This document shows, in pieces, positions 1 through 51,257 of a stretch of DNA of 51,257 nt. The position numbers and the translations under genes were made by a program. Source of the stretch: a virus; the IMG/VR virus record IMGVR_UViG_3300032665_000045, positions 1-51,257 of that record. The stretch is one strand, 5' to 3'. Below the pieces are notes generated by a model that did no database searches, was not told the DNA's origin, and saw only the letters and a list, made by a program, of their open reading frames with translations. Position 1 is the first letter of the stretch; each line of letters opens with the position of its first letter.

Positions 1-392
1 AAGAAGGAAGATTAAATATGTCTGAAAATGAGTGGAATTTAAGTAGATTCTGTAATTTATTAAATCATCAAATAATTGGAGGTGCTTCTAAATTATTAAA
101 TCACTTTATTAAAATTAATAATCCTTCCAGAATAATAAGTTATGCTGATAAAGATTGGTCATCAGGAAATCTTTATTTTAAATTAGGATTTAAATTAATT
201 AATGAATCTAAACCTGATTATAAATATATTGTTAATGGTGTTAGGATTAATAAACAAAACTTTAATAAAAGCAAATTAGGTAAAATGGGGTATGATATAT
301 TGAATTTAACAGAATCTCAAATTATGGAAAATCTAAATATTAATAAAATATATGATTGTGGTAAAATGAAATTTGAAAAAAGTATAGAATAA
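1..392 (+). CDS. Homing-endonuclease-like protein, C-terminal part (cut by window edge)
   Basis: The reading frame is open from base 3, before the first ATG at 18, and the residues before that ATG (EGRLN) match the internal sequence of the large NLEKYGV-repeat endonucleases at 17426-26018. This is therefore the C-terminal ~130 residues of a fifth family member, not a separate 124-residue gene. The visible part is the family's GNAT-like terminal domain (GGASKLL, ISYADKDW, GNLYFKLGF) and the conserved tail LTESQIMENLNINKIYDCGK. It is the only copy of this subtype on the plus strand; the nuclease and repeat domains lie outside the window. Confidence 0.85.
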   Translation, partial: EGRLNMSENEWNLSRFCNLLNHQIIGGASKLLNHFIKINNPSRIISYADKDWSSGNLYFKLGFKLINESKPDYKYIVNGVRINKQNFNKSKLGKMGYDILNLTESQIMENLNINKIYDCGKMKFEKSIE

Positions 393-412
393 ATTATTCT
401 ATACTTTTTTTT
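375..412. terminator. Bidirectional terminator hairpin between convergent genes
   Basis: AGTATAGAATAA and TTATTCTATACT form a perfect 12-bp stem around a single A, flanked by an A-run on the left and a T-run on the right. It spans the stop codons of the convergent genes ending at 392 and 394, so it can work in both directions. Confidence 0.8.
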
Positions 413-900
413 CTCTTTTCTTCTAAATATTTTGCCAAATCAGCATAAGTAACTGCTCCAGGATTTTTTACTAAAATATCCGCATTACCTTGTGGTTTAA
501 CCACAACTTCCTCTTGAACAGGTATATCTTTTTTAGTTCTAATAGAATAATCTTGATCTACTTTCTTAAGTAAATGACCTACATAAGCATCTATACCAAA
601 ATCTTTAATATAATTTGGATTATACTCGTAAATAAATTCTTCATAGTTTTTATAAAATGCTAAAACATTTTCATTGATGCCGCCATCTATATAAAAATGA
701 ATATCACCTATTCTACCTTTTTTAGATATAGTAGTTTTGTAAAATGTATTATATGAGGCAGCGAACTCATCATTACCATTAATTTTTCTCATACCGTTAG
801 GATTTGGTAATGTAGCAGAATATCCTAAATCGGTTCTAAATACTGAACTTCTTGCTAAGTCAGTTATTATCTTATTATTTGAAACAACATAATATGGCAT
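394..900 (-). CDS. Hypothetical protein, 168 aa
   Basis: Family not recognised. It starts MPYYVVSNNKIITDLARSSV and has a mixed, globular-looking composition without membrane segments. The C-terminal third turns charged (QEEVVVKPQGNAD, then DLAKYLEEKRKKS). It ends 1 bp from the convergent plus-strand endonuclease and shares its terminator. The Asn/Tyr/Gly-rich N-terminal half would suit a virion or decoration protein, but that is only an impression. Confidence 0.65.
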   Translation of the reverse strand: MPYYVVSNNKIITDLARSSVFRTDLGYSATLPNPNGMRKINGNDEFAASYNTFYKTTISKKGRIGDIHFYIDGGINENVLAFYKNYEEFIYEYNPNYIKDFGIDAYVGHLLKKVDQDYSIRTKKDIPVQEEVVVKPQGNADILVKNPGAVTYADLAKYLEEKRKKSIE

Positions 901-923
901 AAATAATTTTTTTTATTTATATA

Positions 924-1178
924 TTATATATCTTCTAATATCAAAGAAATTTTTAATTCCCTTCTTTTTTGAACAAGTATCTCATTAAATTCTTCATGAG
1001 TAAAAATATCATAATAATTACTAAAGTCTATACCTTGCTTTTCTTTAATAAATTCATAATCACTAATTTTACTAAATTCTATTAAAGAATAATATTCTAA
1101 TTTAGGACTACCATTATGAGAAGATACTATATATGTATCCTCAAACCAAAAAAAATCTCTTCCATATTTATAAATCAT
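924..1178 (-). CDS. Small protein with shared C-terminal RxxxIxxIL motif, 84 aa
   Basis: No known domain is recognised. The protein is rich in Tyr, Phe and acidic residues and ends RRELKISLILEDI. That tail matches the tails of many other small proteins in this window and is closest to the gene just upstream (QRELKLNKILDDL). Its start overlaps the stop of that gene by 11 bp, so the two are probably translationally coupled and read from the uvsE transcript. Confidence 0.65.
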   Translation of the reverse strand: MIYKYGRDFFWFEDTYIVSSHNGSPKLEYYSLIEFSKISDYEFIKEKQGIDFSNYYDIFTHEEFNEILVQKRRELKISLILEDI

Positions 1179-1437
1179 CTAATATCTTATTTAGTTTTAA
1201 TTCTCTTTGTTTACATTTTATAATATTATTCATTTGATTAACATCTACATCAATAATTTTATCAGTATCTTTTAACATAATCCATTCTTTATATCTAAAA
1301 ATACTAGTATTAGTTATAGATCCTATAACATAGTTTTTTGTTTCCCACAAACTAGTTTCTCTTATGATTGTGTTATTAATATAAAATTTATCATCCTCAA
1401 ACCAAGAATAAAAATTCTGTATTTTATAATACTCCAT
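1168..1437 (-). CDS. Small protein with shared C-terminal RxxxIxxIL motif, 89 aa
   Basis: A longer frame begins with TTG at 1464, but the ATG at 1437 (MEYYKIQNFYSW) is the better start and overlaps the 3' end of uvsE by 14 bp. The tail is QRELKLNKILDDL. The body contains strand-like segments (KFYINNTIIRETSLWETKNYVIGS) resembling the small proteins at 38730-39685, which suggests one divergent family. The function is unknown; the overlap suggests co-translation with uvsE. Confidence 0.65.
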   Translation of the reverse strand: MEYYKIQNFYSWFEDDKFYINNTIIRETSLWETKNYVIGSITNTSIFRYKEWIMLKDTDKIIDVDVNQMNNIIKCKQRELKLNKILDDL

Positions 1438-2341
1438 AATCTTTTCTATACTTAAATAAAGCAATATCTTTTTCTTTACATTCTAAATCTGTATCAAAAT
1501 CTAATCCGAAAGTTTCAATTTTTTCATACAAAAAATCAGCATGAGCAGTTTCTTTTGAAGAAACATCTTCAATTCTTCTTGAAGAAGACATATGTGTTAG
1601 AGGTTTAATACTTCCCCATGTTGAATAAGCTAATTTAAGAGCTTCTTCCATAGTTTGGTCTTGTGGACCATATTTATAGTGATGTTGGTCAAAACAAATT
1701 GGGACTTTTATCTGTTTATAGATAAACTCATATAACATTTTAACTGAATATTGAGATAATTTATCATCATTTTCAATAGTCAATCTTTTTCTAGTATTTT
1801 CGTCTAATAGAAAAAAGTTTTCCGTAAATCTTTCAGCAGCTTCTTCTCTCGTAGGTTGAGTAGTATTTATATGTATATTAATTGGATAATACCTAGTAGC
1901 ATCCAATCCCATCAAATCCATCATTTGAGAATGTTTGTTCAAATCATCAATTGATTTTTCAACAACTGATTCTGTTTCACTTGCCAAAACTGTATAAGGG
2001 CCTGGGTGGGCCGATAGCCTAATGGTATTAGTTTTAGCATAATCTCCTATTTTTTTAAGTAAACTACATATCTTAGTATAGTCAGGTAATTCTTCTAAGT
2101 TAAATTCACTAAACCAAGGTATCATATCACTTGATAGACGATAAACAAAAATTTTATTTTTGACATTGTATTTAAGAACTTCTAAACAATCAATTAAATT
2201 TAATAAAGATAGTTCTGATGCGTAAGGTAACCCTTTTTCTAAGAAAGTTTTACGAATCATACCTCTATTAACTTTTATGAAATCTTTTGGTCTTCTACCT
2301 ATATTTATACCATTACTTATACAACAATATCCAATAGCCAT
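1424..2341 (-). CDS. uvsE: UV damage endonuclease UvsE/UvdE
   Basis: A 305-residue TIM-barrel UV endonuclease, which nicks DNA 5' of pyrimidine dimers and other lesions. The family's metal-site segments appear in order: GYCCISNG near the N-terminus, HPGPY at 112-116 followed by VLAS, INIHINT at 155-160 (H157), TIENDDK at 188-194 (E190), CFDQHH at 216-221, THMSSS at 249-254 and AHAD at 266-269. Length is normal for the bacterial and phage family. A host-type promoter lies about 30 bp upstream, and two small genes follow with overlapping starts. The role would be repair of UV-damaged phage DNA. Confidence 0.93.
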   Translation of the reverse strand: MAIGYCCISNGINIGRRPKDFIKVNRGMIRKTFLEKGLPYASELSLLNLIDCLEVLKYNVKNKIFVYRLSSDMIPWFSEFNLEELPDYTKICSLLKKIGDYAKTNTIRLSAHPGPYTVLASETESVVEKSIDDLNKHSQMMDLMGLDATRYYPINIHINTTQPTREEAAERFTENFFLLDENTRKRLTIENDDKLSQYSVKMLYEFIYKQIKVPICFDQHHYKYGPQDQTMEEALKLAYSTWGSIKPLTHMSSSRRIEDVSSKETAHADFLYEKIETFGLDFDTDLECKEKDIALFKYRKDYGVL

Positions 2342-2369
2342 ATTTTTTTAATTTATTTTATTTTATATA

Positions 2370-2401
2370 CAAATATAATAAAAAATTATCAAAAAAACAA
2401 A
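2370..2401 (-). promoter_or_regulatory. Bacteroidota-type promoter for uvsE
   Basis: Read on the minus strand: TTTG, a 20-bp spacer, then TATATTTG (TAnnTTTG class). The -7 box ends about 29 bp before the uvsE ATG. Spacing is one base longer than the usual 19. Confidence 0.6.
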
Positions 2402-2426
2402 AAAAATATACACACGAATAAGTATA

Positions 2427-2439
2427 TTTTTAATATATA
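2427..2439 (+). promoter_or_regulatory. TTTTTAATATATA box before the GIY-YIG gene
   Basis: TTTTTAATATATA lies 13 bp before the ATG at 2453. The same box recurs before at least seven other genes in the window and resembles a phage late-type promoter more than the host TTTG/TAnnTTTG type. Confidence 0.45.
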
Positions 2440-2452
2440 AAAATAAAAATAT

Positions 2453-3262
2453 ATGATAGTATATAGAATATTTAATAAAATAAACAACAAATCTTATATA
2501 GGGCAATCAATTAATCCTTTTAATGAAAGATATAAAAATGGTAAATGGTGGGTTTATACTCATAATGAGATTTTAAAAAATTCTGTAAATAAAAATGGAT
2601 TAGAAAATTTTGAAGTAGAGATACTTGAAAATAATATAGCTAATATAGATTTATTAAATGAAAAAGAATGTTATTATGCTGAGTTATATAACTCATATAA
2701 ACCTTATGGGTATAATATAAGAGGATGTGGAGAAAATAAGTTTATGATGGAAGAACAAAAAATTTCTTTATCTAATATAAGATTAGGAACTGAGTATAAA
2801 CCTACCAATAAATCAAGTAGTATATATAAAGGAGTTAGTTATCGTAAAAATAAAAAAAGTTGGGTATGTAAATTTGATAATAAAATTATCAAAAAAATAA
2901 AATATGCTAATTCAGAAATAGAAGCAGCAGAAATATATGATAAAGTTTGTTTATATTTATATGGGAAAGATTGTTTTATTAACTTTGAAGAAAAAAGACA
3001 ACTATATTTAGAATTAGATCTAAAAGATTTTTATGAGAATGAATTTTTAGCGGGAAAGAAGAAAAGAACTGAAAATTATTTTAAAGATGATAGTGAATTA
3101 TTAAATACTATAAAACCTTTAATTTGGAAGATGCCAATCCCAGAAATTTCTAAATTAATAAATATAACGGTTAGACGAATACAATTATGTTTAATAAAAC
3201 ATAATGTAGATAGACCAAAAAATGGGCATTGGCAAAAGAAAATAAATAAGAAAAATGGATAA
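2453..3262 (+). CDS. GIY-YIG endonuclease with AP2 DNA-binding domain
   Basis: The N-terminus has the GIY-YIG nuclease core as a VYRIFNK...SYIG variant (residues 3-17), then Arg and Glu-containing helices (NEKECYYAELYNSY) with the usual Y-G-YN (YGYNIR). Residues about 120-180 form an AP2-type domain: SSSIYKGVSYRKNKKSWVCK followed by the helix EAAEIYDKVCLYLYG. The C-terminus looks like a helix-turn-helix (ISKLINITVRRIQLCLIKHN). This architecture is typical of free-standing phage homing endonucleases. It overlaps the next gene by 8 bp, and that small DNA-binding protein may regulate it. Confidence 0.88.
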   Translation: MIVYRIFNKINNKSYIGQSINPFNERYKNGKWWVYTHNEILKNSVNKNGLENFEVEILENNIANIDLLNEKECYYAELYNSYKPYGYNIRGCGENKFMMEEQKISLSNIRLGTEYKPTNKSSSIYKGVSYRKNKKSWVCKFDNKIIKKIKYANSEIEAAEIYDKVCLYLYGKDCFINFEEKRQLYLELDLKDFYENEFLAGKKKRTENYFKDDSELLNTIKPLIWKMPIPEISKLINITVRRIQLCLIKHNVDRPKNGHWQKKINKKNG

Positions 3263-3410
3263 GAAAATAAGAAAAAATTTTACGATTGATAAAAAAGTAT
3301 CAGAAGAATTTGTTATTTATTGTAATGAAAATTCAATAAATATGTCTAAGTTGATAGAAAACTTATTAAAAAAGTATTTAGAAGATAAAAAAATAATATA
3401 TATTAAATGA
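3255..3410 (+). CDS. Ribbon-helix-helix DNA-binding protein, 51 aa
   Basis: A short ORF starting ATG at 3255 and ending TGA at 3410. The sequence fits the RHH fold: a strand KKIRKNFTID, helix KKVSEEFVIYCNENS, then NMSKLIENLLKKYLED. It overlaps the upstream endonuclease gene by 8 bp and the downstream gene through ATGA (3407-3410), so all three are probably co-translated. By family it should bind DNA as a dimer and could autoregulate this cassette. A second RHH gene precedes the endonuclease at 41099. Confidence 0.75.
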   Translation: MDKKIRKNFTIDKKVSEEFVIYCNENSINMSKLIENLLKKYLEDKKIIYIK

Positions 3411-4309
3411 TTAAAAATTTTTTTGATTTTGATTATTATTTATTTTTAGAAAAAAAGCATATTAACGAAGATATTTCTAATATATCAGAATATATTTTTA
3501 ATAATTATAATTCCGCTACAGTAGGTAAATATATTATAAAGGATAATATACCATTAAAATTAAATATAAACAAAATAAAAATTGAAATAGTTAAATATGA
3601 TGGTATATTTAACGGTAGTTTAGTAACTAAAGATTGTAATAAAAATTATAATGGTAATTGGGATATATCTATTAAATTAAAAGAAAATTTTAATTTAGGA
3701 TTAATTATGCATGAAATGAATCATGCTTATGAACTAATTAATATGGGTAAAAATAATGTTGTTAAAAAATTAGATTATTTAAAATCAAAAAACTTTATAA
3801 ATATAGATGAACAAATAAAAAATTTTATTTATGTAATGTACATAGCTACTGATGAAGAAATAAATTCAAATGTAAATGAAGCATACGGTTATATAAAAGA
3901 TTTTTTATTTAAAAAATCTTTTACTAAAATCAATCAACAACTATTTATTAATTTAATAAAACAATCACCAAGTTATCAAAAATATTTATATTTAAACCAT
4001 ATAAATATGGATATAATCTTTAATAATTATGATAATAGATTATTAAATAATTTTTTATTTTTTTATGAAAAAAATGAAATTAAATTCAAAGAAATAAGAA
4101 AAAAGAATCCTAATTTATTTATTCAAAAATTGATTTTTATTTATAAAACTTTAACTAATGAAATAGATAATTCTGCTTTTTATAAAAGTAATATAAATAA
4201 TCAAACTTTTACCCCAAAAAGAGATATTGATTATTATAATAATTATTTTAAGAAAAAAGCAGATAGATTAAAAAGAAGACTTCTTGAATTATACACACAC
4301 TTTTCTTAA
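3407..4309 (+). CDS. HExxH zinc-metallopeptidase-like protein, 300 aa
   Basis: LIMHEMNHAYE (around residues 100-110) gives a HExxH zinc-site motif, followed some 50 residues later by TDEEINSNVNEAY, a possible third ligand. The protein at 37295 has the same plan (SHEMRHFYQ, then SEIEAHITGIYNEA), and both end in a basic helix with RLKRRLLEL or IKRKLLRL. I infer two paralogues. The N-terminus NFFDFDYYLFLEKKHINED loosely resembles the capsid-targeting-like peptides of other genes here. It overlaps the convergent ABC/GNAT gene by 21 bp. Confidence 0.7.
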   Translation: MIKNFFDFDYYLFLEKKHINEDISNISEYIFNNYNSATVGKYIIKDNIPLKLNINKIKIEIVKYDGIFNGSLVTKDCNKNYNGNWDISIKLKENFNLGLIMHEMNHAYELINMGKNNVVKKLDYLKSKNFINIDEQIKNFIYVMYIATDEEINSNVNEAYGYIKDFLFKKSFTKINQQLFINLIKQSPSYQKYLYLNHINMDIIFNNYDNRLLNNFLFFYEKNEIKFKEIRKKNPNLFIQKLIFIYKTLTNEIDNSAFYKSNINNQTFTPKRDIDYYNNYFKKKADRLKRRLLELYTHFS

Positions 4310-5428
4310 ATCTGATACAGGTAAAAGTAATCTTTCCTGACCACTTACTCCATTTCCAATATATTCGTGACAAAAAGACTTTCGTCTTTTTATCGCCCAA
4401 TTTCCCATACTATTATCGTTTTTATCACTTTGATAAATACCATTTTTTGATGTAGGTTTCCATTTTTCAGGATGGGCATTTCTATAATTTCCTAATCCAG
4501 GATGAACTGTTTTTGTAAAATACTTATATCCACTATCTTTATAGATAGAAGCAGTCCATTCGGATATAATTGTACCTAATCCTAAACCTTGATATTCGGG
4601 AAGAACTACAATTCTACTTTCTCTAACTCCTTTTTTGAAGTATCCAGAAGGTTGTGGTATTACACAATTTATTCCAACAGGTTTATTATTCCAAGTAAAT
4701 AAAAAGAATTTACAAGATTTAGATACATCTTCTGTTAAGTAATGATGTTTTTTAAAGAAGTCCCAAGTATCATATTCGACTCTATGTGCTTGTAACTCAA
4801 TGCTTGGGCGTTGCCGAAGACAGTCAGCTCTTTCGATACCGCCTCCTTTTAATGGTGAACAAGTCCAATCAGGTAATAACCATTCTATTATATCAGAATG
4901 GCAACTTGCTAAAATAATTTTTTTTCCTGATTTACGAATATACTTTTGTAAGGCAAAACTCATAGCTTTTGCTACATCTCTATCAACAAATGATGTATAT
5001 TCATCAATTAAAATGATTTCATCTTCTGCTGCGGAAGAAATTAAATAAGCTAATTTAGCTCTATATTGTTCTCCATTACTTAATAAGTTGTAAGGTCTTA
5101 GCCAAGCAGGTATTGATGAAAGTCCGATTGACATTAAAACTTTACTAGCTTCTTCTGGTGATAACCATGAAAAATTACTAATTAAAGGTTTATTTTCATC
5201 AAAGTTAGCTTCTCTCATACCACCTAAATAATTTAGGATTGTTGATTTACCACTACCTGAACCACCTACTATTAAACCAATAGACCATTCAAATTTATCT
5301 AAATCATCTAGATCCATTGGAATTTTTGTGATTGTTTGTTGTTTGTCTTGAATATCAAATGTAGAATATACATAGTCTGTATAATCATCATTTGTTATTG
5401 TACTTTTTAATGTTATTGTTTTAAGCAT
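4289..5428 (-). CDS. ABC-type ATPase fused to GNAT acetyltransferase-like domain
   Basis: Residues about 45-200 form an ABC ATPase: Walker A GGSGSGKS at 55-62, signature LSNGEQ at 116-121, Walker B IILIDE at 138-143 and switch His in ASCHSD (H177). No membrane segments are present, so it is not a transporter. Residues about 210-379 form a GNAT-like domain with the acetyl-CoA-loop sequence LPEYQGLGLGT (Q280, G281-G285). This is the COG2401 architecture (ABC-type ATPase fused to a predicted acetyltransferase). The GNAT part is also reminiscent of Mom-type DNA-modifying enzymes, so modification of DNA or nucleoprotein is possible; the substrate cannot be read from the sequence. Confidence 0.85.
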   Translation of the reverse strand: MLKTITLKSTITNDDYTDYVYSTFDIQDKQQTITKIPMDLDDLDKFEWSIGLIVGGSGSGKSTILNYLGGMREANFDENKPLISNFSWLSPEEASKVLMSIGLSSIPAWLRPYNLLSNGEQYRAKLAYLISSAAEDEIILIDEYTSFVDRDVAKAMSFALQKYIRKSGKKIILASCHSDIIEWLLPDWTCSPLKGGGIERADCLRQRPSIELQAHRVEYDTWDFFKKHHYLTEDVSKSCKFFLFTWNNKPVGINCVIPQPSGYFKKGVRESRIVVLPEYQGLGLGTIISEWTASIYKDSGYKYFTKTVHPGLGNYRNAHPEKWKPTSKNGIYQSDKNDNSMGNWAIKRRKSFCHEYIGNGVSGQERLLLPVSDLRKVCV

Positions 5429-5489
5429 GAAATGTTTTTGAATAAATTATATTAATATATAGAAAATTAATAAATTTGTTATTTTATTC

Positions 5490-5873
5490 TTATATATTAA
5501 GAAGAATATGATTTAATCTTTCTTCTCTATTATATAAGTTTGCAAAATGCTTTAACGAAATATAAGTAGATAAAATATTTGAATATATATTTTCAAAATA
5601 CAATTTATTTAAATCTAACTTAGATTCATTATTAAATTCATCAAAAAGATATTTAGTTTTGGAAACTTCTTGAGCATTTTTAAATTGCTCAAAAATATTA
5701 TCATTAAACTCAGTAAAATAATAATAAAGACCTCGATTTCCAAAATTTTCATTTAATGGTATTGTATAATAACCAGCTTCATATTTTGTTGATTTTAGAT
5801 ATAAATAATCGTTATCAAAGAAAAAATAGTAAGGTTCTCCCCGATAATTTAAAAATAATATTACTTTTTTCAT
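5490..5873 (-). CDS. Hypothetical protein with C-terminal tag-like motif, 127 aa
   Basis: No family recognised. It begins with a strand-rich stretch (KKVILFLNYRGEPYYFFFDNDYLYL) and ends NREERLNHILLNI, a member of the shared C-terminal motif set. It starts 2 bp after the sirtuin gene stop, so the two probably share a transcript. Confidence 0.7.
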   Translation of the reverse strand: MKKVILFLNYRGEPYYFFFDNDYLYLKSTKYEAGYYTIPLNENFGNRGLYYYFTEFNDNIFEQFKNAQEVSKTKYLFDEFNNESKLDLNKLYFENIYSNILSTYISLKHFANLYNREERLNHILLNI

Positions 5874-5875
5874 AA

Positions 5876-6565
5876 TTAAATATTAATTAAATCAATAACA
5901 TCATCAATTCCTTCTGTTGCTTTTTTAGCAATCTTATCCCATTTAGAACCTAAATCCAATTCATCACAATTTGGATCTAATACAATACCTCTACTTCTTG
6001 GTTGTAATAAATCTATTAAACCTGCCGCAGGATAAACTTGTAAAGAAGTTCCAATAACTACCAATACATCACATTCGCTAATCAATTCAGCTGCTTCTTC
6101 TAAATAATGTGGCATTTCTCCGAAAAATACTATATCAGGTCTTATCCCACTACCATCTTCCCCTCTATCAGTTGTTTTGATATTATCATAACCGATATGA
6201 AAACTAAATCCTCTATTTATAGTTTTAGCCATAGTTATTTGTCCGTGTAAGTGATAAATGTCATCATCTTTTACACCGGCACGTTCTAAAAAATTATCCA
6301 CATTTTGTGTAATAATAGAACATGAATTTTTACTATTTTTTATAAAATTAGCAATTTGGATATGAGCATAATTTGGTTGAGAGTTTTTTATTAGAGTTCT
6401 ATATTCGTTAAAGAAGTTATTAACTAATTCAGGATTTCTGCGAAATCCTTCAATTGTAGCTATATCTTCCACATTATATTTGTTCCAATAACCATCAGCA
6501 TCTCTAAAAGTTTGAAGCCCTGATTCTGCTGATAATCCAGATCCTGTAAAAAATACTATATTCAT
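5876..6565 (-). CDS. Sir2 family NAD-dependent protein (zinc-less sirtuin)
   Basis: Sirtuin motifs occur in order: GSGLSAESG at 8-16, FRD at 20-22, TQNVDN at 86-91, HLHG at 105-108 with catalytic His107, RPDIVFFGE near 142-150 and VIGTSLQVYPA. At 229 aa it is the size of a bare catalytic core. The four zinc-binding cysteines normally found between HLHG and the RPDIVFF motif are absent. The Tyr-x-x-Arg acyl-binding pair of desuccinylase-type sirtuins is not conserved either (FFNEYRTLI). It could remove acyl groups, consume NAD, or interfere with NAD-based host defence. Confidence 0.9.
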   Translation of the reverse strand: MNIVFFTGSGLSAESGLQTFRDADGYWNKYNVEDIATIEGFRRNPELVNNFFNEYRTLIKNSQPNYAHIQIANFIKNSKNSCSIITQNVDNFLERAGVKDDDIYHLHGQITMAKTINRGFSFHIGYDNIKTTDRGEDGSGIRPDIVFFGEMPHYLEEAAELISECDVLVVIGTSLQVYPAAGLIDLLQPRSRGIVLDPNCDELDLGSKWDKIAKKATEGIDDVIDLINI

Positions 6566-6616
6566 ATAATTTTATTATTTTTTTATTTTTAAGTTTGTTT
6601 AATTAATATATATATT

Positions 6617-7174
6617 ATGAAGATACAAAAATTTTATGAATTTATCAAAGAAAATTTAGGAGAATCTCCTGAAGAATATATTTCAAATGCCTTATTGAAA
6701 TTACAAAAAAAGGTACAAAATATGTTTAGTACTGAAGAAGAAACTGAAAAAGTTGATTCTTTTGAAGAAAGAGAAAAATCTCTAAAAAAGAAAAAAGGAC
6801 AAATGTCATTAAAAGACATGGGTCTAACTTTAGCTACTTGTGAAATATCTAAATACTCTTTTACAAGAGATAATCTTAAAATTAAATATTCTGATGATAA
6901 GTTTATCTATGATTTAGCTCTTTTCTTTGACTTAAAAGATGCTATTAATGATAATCAAGAAGAAGATTTTGATGATACTAAAATCAAAAAAGTTTATATC
7001 AAATTTAAAAAATATAAAAATGATGATACTGTTGATTTAATTGGTGAAATCACAAAAACTATTGATGTAGAAGATTTCAATGAAGATTATCTTATTAAAT
7101 TAACACTAGATTTTGATAAAGAGTATGGAGGTGAAGACGGAACTTCTAATGATGAATTTTCAATACAAAAATAG
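6617..7174 (+). CDS. Acidic/lysine-rich probable virion protein with capsid-targeting-like N-terminus
   Basis: The N-terminus MKIQKFYEFIKENLGE resembles the T4 internal-protein capsid-targeting peptide (MKTYQEFIAE) and has Glu residues where a prohead protease could cut. A lysine-rich linker (KSLKKKKGQ) follows, then a soluble domain with alternating acidic and aromatic strands. No enzyme motif is seen. The AT-rich upstream sequence ends TTAATATATATATT directly before the ATG. Confidence 0.6.
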   Translation: MKIQKFYEFIKENLGESPEEYISNALLKLQKKVQNMFSTEEETEKVDSFEEREKSLKKKKGQMSLKDMGLTLATCEISKYSFTRDNLKIKYSDDKFIYDLALFFDLKDAINDNQEEDFDDTKIKKVYIKFKKYKNDDTVDLIGEITKTIDVEDFNEDYLIKLTLDFDKEYGGEDGTSNDEFSIQK

Positions 7175-7198
7175 GATTCTTAATTAAGAATCCTATTT
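7169..7198. terminator. 30-bp perfect palindrome between convergent genes
   Basis: AAATAGGATTCTTAA and its exact complement form a 30-bp palindrome spanning the stop codons of both convergent genes. It has only short A/T tails, so it may act as a weak bidirectional terminator or as a protein-binding palindrome. Confidence 0.6.
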
Positions 7199-7623
7199 AA
7201 TGTAAAATCTCTTTGAATACTATGATTAGTTATTACACAATCTCTCACCTCATAACAAACATGCATAGTTTCTAAATTAATTATTTTATTTATAGAATAA
7301 AGACATAAATATCCATTTATACCATTTATATAATATTCATAATCATCTAAAGTATCATAATATGTATGACCTGCTTTTGTTTCGATAACTTCACCAGTAT
7401 TATATACTACACGAGTAGTTATATAAATTGTTATATAATCTATTTTAGAACCTAATCTATCCCAAAAATCGGTAAACCATAAATCTAATGGTATTTTTTT
7501 AACATAATCACTTGTGACTCCTGATGAGTCACAAGTTTTTATTAAATGAACTAATGTATTTAAAGTTAAGTGGTCTACTTTATATAAACCAGTATCCATA
7601 GTTAATAATTGTAAGTAATTCAT
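7180..7623 (-). CDS. Hypothetical protein with C-terminal tag-like motif, 147 aa
   Basis: Unrecognised soluble protein with strand-rich sequence (ITIYITTRVVYNTGEVIETK). It ends QRDFTLNRILN, matching the shared C-terminal motif. It lies 2 bp after the nusG stop and thus in the replication/transcription gene cluster 7180-9551. Confidence 0.7.
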   Translation of the reverse strand: MNYLQLLTMDTGLYKVDHLTLNTLVHLIKTCDSSGVTSDYVKKIPLDLWFTDFWDRLGSKIDYITIYITTRVVYNTGEVIETKAGHTYYDTLDDYEYYINGINGYLCLYSINKIINLETMHVCYEVRDCVITNHSIQRDFTLNRILN

Positions 7624-7625
7624 TT

Positions 7626-8159
7626 TTATTCTTTAATTTTTTCTACTTGTACAAAGTCTAAATCAATATTAGTTCTTTTTCCAAATATAGGGACTGATAC
7701 TACTAGTTTTTGTTTTTCCTTAAAAACTTCTTCAACCATTCCCTTAAACTCAGCAAATATGCCAGTTTTTATACTAATTTCCTCACCGATAGAAAAAATA
7801 AAATAATCTATTTTTTCTTTTTCCTTTTCGGCTACCATGTCTTGGGACATTTTTTTAATTTCAGAATCTTTTAAAGTTAAAAAAACTCCTTGTCTATCTT
7901 TTAATAATCCACTATGTCCTGAGATATTTCTAATAATATTTCTCATTTCATCTAAATTATTAGTTTCAATAAATAAATATCCAGGATATAACATTTTATC
8001 TTTGTGTAATTGCTTACCATTTTTTGCATAAAATACTTTTTCTATAGGAATTAATGTATTGCAATAAATATTTTGCCTATTCATTTCTATTTGAATTTTA
8101 TGACTAACTACTCTTTCCTTATTAGTTTGTACTCTTAGAGTATACCATTTTGTTTCCAT
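7626..8159 (-). CDS. nusG: Phage NusG-like transcription elongation factor
   Basis: KWYTLRVQTNKE at residues 4-15 is the start of a NusG N-terminal (NGN) domain, and MLYPGYLFIE (55-65) is its conserved core. After a charged linker, the C-terminal segment GEEISIKTGIFAEFKGMVEE matches a KOW domain. At 177 aa it is of ordinary NusG length. It would bind RNA polymerase; a phage copy may redirect host transcription or act as an antiterminator. It sits in one run with the clamp-loader-like and RNase H genes (1-5 bp gaps). Confidence 0.88.
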   Translation of the reverse strand: METKWYTLRVQTNKERVVSHKIQIEMNRQNIYCNTLIPIEKVFYAKNGKQLHKDKMLYPGYLFIETNNLDEMRNIIRNISGHSGLLKDRQGVFLTLKDSEIKKMSQDMVAEKEKEKIDYFIFSIGEEISIKTGIFAEFKGMVEEVFKEKQKLVVSVPIFGKRTNIDLDFVQVEKIKE

Positions 8160-8160
8160 G

Positions 8161-8574
8161 TTATTTCATATTTTTTTGTTGGTCTTTATACCATTTTAAT
8201 TCATCTAAAATCTCATCTAAATGATTAGTGATTAAAAAATCTAAATCATCTTCATGTAAATCTAATTTTATTCTAAGAAATTCTTTATCTTTTTTAGATA
8301 TTGCTTCTTTTTCTCTTTTCTTACCATCACTTTTATTCCATAAAGTAGGAATATATCGAACATCTTTTAAGTGGTAAAACCAAGCGTCCATTGCGGACGC
8401 TTTATTTATATTCTTATTATTTAATAATTGAGCTTGTTTTGGAAAATATCTAGATAATCTTTGATTAAAAACAAAAAATGCTAAACTTTTTGTTTCGTCA
8501 GAAATATTAAACCAATTTTTTTTATTTTTAAAAAGGGCATCTCCTATAATTTTAATCGGACTTTCATCAGCCAT
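8161..8574 (-). CDS. Probable DNA polymerase clamp-loader small subunit (gp62-like)
   Basis: The pattern matches the phage clamp-loader subunit A family: a short N-terminus, FFVFNQRLSRYFPKQAQLLNN (N-x-x-L-S helix), then MDAWFYHLKDVRYIPTLWNK (small aromatic helix, Arg, W-x-K), followed by charged helices ending DEILDELKWYKD. Its place between NusG and RNase H supports a replication role. Other clamp-loader genes are not in the window. Divergence from T4 gp62 is large, so this rests on pattern and context. Confidence 0.5.
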   Translation of the reverse strand: MADESPIKIIGDALFKNKKNWFNISDETKSLAFFVFNQRLSRYFPKQAQLLNNKNINKASAMDAWFYHLKDVRYIPTLWNKSDGKKREKEAISKKDKEFLRIKLDLHEDDLDFLITNHLDEILDELKWYKDQQKNMK

Positions 8575-8579
8575 ATATA

Positions 8580-9551
8580 TTATTTTATTTGTGTTTCTAT
8601 TTTATTAATTATATCTTGTGGAATATTTTCTAAACTTAGATTTATTATTTTATAATTTAATTCTAAATTTTGTTTAATTTTATCAAACTCATTACTCCTA
8701 ACTAATTTCTTTTTTTCACAAATTAAATCAGCAATATTATCTAAAAAATCATCCGCATTTATATCCACATCACCAAATTCCAATTCATATGTATCATACA
8801 AACTTTTAGCTCCTGCTCCACCAATACCTCTACGTTTTCCATTCTTTTCAAGTGCCCATACTGATAATATATTATCACCTGCATCACCTGATATTAATTT
8901 AATTACTAAAGATTCTGTTGCGTTAACTTCATTAACTTCATATCTTTCCATGAAAGAAGCAACCATTCCTAAAAATTCACCATCATTAGATAATGTGAAT
9001 ATATCATTGTTTATTGCTGCTGATTTAACTTTATCTAAAAAGATTTGATAGTTTTCAGGTAAAAAGATTTTTTGATTAGTATAAACTTCATTAGACATGA
9101 TATTAATCCATAATGGATCTAATTCATATTTAATTAATTGTTTAATATCATAATCGTTTGATACGATTAAATTACTAATACCTTCTTTATTTGCAGTTTG
9201 AGCAATGTAAGAAATCCAATCATCACCTTCTACTTGAGAATATTCAAGTATTTTTACTTTATTCGCTAATTTTGCTTTGAAAGTGTCATAAGTATTATAC
9301 ACGAATTCCCAGTCAATATCGGTATCTTTTTTACGATTTCCTTTATATTCGTTATAATGTTGTTTTCTCCAAGATTTTTCTTTGGAATCAGATACAAAAT
9401 AAACATTTTCGAAACCGAACCATTGTCTATAGTTATTAACTGACATTTCTAAACTTGTTTCTAAAGCCCCGTATAACAAGTTGTTTTTGTGTAAAGAGAA
9501 TACATTTCTCTGTAATAAATAATTTCCGTCTAAAATAAGATTAATTTTCAA
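8580..9551 (-). CDS. rnh: T4 RNase H-like 5'-3' exonuclease (FEN family)
   Basis: Removes RNA primers and flaps during lagging-strand synthesis. Metal-binding acidic residues are clear: LDGN (D8), EGDDW (E108, D110, D111), SNDYD (D133, D135) and SGDAGDN (D223, D226). The basic segment SWRKQHYNEYKGNR lies at 60-73, and GIGGAGAKSLY is the helix-hairpin-helix DNA-binding loop. The only start that keeps the catalytic N-terminus is TTG at 9551; no in-frame ATG lies upstream before a stop. The leader is unusual (see the repeat at 9532). Confidence 0.9.
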   Translation of the reverse strand: MKINLILDGNYLLQRNVFSLHKNNLLYGALETSLEMSVNNYRQWFGFENVYFVSDSKEKSWRKQHYNEYKGNRKKDTDIDWEFVYNTYDTFKAKLANKVKILEYSQVEGDDWISYIAQTANKEGISNLIVSNDYDIKQLIKYELDPLWINIMSNEVYTNQKIFLPENYQIFLDKVKSAAINNDIFTLSNDGEFLGMVASFMERYEVNEVNATESLVIKLISGDAGDNILSVWALEKNGKRRGIGGAGAKSLYDTYELEFGDVDINADDFLDNIADLICEKKKLVRSNEFDKIKQNLELNYKIINLSLENIPQDIINKIETQIK

Positions 9552-9617
9552 AATAAAAGTAATTTTTTAATTTTTTTGTTAGGTATTTCACCTGACAAAA
9601 AATAAGATTAATTTTCA
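9532..9617. repeat. 19-bp direct repeat at the start of the RNase H gene
   Basis: AAAATAAGATTAATTTTCA occurs at 9532-9550, where it encodes the first RNase H codons, and again exactly at 9599-9617 in the leader, 67 bp apart. Neither copy carries ATG at the start position (TTG and CTG). Between them is a small inverted repeat (GTTAGGT...ACCTGAC). It looks like a duplication or small insertion at the 5' end of the gene. Confidence 0.75.
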
Positions 9618-9807
9618 GATATGTAATGTCATTGTTTAATGACCTACCCTAATCTATTTTTATTAGACCTACCTATCTGAATATTGGTAGTAAGTAATTT
9701 ACAGATATTTATCATTTAAATAAATCCATCATATAATCCAAAGTGTATTTATCTTTAATAAAATCTTTAAATGTAAATTATAATTTTTAATTATATAAAA
9801 AATTTTA
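9552..9807 (-). ncRNA. Non-coding RNase H leader with possible three-way-junction RNA
   Basis: No ORF is supported in these 256 bp. On the minus strand, CAGATA (9679-9674) can pair with TATCTG (9621-9616). This stem encloses two hairpins: CTAAT/ATTAG (9666-9662 with 9653-9649) and GTCATT/AATGAC (9643-9638 with 9633-9628, 4-nt loop). GGTAGGTC occurs twice in the junction region. It could be a cis-regulatory RNA; it does not match a riboswitch class that I can name. Confidence 0.35.
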
Positions 9808-10212
9808 TTATAAGTTTTTCAGTATTTCTTCAATTCTATCGTCTCGTTCCTCAGCCTGTAATAATTTATCAAGATAATTTTTTATATCATCATCATTTAT
9901 TAATAACCCATTCTTTTTTAAGGATTTATAAAAAGCAATTCCATGAACATCTATTTGAGTTAAATATAATTGTTGAAAAGTATCTTCTATTATTTCAAAT
10001 TTTTTACCCAATACTTCAATACTTACTTTAGGATATTGATAAGTAAATGTAGAAGTACCAATTGTATAAGGAAGATAAGTAGTTCCTGTTGATGATGTAC
10101 TACTTAATGTTGTCGTACTAGATCCTGATGCTCCTGTTATTATTGTTTGGCAATAACCATTGGTTATTGTATTAGTACCATATCTTGATGCTATTGATTT
10201 TCTTGGTTTCAT
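9808..10212 (-). CDS. Small paralogue A with low-complexity N-terminus and C-terminal tag, 134 aa
   Basis: Residues about 10-55 are Ser/Thr/Gly/Tyr-rich (TTTLSSTSSTGTTY), followed by a conserved domain VSIEVLGKKFEI...QIDVHGIAFYKSLKK and the tail EERDDRIEEILKNL. The next gene upstream has the same domain order and motifs, so this is a tandem duplication. The IEVLGKKFEI/YTITLLGRKFEL segment and the Phe-Tyr-Lys-Ser-Leu-Lys helix are the conserved core. Function unknown; a surface or adhesion-like N-terminus is possible. Confidence 0.75.
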   Translation of the reverse strand: MKPRKSIASRYGTNTITNGYCQTIITGASGSSTTTLSSTSSTGTTYLPYTIGTSTFTYQYPKVSIEVLGKKFEIIEDTFQQLYLTQIDVHGIAFYKSLKKNGLLINDDDIKNYLDKLLQAEERDDRIEEILKNL

Positions 10213-10213
10213 A

Positions 10214-10633
10214 TTAATTTATTTTTTCTAAAATATTTTCTAATTGTGTATCTCTTTCTTGCATTTTTAGCATAGTGTCTAAAAAATCAGTTATTTCTTT
10301 TACATGAAATTCAATATTCATATTCTTTAATGATTTATAGAATAAAATACCATGAAAATCAATTTGAGCTAAATGAAACTTAGTTGTATCATTTAGATAA
10401 TAATCTAATTCAAACTTTCTACCTAATAAAGTAATTGTGTATGATTTTGTATAACCATTGGGTCCAGGAAACACAGCAGGTTTTGCTGAACCAATAGCAC
10501 CTTGTCCAATAGCTATATTTTTTGTTCTTGTTGTATAATTTCCTGACCCACTAGGAATTATATTATTTGTACCTGCTGTAATAGCAGCTTTATTAGCTTT
10601 TGCTATTATACTTGTTGAAATTGGTCTTGCCAT
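10214..10633 (-). CDS. Small paralogue B with low-complexity N-terminus and C-terminal tag, 139 aa
   Basis: Paralogue of the adjacent gene (1-bp gap). The N-terminal 60 residues are Ala/Gly/Thr/Asn-rich, then TITLLGRKFELDYY, QIDFHGILFYKSLKN, and the tail QERDTQLENILEKIN. The C-terminal domain is far better conserved between the two than the N-terminal low-complexity part, which suggests the N-terminus varies freely. Confidence 0.75.
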   Translation of the reverse strand: MARPISTSIIAKANKAAITAGTNNIIPSGSGNYTTRTKNIAIGQGAIGSAKPAVFPGPNGYTKSYTITLLGRKFELDYYLNDTTKFHLAQIDFHGILFYKSLKNMNIEFHVKEITDFLDTMLKMQERDTQLENILEKIN

Positions 10634-10814
10634 AATTTATATTTTTTTATTTATATAAATTATTAATAATTAAGTTTTCCGCAGAATAGTTAGTAATTAT
10701 ATAAATTATATATATCATGATCTTGCATGAATTTGATTTTTTTTCGTAGGGGTCTTGAAAAAATAATTTTTTTTTTTGAAATATAAATCGTATATTTATA
10801 TATAATTTCATGTC

Positions 10815-11138
10815 ATGAACAGAGGAAGAGATTGGAGACGATATAAAGAAAAATGTATCGTAATTAAAAGACTTAAACGAAAAAATAGAAACCTTTATTG
10901 GTTTAAAGATGCGAATAAAGTTCGCATCAAAAATCCTCATTGGCATGATTGGTTAGGAACAGAAACTCACTTCTTATTTAAGAATAAAGGTGGGAATGAA
11001 AGAAAATCTTATAGGTATTCAGCAAAGTGGAGAAATAGTAAATGTGATTGGTATGGTAAAAAAAGTAAGTGTCGTAATTTTCATAAAAAAATGACAAACC
11101 AATTAATAAAAGAATATATATATACAATAAAAACATAA
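10815..11138 (+). CDS. Small highly basic protein, 107 aa
   Basis: Begins MNRGRDWRRYKEKCIVIKRL and is very rich in Lys, Arg, Trp and Tyr, with Cys at the C-terminal side (SKCDWYGKKSKCRNFHKKM) and a HWHDW segment. Nucleic-acid binding is likely from charge alone, and Cys/His could bind a metal. It ends 1 bp before the next plus-strand gene. The leader (10634-10814) holds poly-A/T tracts and a TATATTTATATATA promoter-like stretch about 15 bp before the ATG. Confidence 0.65.
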   Translation: MNRGRDWRRYKEKCIVIKRLKRKNRNLYWFKDANKVRIKNPHWHDWLGTETHFLFKNKGGNERKSYRYSAKWRNSKCDWYGKKSKCRNFHKKMTNQLIKEYIYTIKT

Positions 11139-11139
11139 T

Positions 11140-11673
11140 ATGATTTCTGATATGATACCTGATAATGATTCTAATTGGATTGTTAAAGGAAATACAATTT
11201 ATTATAATTATTTGGTTAAAATACCAATTTTATCATATCAAGATGATAAATATTGGGTTATCTTAGATAGAAGATATACAAAAGCATTTATTAAGATGAT
11301 GGTTTTTCTCTTGAATAAAGGAGTTGAATTTTATTTTAAGTCAAGATTTATTAATACTAAAGAATTATTTGATGTAGATAAAATACATAACTTAAATATA
11401 AGAGCATATTTGTTATTATTAGAAGATAGTAATATTTACAAAACTATAAAATCAAATAAATTTCCATTTAATATAATACTAATTAAATATTTGAAAAAAT
11501 TTAATTGTATGAATGCTTTTATTGAGGAATTACAAGATGTGAAAAAAGAATTATTAGGATCTTATTTTGATTATTATTCAAATAAGAAAATATATACAAT
11601 ACCTGATGAAGAAACTAGAAATATTATACAATCGTTAGATAGAATTATTAAAATTGAATATGTTATTGATTAA
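11140..11673 (+). CDS. Hypothetical protein, 177 aa
   Basis: No family recognised. It is a soluble protein with helical, Lys/Ile/Asn-rich sequence (IKMMVFLLNKGVEFYFKSRF; ILIKYLKKFNCMNAFIEEL). It is probably co-transcribed with the basic protein gene 1 bp upstream and is followed by a strong terminator. Confidence 0.65.
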   Translation: MISDMIPDNDSNWIVKGNTIYYNYLVKIPILSYQDDKYWVILDRRYTKAFIKMMVFLLNKGVEFYFKSRFINTKELFDVDKIHNLNIRAYLLLLEDSNIYKTIKSNKFPFNIILIKYLKKFNCMNAFIEELQDVKKELLGSYFDYYSNKKIYTIPDEETRNIIQSLDRIIKIEYVID

Positions 11674-11704
11674 AAAAAAGGACGCTATTAAGCGTCCTTT
11701 TTTT
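11673..11704. terminator. Strong bidirectional terminator
   Basis: AGGACGCT-ATTA-AGCGTCCT: a perfect 8-bp GC-rich stem with a 4-nt loop, flanked by A8 on the left and T7 on the right, between convergent genes. Confidence 0.9.
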
Positions 11705-11879
11705 GTTCTACCCATCCAATTTCGTAAAAATGTCTCAACCAATCATCTAAATCTTTTTTAATTATTATAGACCTTTTGGTCGGAGTTGTGCAATTTTTCT
11801 CCATATAATTTATATAGAGTAAGTCGTCTTGTTCAACAATATGAATTGTATATTTTGAACGTTGTTTTTTTAATATCAT
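11688..11879 (-). CDS. Hypothetical protein, 63 aa
   Basis: Short protein starting MILKKQRSKYTIHIVEQDDL; its last codons lie inside the terminator stem. Its segment KRSIIIKKDLDDWLRHFYEIGW looks like a real folded helix. It starts just beyond the end of tnpB copy 1 (33-bp gap). No function can be assigned. Confidence 0.55.
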   Translation of the reverse strand: MILKKQRSKYTIHIVEQDDLLYINYMEKNCTTPTKRSIIIKKDLDDWLRHFYEIGWVEQKKDA

Positions 11880-11884
11880 AATTT

Positions 11885-12010
11885 TAATTTTTTACCGTTT
11901 GTAAAATTCTACTCAAAAGTGAGTTAATTTACTTCCTAATTCATTGAGTGTCTTATGACTGCTCTCCAAAGGAGTTAATTCCCCATAACGGATGGGTATT
12001 TTTAATATTT
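11885..12010 (-). ncRNA. Candidate omega/re-RNA at the 3' end of tnpB copy 1
   Basis: The last ~75 bp of the gene (minus strand) contain CTCC-TTT-GGAG and the run GAGCAGTCATAAGACACTCA. These are largely conserved at the nucleotide level in tnpB copy 2 (28850-28915). Immediately after the stop region is a hairpin ACTCA-CTTT-TGAGT, absent from copy 2. In IS200/IS605 elements the TnpB guide RNA overlaps the tnpB 3' end, so this is where it would lie. Exact ends are unknown. Confidence 0.4.
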
Positions 12011-13130
12011 TTAGACCTTCTTGTTCTATATTAATAGCAGCATTTAAATCTCTATCATGGATTATTCCACAATCAGAACAAGTCCATTCACGATCTGACA
12101 ATTTAAGTTCATGTTTAATAAAACCACAATCTGAACATGTTTTACTTGAAGGAAAAAATCTATCTATATTTATAATATCACGTCCATATAAAATAGATTT
12201 ATATTTAAGAATTTTTTCGAATCTTCCTAAGTTTAACTCACTTATTGAACGAGCCAATTTATGATTTTTCATCATTCCTTTTACATTTAAGTCTTCCATG
12301 CATATAACTTGATTTTCGTTTAATAATGTATTTATTACTTTATGTAAATAATTCTCTTTGATATTTGTTAAGCGTTGATGAAAACGTGCCAAACGTTTTC
12401 TTGCTTTTTCTTTATTCTTACCGCCTTTCTTTTTTCTTGAATGTTGTTTTTGAAGTTTGCTTAATTTCTTTTGATTATTTCTAATTGTCTTGATATTTTC
12501 AAATTTTTGTCCTTTTGAAGTTATTACAAAATCTTTAATACCTAAATCTATACCTATTATATCATTTTTTGGTTTATCTAATTCTTTTAGAAGGTCACCA
12601 TCAATTAATATACTTAAATAAAACTCATTAGATTTATTTTTAGATAAGGTAGCAGATCTTATATTTGATTGATTTTTAATCAAATAATTAATATATTTGT
12701 TAGATGTCTTAAACTTTAGATCTTTTAATTGTTTTGTTAAGGTTATCTTTGATTTAATAAAATTTTGTTTTCTTGATATAGTATCTATCGGAAATCTACA
12801 AGATAATTTATCTTTTTTTGATTTAAACTTTGGGAATCCATTACCTTGTTTAAAAAATCTTGAATAAGCATCTAACATATCTATAATTGATTGTTTTAAT
12901 ACTTTAGTATTATATTCTTGAAGCCAAGAAAATTCAGGATTTTTTGTTAAATCATTATGAAAATATTTACCTAAACTTGATAAGTTGTGGTTGATTTTTA
13001 AATCATCATAATCGGTTTTTTTGAGATTAAGACACTTATTATACACAAATCTACATGAACCTAAAAGCATATTAATATAAACTTCTTGTTTTTTATTTGG
13101 ATATAGCCTTAATTTAACCGCTTTTAACAT
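11913..13130 (-). CDS. tnpB: TnpB (IS200/IS605-type RNA-guided nuclease), copy 1
   Basis: Full-length 405-aa TnpB. RuvC residues are intact: GIDLG (D195), MED (E279) and HDRDLNAA (D361). The zinc ribbon is complete (CSDCG at 332-336 and CSDCG at 351-355). The N-terminus LRLYPNKKQEVYINMLLGSCR is typical. No TnpA transposase or clear left end is next to it, so it is a stand-alone tnpB, probably behaving like a homing-type nuclease. It shares most of its sequence with the gene at 28843. The ATG follows a TTTTAATATATA box. Confidence 0.93.
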   Translation of the reverse strand: MLKAVKLRLYPNKKQEVYINMLLGSCRFVYNKCLNLKKTDYDDLKINHNLSSLGKYFHNDLTKNPEFSWLQEYNTKVLKQSIIDMLDAYSRFFKQGNGFPKFKSKKDKLSCRFPIDTISRKQNFIKSKITLTKQLKDLKFKTSNKYINYLIKNQSNIRSATLSKNKSNEFYLSILIDGDLLKELDKPKNDIIGIDLGIKDFVITSKGQKFENIKTIRNNQKKLSKLQKQHSRKKKGGKNKEKARKRLARFHQRLTNIKENYLHKVINTLLNENQVICMEDLNVKGMMKNHKLARSISELNLGRFEKILKYKSILYGRDIINIDRFFPSSKTCSDCGFIKHELKLSDREWTCSDCGIIHDRDLNAAINIEQEGLKILKIPIRYGELTPLESSHKTLNELGSKLTHF

Positions 13131-13134
13131 AATC

Positions 13135-13146
13135 TATATATTAAAA
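13135..13146 (-). promoter_or_regulatory. TTTTAATATATA box before tnpB copy 1
   Basis: On the minus strand TTTTAATATATA ends 4 bp before the ATG at 13130. The same box with the same spacing precedes tnpB copy 2. Confidence 0.45.
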
Positions 13147-13196
13147 TTATCTACTCATCATATAACTTTTATCTCAATTAAATAATTTTTAGTTAA

Positions 13197-14366
13197 CTAA
13201 TATCTAACCCAACCTCTTTTTGCTAACCAAGTTCTAGCTTCTAACAAATGATTAGTTTCTTTTCTGATTTGTAATTCTATATTCTTAAGCAAATCTTTTC
13301 CGTTTATTTTAGACATCGCTAGTGGAAAATTTTTATTCTTGTTATAAGTTATCGCAAAATCTTTTTTTATTCCGTTAAAATGCTTTAATAAGTCGCTAGT
13401 ATCATTTTTCAACTTGATCATTTCAAAATTTACTATATCAACTATTTGATTAACATTTATTCTTCTAGAATCTTGTTCTGCTAATTGACCTAAAACATCA
13501 TCTATTTTATTATCCAATATAAGAGTTATTATATCGTTTTCACGATTTAATGCTTCAGTCAAAACTCCGTGAAGTGCACAATAGTGCTCTCCCTTTACTT
13601 TAACCATTTTACCATTAGTAAATTGAACTATCCAACCTTCTATATCTTTAATTTCACCTTTTAATGCTATTAATTCATCTAAAGTTTTTATACCTACAGA
13701 AACAGCAGTTTTTATACCAGTAGTATTAAAATCTTCCAATTTCAAATACTCACCAGTTTTATTACATCTTAGACGTAATAAGATTAATTCTGTTTTGTCA
13801 TATTGTAAAACAATACGGTTTCTTGGAGAAACAAATTCAAATACAGGCATAATATCTTTTTCTAACATAGTTCTTACAAAGTTTTGTAAAACTACGTCAG
13901 CATCAAATAAATCTTGTACTTCTTTTGCTTGTTCAGATACAAAAGACATTTTAGATTTAGCCACAATTTTAAGATTAGGCAACATTATGAAGTTAACTAC
14001 AGATCCATCCTCTTTGATGTAAACATTAGCTACTTCAAAGTTTTTAACAACAGAATACATAGAACATGGAGTTTGGTCCACGTTAAAAAACTTATCTAAT
14101 AAGATATATCTTTTAAATAAAGTTCCATCTGTATTAAATACAAAGGTTATACCACGCATTTCATGCCCTTTAACATCGGTTCCTTCTAATGCTTCTACAA
14201 AATGCTTAAAATTTGCCAGCCGGTAATTAAAAGTTGATATTTGAAAATTATCTATTTGAGTTTTTACTTCGTAAAATACTAACTCACCATGAGCATCGCA
14301 CATATCTTTACATTCTTCGTAAGAAGGTAAATAGTAGGAATGTATGTTGTAGTTGTAATTTTTCAT
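13197..14366 (-). CDS. rnlA: T4 Rnl1-type RNA ligase
   Basis: The adenylation motif KEDGS is at 118-122 (K118 as nucleophile), preceded by HEMRGITF and RYILLDKFFNVDQ (the family's 'RG' and 'KFFN' signatures). Motif IV is DIEGWIVQF and motif V is MVKVKGEHY. At 389 aa it is close to T4 RnlA (374 aa). This enzyme reseals tRNAs cut by host anticodon nucleases. A second ligase lies 1.2 kb upstream; no polynucleotide kinase is in the window. Confidence 0.93.
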   Translation of the reverse strand: MKNYNYNIHSYYLPSYEECKDMCDAHGELVFYEVKTQIDNFQISTFNYRLANFKHFVEALEGTDVKGHEMRGITFVFNTDGTLFKRYILLDKFFNVDQTPCSMYSVVKNFEVANVYIKEDGSVVNFIMLPNLKIVAKSKMSFVSEQAKEVQDLFDADVVLQNFVRTMLEKDIMPVFEFVSPRNRIVLQYDKTELILLRLRCNKTGEYLKLEDFNTTGIKTAVSVGIKTLDELIALKGEIKDIEGWIVQFTNGKMVKVKGEHYCALHGVLTEALNRENDIITLILDNKIDDVLGQLAEQDSRRINVNQIVDIVNFEMIKLKNDTSDLLKHFNGIKKDFAITYNKNKNFPLAMSKINGKDLLKNIELQIRKETNHLLEARTWLAKRGWVRY

Positions 14367-14386
14367 GACTTATTTTTTTAATAAAT

Positions 14387-14394
14387 CAAATATA
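14387..14394 (-). promoter_or_regulatory. TATATTTG -7 box before rnlA
   Basis: CGTATATTTGATTTATT on the minus strand, 20 bp before the ATG. A TTTG occurs only 12 bp upstream, so the -33 element is not at standard spacing. Confidence 0.4.
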
Positions 14395-14410
14395 CGAAAA
14401 AAATTTCAAA

Positions 14411-15073
14411 TTACTCTAAATTTTTTAGGTGATAATAATCATCTTTAGATACTTCCTTTAAGAAAAATTTTCCAGTATATATTTTTATATATGGATATTT
14501 TTGAATATATTCCATAATATCTTTTTTATACTCATCTTTTTCTAATGAAAGTATATTTATACCATAAATATACTTATGTAGATTTTTTATATCTTTTAAA
14601 ATTCTCTCTTCAAATTCAACTTCTAAAGTAGAAGTTTGATCTTTATTTTTTAATATACCTTCACCATTTGGTGTATATCTTGGTCCATTAGTAATTTTAT
14701 CAAAATTAGATTTGCTAAAATTTTTTCTTTTTATAGAATCTTTTTCTACCCATTCCGTTCTATTTTTTGGATTCTTTTTAAGTGCCCACTCATCTAATGG
14801 ATAAGATCTATAACCATCTTTTAATAAGAGATCTCTATCTAAAATTATTCTATAGTTATATATATTTCCTAGATTTCCATCTAGTCCATATAGTTTGGAT
14901 CTTGTTAAACAAATACCTATAGGACCTCTTGATACAAAAGAAGATATTTTTAAAATATCTTCTTTTAAGATATTTCTTAAAGAAGAAGTAACATGATATA
15001 ATGGATGTATATTATCTTTAAAATCAACACCTTCTTCTATTAGCCATTCTTTTAATTTTTTTAAATAATTCAT
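14411..15073 (-). CDS. Possible ADP-ribosyltransferase-fold protein, 220 aa
   Basis: HPLYHVTSSLRNILKEDILK (about 23-42) followed by GPIGICLTRS resembles the N-terminal His-containing segment of small ART-fold proteins (x-Y-H-x-T...nI...G-l, then a strand with LTR). A glutamate-rich strand LEVEFEERI lies near residue 150 where a catalytic Glu could be. The first residues MNYLKKLKEWLIEEG also look like the capsid-targeting-type leader, which would fit an injected T4 Alt-like enzyme. This is pattern-based. Confidence 0.4.
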   Translation of the reverse strand: MNYLKKLKEWLIEEGVDFKDNIHPLYHVTSSLRNILKEDILKISSFVSRGPIGICLTRSKLYGLDGNLGNIYNYRIILDRDLLLKDGYRSYPLDEWALKKNPKNRTEWVEKDSIKRKNFSKSNFDKITNGPRYTPNGEGILKNKDQTSTLEVEFEERILKDIKNLHKYIYGINILSLEKDEYKKDIMEYIQKYPYIKIYTGKFFLKEVSKDDYYHLKNLE

Positions 15074-15077
15074 GTTT

Positions 15078-15533
15078 TTATTCTAAATTTTTTATCATTA
15101 GAGCATTATTTCCTTGATGTAAAAAAACATTAAATCCAAATGATTCATATAGTTTTATTAAACGAGATAAATCTCTTTTAATATTTATAGGTGAGCAGTT
15201 TAAATAAATTCTTTTAATTCCTAATTCTTTTGCTTTATTAATAGATAACTCTAGTAATTTTTTAGCATATCCTTTTCCTCTAAATTTTTGATCAATATAG
15301 ATATTTTCAATATGTAAAAATATATCTTCAGGAAATAATTCATTGTATTCTTCTTCAGTTATATCATCTTCAAAATACCAATAAGCATTTGTTTTTATAT
15401 CTAAAAAACAACTACCTACAAAACTATTTTTATCACGTAATGCTATTACATAGCTATCTTCATTATCTTGAGTTGTAATTATTTTTACATTCTCATTAAT
15501 ACAAAAATACCTATATGATTTTAAGTTTTTCAT
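15078..15533 (-). CDS. GNAT family N-acetyltransferase
   Basis: The acetyl-CoA loop is clear: IDQKFRGKGYAKKLLELSI, then LYESFGFNVF near the C-terminus. The frame extends upstream to an ATG at 15629 inside the ligase gene. The ATG at 15533 (MKNLKSYRYF) is preferred: it lies 20 bp after the ligase stop, behind a TTTTTAATATATAAT-like box, and gives 151 aa, a normal single GNAT domain. The substrate is unknown. The 4-bp gap to the following gene suggests co-translation. Confidence 0.85.
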   Translation of the reverse strand: MKNLKSYRYFCINENVKIITTQDNEDSYVIALRDKNSFVGSCFLDIKTNAYWYFEDDITEEEYNELFPEDIFLHIENIYIDQKFRGKGYAKKLLELSINKAKELGIKRIYLNCSPINIKRDLSRLIKLYESFGFNVFLHQGNNALMIKNLE

Positions 15534-15552
15534 ATAGGTATATATTATATTT

Positions 15553-16200
15553 TTAATATTTAATTTTTGCTTTTTTCCAATCTCTTGTCCAATGAGCATC
15601 AGATGTTTGTACATGGTCTTTTCTAACATATTTTAACAAACTATTAGAAAAATCTTCATCTTGAAAACTATTTCTTAAACGAACAACCACCCCTTCTCTT
15701 AATCCACCTAAAGCAGAAGGTTGTGATGCTAAATCAATAACTAACTTTTCTAATACTTTATCAACAGTTGTCATACCCTTAAAAAGAACAGGTACAGTTG
15801 GTATGTCTAATAAATAAGAATATTCTTCTACATCATCCCAACTTAACCAAGTATTTTTATGTCTTATTCCAAACATATAAAAATAAGACGTTAATTCAGA
15901 ATATTCTATGGAATGTACTCCATACATATTTTCTCCGAAGATAAACATATCATCTTCTATATCTGATTTAATTCTAGAATGTAATTCCCACATTTTAACA
16001 TCCCAAGAGTTTTTAGTGGGTTCAACATGAGATCTACCAAATACTGCTATATTAGAGCACGCAGTATTACTTCCATCCATTTTTTCAGTGATAATTATAT
16101 TAGGGCCCAATAATGTGCTTACATCATTATTAATTCTATCATCATTTTTTGCTCCAGGTGAATATGGAAAATGATAAGAACGTGGATATTTTGTTTTCAA
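15553..16200 (-). CDS. RNA ligase family protein (Rnl2-like)
   Basis: Covalent nucleotidyltransferase motifs are all present: TEKMDGSNT with K40 (motif I), GRSHVEPT, FGENMYGVHSIEY (motif III), EGVVVRL (motif IV) and LLKYVRKDH (motif V). At 215 aa it is a bare ligase core without an extra C-terminal domain. The start is TTG at 16200; the next ATG is inside motif I. It is driven by an excellent host-type promoter. Confidence 0.88.
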   Translation of the reverse strand: MKTKYPRSYHFPYSPGAKNDDRINNDVSTLLGPNIIITEKMDGSNTACSNIAVFGRSHVEPTKNSWDVKMWELHSRIKSDIEDDMFIFGENMYGVHSIEYSELTSYFYMFGIRHKNTWLSWDDVEEYSYLLDIPTVPVLFKGMTTVDKVLEKLVIDLASQPSALGGLREGVVVRLRNSFQDEDFSNSLLKYVRKDHVQTSDAHWTRDWKKAKIKY

Positions 16201-16215
16201 AACTTTTAATTTTTA

Positions 16216-16246
16216 CAAATATAAGTATCTTTTTTCATAAAACAAA
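16216..16246 (-). promoter_or_regulatory. Bacteroidota-type promoter (TTTG-N19-TATATTTG)
   Basis: Minus strand: TTTG at 16246-16243, exactly 19 bp, then TATATTTG at 16223-16216; the ligase TTG start follows 15 bp later. Confidence 0.7.
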
Positions 16247-16266
16247 ATATAATTAAAAAAATACTT

Positions 16267-16530
16267 ATGAAGGAAATAACAGTAGAACAAGCTACAAAGC
16301 ATATAGAGTATATGGAATCGAAAAAATTAACTATAAAATATGAGTCTTTATATAACCATTTATGTGAGTTTAAGGAAGCATGTATAAATAAAAGAATTTA
16401 TATTACTCAGCAAAAATTTGAACAAGCTGCCTATTGTAGAGATATAGAAAGACAAATTATTAATAAAATTGGAAATGATCTCCCTTCTTTACTCAGAGAT
16501 CTTGTATTAGAAGAAATACTTAACTCATAA
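16267..16530 (+). CDS. Small paralogue with UVR-like helix and C-terminal tag, 87 aa
   Basis: Helical protein with QQKFEQAAYCRDIERQI (about 49-65), which resembles the UVR (UvrB/UvrC interaction) helix pattern FE-x-A-A-x-x-R-D. It ends LLRDLVLEEILNS, a variant of the shared C-terminal motif. The next gene is a diverged tandem copy with the same length and ending. Confidence 0.65.
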   Translation: MKEITVEQATKHIEYMESKKLTIKYESLYNHLCEFKEACINKRIYITQQKFEQAAYCRDIERQIINKIGNDLPSLLRDLVLEEILNS

Positions 16531-16540
16531 AAATATAAAT

Positions 16541-16807
16541 ATGACACAATTAACAGCTGAAAAAATTCTAAGTTATTTAGAATTAAATAGCTATAACAAT
16601 ATTATTAATAGAATAATCTTATACAGGTTTATTGATTATCTTAAATATGTAAATGTAAATAAAATGATATATATAGCTTCTGAAAATCAAAAAGAAATTG
16701 AAAAATGTATAGAGATGGAAAATGAAACTATTGAAAAAATAAAAAAGGAATTTCCATCTCTATACAGAGATATTGTATTAGACGAGTTGTTAAATGGATT
16801 AAATTAA
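16541..16807 (+). CDS. Small paralogue with C-terminal tag, 88 aa
   Basis: Tandem paralogue of the preceding gene (10-bp gap): the same helical layout, IYIASENQKEIEKCIEMENE in place of the UVR-like helix, and YRDIVLDELLNGLN at the end. The FE-x-A-A core has been lost. It overlaps the convergent methyltransferase gene by 4 bp. Confidence 0.65.
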   Translation: MTQLTAEKILSYLELNSYNNIINRIILYRFIDYLKYVNVNKMIYIASENQKEIEKCIEMENETIEKIKKEFPSLYRDIVLDELLNGLN

Positions 16808-16818
16808 TTAATCCATTT
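16792..16818. terminator. Terminator hairpin between convergent genes
   Basis: AAATGGATTAA-ATTAA-TTAATCCATTT: an 11-bp perfect stem covering both stop codons. Confidence 0.6.
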
Positions 16819-17415
16819 TACTATTGTATCTCCTTTATATCCTTTTTCCCAACAATACCAACCGTAAGCTACAGCACTTCCTCCACTTCTTTTCATTCCT
16901 CCAAAATCCGCATTTTTTGCACACGTAATTCTTGAAGATGATACAAAAATTACTTTTGGTGGATGCTCTTCAAATAATTTCTTACGAGCTTTTCCCTCAA
17001 GGAAAAGCACTTTTAGAAACATACATACATTACTTCCATCATTTACTAAATCCAATGCTTTATATACAAATTGATTAGCTAATGAATAAGGAGGATTTGT
17101 GACGATATCCCCATCAAACTTTCCTGTCTGAGCTAAGAAATCTATCCCTGTTTCACCATACCCTCTATCAATTAAATCTGTTGATTTTACATTGAATCCG
17201 CTATCTTCAAATACTTTTGATAGATGTCCTTCACCTGCTGAACATTCCCATATATTATTATTTAATTGATAATTCTGTATTAATAAAGTAGCTGCTATAG
17301 GGTCAGTTGCATAAAAGTCATTTGTTTCTCTTTCTTCGTCTGTATGTGTTGAAGAACCTAATGTTTTAAATACGCTTTGGATATTACCTGTCCAATCTTT
17401 TTTTGTTTTTGCCAT
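16804..17415 (-). CDS. DNA N6-adenine methyltransferase-like protein
   Basis: DIVTNPPYS (NPPY at 107-110) is the catalytic motif IV of amino-methyltransferases, and WECSAGEGHLSK (56-67) is the SAM-binding motif I. TNDFYATDPIAA at 31-42 fits the family's N-terminal motif. At 203 aa it has no obvious target-recognition domain. It could protect phage DNA from restriction or modify it in some other way. No cognate nuclease is adjacent. Confidence 0.85.
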   Translation of the reverse strand: MAKTKKDWTGNIQSVFKTLGSSTHTDEERETNDFYATDPIAATLLIQNYQLNNNIWECSAGEGHLSKVFEDSGFNVKSTDLIDRGYGETGIDFLAQTGKFDGDIVTNPPYSLANQFVYKALDLVNDGSNVCMFLKVLFLEGKARKKLFEEHPPKVIFVSSSRITCAKNADFGGMKRSGGSAVAYGWYCWEKGYKGDTIVKWIN

Positions 17416-17425
17416 TTTTTATTTT

Positions 17426-19324
17426 TTATTTTTTAGAAATTAATTCAAATTTGATTTTACCACAGTCATATATTTTGTTGATGCCTAGATTTTCCATAAT
17501 TTGAGATTCTGTTAAAGATATATCATGACCTAATTTTTGAAGTTTATTTTTAGTAAAATTTTGTTTAGATTTTCTTATGTTATCAACAATATATTTATAG
17601 TCAGGTTTAGATTCACTTAAAAGATTAAAACCTAATTTAAAGTAGAGATTTCCATTAGACCAATCTTTATCAGCATAACTAATAATCCTTTTAGGTTTGT
17701 TTTCTTTAATAAAGTAATTTAATAATTTAGATGCCCCACCTACAACATTAGTGTTTAATAAATTACAAAATCTATTTAAATTCCAACCTGATTCTTCCAT
17801 ATTTAAACGTCCTTCTTTTTTATCAAAACACATTAAACTAACTAAAACTCCATTATGGTAAAGACCATATGCTTTATTACAAACAACAAATCCTTGTATA
17901 TGATTTTGATTTAAAAAATTTCTATATTCTTCTACATTTACTATTTGTTTCACCAAGCATTTTCGAGCATATATTTTAGTTTTAGTAATTCCTAACCAAT
18001 TATTTATTTGAGATTTAATTATATTTAAATTATTATCAAAATCATCTTCATAAATAAATTTTATGTCAATTTGACGTTCTTTAAAATAATTCAATTTATT
18101 AATATGATAATTTGAATCTTTGAATTTTTCAGAATGCCAGTATAATCCATTAAATTCTATGCCTAATTTAAGATCAGGTAAATATATATCTATTTCTATA
18201 CCATCACGATATCCTGAAATAATTTCTCCATTATAAATTGATTTAATATATTCTAATAAAATCTTTTCTTTAATAGATTTGTTATCCCCTATGGGATAAC
18301 AAATCGTACAAAGTGGTAAATTTGTTTTTGATCTTCCATGGAAATTATCACAATTAATTTCAAATTCATGATCTTTATTTAAATCACATTTAAATATAGA
18401 AGTATAATTATTTATATATTTAATATAATTAGGATGTTGACCTATTATAGTATTTATTTTACTTTCTTCTGATTTTTTATAATTATCTACACCATATTTA
18501 TTTATATTTGAATCTTTTGATTTAGTTAAATAATCTTCACTTTTTATGTAGAATTCAACCCCATATTTTTCTAAATTTGTTTGTTTAATTTTTTCTTTAA
18601 TTTCTTCATTTTGAAAAACGTTAACAACCCCATATTTTTCTAAATTTGTTTGTTTAATTTTTTCTTTAATTTCTTCATTTTGAAAAACGTTAACAACCCC
18701 ATACTTTTCTAAATTAGTTTCTTTTATTCTATCTTTAAAAGTATTGGTTTTAGAATAATGTTCAACTCCATATTTTTCTAAATTAGTTTGTTTAAAATTA
18801 TTTAAATATTCTTTAGTTTTAGAATAATTTTCAACACCATATTTATCTAAATTAGTTTGTTTAATTTTTTCCTTACATTCAGAAGTTTTAGAATAATACT
18901 CAATCCCGTATTTTTCTAAGTTAGTTTCTTTAATTTTATTTTTAAATTTTTCAACTTTCATAGGGTTATCAACTCCGTATTTTTCTAAATTAGTTTGTTT
19001 GCCTTTTTCTTTAATAATTTTATTTTGTGTAGGATTTTCAACACCATATTTATCTAAATTAGTTAATTTATTTTTTTCTTGAGAACATTTACCTTTACAA
19101 CTATAAAAATTATAGTTACCAATATTTTTATTATATAAATAATATTGAGTCTTTTTTTCTATTCCACAAATATCACAAACAACATCAACTTCTATAAGGG
19201 AAGTTGATTTTAAGTGAATTATATCAAATTCAATAGTATTATCATTAGAATTATAAACACCTTTGTCTAAATAATATTTATAATGACTTTTATTTGGTAC
19301 TATAATTTTTTTAGTAATTAGCAT
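17426..19324 (-). CDS. NLEKYGV-repeat homing-endonuclease-like protein, copy 1 (632 aa)
   Basis: Four parts are visible. (1) N-terminal zinc-ribbon-like segment, CDIC (50-53) and CKGKC (76-80). (2) Nine ~23-residue repeats with the core TNLEKYGV (about 88-295), a likely modular DNA-recognition array. (3) A PD-(D/E)XK/Vsr-like nuclease segment: GYRDGIEIDIYLPDLK, IEFNGLYWHS, and YHINK with EDDF. (4) A GNAT-like C-terminal domain (GGASKLL, IISYADKDW, NGNLYFKLGF). Four relatives are in the window. They sit between unrelated phage genes, as free-standing homing endonucleases do. The target is unknown. Confidence 0.8.
   Translation of the reverse strand: MLITKKIIVPNKSHYKYYLDKGVYNSNDNTIEFDIIHLKSTSLIEVDVVCDICGIEKKTQYYLYNKNIGNYNFYSCKGKCSQEKNKLTNLDKYGVENPTQNKIIKEKGKQTNLEKYGVDNPMKVEKFKNKIKETNLEKYGIEYYSKTSECKEKIKQTNLDKYGVENYSKTKEYLNNFKQTNLEKYGVEHYSKTNTFKDRIKETNLEKYGVVNVFQNEEIKEKIKQTNLEKYGVVNVFQNEEIKEKIKQTNLEKYGVEFYIKSEDYLTKSKDSNINKYGVDNYKKSEESKINTIIGQHPNYIKYINNYTSIFKCDLNKDHEFEINCDNFHGRSKTNLPLCTICYPIGDNKSIKEKILLEYIKSIYNGEIISGYRDGIEIDIYLPDLKLGIEFNGLYWHSEKFKDSNYHINKLNYFKERQIDIKFIYEDDFDNNLNIIKSQINNWLGITKTKIYARKCLVKQIVNVEEYRNFLNQNHIQGFVVCNKAYGLYHNGVLVSLMCFDKKEGRLNMEESGWNLNRFCNLLNTNVVGGASKLLNYFIKENKPKRIISYADKDWSNGNLYFKLGFNLLSESKPDYKYIVDNIRKSKQNFTKNKLQKLGHDISLTESQIMENLGINKIYDCGKIKFELISKK
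18557..18694. repeat. Exact 69-bp tandem duplication inside endonuclease copy 1
   Basis: Two identical 69-bp units (18557-18625, 18626-18694) encode one 23-residue NLEKYGV unit each (VVNVFQNEEIKEKIKQ...). No base differs, so this is a recent unit duplication. Confidence 0.9.
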
Positions 19325-19328
19325 TAAT

Positions 19329-20024
19329 TTATTTTCTTTTATATATTATTTCATCAATTATTCCATAATCTTTAGCTTCTTTAGCACTCAGCCAATAATC
19401 TCTATCACCGTCTTTTAATACTTTATTATAATCTTGTCCTGTGCTTTCAGAAATTATAGTGTATAATTCTTTTTTTAAGTGATTAATTTCTTTTGCTTCA
19501 ATTTCTATTTCGATTGCTTGTGAAAAACCTAAAAATCCAGATGGTTGATGTATCATAACTCTTGAACGTTTTAATGATTTTCTTTTTCCTTTAGCCCCTG
19601 AACATAAAATTATAGCCCCCATTGAAGCTGCTAATCCAGTATTAATTGTACATACATCTGGTTTTATATATTCAATTGTATCTAATAATCCTAAACCATC
19701 ATACACACTACCTCCTGGACTGTTTATATATAAATTTATATCTTTATTTGGGTCTAGTTGTTCTAGATAAATTAGTTGTGCTTTGAGAATATCACATAAC
19801 ATATCATCAATTTCTCCAGATAGAAATAAGATTCTATCATCTAATAATTTAGTAAAAACATCTACATAACCACCTGTTCTATCATCAGATATTATAGGGG
19901 ATACATTATTTTTATGGTATTTAATATAAGATTGTGGTATTTTTTTACTTATTAAGTATTTTTCAAAATCCTTCATATTATTTTTTATTTTCATATAATT
20001 TTTTTCAAAAAAGTTTAAAAACAT
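19329..20024 (-). CDS. clpP: ClpP-like serine protease
   Basis: ClpP fold with an intact triad: GLAASMG (S134), MIHQPSG (H159) and DRDYWLSAKEA (D209). NSPGGSVYDGLGLLDTI (101-117) is the oxyanion-side motif. At 231 aa it has an extra ~40 N-terminal residues compared with bacterial ClpP; internal Met11 or Met17 (MKDFEKYL) are alternative starts. It is wedged between two endonuclease genes with 3-4 bp gaps. In a phage this may be a prohead/maturation protease or a proteolytic tool against the host; the nearby acidic scaffold-like genes favour the former. Confidence 0.92.
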   Translation of the reverse strand: MFLNFFEKNYMKIKNNMKDFEKYLISKKIPQSYIKYHKNNVSPIISDDRTGGYVDVFTKLLDDRILFLSGEIDDMLCDILKAQLIYLEQLDPNKDINLYINSPGGSVYDGLGLLDTIEYIKPDVCTINTGLAASMGAIILCSGAKGKRKSLKRSRVMIHQPSGFLGFSQAIEIEIEAKEINHLKKELYTIISESTGQDYNKVLKDGDRDYWLSAKEAKDYGIIDEIIYKRK

Positions 20025-20027
20025 TAA

Positions 20028-21914
20028 TTATATAGTTAATTCAAATTTCATTTTACCACAGTCGTAAATTTTGTTAATACCTAAATTATCCATAATTTGA
20101 GATTCTGTTAAAGATATATCATGCCCTAATTTTTGAAGTTTGGATTTTGTAAAATTTTGTTTAGACTTTCTAATATTATCAACAATATATTTATAATCAG
20201 GCTTAGATTCATTAACTAATTTAAACCCTAATACTTTATATAAATTACCATTAGACCAATCTTTATCGGCATAACTTATGATTCGTGAAGGGTTATTTTC
20301 TCTAATAAAATGATTTAATAATTTTGATGCTCCTCCTATTATTTGATGGTTTAACAAATTACAAAATCTATTTAAATTCCACTCATTTTCAGACATATTT
20401 AAACGTCCTTCTTTTTTATCAAAACACATTAAACTAACTAAATTATTATTATAATAAAGTCCATAAACTAATTTAGAAGCAACAAAACCTTGAATATGAT
20501 TTTGATTTAAAAAATCTCTATATTCTTCTGTACTAACTTTTTTAATAAGAGTTTTTCTTGCATAAATTTTAGTTTTAGATAATCCTAACCAATTATTAAT
20601 TTGAGATTTAATTATATCTAAATTATTATCAAAGTCATCTTCCCAAATAAATTTTATATCAATATCATTTCCTTTAAAGTATTCTTTTTTATTTATATGA
20701 TAGTAATTTTCTTTAAATTTATTAGAATGCCAGTAAAGACCATTAAATTCTATACCAATCTTAATTTCAGGTAAATATATATCTATTTCAATTCCATCTC
20801 TATACCCTGAAATAATCTCTCCGTTATAGATACTTTGAATATATTCTAATAAAATTTTTTCTTTAATAGATTTATTATCATTAATAGGATAACAAATAGT
20901 ACATAAAGGTATATTTTGATTATTTCTACTATGGAAATTATCAACATGTATTTCAAATTCATGATCTTTATTTAAATCACATTTAAATAAAGATCTATTA
21001 TTATCTATATATTTTATATAATAATTGTTATTTGATATGATATAACTATATCGGCTTTCTTCAGATTTTTTATAAATATCAACCCCATATTTTTCTAAAT
21101 TAGTTTGTTTAAGTTTATTTAATATATTTATATTTTGTAATACATGTTCAACTCCATATCTATTTAAATTAGTTTTAACAATTTTATCATTACATTCTTT
21201 AGTTTGTGAATAATATTCAACCCCATATCTATTTAAATTAGTTTTAACAATTTTATCATTACATTCTTCTGTTTTTCTATAGTTATCCACCCCATATTTA
21301 TTTAAATTAGTTTGTTTAACTTTTTGTTTATATTCTTCTGTTTTCGAATAGTATTCAGACCCATATTTTTCTAAATTAGTTTGTTTAACGGATTTATTAT
21401 AAAATTCAGTTTGTGAAATATGTTCAACTCCATATTTTTCTAAATTAGTTTGCTTAACTTTTTCTTTATATTCATCAGTTTTTGAATAATGAGAACCAAA
21501 TTTATCTATATTAGTTTGTTTAATTTTTTCTTTTATATCATTATTTTGTGAAACATGTTCAACTCCATATTTTTCTAAATTAGTTTGCTTAACTTTTTCT
21601 TTTATATCTTTGTTTTGTTGAACAAACTCAACTCCATATTTTTCTAAATTAGTTTTTTTAGTCTTTATTAGACTGCATTTTTTACTACAAGAAAAAATAT
21701 TATATTTTTTAATATTTTCATTATAGTTTTTAAAAGATATTTTTTTTTTATTATTACAAATATCACATTCTGCTTCAATTAAAGTTGAAGCATTTTTTCG
21801 CAAAATGGATATATCAATTTCTATTGTATTTTTTTCTTTGTTTAAAACCCCTTTGTCTAAATAGTATTTAGAATATTTAGAAATAGGTATTATAATATTT
21901 TTTGTTATTAGCAT
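20028..21914 (-). CDS. NLEKYGV-repeat homing-endonuclease-like protein, copy 2 (628 aa)
   Basis: Same architecture as the copy at 17426. It has a CDIC...CSKKC zinc-ribbon-like N-terminus, nine repeats (including diverged TNIDKFG and TNLNRYGV units), the Vsr-like nuclease core with IEFNGLYWHS, and the GNAT-like end with LTESQIMDNLGINKIYDCGK. The C-terminal half is much more conserved between copies than the repeat array, consistent with selection for different targets. The ATG is preceded by a TTTTTTAATATATA box. Confidence 0.8.
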   Translation of the reverse strand: MLITKNIIIPISKYSKYYLDKGVLNKEKNTIEIDISILRKNASTLIEAECDICNNKKKISFKNYNENIKKYNIFSCSKKCSLIKTKKTNLEKYGVEFVQQNKDIKEKVKQTNLEKYGVEHVSQNNDIKEKIKQTNIDKFGSHYSKTDEYKEKVKQTNLEKYGVEHISQTEFYNKSVKQTNLEKYGSEYYSKTEEYKQKVKQTNLNKYGVDNYRKTEECNDKIVKTNLNRYGVEYYSQTKECNDKIVKTNLNRYGVEHVLQNINILNKLKQTNLEKYGVDIYKKSEESRYSYIISNNNYYIKYIDNNRSLFKCDLNKDHEFEIHVDNFHSRNNQNIPLCTICYPINDNKSIKEKILLEYIQSIYNGEIISGYRDGIEIDIYLPEIKIGIEFNGLYWHSNKFKENYYHINKKEYFKGNDIDIKFIWEDDFDNNLDIIKSQINNWLGLSKTKIYARKTLIKKVSTEEYRDFLNQNHIQGFVASKLVYGLYYNNNLVSLMCFDKKEGRLNMSENEWNLNRFCNLLNHQIIGGASKLLNHFIRENNPSRIISYADKDWSNGNLYKVLGFKLVNESKPDYKYIVDNIRKSKQNFTKSKLQKLGHDISLTESQIMDNLGINKIYDCGKMKFELTI

Positions 21915-21919
21915 AATAT

Positions 21920-21933
21920 TATATATTAAAAAA
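21920..21933 (-). promoter_or_regulatory. TTTTTTAATATATA box before endonuclease copy 2
   Basis: Minus strand, ending 5 bp before the ATG at 21914. Confidence 0.45.
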
Positions 21934-22000
21934 GATTAAAAAGATTAAAAACGAATATTTAATAATAATATATATACTATAATTAAAAAAAAATAATATT

Positions 22001-22324
22001 ATGAAAACAACAATCGAAATTAATGGTTACGAAGTAGTAATTGAAGAAACAGAAGGTGTTTTAACAGTTAAAGCTCAAAAAGACGAAGAAACAATCGAAG
22101 AATTTGAAATTGACACTACAGAAGAAGGTGAAGGCGAAGGCGTTCAAGCTTTTGGTGAAGGTGAAGATGACGAAGATTTTGAAGATGAAGATGGTGAAGA
22201 CTTCGGTGATGAAGACGGAGAAGACTTTGGTGACGAAGAATTTGAAGAAGGTGAAGAATCAGCTCAAGACGAAGAAGAAACTAAATTAGAATCTTTCAAT
22301 TCTTTTATCAAAAAAAGAAAATAA
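22001..22324 (+). CDS. Acidic scaffold-like protein 1, 107 aa
   Basis: After a short folded-looking N-terminus (MKTTIEINGYEVVIEETEG) the protein becomes an Asp/Glu/Gly/Phe repeat region (EDGEDFGDEDGEDFGDEEF) and ends DEEETKLESFNSFIKKRK. Strong acidity with a small basic tail is like T4 prohead core proteins. The tail is shared almost exactly with the gene at 24250, separated from it only by endonuclease copy 3. It is probably an internal head or scaffold component, by inference only. Confidence 0.7.
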   Translation: MKTTIEINGYEVVIEETEGVLTVKAQKDEETIEEFEIDTTEEGEGEGVQAFGEGEDDEDFEDEDGEDFGDEDGEDFGDEEFEEGEESAQDEEETKLESFNSFIKKRK

Positions 22325-22332
22325 TTTCTTAT

Positions 22333-22370
22333 TAAATAAGACTTCGCTAATTATAGTGGAGTCTTATTTA
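22333..22370. terminator. Terminator between acidic gene 1 and endonuclease copy 3
   Basis: AAATAAGACT...AGTCTTATTT stem (10 bp plus a G-U extension) with a long loop, placed between the convergent stops. Confidence 0.6.
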
Positions 22371-24189
22371 ATTTCTTAATTAATTCAAATTTCATTTTTC
22401 CACAGTCATAGATTTTGTTAATGCCTAAATTATCCATAATTTGAGATTCTGTTAAAGATATATCATGCCCTAATTTTTGAAGTTTGGATTTTGTAAAATT
22501 TTGTTTAGATTTTCTAACATTATCAACTATATATTTATAATCGGGTTTAGATTCATTAACTAATGTAAATCCTAATTTAAAATATAAATTACCATTAGAC
22601 CAATCTTTATCAGCATAGCTAATTATTCTTGAAGGGTTATTTTGTTTAATAAAGTGATTTAAAAGTTTTGATGCACCACCAATTACTTGATAATTTAATA
22701 GATTACAGAATCTATTTAAATTCCATTCTCCTTCTTTCATATTTAACCTTCCTTCTTTTTTATCAAAACACATTAAACTAACTAATTCATTGTTATAATA
22801 AAGACCATAAGCTTTATTACAAGTAACAAATCCTTGAATATGATTATTATTTAAAAAATTTCTATACTCATCTACATTTTCAATTTGTCTAACTTTTGTT
22901 TTACGAGCATAAATTTTATTAGATAATCCTAACCAATTATTAATTTGAGATTTAATTATATCAAAATTATTATCAAAATCATCTTCATAAATAAATTTAA
23001 GATTTATATTTTTTTCTTTAAAATATATTTGCTTATTAATATGATAATTAGATTCTTTAAACTTATTAGAATGCCAGTAAAGACCATTAAATTCTATGCC
23101 TAATTTTAATTCAGGTAAGAAAATATCAATTTCTATACCATCTCTATATCCACTAATAATTTGACCTGAATAAATAGTTTTTATGTACTCTAAAAGGATT
23201 TTTTCTTTAATAGATTTTTGATCATTAATTGGATAACAAATCGTACAAATAGGTAAATTAGAATTTATTCTACTATAAAAATTATCACCATAAATTTGAA
23301 ATTCATGATCTTTATTTAAATCACATTTAAATAAAGATATTCTATCATTTAGATATTTAATATAATTAGGATGATTTGATATTATGAAATTTTCTCTACT
23401 TTCTTCTGATTTAGAAAAATTATCAACCCCATATTTTTCTAAATTGGTCTGTTTAATTTTTTCTTTAATTTGATTATTTTGGAAGGTAAATTCAACACCA
23501 TATTTTTCTAAATTAGAATTTTTAGTTTTTATTAAACATTCTTTTGTTTTAGCATAGTTATCAACATCATATTTTTCTAAATTAGTTTTTTTACTTTTTT
23601 CTTTAATTATATTGGATTGAGAAGCAAATTTTACTCCATATTTCTCTAAATTGGTTTTTTTTAATTTATCTTGAATTTCTTTGCTTTGTAAAGCATGTTC
23701 CACTCCATATTTCTCTAAATTGGTTTTTTTTAATTTATCTTGAATTTCTTTGCTTTGTAAAGCATGTTCCACTCCATATTTCTCTAAATTGGTTTGTTTA
23801 ATTTTTTGTTTAATTTTTTCATTTTGTGAAATATTTTCCACTCCATATTTTTCTAAATTAGTTTTTTTTGATTTATCTTGAATTTCTTTGCTTTGTAAAA
23901 CATATTCCACTCCATATTTTTCTAAATTAGTTTTTTTCCTTTTAATACTACAACATTTATTACAAGTATATATACTATTATTTTTAATATTTTTAATATA
24001 CAAAAAATATTTTGTTTTTTTCTTTATTTCACATATGTCACATTTTACTTCAACTTCTATTTTAGAATTTAGATTTAAATATTTAAGTTCAAATTCTAAA
24101 GTATTATCATCATAATTCATTACTCCTTTACTAAGGTATTTTTTATATTGTTTATTATAATTTATTTTTATAATTTTAGTAATTAACAT
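22351..24189 (-). CDS. NLEKYGV-repeat homing-endonuclease-like protein, copy 3 (612 aa)
   Basis: Eight repeats, two of them identical (VEHALQSKEIQDKLKK), a CDIC...CNKCC N-terminus, the nuclease segment EIDIFLPELKLGIEFNG with YWHS, and the GNAT-like C-terminus ending after YDCGKMKFEL with a short extra tail. It lies exactly between the two acidic paralogues, so its insertion may have accompanied their duplication. A TTAATATATATTAATA stretch precedes the ATG. Confidence 0.8.
   Translation of the reverse strand: MLITKIIKINYNKQYKKYLSKGVMNYDDNTLEFELKYLNLNSKIEVEVKCDICEIKKKTKYFLYIKNIKNNSIYTCNKCCSIKRKKTNLEKYGVEYVLQSKEIQDKSKKTNLEKYGVENISQNEKIKQKIKQTNLEKYGVEHALQSKEIQDKLKKTNLEKYGVEHALQSKEIQDKLKKTNLEKYGVKFASQSNIIKEKSKKTNLEKYDVDNYAKTKECLIKTKNSNLEKYGVEFTFQNNQIKEKIKQTNLEKYGVDNFSKSEESRENFIISNHPNYIKYLNDRISLFKCDLNKDHEFQIYGDNFYSRINSNLPICTICYPINDQKSIKEKILLEYIKTIYSGQIISGYRDGIEIDIFLPELKLGIEFNGLYWHSNKFKESNYHINKQIYFKEKNINLKFIYEDDFDNNFDIIKSQINNWLGLSNKIYARKTKVRQIENVDEYRNFLNNNHIQGFVTCNKAYGLYYNNELVSLMCFDKKEGRLNMKEGEWNLNRFCNLLNYQVIGGASKLLNHFIKQNNPSRIISYADKDWSNGNLYFKLGFTLVNESKPDYKYIVDNVRKSKQNFTKSKLQKLGHDISLTESQIMDNLGINKIYDCGKMKFELIKKLNKTPL
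23641..23778. repeat. Exact 69-bp tandem duplication inside endonuclease copy 3
   Basis: Units 23641-23709 and 23710-23778 are identical and each encodes one 23-residue repeat of the recognition array. Confidence 0.9.
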
Positions 24190-24249
24190 ATTTTTTAATT
24201 ATATTATATTAATATATATTAATAGTTCAAAAAATAAAAAATAACGAAT

Positions 24250-24408
24250 ATGAGAATAATGAAATTTAACGAAGAAGGTGAAGAAGGTGAAGATGGTGAC
24301 ATCAAAGCTTTTGGAGACGAAGAAGGTGGCGATGACTTCGGTGGAGCTCCACAAGATGAAGAAACTAAATTAGAATCTTTCAATTCTTTTATCAAAAGAA
24401 GAAATTAA
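24250..24408 (+). CDS. Acidic scaffold-like protein 2, 52 aa
   Basis: ATG at 24250 (or the second Met at 24259, MKFNEE) to TAA at 24408. It starts MRIMKFNEEGEEGEDGD, continues with AFGDEEGGDDFGG, and ends DEETKLESFNSFIKRRN. Order and motifs match acidic protein 1 in shortened form (AFG, DDF, then the same basic tail). Unlike protein 1, it also has a capsid-targeting-like N-terminus (M-K-F-N-E). Confidence 0.7.
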   Translation: MRIMKFNEEGEEGEDGDIKAFGDEEGGDDFGGAPQDEETKLESFNSFIKRRN

Positions 24409-24437
24409 TTTCTCATTAAATAATGAGAAATTAATTT
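24402..24437. terminator. 17-bp stem terminator after acidic gene 2
   Basis: AAATTAATTTCTCATTA pairs perfectly with TAATGAGAAATTAATTT around a 2-nt loop, starting inside the last codons of the gene. Confidence 0.7.
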
Positions 24438-24470
24438 AATAAGAGTTACTAAATAAGAAGGTTTTTATTT

Positions 24471-26018
24471 TTATAAAGTTAGTTCAAATTTCATTTTACC
24501 ACAATCATAGATTTTATTAATACCTAAATTTTCCATAATTTTAGATTCTGTTAAAGATATATCATGACCTAATTTAGATAGTTTAGCTTTTGTAAAATTT
24601 TGTTTAGATTTTCTTAATCCATCAATGACGTATTTATAATCAGGTTTAGATTCATTAACTAACGTAAATCCTAATGTAAAATATAAATTTCCATTAGACC
24701 AATCTTTATCAGCATAACTAATAATTCTTTTAGGATTATTAGTTTTTATAAAATAGTTTAATAATTTAGAAGCTCCTCCAATAACATTGGTATTTAATAA
24801 ATTACAAAATCTATTCAAATTCCATTCATTATCAGACATGTTTAATCTTCCTTCTTTTTTATCAAATGACATTAAACTAACTAATTGATTTTGATAATAT
24901 AATCCATATACTAATTTAGAAGGAACAAACCCTTGAATATGATTCTTATTTAAGAAATTTTTATATTCATCTACACTTATTACTTGTTTAAGTTCAGTTT
25001 TACGAGCATATATTTTATTATCAGTTATGCCTAACCAATTAGATATTTGAGATTTTATAATATCTAAATTAGTATTAAAATCATCCTCATAAATAAATTT
25101 TATATCTATACCTTTTCCTTTAAACCAATTTAATTTATTAAGATGATAATTAGATTCTTTAAATTTATTAGAGTGCCAGTAAAGACCATTAAATTCTATA
25201 CCTAACTTTAATTCAGGTAAATAAATATCAATTTCTATACCATCTCTATAACCGCTAATTATTTCTCCATTATATATGGATTTAATATATTCTAAAAGTA
25301 TTTTTTCTTTAATAGATTTTTGATCTCCAATAGGATAGCAAATTGTACAAAGAGGTATATTATAATTTACTCTGCTAAGAAAATTATAAATATGAATTTC
25401 AAATTCATGGTCTTTATTTAAATCACATTTAAATAAAGATAAACCTTCATTAATATATTTAATATAATTTGGATGTTGACCTAATTTTGTGTTTAATTTG
25501 CTTTCTTCAGATTTTTTATAATTGTCAACTCCAAATTTTTTTAAATTAATTTTTCTAATTTTTTCTTTGAATTTTTCAGTTTTAGAAAAATACTCAACTT
25601 TATATTTCTCTAAATTAGTTTTTTTAGCTTTTTCTATAATTTTTTCATTTTTTGATGCGTTTTCTACACCATATTTTTTAAAATTGGTTTTATTAGCTTT
25701 TTCTCTAATTTCTTTAACTTTTGATGGATTGTCAACACCATAATTTTCTAAACAAGTTTTTTTCTTTTTTATATTAGAACATTGTCCATGACAAGAATAA
25801 AAATTATATTTTTTTATATTCTTTAAATATAATCCATAAGGTGTCTTTATTTGTTTTAAACAAATATCACATATCACCTCAATGATTATTGTTGAACTAG
25901 GTTTTAAATGAATTATATCAAACTCAATAGTATTATTTATGGTATTTATAGTACCAATATTTCTATAACATATATGTTGTCCTTTATTTGGAACTTTTAT
26001 TGTTTTTGTAATTAACAT
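24471..26018 (-). CDS. NLEKYGV-repeat homing-endonuclease-like protein, copy 4 (515 aa)
   Basis: A shorter relative with only four, more degenerate repeats (TCLENYGV, TNFKKYGV, TNLEKYKV, INLKKFGV). The CDIC...CHGQC N-terminus, the nuclease segment (GIEIDIYLPELK, IEFNGLYWHS) and the GNAT-like C-terminus are intact. The length difference from its relatives is essentially the missing repeats, showing that the array can gain or lose units without loss of the rest. Confidence 0.8.
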   Translation of the reverse strand: MLITKTIKVPNKGQHICYRNIGTINTINNTIEFDIIHLKPSSTIIIEVICDICLKQIKTPYGLYLKNIKKYNFYSCHGQCSNIKKKKTCLENYGVDNPSKVKEIREKANKTNFKKYGVENASKNEKIIEKAKKTNLEKYKVEYFSKTEKFKEKIRKINLKKFGVDNYKKSEESKLNTKLGQHPNYIKYINEGLSLFKCDLNKDHEFEIHIYNFLSRVNYNIPLCTICYPIGDQKSIKEKILLEYIKSIYNGEIISGYRDGIEIDIYLPELKLGIEFNGLYWHSNKFKESNYHLNKLNWFKGKGIDIKFIYEDDFNTNLDIIKSQISNWLGITDNKIYARKTELKQVISVDEYKNFLNKNHIQGFVPSKLVYGLYYQNQLVSLMSFDKKEGRLNMSDNEWNLNRFCNLLNTNVIGGASKLLNYFIKTNNPKRIISYADKDWSNGNLYFTLGFTLVNESKPDYKYVIDGLRKSKQNFTKAKLSKLGHDISLTESKIMENLGINKIYDCGKMKFELTL

Positions 26019-26081
26019 TTTAAAAAATTTATTATTATAATTTAATATATATTAAAAGTTAATAAAAACAATACTAAAAAA

Positions 26082-27158
26082 ATGAAAATAATAAAGTTTA
26101 ACGAAGCTTTTTCTAATAGAAAAGAATTAAAATATGAAGCTTATGATATCGATGATAATTTATTATATCAAAAAACACAGATTCATATGGAACACTTAAT
26201 TGGTACCAATTGGGTACCACAAGATGTTTCTACTTCGGAATTTGCTGATGTAAGAAATGATAAAGAAAATTGGAGAGTTCCTAATGGGGCATTTTCTGAA
26301 TTTAGAGATAATGGACCTCGTGGAAAAATGGCTTTTATAGAGGATTTTACAACAGCCATTAAAAATGGTTCTTTTGGGCCTAGTTGGGATGCTTTTTTAA
26401 AATGTTTAGAAGAAGCAAATTTATTTGCTATCATTACAGCAAGAGGACACGAACCTGAAACCATAAGAAAAGGTATTGAATGGGTTATTGATAATTATTT
26501 AGATGAAAATCAACAATTCTTATTATATAGTAATTGTTTAAAACATTCTTATATATTTGGTGATGAAGATATAGATTCTTATGATAGAATACCTAAAGGA
26601 GAATTGAGTCAAACACCATTAGTTAAAAAGTATTTAGATAATTGTTATTACTTTGGAGTTAGTTCAACTTGGTTTGCTAATGAATTTGGTTCTGCTAATG
26701 CAGATAATCCAGAAAAAGGTAAACAAGCAGCACTTGATTTCTTTATTAATAAGTGTAATGAATATGCTGAAAAAATAAATGCTAAATCTGTGTCTATTTC
26801 TTTTTCAGATGATGATAAAAGAAATATAGCTCACGTTGAGAAATTTTTCCACGAGAAAATAACCGATTTAATGGAATTTGATAGAGAAACACATTTAAGA
26901 TTGTATGATACATCGGATAGAAGTATCCCTGGAGGAAGTCAAAATAAAATTACGATTAATCCATTAGATGAAAAAATATCAACATCAAGTGATTTAGGTT
27001 CTTCTGTTTTACCATTTACTAAATGGAATAATTTGACTCAACAATTATACCCAAATAGTAAAGATGCTCCAAAAGATGATTATCATAATCGCTTTAAAAA
27101 CAATATTAATCAATTAGGAGATTTAAATAAAAAAGAAGGTGGTAAAAAAAAATTTTAA
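26082..27158 (+). CDS. HAD-like hydrolase with capsid-targeting-like N-terminus, 358 aa
   Basis: MKIIKFNEAF at the N-terminus resembles the T4 capsid-targeting peptide. HAD-type motifs follow: YDIDDNLL (D22, D24, motif I), FAIITARGHEP (118-122, motif II) and ISFSDDDKRN (243-245, acidic motif III/IV). A large insertion between motifs I and II (40-110) and a low-complexity C-terminus (after ~280) are present. The zero-frame stop follows an A9 run directly; a -1 frame continues for 43 more residues to 27283, right before the terminator. Probably a virion-associated phosphatase-like protein. Confidence 0.7.
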   Translation: MKIIKFNEAFSNRKELKYEAYDIDDNLLYQKTQIHMEHLIGTNWVPQDVSTSEFADVRNDKENWRVPNGAFSEFRDNGPRGKMAFIEDFTTAIKNGSFGPSWDAFLKCLEEANLFAIITARGHEPETIRKGIEWVIDNYLDENQQFLLYSNCLKHSYIFGDEDIDSYDRIPKGELSQTPLVKKYLDNCYYFGVSSTWFANEFGSANADNPEKGKQAALDFFINKCNEYAEKINAKSVSISFSDDDKRNIAHVEKFFHEKITDLMEFDRETHLRLYDTSDRSIPGGSQNKITINPLDEKISTSSDLGSSVLPFTKWNNLTQQLYPNSKDAPKDDYHNRFKNNINQLGDLNKKEGGKKKF

Positions 27159-27283
27159 CACCAATTGATGATAAAGAAGAATTAATTGATTATCTTTTGA
27201 AAGTTCAAAATAAATTTGATAAAGATCAATTGTGGCGAATGAAATTAGAAGAAATACAAGATATATACAAAAAAATCCAGTAA
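27144..27283 (+). other. A9 run and -1 frame extension of the HAD-like gene
   Basis: Nine A residues (27144-27152) precede TTTTAA, the zero-frame stop. Slipping back by one base on A AAA AAA gives ILTPIDDKEELIDYLLKVQN and 23 further residues, ending TAA at 27283, 5 bp from the minus-strand stop. The extension is protein-like, has no ATG of its own near its start, and runs exactly to the terminator. Options are programmed -1 frameshifting, polymerase slippage, a recent 1-bp deletion, or a sequencing error. Confidence 0.55.
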
Positions 27284-27302
27284 ATTACTACTGGATTTTT
27301 TT
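27269..27302. terminator. Strong bidirectional terminator
   Basis: AAAAAAATCCAGTA pairs with TACTGGATTTTTTT (14 bp, loop AATTAC) between convergent genes. Confidence 0.9.
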
Positions 27303-28202
27303 GATTAAACCTAATTTATACTTTGTTAAGAAATCCTCTACATAATTTCTATTATACATTTCATATATCTTAACATAATTATCTGTAGCAAATTGTCTAA
27401 ACCAACCCGAACATAAAGTAGTACATATTCTCATTAATGCCCATTCTATACTTTCTACTGACGTAAAAAATGGCTGACCACCAAATAAAGCAGGTAATAC
27501 CTTTCTTTCTAAGGCAATTACATACCCTTCTTCTAAGACACATTTACATTTGTCTTCATAAGAAAAGTTATCCCATAAAGATTTTAAACATTTAACAGAA
27601 TCTTTAGTTTCTAACATTCTATTATAGATTGGTTCTTCATAATGTGCTACCATTTCATGCATTTCGTCATGAATAAAGTAAGATTTAACAAACTTTGTGC
27701 TTTGTCCAAAAAAACTTTTAGTGCTTTTCATTAAAGAAGGTGTTTTTAACTTTCCTAACCTATTTTCCGTTTCTGAAAAAGCTATTTTAGTTATATCTTT
27801 TAACACATCATTATTATTTAACTTCTCACTTAAAAAGCAATAATCATTAATATGTTTTTTAAACTTTAATGGAAAATGTATGTGACTCTTTTTAAGAGAG
27901 AATAAAGTTTCAGGACTAGCATATTTAAGACCATATTTTGCCTTTTCTTTCTCTACATAAAGAGCATTAGCAACTGAATTATCAGTTAATAAAATTTCAA
28001 CATTCATAGTGTCAAAAATTTCATTTTTATTTTGTATATTATACAACGATATGATACCATCACCTTCTTTAGAAGATGATGGATTTAATAGCTCAATTAA
28101 ATATTGAGCATCTTCTTTACTACCAATAACATCTGTATCTTTTGGTATTTTATCCAAAAAAGGATAATTATATTTAAGTGCTTTTGATCCTACTATTAAC
28201 AT
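27288..28202 (-). CDS. Nucleotidyltransferase-like protein, 304 aa
   Basis: MLIVGSKALKYN followed by PKDTDVIGS fits the start of a pol-beta-type nucleotidyltransferase (G-S-x-A, then D-x-D-x). Further acidic residues in DTMNVEILL could complete the metal site. The central YFIHDEMHEMVAHYEEP and the Cys-rich region near the C-terminus (ICTTLCSGWFRQFA) are conserved-looking but unassigned. No antitoxin-like partner is adjacent. Ends with TAG inside the shared terminator. Confidence 0.55.
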   Translation of the reverse strand: MLIVGSKALKYNYPFLDKIPKDTDVIGSKEDAQYLIELLNPSSSKEGDGIISLYNIQNKNEIFDTMNVEILLTDNSVANALYVEKEKAKYGLKYASPETLFSLKKSHIHFPLKFKKHINDYCFLSEKLNNNDVLKDITKIAFSETENRLGKLKTPSLMKSTKSFFGQSTKFVKSYFIHDEMHEMVAHYEEPIYNRMLETKDSVKCLKSLWDNFSYEDKCKCVLEEGYVIALERKVLPALFGGQPFFTSVESIEWALMRICTTLCSGWFRQFATDNYVKIYEMYNRNYVEDFLTKYKLGLIKKIQ

Positions 28203-28203
28203 A

Positions 28204-28557
28204 TTATTTAATAATTAAAGTTGTGTCTGTTACATAATTATATATATTATACCCTACTTTATAGTAGTAAGTTGATTTATCTGTTATTTTTTCTAATTCA
28301 TAGTCTTTAACCATAAAAGTATGTGTATCAAACACTATAACTCCTATATGTTTTCCTTTTAATGCTTCAATCGGTTTTTGTTTAACTTCTATAGAAACTT
28401 TATCCATAGAAGTTCCAATTATAACCCAACCAAAGATAAAAATACAAATTAAACTAACTATAGATATTGGTAGTAAAGAATCATTATCATCTGCAATAGC
28501 TTTAAATAATAATCCTAAACTTAATAGAGTAAAATATATTAAGAGATTTAATATCAT
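28204..28557 (-). CDS. Small membrane protein, 117 aa
   Basis: Two hydrophobic segments at about 2-20 (LNLLIYFTLLSLGLLFKAI) and 29-48 (LPISIVSLICIFIFGWVIIG) are separated by a short acidic loop (DDNDS). A soluble C-terminal domain of ~65 residues rich in beta-strand sequence follows. The start ATG lies 1 bp before the neighbouring start region of the operon. Function unknown. Confidence 0.65.
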   Translation of the reverse strand: MILNLLIYFTLLSLGLLFKAIADDNDSLLPISIVSLICIFIFGWVIIGTSMDKVSIEVKQKPIEALKGKHIGVIVFDTHTFMVKDYELEKITDKSTYYYKVGYNIYNYVTDTTLIIK

Positions 28558-28566
28558 ATTTTATAT

Positions 28567-28830
28567 TTAATCGTCTTCGTATGAAGAATCTTCATCTTCA
28601 TCATAAGAACTTTCATAAGAACTTTCTTCTTCATAAGAACTTTCCTCATAGAAGATTTCAACATCTCGAAATAGATTTTCGTCAATATCTACATCAAGTT
28701 CTGCTTCTTTTGCTTCTTTTAATAACTTTTTTAACTCAGTAGTACTTTTAGTACGACCATTCATATCATAATTATCAACTAATATTGATAATCTTTTGTA
28801 AAAATCTAGGATATCAATTGTTTTTTCCAT
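28567..28830 (-). CDS. Acidic protein with SSYE/D repeats, 87 aa
   Basis: The N-terminal ~55 residues are helical and charged (KSTTELKKLLKEAKEAELDV), followed by a tail of repeated SSYE/SSYD units (YEESSYEEESSYESSYDEDE). No homolog is recognised. The acidic low-complexity tail suggests a DNA-mimic or a flexible interaction region. It directly follows tnpB copy 2. Confidence 0.6.
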   Translation of the reverse strand: MEKTIDILDFYKRLSILVDNYDMNGRTKSTTELKKLLKEAKEAELDVDIDENLFRDVEIFYEESSYEEESSYESSYDEDEDSSYEDD

Positions 28831-28842
28831 ATTAATTATTAT

Positions 28843-30078
28843 TTAATTTTTTAATTTAAAACTTCCTAATTCACTGAGTGTCTCATGACTGCTCTCCAAA
28901 GGCGTTAATTTCCCATCATGAATGGGTATTTTATTTTTATATAATTCTAAATAGATTTTTAGACCTTCTTGTTCTATATTAATAGAAGCATTTAAGTCTC
29001 TATCATGAATTATTCCACAATCAGGACATATCCATTCACGATCTGATAATTTTAAATCGTGGTTAATATAACCACAATCCGAACAAGTTTTAGAACTTGG
29101 GAAATATCTATCTATATTTATTACTTGACGATTATACCAATTAGATTTATATTTAAGTATTGTTTCAAATCTATAAAGACTTAATTCACTTATTGAGCGA
29201 GCCAATTTATGATTTTTTAATAATCCTTTAACATTTAAATCTTCCATACATATAACTTGATTTTCGTTTAATAATGTATTGACTATTTTATGTAAATAAT
29301 TTTCTTTGATATTGGTTAATCTTTGGTAAAAACGTGCCAAACGTTTTCTTGCTTTTTCTTTATTTTTACTTCCTTTTTTCTTTCTACTATGCTGTTTTTG
29401 TAAAGAACTTAATTTTTCCTGATTATTTCTAATTGTCTTGATGTTTTCAAACTTTTCTCCTTTTGATGTGATAACAAAATCTTTAATTCCTAAATCTATA
29501 CCTATAGAAAAATTATTAGGATTATCTAAAGTTTTAATTAAATCTCCATCAATTAATATACTCAAATAGTATTCATTAGATTTATTTTTAGATAAAGTTG
29601 CTGATCTTATATTTGATTGATTTTTTATCAAATAATTAATATATTTGTCAGATGTCTTAAACTTTAGATCTTTTAACTGCTTTGTTAATTTAATCTTGCT
29701 TTTTAAAAAATCTTGTTTTTTAGAAATTGCTTCATAAGTAAATCTACAAGATAATTTATCTTTTTTAGATTTAAACTTTGGAAATCCATTCTTCTGTTTA
29801 AAGAATCTTGAATAAGCATCTAACATATCAATTAAAGATTGATTAAATACTTTGGTATTATGCTCTTTTAACCATTCAAAATTAGGATTTTTAACTAATT
29901 CATTTCTAAAAAACTTATCTAAAGTTGATAAATTATGATTAATTTTTAGTTCTTTATAATCATTAATTTTTTTGTTAAGACATTGATTATATATAAATCT
30001 ACATGAACCTAATAACTTATTAATATAAACTTCTTGATCTTTAGTTGGATATAATCTTAATTTAATAGCTCTTAACAT
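28843..30078 (-). CDS. tnpB: TnpB (IS200/IS605-type RNA-guided nuclease), copy 2
   Basis: 411-aa paralogue of the gene at 11913, with catalytic GIDLGIKDF, CMEDLNVKG and HDRDLNASINI and the zinc ribbon CSDCG/CPDCG intact. It carries a short insertion near the C-terminus (IYLELYKNK) absent from copy 1. The two DNAs diverge abruptly right after the conserved GAATTAGGAAGT at the 3' end, which marks the probable element boundary. The upstream 25 bp are the same in both copies. No tnpA is present. Confidence 0.93.
   Translation of the reverse strand: MLRAIKLRLYPTKDQEVYINKLLGSCRFIYNQCLNKKINDYKELKINHNLSTLDKFFRNELVKNPNFEWLKEHNTKVFNQSLIDMLDAYSRFFKQKNGFPKFKSKKDKLSCRFTYEAISKKQDFLKSKIKLTKQLKDLKFKTSDKYINYLIKNQSNIRSATLSKNKSNEYYLSILIDGDLIKTLDNPNNFSIGIDLGIKDFVITSKGEKFENIKTIRNNQEKLSSLQKQHSRKKKGSKNKEKARKRLARFYQRLTNIKENYLHKIVNTLLNENQVICMEDLNVKGLLKNHKLARSISELSLYRFETILKYKSNWYNRQVINIDRYFPSSKTCSDCGYINHDLKLSDREWICPDCGIIHDRDLNASINIEQEGLKIYLELYKNKIPIHDGKLTPLESSHETLSELGSFKLKN
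28850..28930 (-). ncRNA. Candidate omega/re-RNA at the 3' end of tnpB copy 2
   Basis: Nucleotide-level conservation with the 3' end of copy 1 is stronger here than protein function requires: the minus strand has CCTTTGGAGAGCAGTCATGA and ACACTCAGTGAATTAGGAAG. The CTCC/GGAG hairpin of copy 1 is CGCC/GGAG here, weakening one pair. Confidence 0.35.
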
Positions 30079-30082
30079 AATC

Positions 30083-30095
30083 TATATATTAAAAA
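30083..30095 (-). promoter_or_regulatory. TTTTTAATATATA box before tnpB copy 2
   Basis: Minus strand, 4 bp before the ATG at 30078; identical in sequence and spacing to the box of copy 1. Confidence 0.45.
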
Positions 30096-30122
30096 TTATG
30101 TTGTATCTAGGATATCCATTTT

Positions 30123-30344
30123 TTAATTATTTAGTATTTTATTAATTTTAATTTCTCTCATGTCTGATTTTTTTATAAATCTAATCTCATTATAATAAAA
30201 AGAATCATTACTATCATTTTCAATTAGTAAATCCCCAGAATATGTAACATCTTCTACTTTATATTCTTGGAATAGGGTTAATGATGCTTTCCCATTTATT
30301 ACGCATACGACTATTTCACCTTTTTCAAAATTTTTATTTGCCAT
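30123..30344 (-). CDS. Small protein with C-terminal tag-like motif, 73 aa
   Basis: Begins MANKNFEKGEIVVCVINGKA, with a small beta-barrel-like pattern (GEIVVCVINGK, YKVEDVTYSGDLLI, YYNEIRFI), and ends MREIKINKILNN, one of the clearest examples of the shared tail. It is driven by a perfect host-type promoter, so it is probably an early gene. Confidence 0.7.
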   Translation of the reverse strand: MANKNFEKGEIVVCVINGKASLTLFQEYKVEDVTYSGDLLIENDSNDSFYYNEIRFIKKSDMREIKINKILNN

Positions 30345-30361
30345 TTTTTAAATTATTTATA

Positions 30362-30392
30362 CAAATATAAGAAATTTTTCAATAAAAACAAA
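30362..30392 (-). promoter_or_regulatory. Bacteroidota-type promoter (TTTG-N19-TATATTTG)
   Basis: Minus strand: TTTG at 30392-30389, 19-bp spacer, TATATTTG at 30369-30362, then the ATG at 30344. Confidence 0.75.
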
Positions 30393-30417
30393 AATTATTA
30401 TTTATAATATAAAAATT

Positions 30418-30468
30418 ATGGATAAATATAATAACTATTTTTTAATACATACTTTATATGAATTTTAA
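30418..30468 (+). CDS. 16-residue leader ORF overlapping the RuvC-nuclease start
   Basis: ATG at 30418 to TAA at 30468 encodes MDKYNNYFLIHTLYEF and overlaps the nuclease ATG at 30458 in another frame. It could couple or dampen translation of the nuclease. It is very short, so chance is possible. Confidence 0.25.
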   Translation: MDKYNNYFLIHTLYEF

Positions 30469-32053
30469 TGATTCAAATATAATAACTTTAAAAATAAAAA
30501 TTAAATCATTTTCAAATGAAAAACTGATAGATGATAAGATCTTTATGTATACTGGTTGTTATAATTATCTTTATAAATGTTTTGAACAGATTAGTGATAA
30601 ACAATTCTTTAAAGAAACAATGTTAAAATTTAATGTAAATGACACTGAATTAGATTCTATTGTCAGTCAAATTAAAATTAAAAAAGATACTGAAATAACT
30701 AATAATAAAAAGAAATTAAATAGAATTGAAGAACTTTATAAATCAATAGAAAGTTTAAATAATAATAAAAATATTTTTAAATGGACTCAAAAAATAGAAT
30801 TTCTAAAAAAATCTATTAAAAATAATGAAGTTTTTGGTAAAAGATCTTTATTACAATCCATAACTAAAGACGCTAACAAAGGTATTAGAGATTCTAAGAA
30901 AATTAGAGAATGGAAAGAAAGTAGAAAAAGAAATATTTATATAGTTGGCGAAGCAAATCAAAAAGGTAATAGATTCGTTAAATTTAATCTTTTAGAAAAT
31001 AATGTTGAATATAGACCTAAACATGGCTTAAAATGTGTAATAGAACTTCATAAATATAAAGATAAAAGAATTGATTTTAATAAACTTCAATACTTAATTG
31101 ATAATAAAGAAATTTCTATAACAACAACAATTAATAAAGAATATATTTGCTTAACATTTGATCTAAATTCTTATTTAGGAATTAACCAAAGATTAAAAGA
31201 AATTAAATCAAATCTTCAAAAAGAGATTAAAGAAAAGTTTATAACTGATAAACAAGTTATTAAAGATATGTATTCTGTTGAATATAAGAAATTAGAACAA
31301 GAATTATCAATTAAAAAGATTAAAAATAGATATTGTTCAATTGATATGAATCCTGATGGAATTGGTATTTCTATATTTGATTCAAAAAATGATAAGCAAA
31401 TCTTTTTAGAAAAATTCTATATAGATTATTCAAAAAATAACTTAAATTTGAAATTATCAACAGAACATCAATTAAACCTTAAACAAACTAATAAACGTAA
31501 AGCTGAAATACTTTATTCACTATCAAGATTATTTGAAAAATTAAGACATTATCAAGTTTACAACTTTGTTATGGAAGAACTTAATTTTACTGATATTGAT
31601 GGTAAAAAAGTTAATAATATAAAAATAAATAACGTATGGAATAAAGACCTTATAATCAGGAAAATTAAAAAAGAGATTTGTTTATCAGGAATGAATTTAA
31701 TAGAGGTTAATCCGATATATACAAGTTTCATAGGGAATATACAACATGAAGAATTTGATCCAATTGCCGCCTCAATAGAGATTGGTAGAAGAGGATTTAA
31801 TAAATATAAAAAAGGAAGTAGTTTCTACCCAAAAATTTTAATTAAAGATATTGACACTTTGGAATTAATAACTAATAAAAAGTTATTAAATGATGCTCAA
31901 AATTTAAATGATTTAAATTGGAAATTACTTTACAAAAACTACTCAAAATTTAGATGGCGTAGGTCTTTAAGTAATTTTAATTACAAAAAGATTAGGATAG
32001 GTAATAAATTATCAAAAACAAAATTAATTTATAAATTATATGATTCTAAATAA
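30458..32053 (+). CDS. TnpB/Cas12-like RuvC nuclease without zinc finger, 531 aa
   Basis: A split RuvC site is readable: YCSIDMNPDGIGISIF (D296), NFVMEELNF (E373/E374) and EEFDPIAASIEIGRRGF (D434), with PIYTSFIGN before the last motif, as in TnpB/Cas12-like families. Unlike the two canonical TnpBs here, there is no CxxC pair between the second and third RuvC motifs. The N-terminal half is long and lysine-rich, with probable coiled-coil around 70-150 (recognition-lobe-like). The gene overlaps the primase start by 14 bp, so the two are co-translated. No transposase or CRISPR array is nearby. Confidence 0.75.
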   Translation: MNFNDSNIITLKIKIKSFSNEKLIDDKIFMYTGCYNYLYKCFEQISDKQFFKETMLKFNVNDTELDSIVSQIKIKKDTEITNNKKKLNRIEELYKSIESLNNNKNIFKWTQKIEFLKKSIKNNEVFGKRSLLQSITKDANKGIRDSKKIREWKESRKRNIYIVGEANQKGNRFVKFNLLENNVEYRPKHGLKCVIELHKYKDKRIDFNKLQYLIDNKEISITTTINKEYICLTFDLNSYLGINQRLKEIKSNLQKEIKEKFITDKQVIKDMYSVEYKKLEQELSIKKIKNRYCSIDMNPDGIGISIFDSKNDKQIFLEKFYIDYSKNNLNLKLSTEHQLNLKQTNKRKAEILYSLSRLFEKLRHYQVYNFVMEELNFTDIDGKKVNNIKINNVWNKDLIIRKIKKEICLSGMNLIEVNPIYTSFIGNIQHEEFDPIAASIEIGRRGFNKYKKGSSFYPKILIKDIDTLELITNKKLLNDAQNLNDLNWKLLYKNYSKFRWRRSLSNFNYKKIRIGNKLSKTKLIYKLYDSK

Positions 32054-33200
32054 AGCATATATAATAAACACGATACAAGATATAGTCAATAAAAAGTCAA
32101 ATAATCCAAATAGAAGGAAAATTGTCGTTTATAACGACAGAATTAACTTCTGTTGTCCAGTATGTGGTGATTCAACTAAAAATGACCGAGCAAAAAGAGG
32201 TAATTTATATTTTGATAAATTATTCTTTATTTGTTTTAATGATGGTTGTAAAGGTAGTTTATTGTCCTTATGTAAAACTTTTGATATTCAAATAGATTTA
32301 GATAAAAAATTAGAATTAATAGATTATATCAGTAAAGATATAACATATAATGATTATAAAAATTCTGATTTATCTGATGCTAATTTAGACCATTTATTAG
32401 ATTTATCTGCTATAACTGAAATATTTTCTACAGGGGAACATAATATAACTGATTTTCAACCTGTTCAAAAAAATAGTGTAATATACAATTATTTAGTAGG
32501 TAGAGGTATTTTTGATGAAAAACATACAAACATATATGAAGCTAATTATTGGAATAAAAATCGGTATGAACCTATTGTTTGTTTTTTGAATAGAAAAGAT
32601 GATAAAGTATTAGGTATTCAAATAAGAAATATTAAAGATGGGAAATATAGATGGTTTAAAATATTTAATTATGAAACTTTGGCTAAATGGGTAAATAAAG
32701 TCGATGAATTAGATATGGATATTAATGATATTATACTAAATAATAAATTAAGTCAGTATTTTAATATATTAAATGTTAGTTTTTATAATCAAATAACTAT
32801 ATTTGAAGGATTTATAGATTCTTTGTTTTATCCTAATGCTATTGGATGTTGTGGTACAAATACTGATTTTCGTTTTTTAGAAACAAATGAATTAGATATT
32901 CAGTATTTTTTTGATAATGATACAGCAGGTCATTCAAAATCAGAGGAGAAAATAAAAGCAGGTTATCCTGTTTTCTTATGGAAGAAATTATTTGAAGATG
33001 TTATTAAGAAGAAAAATCCTGAAGATCCGTATGCTATGATGAAAAGAATTAGTCAAATAAAAGACTTAAATAAATTAAGTCAATTAATAAAAAATCCATA
33101 TTCATCTTTAAGACTAAATAATTTCTTTAGTCAAGATGATATGGATCTTAGATATATTCCTAAAAAAGAGAGAAAATACTTTAGAAAAAAGGATATTTAA
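32040..33200 (+). CDS. DNA primase (T4 gp61 / DnaG-type)
   Basis: The N-terminal zinc-binding domain has C39, C42 (CPVCGDS), C65 and C70 (CFNDGC). The Toprim core shows IFEGFIDSLFY with the catalytic Glu and YFFDNDTAG with the Asp pair. At 386 aa it is slightly longer than T4 gp61 (342 aa). The replicative helicase is not in the window. The start lies inside the upstream nuclease gene, and its 3' end overlaps the convergent HNH gene by 20 bp. Confidence 0.92.
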   Translation: MILNKAYIINTIQDIVNKKSNNPNRRKIVVYNDRINFCCPVCGDSTKNDRAKRGNLYFDKLFFICFNDGCKGSLLSLCKTFDIQIDLDKKLELIDYISKDITYNDYKNSDLSDANLDHLLDLSAITEIFSTGEHNITDFQPVQKNSVIYNYLVGRGIFDEKHTNIYEANYWNKNRYEPIVCFLNRKDDKVLGIQIRNIKDGKYRWFKIFNYETLAKWVNKVDELDMDINDIILNNKLSQYFNILNVSFYNQITIFEGFIDSLFYPNAIGCCGTNTDFRFLETNELDIQYFFDNDTAGHSKSEEKIKAGYPVFLWKKLFEDVIKKKNPEDPYAMMKRISQIKDLNKLSQLIKNPYSSLRLNNFFSQDDMDLRYIPKKERKYFRKKDI

Positions 33201-33657
33201 TCTTTTTATATTTTGGATTTTTGTATCGTAAATATTCAAAGAAATCGGAATCTGATTTTTCTGAATTACATTTTTTACAACACGCAATTAGATTAACTTT
33301 AACATTAGTTCCACATTTTGAAATAGGAACTATATGATCTGTAGTGGCATTTTCAAGGTTTAGTTTTTTCTCACAGTAGATACATCTTGCATCTTCATTG
33401 CTAAGAACAAATTCTTTAGCAAATCCGTTAGTTCTACGTTTAACATTTTTACCTGACCATTTTAAGCCAACTACTACAAAGTTATTATCTAGTTTAAATT
33501 TTTTGCGGAATATTTCGCAATAGACATAATTTTTGTTTAATTTAATCATTAACCAAATAAGTAGTCTTAATTTTCTGAATGTAGCAAAAGGCACCGATAA
33601 ATAATGTGGTGTTTTTGCTTGATAAATCCCTTTTAGGATTCTGAAATATTTAATCAT
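33181..33657 (-). CDS. HNH endonuclease
   Basis: A canonical HNH core lies in the C-terminal third: CIYCEKK, TDHIVPIS and the Asn, then CCKKCNSEKSD, giving two zinc-binding CxxC pairs. A GTG at 33705 opens the frame, but the ATG at 33657 (MIKYFRILKGIY) is the better start. The N-terminal half is basic (KLRLLIWLMIKLNK) and may bind DNA. It is probably a free-standing homing endonuclease placed at the end of the primase gene. Confidence 0.85.
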   Translation of the reverse strand: MIKYFRILKGIYQAKTPHYLSVPFATFRKLRLLIWLMIKLNKNYVYCEIFRKKFKLDNNFVVVGLKWSGKNVKRRTNGFAKEFVLSNEDARCIYCEKKLNLENATTDHIVPISKCGTNVKVNLIACCKKCNSEKSDSDFFEYLRYKNPKYKKIKYPFF

Positions 33658-33723
33658 ATTAGCAACGCTATATTTTATATATATTTTATATGTATGAAAA
33701 TACACAAAAAATAATTTATATGT

Positions 33724-33948
33724 ATGTTAGATTTTTTTAAGAAATTGTTTTCGGATTCTGGAGATGTTTCTTCCAAGAGATTCGTAGGAGTTTTAGCACT
33801 TTTTGTTGCTATTGTTCTTGGATTTATTGATACTTACGGACATAAAATAAGTGAAGCTGTTTTTAATAGCTTTTTACTTTACTCCGCAGGGGCATTAGGA
33901 TTGACTATTGCTGATAATTTTATCAAAACCAATAAACCACAAGAATAA
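33724..33948 (+). CDS. Holin-like small membrane protein, 74 aa
   Basis: A charged N-terminus (MLDFFKKLFSDSGD, then SSKR), two transmembrane segments (FVGVLALFVAIVLGFIDTY and FNSFLLYSAGALGLTIADNF) and a short charged tail (KTNKPQE). Size and topology fit class II holins. No endolysin is adjacent, so the assignment is tentative. It is followed by a strong terminator. Confidence 0.5.
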   Translation: MLDFFKKLFSDSGDVSSKRFVGVLALFVAIVLGFIDTYGHKISEAVFNSFLLYSAGALGLTIADNFIKTNKPQE

Positions 33949-33982
33949 AAAAAAATGCGAAGGTAATCCCTTCGCATTTTTT
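33947..33982. terminator. Bidirectional terminator
   Basis: ATGCGAAGG-TAATC-CCTTCGCAT stem with A-run before and T-run after, between the holin-like gene and the convergent gene ending at 33981. Confidence 0.88.
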
Positions 33983-34451
33983 AATTAAAATCCATATTCC
34001 ACTTTATACTGATAATTAAATCATCAATAAAACGATCTAATTCGTATTCTAAACCATTTACGAAATCGAAAATATCATATTTTCCTTTTAAAAAATCTAA
34101 TCCAACTTCTGTATTGTTAAATACAATAATTTGTCCTTTAATTTCTCCTTTTATAACTCTTTTCTTCACAACTAAATCAGGCACAAAAATAACTCCAGCT
34201 ATTCTTAATTCATCTTTTACATAACCAACATTCTCAACATTAAACATAAAAAAACCATCATCTGATATATATGTTGAGTGAATTTTATCAGAATTAAATT
34301 TTTTGTTAAAATTTTCCTCATCACCAGTTTTGAAAGAGTTTAAAAAATCTAATTCTTTTTTATCTAAACTTTTAAGTCCAATACTTTTTATTTTATCTAA
34401 AATACGATTTAATCTATCTTCAACATTTAATTCATTATTTAGTTGTGTCAT
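33981..34451 (-). CDS. Hypothetical protein, 156 aa
   Basis: The N-terminus EDRLNRILDKIKSIGLKSLDKKELDFLNSF resembles the short helix-loop-helix module (RLxxILDKI...LTxxExxFL) often found at the C-terminus of Bacteroidota rhomboids. It also echoes the RxxxIxxIL tag of other genes here, but at the N-terminal end. The remainder is a beta-rich domain. Function unknown. Confidence 0.65.
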   Translation of the reverse strand: MTQLNNELNVEDRLNRILDKIKSIGLKSLDKKELDFLNSFKTGDEENFNKKFNSDKIHSTYISDDGFFMFNVENVGYVKDELRIAGVIFVPDLVVKKRVIKGEIKGQIIVFNNTEVGLDFLKGKYDIFDFVNGLEYELDRFIDDLIISIKWNMDFN

Positions 34452-34459
34452 TCATAGTG

Positions 34460-35116
34460 TTATATTTTTATTAGAGCATCTGCTGCACAAGAACTACAAA
34501 ATGATTGTGGCTTGCAAAATACTCTAAAATCTAAACCTCTTAACCAAGGGGATAATGCCTTAAATGCTAAGTAAGATTTATTTTTTGGATTCCCCATTTT
34601 ATCTTTTGAACCTTCTGTAATATTATAATCTAAGTGAATATCAATTAATTTATATTCTTTACTTTTTTCTTCATCAGATAAAAATAAAGAATTACGAATT
34701 GCTTCTTCTGTGTGATATTCTAACCCTTCATATTGACCATTACATCTTAATAAGTGGAACTTATATCTTTTTCTTTCTTCTGTACTCAAATCTTTTCTAA
34801 TATATACATCTTTTAAATTATCATGTAAAAAATCAGCGATTTCTTTTGAATACACGGCTTCTCTTTGTAATCTATCAAAAGTATTTTTAATTCTTTCAAT
34901 ATTCTCTCTATAATAAATAACATGAGCTCCTTTCTTAAAACTATTAGAATACATCATTATCGCAACTACATAAGAAGTTGTTTTTCTTCCTAAAGAAGAA
35001 TCACAACCAACACTTATAGTTGTGTCAGGGTATTCGTTAATAATTCCTAAGATATATTCAATTATATCTCCTACATTTTCACCATTAAATTTTGTAAACT
35101 TGTTTCTTAGTTCCAT
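34460..35116 (-). CDS. YkuK-like (DUF458) RNase H-fold protein
   Basis: TISVGCDSS near residue 35, YVVAIMMY, GAHVIYYRE and the helix FDRLQREAVYSKEIADFL match the DUF458/YkuK family (predicted RNase H-like fold). A second Asp strand LIDIHLDYN would complete the acidic site. It ends with a Cys-containing segment FCSSCAADALIKI. The biochemical role of the family is uncertain. Confidence 0.75.
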   Translation of the reverse strand: MELRNKFTKFNGENVGDIIEYILGIINEYPDTTISVGCDSSLGRKTTSYVVAIMMYSNSFKKGAHVIYYRENIERIKNTFDRLQREAVYSKEIADFLHDNLKDVYIRKDLSTEERKRYKFHLLRCNGQYEGLEYHTEEAIRNSLFLSDEEKSKEYKLIDIHLDYNITEGSKDKMGNPKNKSYLAFKALSPWLRGLDFRVFCKPQSFCSSCAADALIKI

Positions 35117-35120
35117 ATTA

Positions 35121-35339
35121 TTATATTATTTTTATTTCTAAAATTGACTCTCTTGTTATATCAGGAGGGAAGACAATGAATCTATCATCAATCCACATTT
35201 CAAAAGATGTCTCGTAGAAATTTTTAGATTTTTCTATTATAAGTTCATAGTCTTCATCACTTACCTCTAATTCTGAGGATTCGTATTCAAACCATTTATT
35301 TTTTAATATAATCTTAATTAAAATAGTTTTTTTATTCAT
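35121..35339 (-). CDS. Hypothetical protein, 72 aa
   Basis: ATG at 35339 (MNKKTILIKIILKN); an in-frame TTG lies two codons upstream. Acidic and aromatic (EYESSELEVSDEDYELIIEK). It lies 4 bp before the YkuK-like gene, so it is probably one transcript with it. No family recognised. Confidence 0.55.
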   Translation of the reverse strand: MNKKTILIKIILKNKWFEYESSELEVSDEDYELIIEKSKNFYETSFEMWIDDRFIVFPPDITRESILEIKII

Positions 35340-35385
35340 AAACAATTAATATGTGATTTTTTATGTTTAAATTCCTTAAAAACAA

Positions 35386-35526
35386 CTAAATCCGTTGAAA
35401 CTTTATATAATTTTCTTTTAATTTTTTAAAAGAAAATCTAACAACATTGGAATATTCTTTTCTTAATAAATTTAACTTTTCTTGAAATTCATTAGATGAT
35501 TTATATGGTAATTTTATCGTTATCAT
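35386..35526 (-). pseudogene. Possible N-terminal remnant of a TnpB-like nuclease, 46 codons
   Basis: An ATG at 35526 opens MITIKLPYKSSNEFQEKLNL, continuing LRKEYSNVVRFSFKKLKEN and stopping at 35386. The pattern (strand ITIKL, then a helix LRKEY-x-x-VVRFSF) resembles the N-terminus of phage TnpB-like proteins, comparable with ITLKIKIKSF...YNYLYKCFEQ of the gene at 30458. Nothing resembling the rest of such a protein follows. It could also be a genuine small gene. The rest of 35346-35655 holds only AT-rich sequence and the terminator. Confidence 0.35.
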
Positions 35527-35582
35527 TCTTGATTTTATATAAAAAAATTTTTTTGTTTTACATTTTAAGATTATATATTAAA

Positions 35583-35618
35583 AAAAAAGTCATTCATTAA
35601 AAAATGAATGACTTTTTT
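35583..35618 (-). terminator. Terminator of the AAA+ ATPase gene
   Basis: GTCATTCATT-AAAA-AATGAATGAC stem with A8 on the left (T-run for minus-strand transcripts), 38 bp after the stop. Confidence 0.85.
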
Positions 35619-35646
35619 GGCGGTTTTTTACGTTTTGGATTTAACC

Positions 35647-35674
35647 AAATGCTAACTATGATGGGTTAGCATTT
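35647..35674 (-). other. Hairpin across the stop codon of the AAA+ gene
   Basis: AAATGCTAAC pairs with GTTAGCATTT (10 bp, 8-nt loop) and contains the stop codon at 35656. It is not followed by a T-run, so it is not a second standard terminator; an mRNA 3'-end stabiliser is possible. Confidence 0.4.
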
Positions 35675-36822
35675 TTGTGGTTAAGTGCTTTGATTTTAGC
35701 CAAAGTCTCTTTGAAAGATTTCAATATGAAATTGATTTTCATATCGCTGATATCTACTAAGTTAGCATCTACTAAGAATAGTAAATATGCTGTTAATTCA
35801 TCAGGTCCGATTGACTTTAAGAACCCAATCAAGTTATTCACTTGTTTATCGTTCAATTTTGTCAAATCTCTTTCTCTCAAGGTTTGAAGCAACTCTGACT
35901 TTTTATCTCTGTTGAATTTTTCCAATTCATCTTTGATTTTTGGATAGTTGTTCAAAACATCATCTAAATTAATATTAACCAAGTCTTGGCAATATTGTAA
36001 AAACCTTTTAGCACTCTTACCGATGTAAGAGAACGCTATTTGCTCCAAATAAGGAAGGTATTCCTTAGTCATGCATTTTCTACCAAAGTTATTTGAGATA
36101 AAATCAGATAAGAAAGTCCAACTTCTTGGAGAAGCATACGCTCTTTCATCCTCAGCTTTTTTATACAAATAATCAGGATAGTTTTTAATGAATGAAACAA
36201 TATCACTGTGTACATTATCCACTGCGAAATTATCAATCCATTCTTGTGCACCCAACGTATGAGATACGTGAATCAAACGACCATTTAAAGCTGCATCAAA
36301 TTCTTCTACGTCAGTTCCATCCTCATCACCAAGATTACCTGATGCTATAAAAAGAACGTTGTCATTAAACTTGAAATCTACCCCAATTGCTCTTTCTAAC
36401 AAGATTTGTAGAGCAGCATTTCTTACTGGAAGACTTGCTCTGTTCAATTCTTCAAAGTGAATAATTGTTGGTCTTTTGTTAGCTTCGATAGCCCAACGAG
36501 GTACTACGAAATCTAAACACTTTACTACTGATTTTGAACCATCAAATTGATCAATCTCAATAGAGCTAACATTTGGATACAATCCTACGTCAGTTTCATC
36601 TACCATAGATAAACGAATATCTGAGTAGAAGAAATTCATCTTTGTTGCGATTGAACGAGAGATAGCTGACTTAGCAACCCCTGGTTTTGCAGTGATGTAA
36701 AGTACACCACTTTTTGGCCACATCATTCTAAAATACTTTTGTTCTCTTTCTGTTAGTTTTTTCAAATCCTCTAACATTACTTTTGTCATTGTTTGTTGAT
36801 ACTCAACATTTTCGTTAGCCAT
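35656..36822 (-). CDS. MoxR-type AAA+ ATPase
   Basis: Walker A is ITAKPGVAKSAISR (about 43-56), Walker B is TIIHFEELNRA, and sensor 1 is NVLFIASGN. Arginine-finger-region sequence ALNGRLIHV and ASPRSWTFLSD follow, all typical of MoxR/YehL-like ATPases. The C-terminal ~130 residues are helical. MoxR ATPases work with VWA-domain proteins; a VWA/metallopeptidase protein is encoded at 42020. A near-consensus host promoter lies upstream. Codon use is less AT-biased than neighbouring accessory genes. Confidence 0.87.
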   Translation of the reverse strand: MANENVEYQQTMTKVMLEDLKKLTEREQKYFRMMWPKSGVLYITAKPGVAKSAISRSIATKMNFFYSDIRLSMVDETDVGLYPNVSSIEIDQFDGSKSVVKCLDFVVPRWAIEANKRPTIIHFEELNRASLPVRNAALQILLERAIGVDFKFNDNVLFIASGNLGDEDGTDVEEFDAALNGRLIHVSHTLGAQEWIDNFAVDNVHSDIVSFIKNYPDYLYKKAEDERAYASPRSWTFLSDFISNNFGRKCMTKEYLPYLEQIAFSYIGKSAKRFLQYCQDLVNINLDDVLNNYPKIKDELEKFNRDKKSELLQTLRERDLTKLNDKQVNNLIGFLKSIGPDELTAYLLFLVDANLVDISDMKINFILKSFKETLAKIKALNHKNANPS

Positions 36823-36857
36823 ATTTCCCTTGTTTTTTAATTATTTAATTATTTATG

Positions 36858-36888
36858 TAAATATACAAAAAGTTTTTAACTTTTCAAA
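36858..36888 (-). promoter_or_regulatory. Bacteroidota-type promoter for the MoxR gene
   Basis: Minus strand: TTTG, 19 bp, TATATTTA (last base off consensus), 36 bp before the ATG at 36822. Confidence 0.6.
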
Positions 36889-37040
36889 ATTTTATTTATT
36901 TTTCTTTCTCTTATAAGAGATTTTATTTTAACAATTCTTTCAGCACCTTTATCCGTTTTTTCATCTAAAATAGATATATATGTTTGTAAAACATCATTAG
37001 ATGCATTATGCATTCTAACTTCAAATTTCCTATCTGTCAT
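36876..37040 (-). CDS. Tiny protein with C-terminal tag-like motif, 54 aa
   Basis: ATG at 37040, TAA at 36876. It starts MTDRKFEVRMHNASNDVLQT and ends LIRERKINKILKS. The next gene upstream is also 54 aa and ends LIRDKKIEKILES, while the N-terminal halves differ. The host-type promoter 20 bp upstream is perfect, so this short ORF is very likely expressed early. Confidence 0.7.
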   Translation of the reverse strand: MTDRKFEVRMHNASNDVLQTYISILDEKTDKGAERIVKIKSLIRERKINKILKS

Positions 37041-37060
37041 TTTTATCTTTTTTGATATAT

Positions 37061-37091
37061 CAAATATACGAAAAATTTTTAACTTTCCAAA
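37061..37091 (-). promoter_or_regulatory. Bacteroidota-type promoter (TTTG-N19-TATATTTG)
   Basis: Minus strand: TTTG at 37091-37088, 19-bp spacer, TATATTTG at 37068-37061; lies over the 3' end of the upstream tiny gene. Confidence 0.75.
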
Positions 37092-37243
37092 ATTTTTTCT
37101 ATTTTTTTATCTCTTATGAGAGATTTAATTAATAGTTCATCCTCTGTATCAGAGGCACATTTAAGAAAAAATTCTAAATGTTTTATTGATAGTAAATGTA
37201 ATATACTTTTAAGTGCTTCTATATCAATAGCGGATTTCATCAT
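37079..37243 (-). CDS. Tiny protein with C-terminal tag-like motif, 54 aa
   Basis: Two adjacent ATGs (37243, 37240) begin MMKSAIDIEALKSILHLLSI; the end is LIRDKKIEKILES. The leader carries TATATTTG at 37264-37271 in the same context (TTTCGTATATTTGATATATCA) as the gene downstream, so gene plus promoter look like a duplicated unit with a replaced body. Confidence 0.68.
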   Translation of the reverse strand: MMKSAIDIEALKSILHLLSIKHLEFFLKCASDTEDELLIKSLIRDKKIEKILES

Positions 37244-37294
37244 TTTTTAATCTTTTGATATATCAAATATACGAAAATTATTTGAAATAAAAAA

Positions 37295-38200
37295 TTAATT
37301 TTCTAATCCACTTACTAATCGTAGTAATTTTCTTTTAATTAGTTTTAAATGATTTTTAATTTTAGGAACTTCTGCTTTTATAAATAAATCAACATATTTA
37401 TAATCAAAAAACTTAAACTTTAATAAGTTTTTAAACTTTCTGATTAAATCTTCTTTTTTATCTTTATTAGATAAATTAAATAAGTTTTTAATATCTTTTA
37501 ATTGAGAATAATCTAACTCATGATTTTCTAATTTATTGATAAAATCTTCATATTCTTCTATTGTTATCCAGTATTCATGATTTTTTAACCATGATTCATA
37601 ATTTTTTTTTGTTATTTTTAAGTCATTTGCTTCATTATAAATACCTGTTATATGTGCTTCAATTTCTGATTGTCCTATTAAATAGTATAAATACTCTATC
37701 ATATCCTTAAAGTCTGTTTTTAAATTATCTAAATTAGGACTATCATAATCTTTAAAACCTTGATTTTGATACTGATAAAAATGACGCATTTCATGAGAAA
37801 AAAGATTAATTTTACTCTTTTTTAATCCTATCTCAGATATAAATTGTCCTTGTTTATTAACATAACCTTTATATTGTGCTATATTCCTACCTTCTAATTC
37901 AGATTGTTTAACAAACTTAATAATTAAAATAGAATCGATTTTTAAAATATCTAAATATTCTTTACCTAACTCTAGATTTAAGTCTCCAGATATTGATATT
38001 AATTTAACATCAATATCTTTTTTAACTTTTTCCCACTTATGCTCTTCCGCTCCTTCTTCTTTAATAAGATGATTTGGAGTTGTAAAAATAAATTTATACT
38101 CTTTTTTATCTTGCTTAGATACAATTTCAAACAACATTTCAGTTAATTTATTTAATAATAAATTAATCCCATAGGCTTCAAATAGTTTTATATACTTCAT
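37295..38200 (-). CDS. HExxH metallopeptidase-like protein with capsid-targeting-like N-terminus, 301 aa
   Basis: MKYIKLFEAYGIN at the start matches the capsid-targeting-like group. FSHEMRHFYQYQ gives HExxH, and QSEIEAHITGIYNEA about 50 residues later offers the third zinc ligand. The C-terminal ~90 residues are helical and basic (NHLKLIKRKLLRL). It is a paralogue of the protein at 3407. An injected or head-internal protease is a plausible role. A TATATATTAA-type box precedes the ATG. Confidence 0.7.
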   Translation of the reverse strand: MKYIKLFEAYGINLLLNKLTEMLFEIVSKQDKKEYKFIFTTPNHLIKEEGAEEHKWEKVKKDIDVKLISISGDLNLELGKEYLDILKIDSILIIKFVKQSELEGRNIAQYKGYVNKQGQFISEIGLKKSKINLFSHEMRHFYQYQNQGFKDYDSPNLDNLKTDFKDMIEYLYYLIGQSEIEAHITGIYNEANDLKITKKNYESWLKNHEYWITIEEYEDFINKLENHELDYSQLKDIKNLFNLSNKDKKEDLIRKFKNLLKFKFFDYKYVDLFIKAEVPKIKNHLKLIKRKLLRLVSGLEN

Positions 38201-38211
38201 AAAAGTATATA

Positions 38212-38439
38212 TTAATCTAATATTTGATTAATTTTTTGTTCTCTAATAACCCACTTTAAATTTTCAATTTGTTTTTGCTTTTCAGCAATTTCAAGTGAGA
38301 TTCTATACATTTCATCGTATAATCTATTATTAAAAAAATTAGGTGTCATTTGTAATTTTAAATTACATTTTTCATATTTATCTTTTAAAGAAGCTAATTG
38401 GTCTTCAAGCCACATTTTTTCGTAAGAATAATTAATCAT
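38212..38439 (-). CDS. Coiled-coil small protein with C-terminal tag-like motif, 75 aa
   Basis: Mostly helical, with heptad-like sequence (LEDQLASLKDKYEKCNLKL; ISLEIAEKQKQIENLKWVI), ending IREQKINQILD. Its start overlaps the upstream gene by 8 bp. It is the last gene of an overlapping five-gene run. Confidence 0.68.
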   Translation of the reverse strand: MINYSYEKMWLEDQLASLKDKYEKCNLKLQMTPNFFNNRLYDEMYRISLEIAEKQKQIENLKWVIREQKINQILD

Positions 38440-38737
38440 TTTTTAATACTTGGTTTATTGTGTAATTTCTATTTAATACCTTACCTAATTCTTTATTTCT
38501 TTTTGTAACGAATTTTACTCTGCTTAATGAAGGTCTATCTACATTATTTCTTTTACTTTCATCAACATTATTCCAATAATAATCTTTACATTTAGTTTTT
38601 ACTTTGCTCTTACAAAATGCTTGATTATAATGTTTTTTTATTTCAGACGTTCCACAAGAAGGACATACAAATGTATTACCGACTTTTATGGATTTTGCTA
38701 AATTATATGCTTCTTTTAATAACTCTATTTTAGTCAT
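38432..38737 (-). CDS. Zinc-ribbon small protein with C-terminal tag-like motif, 101 aa
   Basis: C25-P-S-C28, C42 and C50 form a likely zinc ribbon (FVCPSCGTSEIKK...AFCKSK...KCKDYYW). The tail is NRNYTINQVLKND. It could bind nucleic acid. It overlaps its neighbours on both sides by 8 bp. Confidence 0.7.
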   Translation of the reverse strand: MTKIELLKEAYNLAKSIKVGNTFVCPSCGTSEIKKHYNQAFCKSKVKTKCKDYYWNNVDESKRNNVDRPSLSRVKFVTKRNKELGKVLNRNYTINQVLKND

Positions 38738-39026
38738 TTATTATACTATTTATTATTTTGTTTCTATTTATGTATTTTACAAATAAGTCAACGGAATCAA
38801 AAAAAGGTAAATCTTTTTCCCAATAATTATTTAATTCTCTAATTAAATCATTTGCTAATGTTAAGTTTAAGTATTTACCAGGAACAGAAGATACTAAATA
38901 CATTTCATTAGTAAAATAATAATGTATTTCTCCTTCGTAATACCCACATAAAATGTAGGTATTACTTAAAGTATAGACAAATGACCATTCAATTTTTTCT
39001 AAATCTTCAATTGTTTTTGGTATCAT
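38730..39026 (-). CDS. Small protein with C-terminal tag-like motif, 98 aa
   Basis: Strand-rich centre (FVYTLSNTYILCGYYEGEIHYYF) and tail NRNKIINSIIND. The overall pattern (short strands, then a helix carrying LIRELNNYWEK, then the tag) is similar to the next two genes, suggesting a diverged tandem family. Function unknown. Confidence 0.68.
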   Translation of the reverse strand: MIPKTIEDLEKIEWSFVYTLSNTYILCGYYEGEIHYYFTNEMYLVSSVPGKYLNLTLANDLIRELNNYWEKDLPFFDSVDLFVKYINRNKIINSIIND

Positions 39027-39035
39027 TTATTATTT

Positions 39036-39371
39036 TTAATCTGCACATATTGTATTTATTACTTTTAATCTTTTAAAGTATTTTTCCATTATTACAACGC
39101 TATTAAATTGAATTAAATTTTTAGTTTTTAATTCAATTAAATAATCATGTTGTTCTGAACGAAGAAATAATTTATTTGTTATATCAAACAAAAATGAAAT
39201 TGATGGAGTATAAAATAAATTACCTTTTGGGGTATATACATATAGTTTATACTCAATATCATCTAATCCTACTAAATAATTTTCTACTTTTACCCAAAAT
39301 AACCTTTCAAGATTTTCAGCTTTTTTTATTGGGGTAAAAATCATTTTATACTGATTTTTATTAATTTTCAT
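39036..39371 (-). CDS. Small protein with C-terminal tag-like motif, 111 aa
   Basis: Shares with the next gene the order FWVKVENYLVGLDD..., DITNKLFLRSEQHDYLIELK and a last helix KYFKRLKVINTICAD. The tag is less regular here (ICAD). Tandem paralogue of 39368-39685; 4-bp overlap. Confidence 0.68.
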   Translation of the reverse strand: MKINKNQYKMIFTPIKKAENLERLFWVKVENYLVGLDDIEYKLYVYTPKGNLFYTPSISFLFDITNKLFLRSEQHDYLIELKTKNLIQFNSVVIMEKYFKRLKVINTICAD

Positions 39372-39685
39372 AAAATGCTATTTATTACTTTTATTCTGTT
39401 AAAATATTTTTTTACTTCTAATAACGATTTAAACTCTGGTATATTTCTTTGTCTTAATTCAATTAAATAATATCTTTCTTTTTCAGAAATGGATACCATA
39501 TTTATATTATTATATAAATAATCTATATCTGAAAATGTAAATAAAGTATTAAATACATTAAATCTATAAAAAATATTTTTATCATTATCATATCCTATTA
39601 TATTATTGCCATATTTTACCCAATTAAAATCTTGTATAAAATACAACTTTTTTCTAGTAGGATTGCTAATTCTAGATGTTTTCAT
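39368..39685 (-). CDS. Small protein with C-terminal tag-like motif, 105 aa
   Basis: FNWVKYGNNIIGYDNDKNIF, then ISEKERYYLIELRQRN and the end KYFNRIKVINSIL. First gene of the run 39685 to 38212; TATATTTG lies 18 bp before its ATG. The shared YLIELxxxN...KYFxRxKVIN core with the next gene identifies a small family of unknown function. Confidence 0.7.
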   Translation of the reverse strand: MKTSRISNPTRKKLYFIQDFNWVKYGNNIIGYDNDKNIFYRFNVFNTLFTFSDIDYLYNNINMVSISEKERYYLIELRQRNIPEFKSLLEVKKYFNRIKVINSIL

Positions 39686-39702
39686 TAGTTAATTTTTATA
39701 TA

Positions 39703-39710
39703 CAAATATA
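39703..39710 (-). promoter_or_regulatory. TATATTTG -7 box for the small-gene run
   Basis: Located 18 bp before the ATG at 39685. No TTTG is found at 19 bp, so the match covers the -7 element only. Confidence 0.4.
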
Positions 39711-39713
39711 ATA

Positions 39714-39749
39714 AAAAAAATCCAAATAAACTAATTTATTTGGATTTTT
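39714..39749 (-). terminator. Terminator of the tail-fibre gene
   Basis: AAAAATCCAAATAAA-CTAA-TTTATTTGGATTTTT: 15-bp stem with A-run on the left, 9 bp after the stop at 39758. Confidence 0.85.
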
Positions 39750-39757
39750 AATGGTTA

Positions 39758-40633
39758 TTAACCAACTCGCCAAGTGTTATAAGTAGCACTAGATGATGAT
39801 GGTCTTGTCGGATTTGTAGATGCTGATGTAGGTTGTAATGTTATACCAGATGCTCCAGACCACCAGTAAATCTGTATATAATCACCAGCATTAAGAATCA
39901 CTAAATCTGTTATATGACCCATAACTTGTGATCCTTGTGCGCTTGTAGTTGTAAAAGTATAAGCACTTGATGGGACAATTATATTATTTTTAGAATACCA
40001 AATTGTAATATTATAAGTACTAGCCCCACCACTAAAAAAAAACAAACCATTAAAATCAATAACATAAGTTCCTGAATTATTATAAATAATTTGTGAACTT
40101 GTTCCTAAAGTTATACCATTTGTTCCTGTTATTGTATTAAAAGTAACTAAATTAGAATATGTAATTCCTAAATTACTTTGTGTTGCAGAACTCTCAAATG
40201 AACCATAAGAAGGAATCCAAGCGGTTGTTTGTAAACTATTATCAGGAAATTGAATTCCTCTAGCTGTAGATAAATAACCAGTATCACCAGTATTACCAAT
40301 AGTTATATTTTGTGAAGAAGAAGCTGATGAAATTCCAGTTGGAGTTAATGTTATATTTCCTAATTGTAATTGTGAGGCTCCATTAATTTGTAATGAACCA
40401 TTATTAACTGTTAAAGCTGCTTGTGTTGAAGGATTCGATACATCAGTTATAAATAAAGTTCCTTGACCTAATGATAAACTTTTCCACCTACTAGCACTTG
40501 TTCCTAATACATAAGTATTATCTTGAGATGGTATTAAATCAAAAGTATGCAAATTTTGTAAATAGATTAAATTATTATCCATTTCTTGTGCTGTTAATGG
40601 ACTTCCTTTACTAGCTCTTGTTGTTAATGACAT
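39758..40633 (-). CDS. Tail fibre / adhesin-like structural protein, 291 aa
   Basis: N-terminal TTRASKGSPLTAQEMDNNL is a common phage fibre/baseplate-associated opening. The middle is Ser/Gly/Thr/Asn-rich beta repeat sequence with RGIQFPDNSLQTTAW, a motif frequent in T4-like structural proteins. The C-terminal ~130 residues (GTYVIDFNGLFFF, LNAGDYIQIYWWSG) look like a C1q/TNF-type jelly-roll, often the receptor-contacting tip. It is isolated from the plus-strand virion operon at 47.3 kb. Confidence 0.75.
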   Translation of the reverse strand: MSLTTRASKGSPLTAQEMDNNLIYLQNLHTFDLIPSQDNTYVLGTSASRWKSLSLGQGTLFITDVSNPSTQAALTVNNGSLQINGASQLQLGNITLTPTGISSASSSQNITIGNTGDTGYLSTARGIQFPDNSLQTTAWIPSYGSFESSATQSNLGITYSNLVTFNTITGTNGITLGTSSQIIYNNSGTYVIDFNGLFFFSGGASTYNITIWYSKNNIIVPSSAYTFTTTSAQGSQVMGHITDLVILNAGDYIQIYWWSGASGITLQPTSASTNPTRPSSSSATYNTWRVG

Positions 40634-40643
40634 ATTATATTAT

Positions 40644-40877
40644 TTATATTTTATCAAAAAAATCAATAATATAATTGGAAACAACATATCCATTATTAGT
40701 TGAGTTTTGACCACTAATATGGATTTTATTATATTCTTTATTATACTCTTTGATTAAATTATTTTTTTGACTATATTCCCTAATCAACTCCTCCTCTTGT
40801 TTTTTTCTTAAAATATCTTTATCTTTTTGATTATTTATAATCTTTTCATATATTTCTTCTAATGAGTAAGTTTTCAT
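40644..40877 (-). CDS. Charged coiled-coil protein, 77 aa
   Basis: The frame is open further upstream, but the ATG at 40877 (MKTYSLEEIYEKIINNQKDK) follows a TTTTTAATATATAAT box and is the likely start. A charged helix (ILRKKQEEELIREYSQKNNL) is followed by a non-charged end (STNNGYVVSNYIIDFFDKI). It lies 10 bp before the tail-fibre gene, so it may be a fibre accessory protein. Unrecognised family. Confidence 0.6.
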   Translation of the reverse strand: MKTYSLEEIYEKIINNQKDKDILRKKQEEELIREYSQKNNLIKEYNKEYNKIHISGQNSTNNGYVVSNYIIDFFDKI

Positions 40878-40882
40878 AATAT

Positions 40883-40895
40883 TATATATTAAAAA
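40883..40895 (-). promoter_or_regulatory. TTTTTAATATATA box before the fibre operon
   Basis: Minus strand, 5 bp before the ATG at 40877. The divergent RHH gene has AT-rich TATATTAATATATAAATA upstream of its own ATG. Confidence 0.45.
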
Positions 40896-40968
40896 TATTT
40901 TACTTAAATAAAATATTTTTTGAGGGAGAATAAATATATTAATATATAAATATAAAAATATATTATTT

Positions 40969-41112
40969 ATGAAAAAATCAATCTTAATTTCGGAAGAAAT
41001 ACACAAAAAATTAAAAGTTTATTGCGCCAATAATGATATAAAAATTATTGATTGGATAGAAGAACTAATACAAAAAGAATTAGAAAAGGAGGTAAAAGAT
41101 GCTGATAACTAA
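40969..41112 (+). CDS. Ribbon-helix-helix-like DNA-binding protein, 47 aa
   Basis: Short ORF ATG 40969 to TAA 41112: a strand KKSILIS, helix EEIHKKLKVYCANND, then IKIIDWIEELIQKELEKE, as in RHH repressors and in the small protein at 3255. It overlaps the following endonuclease gene by 14 bp, and its lysine/glutamate codons include the endonuclease's AAAGGAGG ribosome-binding site. Likely an autoregulator of the cassette. Confidence 0.7.
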   Translation: MKKSILISEEIHKKLKVYCANNDIKIIDWIEELIQKELEKEVKDADN

Positions 41113-42004
41113 AGAAGTTGAAGTTCAATTAAGAAAAAATAAAAAACATTATGAAAGTTTAGGATATGATACTAATGTTGATATAGGAGAGATAACTATA
41201 ATTAAAACAGAACATTTAACAAAAGGTTCTCATACAAAAGTAATAGTTGCTTGTGATTTTTGTGGTAAAGAAAGTACCAAAGATTATAAACAATATTTAA
41301 CCGAAATTAAAGATGTTAATATAAACGCTTGTTCTAATAAAGAATGTTCTAACCAAAAAATTAAAGCAGTTTGTCTCAAAAAATATGGAGTTGAAAATGC
41401 TTTTCAAGCAAAAGAGTTCAAAGAAAAAATTAAAAATACTTTAATGGAAAAATATGGAGTGGAACATCCAATGTATTTAGATGAAACAAAAGATAAAATT
41501 AAAGATACTTGTGTTGAAAAATATGGAGTTAGTTCATATACAAAAACTATTGAATGTATAGAAAAAACTAAAAAAACTAATTTAGAAAAATATGGATTTG
41601 AATATACTAATCAATCCAAAGAAGGAAAATTAAAAAGAAAATTAACAAGAATTAATAAAGGATCTCAAATTCCCGATGAAAAATTATCTGACTATATAGT
41701 ATATAGAAGAAAAATTGATAATTTTACAGACGTAAATAGAAAAAAACTAATTGAATTATGGGATGGTTATGATTTTTACGATGGTGAATATATTAAAGAT
41801 AATTTTAATTTAGATTATACTGATAGATTATATCCGACAATAGATCATAAAGTATCAGTTTATTATGGATTTATTAATGGCATTGATATTGATGAGATTG
41901 CTAATTTTAATAATTTATGTTTTACTAAACATTACTTAAATTCAAAAAAACGTGAAAAAAATCATGATATATTTATTGAGGAATTAAAAAAAGCCGAAGA
42001 TTAA
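41099..42004 (+). CDS. NLEKYGV-repeat endonuclease with HNH-type C-terminus, 301 aa
   Basis: Same MLITK start, CDFCG/CSNKEC zinc-ribbon-like segment and four KYGV repeats as the big endonucleases, but the C-terminus differs. TIDHKVSVYYGFINGIDID, then NFNNLCFTKHYLNSKKRE, reads as an HNH-type nuclease (His, central Asn, C-terminal Asn/Lys). There is no GNAT-like domain. A strong AAAGGAGG Shine-Dalgarno sequence sits 6 bp before the ATG, unusual in this genome. Confidence 0.82.
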   Translation: MLITKEVEVQLRKNKKHYESLGYDTNVDIGEITIIKTEHLTKGSHTKVIVACDFCGKESTKDYKQYLTEIKDVNINACSNKECSNQKIKAVCLKKYGVENAFQAKEFKEKIKNTLMEKYGVEHPMYLDETKDKIKDTCVEKYGVSSYTKTIECIEKTKKTNLEKYGFEYTNQSKEGKLKRKLTRINKGSQIPDEKLSDYIVYRRKIDNFTDVNRKKLIELWDGYDFYDGEYIKDNFNLDYTDRLYPTIDHKVSVYYGFINGIDIDEIANFNNLCFTKHYLNSKKREKNHDIFIEELKKAED

Positions 42005-42018
42005 TCTTCGGCTTTTTT
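41987..42018. terminator. Bidirectional terminator
   Basis: AGCCGAAGATT/AATCTTCGGCT perfect palindrome with A-run and T6 tails between convergent genes. Confidence 0.85.
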
Positions 42019-42019
42019 A

Positions 42020-43408
42020 TTATGAGTAGGAATTATCTACTAAAATTTGTTTAACTTTTCCGTTTGAACGAGCAATTGGACTTTTAACTCCAGCTGAAAC
42101 AATTAATATATTGCCTTTAACTTTATCCAACACTAAATTTTCGTGATAACCGTCCGTGAGTAACAGCATATTTACTCCAGGATAATTTTCATTAGCATAT
42201 TCAATAGCTTTTCTCATTTCAGTCCCGCCTCCACCGTGGATCTTCTTCTTTTCAAGCTCTTTCATACTTTTAACACGAGTAACCCCCTGAACCTCAGTAT
42301 CTGCTTGAATTAAGATTACCTCAATATCATTACGATAAATATAGTTAAGAACTTTTTCAGTTAATCCCCACATAGAACCTGATACGTCTAATATACAAAC
42401 AATTCTTGTCTTAATTTTCTTATGACCTTTTAACCCTTCGATTTGACGTCTATTAGGTTTAATAATTGTTTTGTTTTTCTTAGTACCAAATAGTAAGTTA
42501 GATACAGATCTCTTAATATATTTAAGATAATCTTTTCTTTTCTTTCTTAATTTATTGATAGTTTTTTCAATATTACCTGCTTCAAGACCTCTTGCTTTCA
42601 ATCTTTCCATTGAATCTTTAATCATTGCATCTCTCAATTCTTCTGGAATATCATCACCTAAGTGAACATCTAAATATTGACCATCATTGTTGTCAATGTT
42701 GTCAAATATATGATCTAATGACCAAGTATCAATAGTTCCTTTTTCGTCTCTTGGATTTTTACCATTTGGTCCATATCCATCACCTTGACCATCACCTTGA
42801 CAATCAGGACATGGTTCTTGTCCTTGACCATTACCTTGACCTTGTTGAGGTTGTTGACCTTGTTTTTTACCTGTACCATTACAAGTTTTACAACTTGAAG
42901 AACAAGATTTTTTCTTCTTTTCTCTTTTCTCTTTTTCGTCTCTCAACCATTCGTAAAGTTCTTCGAATATTAATTCACCTTTATATTCTTTTGGAACAAA
43001 AAGTGTCATATTCTTACCTTCGTTATCTTTTGGAATTTCCACGAAAAAGTTAGGCAAATCTTCTACGATAACATGATTGATAATCATATCTTGAGCTATA
43101 TTAGATAGCTTGTGGTCGTATTGACCTGATATAGTTCTTTTTGGGTGATTCCATAAAAGGTGAAAACATTCGTGAACATTCACGAAATTAACTTCTTTCT
43201 GTGAAAGAGTATTTAAGAAATCGGAATTATAGTAATAATTCATTCCTTTTGCGGTCATATTAACACCACAAGTTGATATGTTTTTATCTTCGTGAAAAGA
43301 TACAAACAATAAAAAGTTTGCGTAATACGGCAAATTAACTCTCAAATCGACTGCCATTTCCTGAATGGAATCAATTAATTTCTCGTGTATGTTTTTGTCT
43401 ACAATCAT
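42020..43408 (-). CDS. VWA-domain / putative metallopeptidase protein (DUF2201-like), MoxR partner
   Basis: N-terminal domain with NVHECFHLLWNH (HExxH). Then a Gly/Gln-rich linker contains two DnaJ-like zinc motifs (CKTCNGTGK and CPDCQGDGQ). A C-terminal von Willebrand A domain has the metal site DVSGSM and downstream LLTDGYH; the segment GGGGTEMRKAIEYA carries the MIDAS Thr. This is the DUF2201-type 'VWA-like metallopeptidase' architecture that partners MoxR ATPases such as the one at 35656. It probably forms a phage-encoded chaperone/remodelling machine; the target is unknown. Confidence 0.87.
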   Translation of the reverse strand: MIVDKNIHEKLIDSIQEMAVDLRVNLPYYANFLLFVSFHEDKNISTCGVNMTAKGMNYYYNSDFLNTLSQKEVNFVNVHECFHLLWNHPKRTISGQYDHKLSNIAQDMIINHVIVEDLPNFFVEIPKDNEGKNMTLFVPKEYKGELIFEELYEWLRDEKEKREKKKKSCSSSCKTCNGTGKKQGQQPQQGQGNGQGQEPCPDCQGDGQGDGYGPNGKNPRDEKGTIDTWSLDHIFDNIDNNDGQYLDVHLGDDIPEELRDAMIKDSMERLKARGLEAGNIEKTINKLRKKRKDYLKYIKRSVSNLLFGTKKNKTIIKPNRRQIEGLKGHKKIKTRIVCILDVSGSMWGLTEKVLNYIYRNDIEVILIQADTEVQGVTRVKSMKELEKKKIHGGGGTEMRKAIEYANENYPGVNMLLLTDGYHENLVLDKVKGNILIVSAGVKSPIARSNGKVKQILVDNSYS

Positions 43409-43427
43409 ATTTTTCGTTTTATTTATA

Positions 43428-43435
43428 CAAATATA
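43428..43435 (-). promoter_or_regulatory. TATATTTG -7 box for the VWA gene
   Basis: TTACTTATATTTGTATAAAT on the minus strand, 19 bp before the ATG. No exact TTTG lies at -33. Confidence 0.45.
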
Positions 43436-43480
43436 AGTAATTTTTTTAGAATTAAAAAATTAATTTTAAGTTATGTACAA

Positions 43481-43518
43481 AAAAATAATGGCGTTTAATT
43501 AAAAACACCATTATTTTT
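43481..43518 (-). terminator. Terminator of the 44.2-kb minus-strand gene run
   Basis: AAAAATAATGG(C)GTTT...AAAC(A)CCATTATTTTT: an 11+4 bp stem with one C/A mismatch, 20 bp after the stop at 43538. Confidence 0.75.
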
Positions 43519-43537
43519 ACATTAAAATAAGAATAAT

Positions 43538-44179
43538 TTATATCACTATTCTTATATTATCTGATGAAACAATTAGAGTTTCTATTTCAGAAAGACTTGT
43601 TTCTAAATTAAATCTTTCAAAATAACTTAATTCTCTATTTAAGTTAAATGTATATTTTGTTTTTCTTTTATCCGTTATGTTTTCTGAAATTAATATTTCA
43701 GTTTCTATATTTTTTAGTAAAGATTCTTCAATATTATAAATATTTTTCTTTACCTTCTCCACTTCTTCGTAATCATCATCATAATAATTATCACCTAAAT
43801 CTTCTTCATCTTCTTTAGTTTCATCTTCTTTAGGCTTATCCCAACATTCTAAAAATGTATTTAAGTAATCTTTATCAAATCTTTTATTTTCAAAAATATC
43901 TTGAATATCTTTAGATAAGTTTTTTATTTCAGATACTTTAGTGATTTTTTCGTCTTCACTAGCACTTGCCAGGTATCTCCAATTTATTGTATTATTAAGT
44001 AATTCATTTTTAGATATTTCTAATACTAGCGGTATGTTAACACCTTCTACTTTCGATTTTAATGAAATTTCAAAGTAAAAATCTGATTTTTTAGATTTTT
44101 CTGTAATTTTTACATTTTCAAATTTTTGCTTCAAATCCCAATCAATAATATTGATGTTCTTAACGACCATATTTTCCAT
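43538..44179 (-). CDS. Hypothetical acidic protein, 213 aa
   Basis: Unrecognised. The N-terminal ~115 residues are a mixed fold (KSDFYFEISLKSKVEGVNIP). A very acidic linker follows (KPKEDETKEDEEDLGDNYYD), then a strand-rich C-terminus. An alternative ATG lies at 44170. It overlaps the gene upstream by 20 bp. Confidence 0.65.
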   Translation of the reverse strand: MENMVVKNINIIDWDLKQKFENVKITEKSKKSDFYFEISLKSKVEGVNIPLVLEISKNELLNNTINWRYLASASEDEKITKVSEIKNLSKDIQDIFENKRFDKDYLNTFLECWDKPKEDETKEDEEDLGDNYYDDDYEEVEKVKKNIYNIEESLLKNIETEILISENITDKRKTKYTFNLNRELSYFERFNLETSLSEIETLIVSSDNIRIVI

Positions 44180-44366
44180 AGGTAAATAATTCTTTTTTTA
44201 TATCTTCTATATTATCAATTTTCTTCTTTTTGAGAGCTTGATAAATAAAATTTATTGCTTCTTCAATCTCACTATTATCATGAGATGTTATGATAGTTTC
44301 TAATTCTTCATTTATGTTATAATCATGTAAATCATAAAGAAAGTGTAAAATGTCTGAATCTTTCAT
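44160..44366 (-). CDS. Small helical protein, 68 aa
   Basis: Start at 44366 (MKDSDILHFLYDLHDYNINE), chosen over the upstream in-frame ATG because a TTTTAATATATA box lies 5 bp before it. Helical throughout (SEIEEAINFIYQALKKKKID). Function unknown. Confidence 0.6.
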   Translation of the reverse strand: MKDSDILHFLYDLHDYNINEELETIITSHDNSEIEEAINFIYQALKKKKIDNIEDIKKELFTYGKYGR

Positions 44367-44371
44367 AAAAG

Positions 44372-44383
44372 TATATATTAAAA
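44372..44383 (-). promoter_or_regulatory. TTTTAATATATA box
   Basis: Minus strand, 5 bp before the ATG at 44366; same spacing as at the two tnpB genes and at 40877. Confidence 0.45.
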
Positions 44384-44391
44384 TATAAATA

Positions 44392-44679
44392 TTAATCTTG
44401 CAACAATTTTGATAAAATATAATCACGAAACTCTTGTGTAGGCACAGATCCTAACTCATAAGCCTTACGGAAAAAAACTTCATATATATTCATATATCCT
44501 AATTCTTTAGCCGCCATTGCTCTGTTTATGGCTTTCCATTCATCTTTAATTAATTTAGCTTGTTGATTTGCTAACTTTTCTTGCTTATCAAGGTCTCCTA
44601 AAGATTTTGATACAATATCTTTAATTCTTTGATAATTTTTTTCAAATTCTGCTGGTGATTGTCCGTTGTAGTATCTCAT
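44392..44679 (-). CDS. Small helical protein with C-terminal tag-like ending, 95 aa
   Basis: Begins MRYYNGQSPAEFEKNYQRIK, then helices (LANQQAKLIKDEWKAINRAM, KELGYMNIYEVFFRKAYELG), ending FRDYILSKLLQD. The ending fits the shared motif loosely (R-D-x-x-L-x-x-L-L-x-D). No known family. Confidence 0.65.
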   Translation of the reverse strand: MRYYNGQSPAEFEKNYQRIKDIVSKSLGDLDKQEKLANQQAKLIKDEWKAINRAMAAKELGYMNIYEVFFRKAYELGSVPTQEFRDYILSKLLQD

Positions 44680-44721
44680 AATAAAACTTTTTTATTTTAT
44701 ATAAAAAATATTTCATTATGT

Positions 44722-45186
44722 TTAATGTTCTGTTAAAAATGATGCTAACGTAGCATCCCTATTTGTAAGGTTTTTTATATCAGATAAATGTGATAAATCA
44801 TCATCTGATATTAATATTGAGCAAATATCAATAGTTCTCCTATCTTGAATGGATTTATGATATTTTCTCATAGGTTTTAAGTAAGTATGAATAGGTAAAC
44901 TTACTGTTTCATGTGCATACATTAATTGTGTGTAATCTTCGTTATAGAAAGTCATTTCAATTTTTTGAAATTGTTTTCCTATTTCTAAATTATTGGGAAT
45001 CCATTCAATATCTTTATAATTTTCATATTTATTTAATAACCCATGATTACTTAATAAATGAACATCATTTTCATCAAAATCTATGATTAGATATTTATTC
45101 AATACTTTTTCCTTATAATTACGATAATCTTTGTCTACTATAATATAGATGTTCTCTATTAGAAATTGTTTACTATAATCTTTCAT
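44722..45186 (-). CDS. Hypothetical protein with C-terminal tag-like ending, 154 aa
   Basis: Soluble mixed-fold protein (FLIENIYIIVDKDYRNYKEK; EIGKQFQKIEMTFYNEDYTQ) ending NRDATLASFLTEH, a loose match to the shared tail. Starts 1 bp after the next gene upstream ends. Function unknown. Confidence 0.65.
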   Translation of the reverse strand: MKDYSKQFLIENIYIIVDKDYRNYKEKVLNKYLIIDFDENDVHLLSNHGLLNKYENYKDIEWIPNNLEIGKQFQKIEMTFYNEDYTQLMYAHETVSLPIHTYLKPMRKYHKSIQDRRTIDICSILISDDDLSHLSDIKNLTNRDATLASFLTEH

Positions 45187-45187
45187 A

Positions 45188-45556
45188 TTATATCATATCT
45201 TTATATCTACGCTCAACTTTCTCAGTTGGCGGAACTATTTTAGTTAAAGTATATTCTTCTTTAGATCCATTGATTTTATCAATTAGTTTTACTAAATTTG
45301 ATATTTTATATGGGGTCATTTTATATGATATGATACCCTTTTCTGATAGACTTTCTATATTTTGAATTAATTCAAAAGTTATTTTTTTCAATTGATTTTG
45401 AGTTTCTGTCATTCTTTCAGATTTTGAATCTAAAATCTTTTTGTCAATCTCAATGATATAATCATCTAACAAGTTTAACACATCTATTACATTACAACTA
45501 TTGTTTAATGTTGTAATTTTACTGAATACGAACCTTTTAATTATCTTAATTTGCAT
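45188..45556 (-). CDS. Hypothetical helical protein, 122 aa
   Basis: Helical and charged with no cysteine-rich or catalytic motif (IDVLNLLDDYIIEIDKKILD; MTETQNQLKKITFELIQNIE). It ends VERRYKDMI. Overlaps the end of the rhomboid frame by 11 bp, so it belongs to that transcript. Confidence 0.6.
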   Translation of the reverse strand: MQIKIIKRFVFSKITTLNNSCNVIDVLNLLDDYIIEIDKKILDSKSERMTETQNQLKKITFELIQNIESLSEKGIISYKMTPYKISNLVKLIDKINGSKEEYTLTKIVPPTEKVERRYKDMI

Positions 45557-46127
45557 CTTTTTCTATTTTTCTGATTAAATAATACATTATTGCTCCTACT
45601 ATTGCTCCGCCTATATGAGCATAATGACCTACGTGATCATTACTATTAATACTTAATAATTCAAGTATCATATAAGTTGTGTATAAAAATTTGATTTTTA
45701 TAGGAATTGGGATGAAAAATAAATAAAATTCTTCATCTGGATAAAATAAAGTAAACATAGTCATTATACCGAATATTGCTCCAGATGCTCCTACCATTGA
45801 ATCTAGGGGAGAACTAAAAAACATTTGAAGAATATATCCACCAATTCAACATAAGATAAATGAAAGCCATAATAAAATTGTGGATATTCTTCTTTCTACA
45901 GTACATCCAAATATAACTAAAGCAAACATATTAAAAAATATGTGAGAAAGTCCGCCATGAACAAACATATGGGTTATTAACTGATGTAATTCAAAATAAG
46001 GGCTATCGGGGGTATGTGCGGATAACAGTGGAATTAGTAATGGGAAAAGTGAAGTAAGTATAAATACTACACTATTAATAATTAATAACTGTTTGATACC
46101 ATTTGTTAGAAAAGAACTTTTAAACAT
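45546..46127 (-). pseudogene. Rhomboid intramembrane protease interrupted by an in-frame TGA
   Basis: The frame from ATG 46127 to 45546 encodes one rhomboid: THMFVHGGLSHIFFNMFAL, then SMVGASGAIFGI (catalytic Ser) and VGHYAHIGGAIVG (catalytic His), with six membrane segments. A single TGA at 45846-45848 splits it after LSFILC. The next residues (IGGYILQ) continue the family pattern, where a Gly would be expected after Cys, so TGA probably replaces GGA. Options are a nonsense mutation, readthrough or a sequencing error. The TTG at 46151 is less likely as start. Confidence 0.85.
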
Positions 46128-46148
46128 TTTTTTAATTTTTTTATATAT

Positions 46149-46156
46149 CAAATATA
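46149..46156 (-). promoter_or_regulatory. TATATTTG -7 box before the rhomboid
   Basis: Minus strand, 21 bp before the ATG at 46127, which supports that start over the TTG at 46151. No -33 TTTG is seen. Confidence 0.4.
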
Positions 46157-46234
46157 GTTAAAAAATATGAAATAAAAAAATAAAAAATAAATAGCAAAAA
46201 AATAAACTTTTTATAAAAATTAACTATAATAATT

Positions 46235-46252
46235 AATCACGATATAGTGATT
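46235..46252 (+). promoter_or_regulatory. Leader hairpin of the ssDNA-binding protein gene
   Basis: AATCAC-GATATA-GTGATT forms a 6-bp hairpin 25 bp before the ATG, followed by an unstructured A/T-only leader. T4 gene 32 is autoregulated through a leader structure followed by an unstructured AU-rich operator, so a similar arrangement is possible. Confidence 0.4.
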
Positions 46253-46277
46253 TAAAATAAAAAATAAAATAAAGATT

Positions 46278-47225
46278 ATGGCACAAGAATTTGATGACTT
46301 ATTTAGCGGCAATTTGGACTCTAAAATGGACTTTTTAAATGACAAAAGTTCAAAAAACAATGATGGTATTTATCGTATTGACCTTACAAAGGCAAAAGAT
46401 AAGAAAAAAGGCTACAGATCTGTAGTAAGATTTTTACCTAACTTAACAAAAGAAGGTAAAGTAGGGCAATCAGCAATTGAGAAGATTACTCACTATGTTG
46501 ATATTAAAGCAGTAAGAGAATTAAGCGGATGGTTTGATTCAGGTAAAAACTTTAATGAACCATGTGAATTGACTACATTGTATTACACAATGCAAAATTC
46601 AAAGAATGCAATTTTGATGGAAAAAGCAAAATGCTTAAAGTATTCTAAAAAATATTACTCTTATGTATTAATTTTAGAAGATGAACAACAACCAGAATTA
46701 GTTGGTAAGATTATGATTTTCCAATATGGTAAAACTATTAGAGATAAAATCTTAGCTGAAAAGAATGGTGAAATTAGTGGTGAAAGCGTTAACGTATTCT
46801 CACTTGATTCAGGTAAAGACTTCGTTCTTTCTGTAAAGGAAATCGCAACAGGTGATGAAACTTATCCTGATTACAAAAACTCAGCATTCCGTGATGTTTC
46901 TTCAATCGGTATTTTTAACGAAAGTACACATACCTTTAAGAAAGTTCCTTTGGTTGATGGACGTATAGATCCTAAGTTTCAAGCAGCAGTTAAAGACTTC
47001 TTATTAAAGAGAGATTTTGAATTAGAAGATTTTTCTCCAAAGAGATTAAACGAAGAACAAAAGCAAAAAATTGATAATATCAAAGCTTATTTAACTGGTA
47101 AAGGTACAACAACTTTTACAACAGCTTCAAGTGATGATTTCGATTTTGAAGAAGGACCAGAAACAAAAGCAGCTCCAAAAGCAGCAGTAGTTGATGATGA
47201 AGATGATTTCTTCGCAGATATTTAA
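46278..47225 (+). CDS. gp32-like single-stranded DNA-binding protein
   Basis: 315 aa, close to T4 gp32 (301 aa). The N-terminus (MAQEFDDLFSGNLDSKMDFL) precedes the OB-fold core with YRSVVRFLPN, a segment like gp32's KFLP region. Further core motifs (KYSKKYYSYVLIL, GKIMIFQYGKTI, FRDVSSIGIF) are typical of T4-like phages. The C-terminus is the expected acidic tail (SSDDFDFEEGPE...VVDDEDDFFADI) that contacts replication proteins. A gp32 zinc site is not obvious. Stand-alone gene with its own terminator; codon use is less AT-biased, as in highly expressed genes. Confidence 0.88.
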   Translation: MAQEFDDLFSGNLDSKMDFLNDKSSKNNDGIYRIDLTKAKDKKKGYRSVVRFLPNLTKEGKVGQSAIEKITHYVDIKAVRELSGWFDSGKNFNEPCELTTLYYTMQNSKNAILMEKAKCLKYSKKYYSYVLILEDEQQPELVGKIMIFQYGKTIRDKILAEKNGEISGESVNVFSLDSGKDFVLSVKEIATGDETYPDYKNSAFRDVSSIGIFNESTHTFKKVPLVDGRIDPKFQAAVKDFLLKRDFELEDFSPKRLNEEQKQKIDNIKAYLTGKGTTTFTTASSDDFDFEEGPETKAAPKAAVVDDEDDFFADI

Positions 47226-47242
47226 TAGGTTAGTGGTAGGTT

Positions 47243-47280
47243 AAAAAGGCAATAAGTGTTAAAACTTATTGCCTTTTTTT
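47243..47280 (+). terminator. Terminator after the ssDNA-binding protein gene
   Basis: AAAAAGGCAATAAGT-GTTAAA-ACTTATTGCCTTTTT followed by T7; 15-bp perfect stem. Confidence 0.92.
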
Positions 47281-47310
47281 ATTTAAAAAATATTTGAATA
47301 GACAAGATAC

Positions 47311-47323
47311 TTTTTAATATATT
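47311..47323 (+). promoter_or_regulatory. TTTTTAATATATT box before the virion operon
   Basis: TTTTTAATATATTAGTATATA lies about 30 bp before the ATG at 47352 and is the only visible promoter for the plus-strand structural genes. Confidence 0.45.
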
Positions 47324-47351
47324 AGTATATAAAACAAAATAAAAGAATTTT

Positions 47352-48344
47352 ATGTTTAGAAATGTTAGAAATAAAAAATTTACAGATGTTGTATCAAATA
47401 AGATATTAACCGTAAATGAACAAATAGAAAATATTGCCGTATTAGATAATGGTCAAAGAATCGATGTTAATCGTTTGTTAAATCCAATGTATTTTGATGA
47501 ATACATTGATCCAAATGCTTTTTTTAATACAAATACGTTTAATATTTTTGCGGAAAAAATAAAATCAATACCTAATGAAGTATTAGAAAAATTACCAGAA
47601 AATGATTCTGCTATAATTGCTAATTATGATGTGGAAGAAGAAAAAAGAATGGTTGCTGAAAAATATAATCTTCAACAAAATAATCGTCAAGCGCAAATTA
47701 GTGCTCAAAGACAATTAGAATTATTAAAAAATATAGTTGGGGAAGAGGAATATTCTAATGATGAATTAACAAAAATGATCAATCCTAATACAATACCTCA
47801 ACAAAATATTACATATAATCCACCACCACAAGATGAAACTATTATTCGTATAAATGTAGAAGATTCTGAAGAAGTTAAACAAGAAATAGTTACTACTCCA
47901 CCTGAAAAAATTAGACGTGAAGTTAAACAAGAAGTAGTTCAAGAAGTTAAACAAATTCTTAAGGAAGAAGTTAAAGAAGATCCTATAACTACTATTTTTA
48001 AGAATGTAAAGAAAAATACTGATTTTTCTTTTTCATTGGATATTTCAGAAAAAATTCCAAGACTTGATTTCTTAGAAATGATGGAAGATTCTTATGAAGT
48101 ATCTATTATTGATTATTTAGCATCGGAGTTTACTAAAAAATTACTTACTGACCCTACTTTACTTAAAGATAAAATTGCTAATGAAATAAGGTCTTTAATT
48201 GAAAATAAGGATAAATTAAAAAAAAATCCTAAAGTAGAAGAAAAAGTAGAAGATATTTTACCTAAAACAGTTAAACAACCTGTTAAAAGAGCACCTGCAA
48301 AAAGAAAAATAACAAAAGTAGTAGAAGAAAAAAATAATATTTAA
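47352..48344 (+). CDS. Hypothetical virion-operon protein with KQE repeats, 330 aa
   Basis: Residues 1-110 look folded (KILTVNEQIENIAVLDNGQR). There is then a helix (NNRQAQISAQRQLELLKNIV) and a Pro-rich linker (YNPPPQDET). Heptad-like repeats EEVKQEIV, REVKQEVVQEVKQILKEEV follow, then a second small domain and a Lys/Pro-rich tail (KQPVKRAPAKRK). No family recognised. First gene of a co-directional run, 1 bp before the next. Confidence 0.65.
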   Translation: MFRNVRNKKFTDVVSNKILTVNEQIENIAVLDNGQRIDVNRLLNPMYFDEYIDPNAFFNTNTFNIFAEKIKSIPNEVLEKLPENDSAIIANYDVEEEKRMVAEKYNLQQNNRQAQISAQRQLELLKNIVGEEEYSNDELTKMINPNTIPQQNITYNPPPQDETIIRINVEDSEEVKQEIVTTPPEKIRREVKQEVVQEVKQILKEEVKEDPITTIFKNVKKNTDFSFSLDISEKIPRLDFLEMMEDSYEVSIIDYLASEFTKKLLTDPTLLKDKIANEIRSLIENKDKLKKNPKVEEKVEDILPKTVKQPVKRAPAKRKITKVVEEKNNI

Positions 48345-48345
48345 T

Positions 48346-48735
48346 ATGATTGATAAAAAATATAAAGAAGGAGCAAAAGTTTTAAGAAATGAGTATATTG
48401 GCTTAAATAAGAAGCTTCAATTTCATCAGAAAGAATTTAATGATATGCAACAAGTTTTGCAAAACTATATTAAAGAATTTATGGATTATGAAGAAAATTT
48501 AAAAACTAATCCATTAGATGCTAATGTAGATGATATTAAAAAAAATATAGAACTTAAATTATCTAACTTAGAAAAAGAATTAAATGCAATAACAAGTAAA
48601 ATTAATCCTATTTCTAGTAGAATTTCTAAAATGAAAAAAGAAGAAGAACAATTATTTAACCAAATAAAAGAAAAATATCCATCTATTTTAGATGAAGATA
48701 TTATTAGTGAAATTCAATCTTATTTAGATATGTGA
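48346..48735 (+). CDS. Coiled-coil protein, 129 aa
   Basis: Almost entirely helical with long coiled-coil stretches (NKKLQFHQKEFNDMQQVLQN; SNLEKELNAITSKINPISSR). It ends with TGA directly followed by TAA. Position between structural genes suggests a tail or head assembly role (chaperone or connector), but no homolog is recognised. Confidence 0.65.
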   Translation: MIDKKYKEGAKVLRNEYIGLNKKLQFHQKEFNDMQQVLQNYIKEFMDYEENLKTNPLDANVDDIKKNIELKLSNLEKELNAITSKINPISSRISKMKKEEEQLFNQIKEKYPSILDEDIISEIQSYLDM

Positions 48736-48772
48736 TAATGTTTTTTTTATATATAAATAAAACATTTTATCC

Positions 48773-50563
48773 ATGAAATTATCAAATTTTATTAATTTAG
48801 ATCCTAATGTTCTATTGGAGTATATATATAATGACCAAAATTTAATATCTGTACCATACGAAGTCCTAATTAATACTAAATTAGGAGAAAGATCTTTTAT
48901 GGAGAGTAATAATTCTCCAAATGCAAATACTCAAGCTAATCAGTTATTTGTTTTAGATCCAGTATCAAATACTAATGCTTTAATAGATACTAATACTTAT
49001 AAATTTTTACAAGTTAATAATTATCCATCTGGATTTCCTATTCAATTTGATACAATTCGTTTACACTTTCCTATAAATTACACTTTTGGTGAATATATAG
49101 GATTTAAAATAAACGCATACGTCTTTGATACTAATAATAAATATACTTATGATATAAGCAACTTTTATTATGATATTACTCAAGGTGATAATTTATATAA
49201 TTTATCTTACTCAAGTCCTCCTTTATTAATCAATGCTAAAATGTGGGGTAAATATATAGATGTATTGGTTCCATCTGCATATGCTATTTCTAACCAATTA
49301 ACTAATAATTCTCCAACTTCTAATACCATTAATTATAATTTAACTAATGGTATTGGTATAAGTACTACATCCCCTTTATTTATAAACTTTCAATTTATTG
49401 ATAGTAATCAAACTATTAATAACATAACTACCTATACACTTGAATCACCTTATTCAACAAGTGTTCCTATTGTTCCTAAATATGAAAGTTTAGGATTAAC
49501 TATACAAGAATCTTCTCAAGGAGATTATTTTGAAATTTTTGGAACATATAATGGAAATATATCAGAGTTTAATCTTTTTTTACAAAATGCACAGAATATA
49601 GGTAATAACTATTATGTAGAATATACAATTACTGTATTTGAACAAAATATTAGAGGTAATAGTATTACTGTAATATTAAATGATAATTTCGACCAACCTG
49701 TAGAATATAGACCTATTATTAAATACTCAACAACAACTGCTATAATAGATGTTCAAATGAGTGTTATTGATGCTGTTGATAATTCACAAATACTTAGAAC
49801 AGCTGATTATGGTATGTTGCCTGATCAAGTGACTAAATATAGTCTTCATATGTCTAAGATTAATATAGCAAATGCTTCAAAACCTGTTATATATAATCTA
49901 AAAACAACAATGTCTTTGGGTAATATGAATGGAAATGCAAACACAAATAATGTAAATTTACAATTACAACCTGTTAAAGTTCCTTTTCCTGTATTAATAG
50001 AAAAATATAATATAGTAGCTAAATCGGATAATGTGTTAGTTGGTAGTAGTCTTTTTTATGGAAATGGACAATTAGTTATTTCAATTTATCCTTTTGATAA
50101 TGTATTTAGTTTTGTTTTGGCAAATCAAATTAAAGATGGTACAATTAGTTATTTGGATATGAGTAATTTAGGTACTATTAATATGGTTATTAAAGATTCA
50201 ATAAATACTGTTAGTATAACACCTTATTATCAATCAGGAAGCATTGATTTATCAAAAGGTATGGTAGTATTTTTATTACCAAATGGTAGTGTTAATGATG
50301 TTAAGAAAATATATAATGGGGGTATAAATTTATTTTATATTACATCTTCAAGTAATGGTGTAAGTACTGTATTATACACTGGTTTATTCAATGTATATGA
50401 TTCCATAACTAATGTAACTACATTAAATAATAATTTACAAACAGCGCAACCTATTAATGTAACTCCTTATATAATAAGTAATACACAAACTCCTACAGGA
50501 GTAGCTGTTGTAACAAGACAAATTATATCTATAACTCAGAGTGGAACTCAGAGTGGAGGATAA
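48773..50563 (+). CDS. Large virion structural protein, 596 aa
   Basis: Asn/Thr/Ile/Tyr-rich, beta-strand-rich sequence throughout, without catalytic motifs: typical of baseplate, neck or fibre proteins. The N-terminal 60 residues contain DPNVLLEYIYNDQNLISVPY, and a jelly-roll-like segment (IRLHFPINYTFGEYIGFKIN) follows. It ends with the repeats ITQSGTQSGG. It is followed 21 bp later by a tail-tube-like gene, so tail/baseplate is the best guess. Confidence 0.65.
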   Translation: MKLSNFINLDPNVLLEYIYNDQNLISVPYEVLINTKLGERSFMESNNSPNANTQANQLFVLDPVSNTNALIDTNTYKFLQVNNYPSGFPIQFDTIRLHFPINYTFGEYIGFKINAYVFDTNNKYTYDISNFYYDITQGDNLYNLSYSSPPLLINAKMWGKYIDVLVPSAYAISNQLTNNSPTSNTINYNLTNGIGISTTSPLFINFQFIDSNQTINNITTYTLESPYSTSVPIVPKYESLGLTIQESSQGDYFEIFGTYNGNISEFNLFLQNAQNIGNNYYVEYTITVFEQNIRGNSITVILNDNFDQPVEYRPIIKYSTTTAIIDVQMSVIDAVDNSQILRTADYGMLPDQVTKYSLHMSKINIANASKPVIYNLKTTMSLGNMNGNANTNNVNLQLQPVKVPFPVLIEKYNIVAKSDNVLVGSSLFYGNGQLVISIYPFDNVFSFVLANQIKDGTISYLDMSNLGTINMVIKDSINTVSITPYYQSGSIDLSKGMVVFLLPNGSVNDVKKIYNGGINLFYITSSSNGVSTVLYTGLFNVYDSITNVTTLNNNLQTAQPINVTPYIISNTQTPTGVAVVTRQIISITQSGTQSGG

Positions 50564-50584
50564 AAAAAAATTATATGATATAAG

Positions 50585-51184
50585 ATGAGATTAAGTTCAA
50601 TGTCTAATGCGTTTATTTTTAATTTACCGCAAGACTTTTTAACAGAAGATGCTATATTAGAGTACAGAGTTTTATTGGAAAAAAATTATATCCAATATGA
50701 TAATGTATTAGATTACTTAAATTCTACAATAAAATCTGTTAATTATCCAGGATTAAGTTTTGAAATGCCTGAGCAGATGCAACCATTTGGTAAGAAAATA
50801 TCCTACAAACCTGCTAAAAATATTCAAGATTTATCAAGTAGAGAATTAACTTTAACTTTTAGGTCAGTTGATTCTGACTTAAATTATTGGATATTACAAA
50901 AAATATTTTATGACCAATACTTAGATTCAGAAAATTTGTTTATTAAACCATTTACAATTACAGCTTTAGATGTTAATAGAGATGCTATATATAATATAAT
51001 TTTTAAGCAAATTATAGCTTATACTTTAAGTGAAAATACTTTTGATTATTCTCAGCAAAAAATAATAAATAAAGAGTTTACATTAAATATAAAATATAAT
51101 TTTATAGAAATGGATTTTTTATTAAATCCAAGTAAAATACTTGACCTTAAAAGTGATATTCCAAATATTATTAATATAAGATAA
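50585..51184 (+). CDS. Tail-tube/baseplate-like protein, 199 aa
   Basis: VNYPGLSFEMPEQMQPFGKK, then SRELTLTFRSVDSDLNYWIL and FTLNIKYNF are consistent with the two-strand-plus-helix fold of T4 gp19/gp54-type tail-tube and baseplate proteins. The LTLTFR...D-x-NYW-x-L segment is the strongest hint. No enzyme motifs. It follows the large structural gene and precedes a gene with a capsid-targeting-like start. Confidence 0.45.
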   Translation: MRLSSMSNAFIFNLPQDFLTEDAILEYRVLLEKNYIQYDNVLDYLNSTIKSVNYPGLSFEMPEQMQPFGKKISYKPAKNIQDLSSRELTLTFRSVDSDLNYWILQKIFYDQYLDSENLFIKPFTITALDVNRDAIYNIIFKQIIAYTLSENTFDYSQQKIINKEFTLNIKYNFIEMDFLLNPSKILDLKSDIPNIINIR

Positions 51185-51198
51185 AAAATAATTATAAA

Positions 51199-51257
51199 AT
51201 GATAATAATATATTTTAAAGATTATATGGATCTGATAAACGAAGGATTGATAAAAAC
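51199..51257 (+). CDS. Start of a gene with capsid-targeting-like N-terminus (cut by window edge)
   Basis: ATG at 51199 opens MIIIYFKDYMDLINEGLIKN before the window ends. The hydrophobic/charged pattern FKDYMDLINEG closely resembles the T4 capsid-targeting peptide pattern. The rest of the protein is not visible. Confidence 0.55.
   Translation, partial: MIIIYFKDYMDLINEGLIK

What the first reader, a model, noticed from the sequence alone, without database searches (positions are those of the whole stretch)
924..45186. A common C-terminal peptide on about 18 unrelated small proteins
Many small genes end in nearly the same tail, R-[DEN]-x-x-[ILV]-[NED]-x-[IL]-L-x-[ND]-stop, while their bodies differ. 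Clear cases: 924 (RRELKISLILEDI), 1168 (QRELKLNKILDDL), 5490 (NREERLNHILLNI), 7180 (QRDFTLNRILN), 9808 (ERDDRIEEILKNL), 10214 (QERDTQLENILEKIN), 30123 (MREIKINKILNN), 36876 (IRERKINKILKS), 37079 (IRDKKIEKILES), 38212 (IREQKINQILD), 38432 (NRNYTINQVLKND), 38730 (NRNKIINSIIND), 39036 (FKRLKVINTICAD) and 39368 (FNRIKVINSIL). Looser cases: 16267, 16541, 44392, 44722. The bodies include a zinc ribbon, a coiled coil, a UVR-like helix and a low-complexity domain. Several of the genes sit behind host-type promoters, suggesting early expression. A mobile C-terminal docking or sorting tag (host protease or polymerase adaptor, subcellular compartment, or degradation signal) would explain one tail on many bodies.
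Basis: partly seen in the sequence, partly recalled or inferred. Interest (0 to 1): 0.85.

Follow-up and report, generated by a model that had tools for sequence, protein, structure and literature searches.

The report
Shared C-terminal tag on phage proteins
A group of giant phages puts the same short tail on the end of about a fifth of their proteins, mostly small and unrelated ones that look early-expressed; this appears to be a common docking handle, possibly for the phages' own protein-destroying machine, and we found no published description of it.

Summary
A profile trained on another phage (LR745206) finds all 18 reader genes among 74 called, against about 0.5 expected. The window is a fragment of a Mahaphage relative. 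In three complete 634-642 kb genomes the tail is on 185/948, 186/931 and 161/905 genes (2.7, 3.2, 5.1 expected). A model-free core near the stop gives 109, 110 and 88 (1.8, 1.7, 1.0 expected), but 2/991 in the 735-kb relative, 0/577 in Lak-A1 and 0/204 in part of Atu_ph07. Bodies are small and mostly unrelated (430 clusters for 550 proteins). In these genomes the tail avoids proteins with an N-terminal T4-like capsid tag (3 seen, 37 expected in LR756502) and genes with a late-type upstream element. Phages speak dialects in one fixed register. This points to one common partner. The best lead is a phage Clp machine: of seven genes shared by tailed phages and missing from the 735-kb phage, three are ClpP paralogues and one ClpS; this rests largely on one lineage contrast. 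The tag is near certain, the Clp reading a hypothesis.

The parts
924..1178 (-). 84-aa protein, tail RELKISLILEDI
   Evidence: profile score 15.4
1168..1464 (-). 98-aa protein, tail RELKLNKILDDL
   Evidence: score 19.0
5490..5873 (-). 127-aa protein, tail REERLNHILLNI
   Evidence: score 9.8
7180..7623 (-). 147-aa protein, tail RDFTLNRILN
   Evidence: score 13.6
9808..10212 (-). 134-aa protein, tail RDDRIEEILKNL; paralogue of 10214
   Evidence: score 17.0; tailed homologues in LR756502 and LR745206
10214..10633 (-). 139-aa protein, tail RDTQLENILEKIN
   Evidence: score 13.4; AF2 model poor (mean pLDDT 42.5), tail predicted in helix 112-138
16267..16530 (+). 87-aa UVR-like helical protein, tail RDLVLEEILNS; resembles the M-region of phage ClpC
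   Evidence: score 15.7; family HMM matches phage ClpC around residues 291-339, E 5e-7 to 6e-5; Pfam UVR only E 0.048, below cut-off
16541..16807 (+). 88-aa paralogue of 16267, tail RDIVLDELLNGLN
   Evidence: score 16.0
30123..30344 (-). 73-aa protein, tail REIKINKILNN; most of its six matches in other phages also end in such tails, partly because the tail itself helps the match
   Evidence: score 20.5
36876..37040 (-). 54-aa protein, tail RERKINKILKS
   Evidence: score 21.8
37079..37243 (-). 54-aa protein, tail RDKKIEKILES
   Evidence: score 20.9
38212..38439 (-). 75-aa coiled-coil-like protein (by eye), tail REQKINQILD
   Evidence: score 20.7
38432..38737 (-). 101-aa protein with a Zn-ribbon-like body, tail RNYTINQVLKND
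   Evidence: score 12.0; PHROG families 8162, 23365, 10881 and 7424 match the body; Pfam Zn_ribbon_IS1595 E 0.0088, below cut-off
38730..39026 (-). 98-aa protein, tail RNKIINSIIND
   Evidence: score 13.2
39036..39371 (-). 111-aa protein, tail RLKVINTICAD; paralogue of 39368
   Evidence: score 4.2, weakest of the 18
39368..39685 (-). 105-aa protein, tail RIKVINSIL
   Evidence: score 7.5
44392..44679 (-). 95-aa five-helix protein, tail RDYILSKLLQD as the last helix; homologues end RDYKLSKLGI, REYQMDKLGI, RNYKLEKLGI
   Evidence: score 15.0; alignment; AF2 mean pLDDT 90.4, helix 81-94
44722..45186 (-). 154-aa protein, tail RDATLASFLTEH (weak)
   Evidence: score 5.5
19329..20024 (-). phage ClpP, candidate partner machinery (not tailed)
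   Evidence: Pfam CLP_protease E 3.9e-67; relatives in 9 of 10 records searched, none in the 735-kb phage

Best explanation
The tail is a short docking peptide, probably an amphipathic helix (register R1-[DENK]2-x-K4-[IL]5-x-x-[IL]8-[LGN]9, then usually 0-5 residues and stop), that tethers a large set of small, apparently early, fast-turning-over accessory proteins to one common partner. My most likely partner is a Clp protease assembled from phage-encoded ClpC-type unfoldase, ClpP and ClpS, so that each tailed protein works as an adaptor whose body binds a different host (or phage) protein and whose tail hands it to the protease. Shown: the tag, its C-terminal place, peptide-level selection, one register with genome-specific dialects, absence of the late-type upstream element, avoidance of the N-terminal capsid-type tag in three genomes, and a phage Clp set in those three tailed phages. 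Inferred: that the tag binds, that the partner is Clp, and that bodies bind targets.
For: Enrichment at C-termini. Bodies mostly unrelated, small (178 of 747 genes up to 250 aa tailed, 7 of 201 longer, LR756502) and mostly without known domains (at most 6 of 150 scanned match any Pfam family). Homologues keep the tail (56 of 60; reverse 53 of 63), but between distant phages the tailed repertoire is replaced: 2 of 185 tailed LR756502 genes have a homologue in LR756504, against 180 of 763 untailed (Fisher 1e-16). Dialects: position 2 is mostly D or E in LR756502, LR745206, G002, G003 and G005 but K in LR756504 and G004; position 9 is mostly L, G or N; of 58 homologous tailed pairs across dialects, 41 fit their own genome better (Wilcoxon 5e-6, leave-one-out). 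Codons at R1 follow genome usage. Late-type upstream element nearly absent. Clp: of 7 LR756502 genes with BLASTP hits in LR745206, LR756504 and at least 3 of 4 other tailed contigs but not in the 735-kb phage, three are ClpP paralogues and one is ClpS, that is two of about five families. The unfoldases of LR756502, LR745206, G003 and G004 have a [IV]GF ClpP-docking loop (meaning recalled); that of the 735-kb phage has none; in G004 clpS and clpC have one gene between them. The tailed family 16267 resembles the M-region of phage ClpC. [quoted passage not shown] the C-terminal XB peptide of SspB is enough to recruit ClpXP to a target (PMC12373786, passages).
Against: The Clp association rests mainly on one lineage (735-kb phage and its DPYGEE relatives) plus Lak; the three ClpP genes are paralogues and not independent. 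With a laxer rule and a more sensitive search 22 of 102 shared genes are missing from the 735-kb phage, so Clp is not unique. Lak-A1 has ClpP and a ClpX-like unfoldase but no tail; Atu_ph07 is reported to have ClpX/A/P/S and 150 of its 490 kb shows no tail. ClpS was found in only 9 of 26 records; it is missing from the tailed contig G003 (344 kb) and from G009-G015, G017 and G018, all partial. The ClpC of LR756502, LR745206 and G003 lacks an obvious N-domain, the usual adaptor site (site recalled). No tail-partner contact could be modelled. No target is known for any body. The 16267-ClpC likeness may be just a shared UVR motif. The dialect signal is absent between G002 and the LR756502/LR745206 group (10 of 19).
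Confidence: 0.32

Rival explanations
1. Same docking helix, but on a different hub: RNA polymerase, ribosome, membrane site, a replication compartment or a phage scaffold. The tag brings early proteins to where they work.
For: All tag evidence fits any single partner; the Clp link is only a profile with few independent contrasts. Other genes share the profile, e.g. a J-domain-like, a NUDIX-like and a CCA-transferase-like protein (names from recalled motifs).
Against: No other machine shows up with more than one component in the profile that I could recognise. Invariant R1 (used as anchor; 92-94% in the unanchored models of LR756502 and LR745206) and the defined register argue against unspecific membrane binding.
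Confidence: 0.37
2. The tail is a degron: it marks the early proteins themselves for timed destruction by the phage Clp protease, clearing them before late gene expression.
For: C-terminal place, genes without the late-type element, phage ClpP/ClpS/ClpC present; the CTS class mostly does not carry it.
Against: The distance from motif to stop varies from 0 to 8 residues, though it peaks at 1, unlike terminal-carboxylate degrons (recalled). It is rare on larger proteins (7 of 201) and its carriers are replaced between distant phages, odd for a general clearance signal.
Confidence: 0.2
3. All tailed proteins are highly diverged members of one family and the tail is simply its best-kept part.
For: Several window bodies look alike in length and aromatic-rich, strand-like pattern by eye (39036, 39368, 38730, 5490); paralogue pairs exist.
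Against: 430 body clusters for 550 proteins; bodies include a Zn-ribbon-like body with outside relatives, a UVR-like helix pair, a five-helix protein and endonuclease VII, HNH and HD matches.
Confidence: 0.04
4. The tail is a by-product of a DNA or RNA signal at gene ends (start region of the next gene, promoter, recombination site).
For: Tailed genes are packed, median gap -1, -1 and 1 in the three phages; mild preference for ATA, TTA and GGA codons at positions 8-9.
Against: Codons at R1 follow genome usage and synonymous identity is close to expectation (0.51 against 0.54 at R1; at most 0.56 against 0.38, position 8, LR756502). Tailed genes with no same-strand gene within 60 nt keep the tail (41, 52 and 60 genes, mean scores 16.1, 15.5 and 13.6 against 17.4, 17.0 and 15.1).
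Confidence: 0.02
5. The tail is a packaging signal for proteins carried in the virion.
For: T4-like phages use short tags for this (capsid targeting sequence; search listing, and recalled).
Against: The tail avoids the N-terminal CTS-like tag (3 against 37, 8 against 32, 4 against 12.6 expected) and the late-type upstream element.
Confidence: 0.04

Closest known systems
T4 capsid targeting sequence (CTS) on internal head proteins
   Same: A short shared peptide on several otherwise unrelated proteins of one phage
   Different: CTS is N-terminal, late and removed by the prohead protease (recalled); the R tail is C-terminal, on genes without the late-type element, and avoids CTS-like proteins
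XB tether of SspB and other Clp adaptor peptides
   Same: C-terminal peptide that tethers a small adaptor to an AAA+ protease (PMC12373786 passages)
   Different: Different motif (recalled); on one adaptor, not on 18-20% of a phage's genes; the XB peptide works regardless of position in the polypeptide, the R tail is found at C-termini
SPO1 Gp53 ClpC adaptor-like protein
   Same: Phage host-takeover protein acting on ClpC, needing an Arg and Leu (PMC6873191)
   Different: A single 25-kDa protein acting on host ClpC; no family of tailed proteins described in the passages seen
ssrA and other C-terminal degrons
   Same: C-terminal peptide that directs proteins to a Clp protease
   Different: Other sequence (recalled); distance to the stop varies 0-8 residues; encoded in each gene, not added by tmRNA
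PRANC / F-box-like C-terminal module of poxvirus ankyrin proteins (recalled)
   Same: Idea of one C-terminal handle on many target-binding bodies that recruits a degradation machine
   Different: Eukaryotic ubiquitin system; a folded domain rather than a 9-residue peptide
PicA/Imp1 import into the nucleus of Chimalliviridae
   Same: Selective sorting of phage proteins in the host cell (PMC11087766, search listing and abstract start)
   Different: Other phage family; no comparison of cargo signals was made here

Membership tests
One homologous protein family | Detectable homology of bodies | tested here: not met
   550 tailed proteins (of 551; one with a body under 25 aa dropped), tails removed, form 430 BLASTP clusters, 350 singletons
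T4 CTS-type capsid tag | N-terminal location | tested here: not met
   Core motif in the first 21 residues: 2, 2 and 3 genes against 109, 110 and 88 at C-termini
T4 CTS-type capsid tag | On late genes | tested here: not met
   Late-type element upstream of 1/185, 8/186, 5/161 and 0/19 tailed genes against 86/184, 59/152 and 30/65 CTS-like genes; that the element is a late promoter is inferred
Terminal C-degron (ssrA / ClpX C-motif type) | Fixed distance to the free carboxylate | tested here: not met
   0-8 residues after the 10-column motif, peak at 1
Terminal C-degron (ssrA / ClpX C-motif type) | Tail makes the protein unstable | not testable with these tools
   needs pulse-chase
Clp adaptor with C-terminal tether (SspB-XB type) | Short peptide at the end of a small target-binding protein | tested here: inconclusive
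   Tail and small bodies met; target binding unknown
Clp adaptor with C-terminal tether (SspB-XB type) | Tail binds a Clp unfoldase or protease | not testable with these tools
   no complex prediction offered; only a phylogenetic profile
Clp adaptor with C-terminal tether (SspB-XB type) | A Clp machine is available in the same phage | tested here: met
   ClpS, ClpP and a loop-bearing Clp unfoldase in LR756502, LR745206 and LR756504; in the window itself only ClpP (a fragment)
Single-receptor tag | Tail drifts together across the proteins of one genome | tested here: met
   Genome dialects in one register; 41 of 58 homologous pairs fit their own genome; no difference between G002 and the LR756502/LR745206 group (10 of 19); amino-acid composition not fully excluded

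The most novel reading that the evidence does not exclude
These phages carry a 'degrader proteome': on the order of 100-190 small early proteins per genome, each a natural PROTAC-like adaptor for a different host target, all plugged by one interchangeable C-terminal handle into a phage-made Clp protease, with the handle and its reader coevolving into lineage-specific dialects.
Probability: 0.2. Interest if true: 0.96.

Novelty: categorically new. Interest (0 to 1): 0.87.

Why it matters
I know of no phage with a shared C-terminal peptide on 18-20% of its genes, and my searches of the open-access library showed none in their listings (only open-licence papers are held and the lists are capped, so this is not proof). 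The tag gives a sequence handle on hundreds of phage proteins that have almost no recognisable domains, and one pull-down with a 12-residue peptide could name their common partner. If that partner is a protease, the bodies become a natural library of target binders for bacterial protein degradation. The mutual exclusion of the R tail and the N-terminal capsid-type tag suggests that these phages sort some 25-39% of their genes' products by two address labels (tail plus CTS-like: 369 of 948, 338 of 931 and 226 of 905).

Tried and rejected
Chance and composition: rejected by internal-position, shuffle and model-free tests. One protein family: rejected. DNA or RNA element at gene ends: rejected by codon use and by tailed genes without a close downstream gene. 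Virion packaging: disfavoured by mutual exclusion with the CTS-like tag and by upstream elements. In the window alone the N-terminal motif search found nothing above its null (LL 154 against 155) and tail and 'CTS' overlap as expected (4 against 4.2), so the exclusion rests on the three complete genomes. A first dialect test (own dialect preferred in 84 of 87 pairs) was inflated by different motif registers; I replaced it by the R-anchored leave-one-out test (41 of 58), which drops tails without the anchor (kept 179/185, 180/185, 139/178, 100/113, 36/63, 54/69 and 71/123 for LR756502, LR745206, LR756504, G003, G005, G002 and G004). In one search, identity at positions 1, 5 and 8 of homologous pairs is high partly by construction, so I do not use it. 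Small excesses in phages I call untailed: 735-kb phage 10 of 991 at 8 bits against 1.9 expected, Lak-A1 12 of 566 against 3.7 and Atu_ph07 4 of 202 against 1.2 with the LR756504 model; with the other models tried on Lak-A1 and Atu_ph07 the counts are 1-2. Pfam on the 18 window proteins: nothing above cut-off. Fold search of the 44392 model: no PDB match with E <= 0.001; in the viral library one uncharacterised marine-phage protein (E 1.3e-3, TM 0.74) and phage G Gp515 (E 0.37, probability 1.00, TM 0.57); uninformative. The second model (10214) was poor. Atu_ph07, tried as an independent Clp-rich phage, shows no tail: a result against a simple 'phage Clp implies tail' rule. A search for relatives of 16267 in IMG/VR gave one identical copy only. 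Gene calls come from my own simple caller, not a published one; Lak was read with TAG as Q.

Full report
WHAT IS THERE. The window is a 51-kb virus record at 24% G+C. Its MoxR-type ATPase is 58-60% identical to that of three 634-642 kb uncultured phages (LR756502, LR745206, LR756504) and 40% to that of a 735-kb phage (LR756501). Al-Shayeb et al. 2020 (PMC7162821; passages) report genomes of these sizes, put them in the Mahaphage clade and predict Bacteroidetes hosts; I matched the records by size, not by accession.

The strict pattern is found at 12 of 74 C-termini and nowhere internally. A profile trained only on LR745206 recovers all 18. Profiles trained on each genome give 185 of 948 genes in LR756502, 186 of 931 in LR745206 and 161 of 905 in LR756504, against 2.7, 3.2 and 5.1 expected from internal stretches. 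A model-free core pattern, R-x-x-[KR]-[IL]-x-x-[IL] within six residues of the stop, gives 109, 110 and 88 (expected 1.8, 1.7, 1.0), 76 of 472 in G003, 59 of 384 in G004, 26 of 382 in G002, 7 of 328 in G005, 1 of 42 in G001 and 8 of 74 in the window, but 2 of 991 in the 735-kb phage (0.6 expected), 0 of 577 in Lak-A1 and 0 of 204 in 150 kb of Atu_ph07. With profiles, the untailed phages show small excesses (735-kb phage 10 of 991 against 1.9; Lak-A1 12 of 566 against 3.7 with one of three models). Among 52 of the 54 IMG/VR loci found through the ATPase (L210 and L212 are in neither group, and I drew the groups), 25 loci of the close group give 70 of 745 (expected 1.3) and 27 of a second group give 17 of 455 (expected 0.3).

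ANATOMY. In one fixed register the tail reads R1-[D/E/N or K]2-x3-K4-[I/L]5-x6-x7-[I/L]8-[L/G/N]9 and ends a few residues before the stop, most often one after the ten-column motif, up to eight. Position 2 is mostly D in LR756502, LR745206, G002 and G005, E in G003, K in LR756504 and G004; position 9 is mostly L, but G in G003 and N in G004. Leave-one-out scoring separates most dialect pairs well (G004 against G003: 68/71 and 98/100), others poorly (G002 against the LR756502/LR745206 group: 25/54 and 273/359). Of 58 homologous tailed pairs that cross dialects, 41 fit their own genome better; for G002 against the LR756502/LR745206 group it is 10 of 19, no signal. Part of a dialect may reflect amino-acid composition, which I did not fully remove. 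The one good model, 44392, is a five-helix protein in which the tail is the last helix, residues 81-94, pLDDT falling from about 89 to 73.

SELECTED AS A PEPTIDE. Codons at R1 follow genome usage, and synonymous identity among tails is near expectation, with a mild excess at some positions, largest at position 8. Tails are as good, within about 1.5 bits, in genes with no close downstream gene.

WHO CARRIES IT. With tails removed, 550 tailed proteins from four phages (the window's 19 included) form 430 clusters. They are small: 178 of 747 genes up to 250 aa against 7 of 201 longer ones in LR756502. Of the 150 longest carriers in LR756502 and LR745206 scanned (75 from each; 371 in the two), at most 6 match any Pfam family (DUF6011, BtpA, HNH, HD, Fe-S assembly); PHROGs add endonuclease VII and a Lar-like restriction alleviation protein. 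Carriers stand next to each other more often than by chance (78 against 36 adjacent pairs in LR756502), on the same strand in 100, 94 and 91% of adjacent pairs. Between LR756502 and LR745206, 56 of 60 homologues of tailed genes are tailed (53 of 63 in the other direction), but only 7 of 402 homologues of untailed ones (3 of 389). Between LR756502 and LR756504, 2 of 185 tailed genes have any homologue, neither of them tailed there, against 180 of 763 untailed. So the tag is stable and its carriers are replaced almost wholesale, as expected of host-specific accessory proteins.

TWO ADDRESS LABELS. An unbiased N-terminal motif search finds a K-[YH]-[LI]-K-x-[YF]-N-E-F-like motif just after the start Met on 187, 160 and 69 proteins of the three phages (6, 9 and 3 expected by chance); it looks like the T4 capsid targeting sequence (likeness recalled) and is weakest in LR756504. 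It avoids the R tail: 3, 8 and 4 proteins have both, where 37, 32 and 13 are expected. The window alone is too small to show this. A TAATATATA-type element lies within 60 nt upstream of 86/184, 59/152 and 30/65 CTS-like genes, but of 1/185, 8/186 and 5/161 tailed genes; in the window it is 0/19 against 21/55 (Fisher 0.0008). That this element is a late promoter is my inference. Among tailed genes with at least 40 nt of upstream space, a TAnnTTTG box is more frequent in LR745206 (0.42 against 0.02 for CTS-like and 0.19 for other genes), but not clearly in LR756502 (0.21, 0.13, 0.18), and in LR756504 it is rarer than in other genes (0.07, 0.05, 0.27). So 'not late' is better supported than 'host-promoter early'.

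THE LEAD TO CLP. I asked which LR756502 genes have BLASTP hits in LR745206, LR756504 and at least three of four further tailed contigs but not in the untailed 735-kb phage. There are seven: three ClpP paralogues, one ClpS and three others. A more sensitive search with a laxer rule gives 22 of 102. Profile searches find ClpS in 9 of 26 records: the three complete tailed genomes, the tailed contigs G002, G004 and G005, and G006-G008, of which I saw only one 21-kb locus each (5 profile hits each, those of G008 weak). They find none in the 735-kb phage, Lak-A1, five DPYGEE-bearing contigs, the tailed contig G003 or nine further relatives. ClpP is in 12 of 26, including Lak-A1 but not the 735-kb phage, and a Clp-type unfoldase in 17 of 26, the 735-kb phage included. 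The unfoldases of LR756502, LR745206, G003 and G004 carry a [IV]GF loop where ClpC docks on ClpP; LR756504 has a VGF loop and a second ClpX-like protein; the 735-kb phage has a ClpB-like protein without the loop (loop meaning recalled). In G004 clpS and clpC have one gene between them. One tailed family, 16267/16541 with a homologue in LR756502 and one in LR745206, resembles the M-region of these phages' ClpC. Limits: one or two lineage contrasts, partial contigs, and the Atu_ph07 counter-example.

HOW IT MOST LIKELY WORKS. Given the pattern (one handle, many fast-changing small bodies, genes without the late-type element, a phage Clp set) I prefer adaptor tethering to Clp over self-destruction. 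Varying distance to the stop and restriction to small accessory proteins fit a tether better than a clearance degron. Iyer et al. 2021 already suggest that jumbo-phage ClpP and ClpS act on host proteins (PMC7824862, passages). SPO1 Gp53 is an experimental precedent for a phage adaptor-like protein on ClpC (PMC6873191, abstract and passages), and synthetic peptide degraders built on the SspB tether show that such a design can work in bacteria (PMC12373786, passages). I give 0.32 to this reading, 0.2 to a degron and 0.37 to another hub; that the tag itself is real I hold near certain.

NOVELTY. Searches of the held library for shared C-terminal tags in phages, Mahaphages, phage Clp adaptors and sorting signals showed no such description in their listings. 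As a mechanism it would belong among address tags; as a phenomenon (one C-terminal peptide on 18-20% of a phage's genes, in dialects) it matches no system I know.

Noticed in passing
LR756501.1 (735 kb; L113-L150): A different short motif, DPYGEE[NDE]W, is spread over the 735-kb phage: DPYGEE in 93 proteins, 105 copies (first copy at the C-terminus in 38, near the N-terminus in 22, elsewhere in 33; a looser pattern gives 94). It co-occurs with the CTS-like tag (35 observed, 14 expected) and its DNA pattern occurs in 71 stretches of IMG/VR contigs. It is absent from the window, LR756502, LR745206, LR756504 and G002-G005.
   Followed up: partly
LR756502.1, LR745206.1, LR756504.1; window 26082, 6617, 37295 look alike: A T4-CTS-like N-terminal motif on 187, 160 and 69 proteins of the three phages, far more than the handful known in T4 (recalled); it suggests a very large set of packaged proteins.
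   Followed up: partly
window, e.g. upstream of 37295, 24471 and 26082: TTAATATATAC-type element directly before late-type genes, in 21 of 55 untailed window genes; candidate late promoter of this clade.
   Followed up: partly
window 22001-22324 and 24250-24408 (+): Two acidic proteins share the C-terminus ETKLESFNSFIK[KR]R[KN], which looks like the CTS-like motif moved to the C-terminus.
   Followed up: no
window 45546-46151 (-): A rhomboid-like membrane protease (by eye) appears split over two ORFs (45846-46151 and 45546-45824).
   Followed up: no
window 17426-26018 and 1-392, 41099-42004: Expanded family of large proteins with TNLEKYGV(E) repeats; three copies are 78-80% identical to the 24471 gene at DNA level, one fragment 83%, perhaps homing-endonuclease-like; two TnpB-like genes at 11913 and 28843 (by eye).
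   Followed up: no
L010 2822-3316, 13720-14178, 14175-14600 (-): Three similar-looking proteins with CTS-like starts share another C-terminal end, N[PT]AADLL or NPAADRL.
   Followed up: no
LR756502 440544, LR745206 423224, G003 93802: Phage ClpC-type unfoldases have only a short N-terminal stretch before the first AAA domain and no obvious N-domain, though ClpS, which normally binds there (recalled), is encoded in LR756502 and LR745206.
   Followed up: no
MK250015 82901-85147: Lak-A1 ClpX-like protein has a roughly 300-residue insert in its Walker B region that looks intein-like.
   Followed up: no
LR756502 631374; LR745206 597241: Two tailed proteins contain an FNSLYP stretch like motif A of family B DNA polymerases (recalled) but are only about 210 aa long.
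   Followed up: no

What the first reader, a model, noticed from the sequence alone, without database searches (positions are those of the whole stretch)
30458..33200. Zinc-finger-less TnpB/Cas12-like nuclease co-translated with primase
RuvC residues D296, E373/374 and D434 are in place, but the CxxC pairs found in the two canonical TnpBs here are missing. The gene overlaps the primase start by 14 bp and has a short leader ORF. No guide source or transposase is visible. Coupling to primase suggests either a homing-like parasite of the replication locus or a domesticated nuclease with a replication or anti-competitor role.
Basis: partly seen in the sequence, partly recalled or inferred. Interest (0 to 1): 0.6.

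Follow-up and report, generated by a model that had tools for sequence, protein, structure and literature searches.

The report
Zinc-less TnpB element at primase start
A selfish gene for a probable RNA-guided DNA-cutting enzyme, from a phage-dwelling branch that has lost the usual zinc-binding part, appears to have inserted itself into the very start of this phage's primase gene and given the primase a new start codon, so it can probably spread between phages like a homing element without breaking an essential gene.

Summary
Window 30458-32053 encodes a 531-aa RuvC nuclease of TnpB/Cas12 fold (AlphaFold pLDDT 87.6; best PDB match Cas12f1). D296/E373/D434 are intact, there is no CxxC pair, and it overlaps the primase start by 14 bp. 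It is not a single zinc-finger loss. It belongs to a phage-dwelling zinc-ribbon-less TnpB clade: 57 of 57 non-redundant members lack the ribbon and 56 keep the full triad. Pfam recognises none of 37 members scanned. Known members include ISCaje4 of Campylobacter phages and copies in Lak and other huge phages. Some carry an IS607-type serine recombinase, most phages searched carry 2-5 copies, and 3' ends encode a covarying omegaRNA-like structure (hairpin A is present in the window). The primase link reflects the insertion site: 19 of 19 primase relatives lack the gene. The 'leader ORF' (ATGGATAAA) matches the start of 18 of those primases, so it is most likely the primase's own severed start; the element's end supplies a new ATG. 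A second, internally deleted copy in the window abuts another gene's start similarly, and one copy elsewhere is shown re-capping its neighbour against element-free relatives. Best reading: an RNA-guided homing element at the primase start. Cleavage and homing are inferred.

The parts
30418..30468 (+). Leader ORF MDKYNNYF...; most likely the severed native start (ATG GAT AAA) of the primase gene, left behind upstream of the inserted element
   Evidence: 18 of 19 primase relatives begin ATGGATAA(A/G); ATGGATAAA is expected 0.003 times in this 113-bp gap. Beyond MDK the leader does not resemble primase (P 0.32).
30427..32046 (+). Proposed extent of the inserted TnpB element (left end unresolved within about 30 bp; right end within about 10 bp of the primase start)
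   Evidence: Comparison with primase N-termini of 19 element-free relatives; inferred, no near-identical empty site was found.
30458..32053 (+). Zinc-ribbon-less TnpB (531 aa), RuvC D296/E373/D434, motif YTSFIGN in place of the zinc ribbon
31962..31993 (+). Hairpin A of the putative omegaRNA, inside the 3' end of tnpB, just after the codon for invariant R501
   Evidence: -6.8 kcal/mol, z -2.45; only 0.8% of windows in the ORF are as stable; the clade-wide stability peak is exactly at this offset
31997..32046 (+). Expected place of hairpin B and the right end; only a weak hairpin predicted, not significant
   Evidence: z -0.26; position by analogy with relatives
32040..33200 (+). DNA primase with re-supplied start codon ATG 32040 (MILNKAYI... 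where relatives have MDKxYI...)
32047..32066 (+). Predicted guide segment = first codons of primase (flank immediately 3' of the element)
   Evidence: Inferred from the known TnpB omegaRNA layout and from relatives whose conserved 3' end stops at this kind of boundary
35336..35526 (-). Second, internally deleted zinc-less TnpB copy: N-terminal ~46 codons joined to C-terminal VSTDLVVFKEFKHKKSHINCL*; its stop overlaps (ATGA) the ATG of the next gene
   Evidence: Profile match E 9.7e-7; sequence and translation
35121..35339 (-). Small gene MNKKTILIKIILKNKW... whose start codon overlaps the stop of the deleted copy

Best explanation
The gene is the TnpB of a phage-adapted, IS607-derived mobile element that lacks a recombinase and lies inserted in the 5' end of the primase gene, after about codon 3. 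Shown: intact TnpB/Cas12 fold and catalytic triad, clade-wide absence of the zinc ribbon, a conserved omegaRNA-type hairpin in the 3' end of the ORF, absence from the primase loci of relatives, an MDK start upstream matching theirs and a new start codon at the element's right end. Inferred: the 3' end of the tnpB mRNA is processed to an omegaRNA whose guide is the adjoining primase 5' sequence; the RNP cuts element-free primase genes of co-infecting phages, and repair copies the element in (RNA-guided homing). The inserted allele escapes cutting because the element separates the TAM from the target. The primase stays functional because the element's end, overlapping the TnpB stop, carries a new ATG so that primase can be translated by coupling.
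For: Fold and triad. 57/57 zinc-less clade with ISCaje4, Lak and huge-phage members, several with a serine recombinase overlapping or next to the tnpB start. Phage-dwelling: 110 relatives in IMG/VR against 5 in 84,980 prokaryote genomes. Twelve of 14 phage records that carry it have 2-5 copies. RNA covariation at 3' ends: 0/500 shuffles reach the covariation score in two groups; hairpin A in the window. Conserved right end then divergent flank, as for omegaRNA plus guide. ISCaje4 ends defined against empty sites in CPt10, CC_R7 and IBB_35: both insertions follow TTTATT, a plausible TAM. Primase relatives lack the element and begin MDK. Another copy (L057) replaces the native leader and ATG of its neighbour with its own AAAGAGG...TTG, seen against element-free relatives L129-L131 and L134. 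TnpB gene-drive behaviour is demonstrated for IS200/IS605 in plasmids (PMC11870625).
Against: Hairpin B and the exact right end are not resolved in the window, and the 50 nt before the boundary fold no better than shuffles, so the omegaRNA may be truncated. No recombinase and no near-identical copy or empty site of this very element was found (closest TnpB 37%, closest primase 57%). The severed-start reading rests on a 9-mer (chance about 0.003) and N-terminal comparison. Nuclease activity, guide and homing are untested for the whole clade.
Confidence: 0.75

Rival explanations
1. Domesticated nuclease: the gene was recruited by the phage for a replication or anti-competitor role and is co-expressed with primase for that reason.
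For: Operon-like overlap with primase; intact catalytic residues without its own recombinase.
Against: No primase relative found has it; the same kind of overlap with an unrelated gene is made by the decayed second copy; sister copies sit beside many unrelated genes.
Confidence: 0.1
2. Decaying insertion-sequence remnant: an intact-looking ORF stranded after loss of recombinase and of a complete right end, with no present activity.
For: No recombinase; hairpin B not detectable; a clearly dead sister copy 3.3 kb away.
Against: A 531-codon ORF without stops, full triad, confident fold and retained hairpin A.
Confidence: 0.12
3. RNA-guided repressor of the TldR kind that regulates a target promoter without cutting.
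For: [quoted passage not shown]
Against: All three RuvC residues are intact here and in 56 of 57 clade members, whereas TldRs have lost the nuclease centre (own knowledge).
Confidence: 0.03

Closest known systems
ISCaje4 TnpB (IS607-type element of Campylobacter phages CP220 and WX1)
   Same: Same clade: zinc ribbon replaced by YSSFIGN, same triad, same C-terminal motif and 3' hairpins; 29-30% identity
   Different: ISCaje4 carries a serine recombinase (5'-truncated in CP220), has 23 bp beyond the tnpB stop and inserts upstream of genes rather than in a start codon
Typical TnpB (ISDra2, IS200/IS605) and reRNA-guided IS607 TnpB (ISFba1)
   Same: Cas12-like fold with RuvC triad; omegaRNA expected at the 3' end of the gene (PMC10278001; PMC11061315)
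   Different: ISDra2 has a CCCC zinc finger (PMC10432273) and the main clades have RuvC-III motifs such as DRDXN or NADXN (PMC10278001); this clade has no zinc ribbon, a RuvC-III of the form DPIAASIEI, and is missed by Pfam
Free-standing homing endonucleases of T4-like phages (seg, mob genes)
   Same: Intergenic selfish nuclease genes beside conserved, often essential genes, several overlapping a neighbouring ORF (PMC2988022)
   Different: Those are protein-guided GIY-YIG or HNH enzymes; here the fold is that of RNA-guided enzymes, the element seems to sit inside the start of the gene, and it supplies the new start codon
TnpB gene drive of IS200/IS605 elements in plasmids
   Same: Proposed mode of spread: cut element-free copies so that element-bearing copies win (PMC11870625)
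   Different: Shown for IS200/IS605 TnpB in plasmids; not shown for this clade or in phages

Membership tests
TnpB superfamily | RuvC D/E/D triad in a Cas12-like fold | tested here: met
   triad; Cas12f1 8hr5 E 8.5e-8; ISDra2 TnpB 8exa E 6e-3; ISFba1 8iaz E 8e-3
TnpB superfamily | C4 zinc ribbon (TNB, PF07282) between RuvC-II and RuvC-III, found in typical members | tested here: not met
   No CxxC in the window protein; no ribbon in 57/57 non-redundant clade members; 0/37 members hit PF07282. It is therefore filed as a variant, not as a typical TnpB.
TnpB superfamily | omegaRNA overlapping the 3' end of the gene with a subterminal hairpin and a flank-derived guide | tested here: inconclusive
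   Clade: covarying hairpins and a sharp conserved/divergent boundary. Window: hairpin A yes, subterminal hairpin not significant
IS607 insertion sequences | Serine recombinase tnpA upstream of tnpB | tested here: not met
   None at this locus; present in about a quarter of clade members, overlapping or beside the tnpB start
Type V CRISPR-Cas (Cas12) | Adjacent CRISPR array | not tested
   No array finder was run; PADLOC Cas12 models do not match the protein
Homing endonuclease genes (functional class) | Present/absent polymorphism at a conserved gene in related genomes | tested here: met
   Present in the window, absent from 19/19 relatives' primase loci; the relatives are distant (51-57% primase identity)
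Homing endonuclease genes (functional class) | Cleavage of the empty allele and super-Mendelian inheritance | not testable with these tools
   Needs a co-infection cross
TldR (nuclease-dead TnpB repressors) | Loss of RuvC catalytic residues | tested here: not met
   Triad intact

The most novel reading that the evidence does not exclude
A phage-dwelling clade of zinc-ribbon-less TnpB elements has evolved ends that restore translation initiation: the right end carries a ribosome-binding sequence and/or supplies the missing base of a start codon, so the element can sit inside the start of essential genes such as primase and home there by RNA guidance, an RNA-guided counterpart of introns and inteins that needs no splicing.
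Probability: 0.4. Interest if true: 0.78.

Novelty: new variant of a known kind. Interest (0 to 1): 0.6.

Why it matters
TnpB is the ancestor of Cas12 nucleases, and the TnpB and Fanzor structures and clades in the papers consulted have a zinc finger; a whole active-looking phage clade without it, invisible to Pfam, is a natural test of what that domain is for and a source of compact nucleases. The start-codon re-capping architecture would explain how a selfish nuclease can occupy essential genes without splicing, and makes RNA-guided homing in phages directly testable.

Tried and rejected
Single-protein search of IMG/VR found no close copy; the alignment search did. Rfam found nothing in the window. 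A primase-specific partnership was tested and rejected. Similarity of the leader peptide beyond MDK to primase N-termini was not significant (P 0.32). A general target-site duplication was suggested by L028, L065 and L057 (left ATGAATAGAAT, ATGAAGGAACT, ATGGTAAC; right TTG plus the same bases), but over 41 elements the excess was not significant (3 observed, 1.3 expected, P 0.15), so it is not claimed. The L089 repeat was discarded because it lies in a terminator-like hairpin. Elements lying just upstream of + strand genes (31 of 54) is weak evidence in gene-dense phages and is not relied on. The 73-aa upstream ORF has no findable relatives. A tree places the window within a 15-member long subfamily (support 0.97), but its exact sister is unresolved (0.27).

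Full report
OBSERVATION. The 531-aa ORF at 30458-32053 and the primase ORF at 32040-33200 are as described and overlap by 14 bp. The ORF has no significant Pfam or PHROG family and only a weak TIGR01766 (TnpB-related) match, E 0.001. Alignment-based AlphaFold gives a confident model (mean pLDDT 87.6) whose best PDB neighbours are Cas12f1, Cas12k, RuvC resolvases and, lower down, ISDra2 and ISFba1 TnpB.

WHAT IT BELONGS TO. tblastn against phage records found ISCaje4 TnpB of Campylobacter phages, Lak phages and huge phages at 26-31% identity. Reading those loci showed a serine recombinase overlapping or just upstream of the tnpB start in several. A profile search of IMG/VR found 110 relatives. 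Across 57 non-redundant proteins, the window's included, the triad is D 57/57, E 56/57, D 57/57, and the zinc ribbon is replaced by Y[ST]S[FI][IV]GN in all of them. Caveat: one of the two search patterns contained that motif; the other did not. Only 5 matches were found in 84,980 prokaryote genomes, so the clade is essentially confined to phages. Pfam gives none of 37 members a relevant family. Twelve of 14 phage records searched carry 2-5 copies. A tree places the window in a long subfamily (mostly about 520-575 aa), support 0.97, with recombinase-bearing members inside it.

RNA. In the clade the sequence right after the codon for invariant R501 folds into a stable hairpin (A), and a second one (B) straddles the stop; the clade-wide mean stability z is -2.0 exactly at that offset. 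In two groups with enough sequences the helices are 90% and 87% paired and their covariation score is reached by 0 of 500 shuffles. After hairpin B the sequence is conserved to a sharp boundary (for example TTTTGTATTTTA|) and then diverges between copies, the layout expected of an omegaRNA scaffold followed by a flank-derived guide (PMC10278001). The window keeps hairpin A (31962-31993, z -2.45; top 0.8% of its ORF). Hairpin B cannot be recognised with confidence in the window (z -0.26).

ENDS OF A KNOWN MEMBER. ISCaje4 occurs at different places in CP220 and WX1, and element-free alleles exist in CPt10, CC_R7 and IBB_35. The right end is GTTTATATCTT| and both insertions follow TTTATT on the left, a plausible TAM; there is no long duplication. 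The CP220 copy is 5'-truncated.

THE PRIMASE SITE. Nineteen viral loci with 51-57% identical primases have no tnpB upstream; 18 start with ATGGATAA(A/G), encoding MDK. Sixteen of those records contain no zinc-less TnpB, though they may be fragments. In the window the primase reads MILNKAYI..., with no methionine at the ancestral position, while ATGGATAAA stands 40 bp upstream of tnpB as the start of the leader ORF (30418-30468). Its chance frequency in that 113-bp gap is 0.003. The simplest account is insertion after about codon 3, leaving the native start behind and supplying a new ATG from the element's right end. The alternative, that the element lies just upstream of a native MILNKAYI start and the leader is coincidence, cannot be excluded; I give it about one in four.

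RE-CAPPING IS NOT UNIQUE TO THIS COPY. A second, internally deleted copy in the window (35526-35336, -; profile E 9.7e-7) retains both ends, and its stop overlaps the ATG of the next gene (ATGA). In L057 the native leader and ATG of the downstream gene (seen in element-free relatives L129-L131 and L134, 86-88% identical protein) are replaced by the element's AAAGAGGTTGTATT|TTG. L132 holds what looks like a bare right-end scar (AAAGGAGTTGTATT|TTG) in front of the same gene, without tnpB. In L063 the right end converts the ATG of a gene, whose homologue in L065 begins ATGGCGTTTAATC, to TTG. The right ends of L074 and L089 likewise read AAAGGAG...TTG in front of an open reading frame. Not all copies do this: ISCaje4 and most of the L066 group lie elsewhere in intergenic DNA.

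MECHANISM. Given established TnpB biology (guide from the right flank, TAM on the left; gene-drive behaviour shown in plasmids, PMC11870625), the parsimonious model is RNA-guided homing: cut element-free primase alleles, repair from the element-bearing one. Steps shown: fold, triad, insertion polymorphism, multi-copy mobility, structured 3' RNA in the clade. Steps inferred: guide use, cutting, homing, translational coupling. T4-like phages show the analogous arrangement with protein-guided free-standing homing endonucleases whose ORFs overlap neighbours (PMC2988022). The window is itself rich in selfish nucleases: two canonical TnpBs, four homing-endonuclease paralogues and two HNH genes.

NOVELTY. 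TnpB, IS607 elements and TnpB homing are known, and ISCaje4 was named in 2010 (PMC2853527; there filed under IS200/IS605). What I did not find described in the papers available is the zinc-less phage clade as such (published TnpB clade schemes and structures include the zinc finger: PMC10278001, PMC10432273) or the start-codon re-capping. The literature library holds only open-licence papers, so prior description elsewhere is possible.

Noticed in passing
window 17426-26018 (-): Four long homing-endonuclease paralogues (phrog_3339/phrog_559) lie in a row, an unusual cluster of selfish genes.
   Followed up: no
window 11913-13130 (-) and 28843-30078 (-): Two canonical zinc-bearing TnpB genes; the second lies just upstream of the primase locus, so two kinds of TnpB sit within 3.3 kb.
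   Followed up: partly
L132 around 2450-2510: A bare right-end scar (AAAGGAGTTGTATTTTG) without tnpB appears to serve as the ribosome-binding site and TTG start of the downstream gene.
   Followed up: partly
L061 4907-5100: A clade element is followed directly, at its right-end boundary, by what looks like a tRNA gene (GCCGACTTAGCTCAGGGG...), so the predicted guide would lie in a tRNA (tRNA read by eye, not scanned).
   Followed up: no
L006 3656-5073 (Campylobacter phage F379): The zinc-less TnpB is split into two overlapping ORFs annotated as putative endonucleases, probably a frameshifted copy.
   Followed up: no
window 33181-33705 (-): An HNH endonuclease gene lies directly downstream of primase; many of the primase relatives have a similar short gene at the same place.
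   Followed up: no
L068, residue aligned to window E373: The only clade member with a changed catalytic residue (E to K in IKDL), possibly a dead copy.
   Followed up: no
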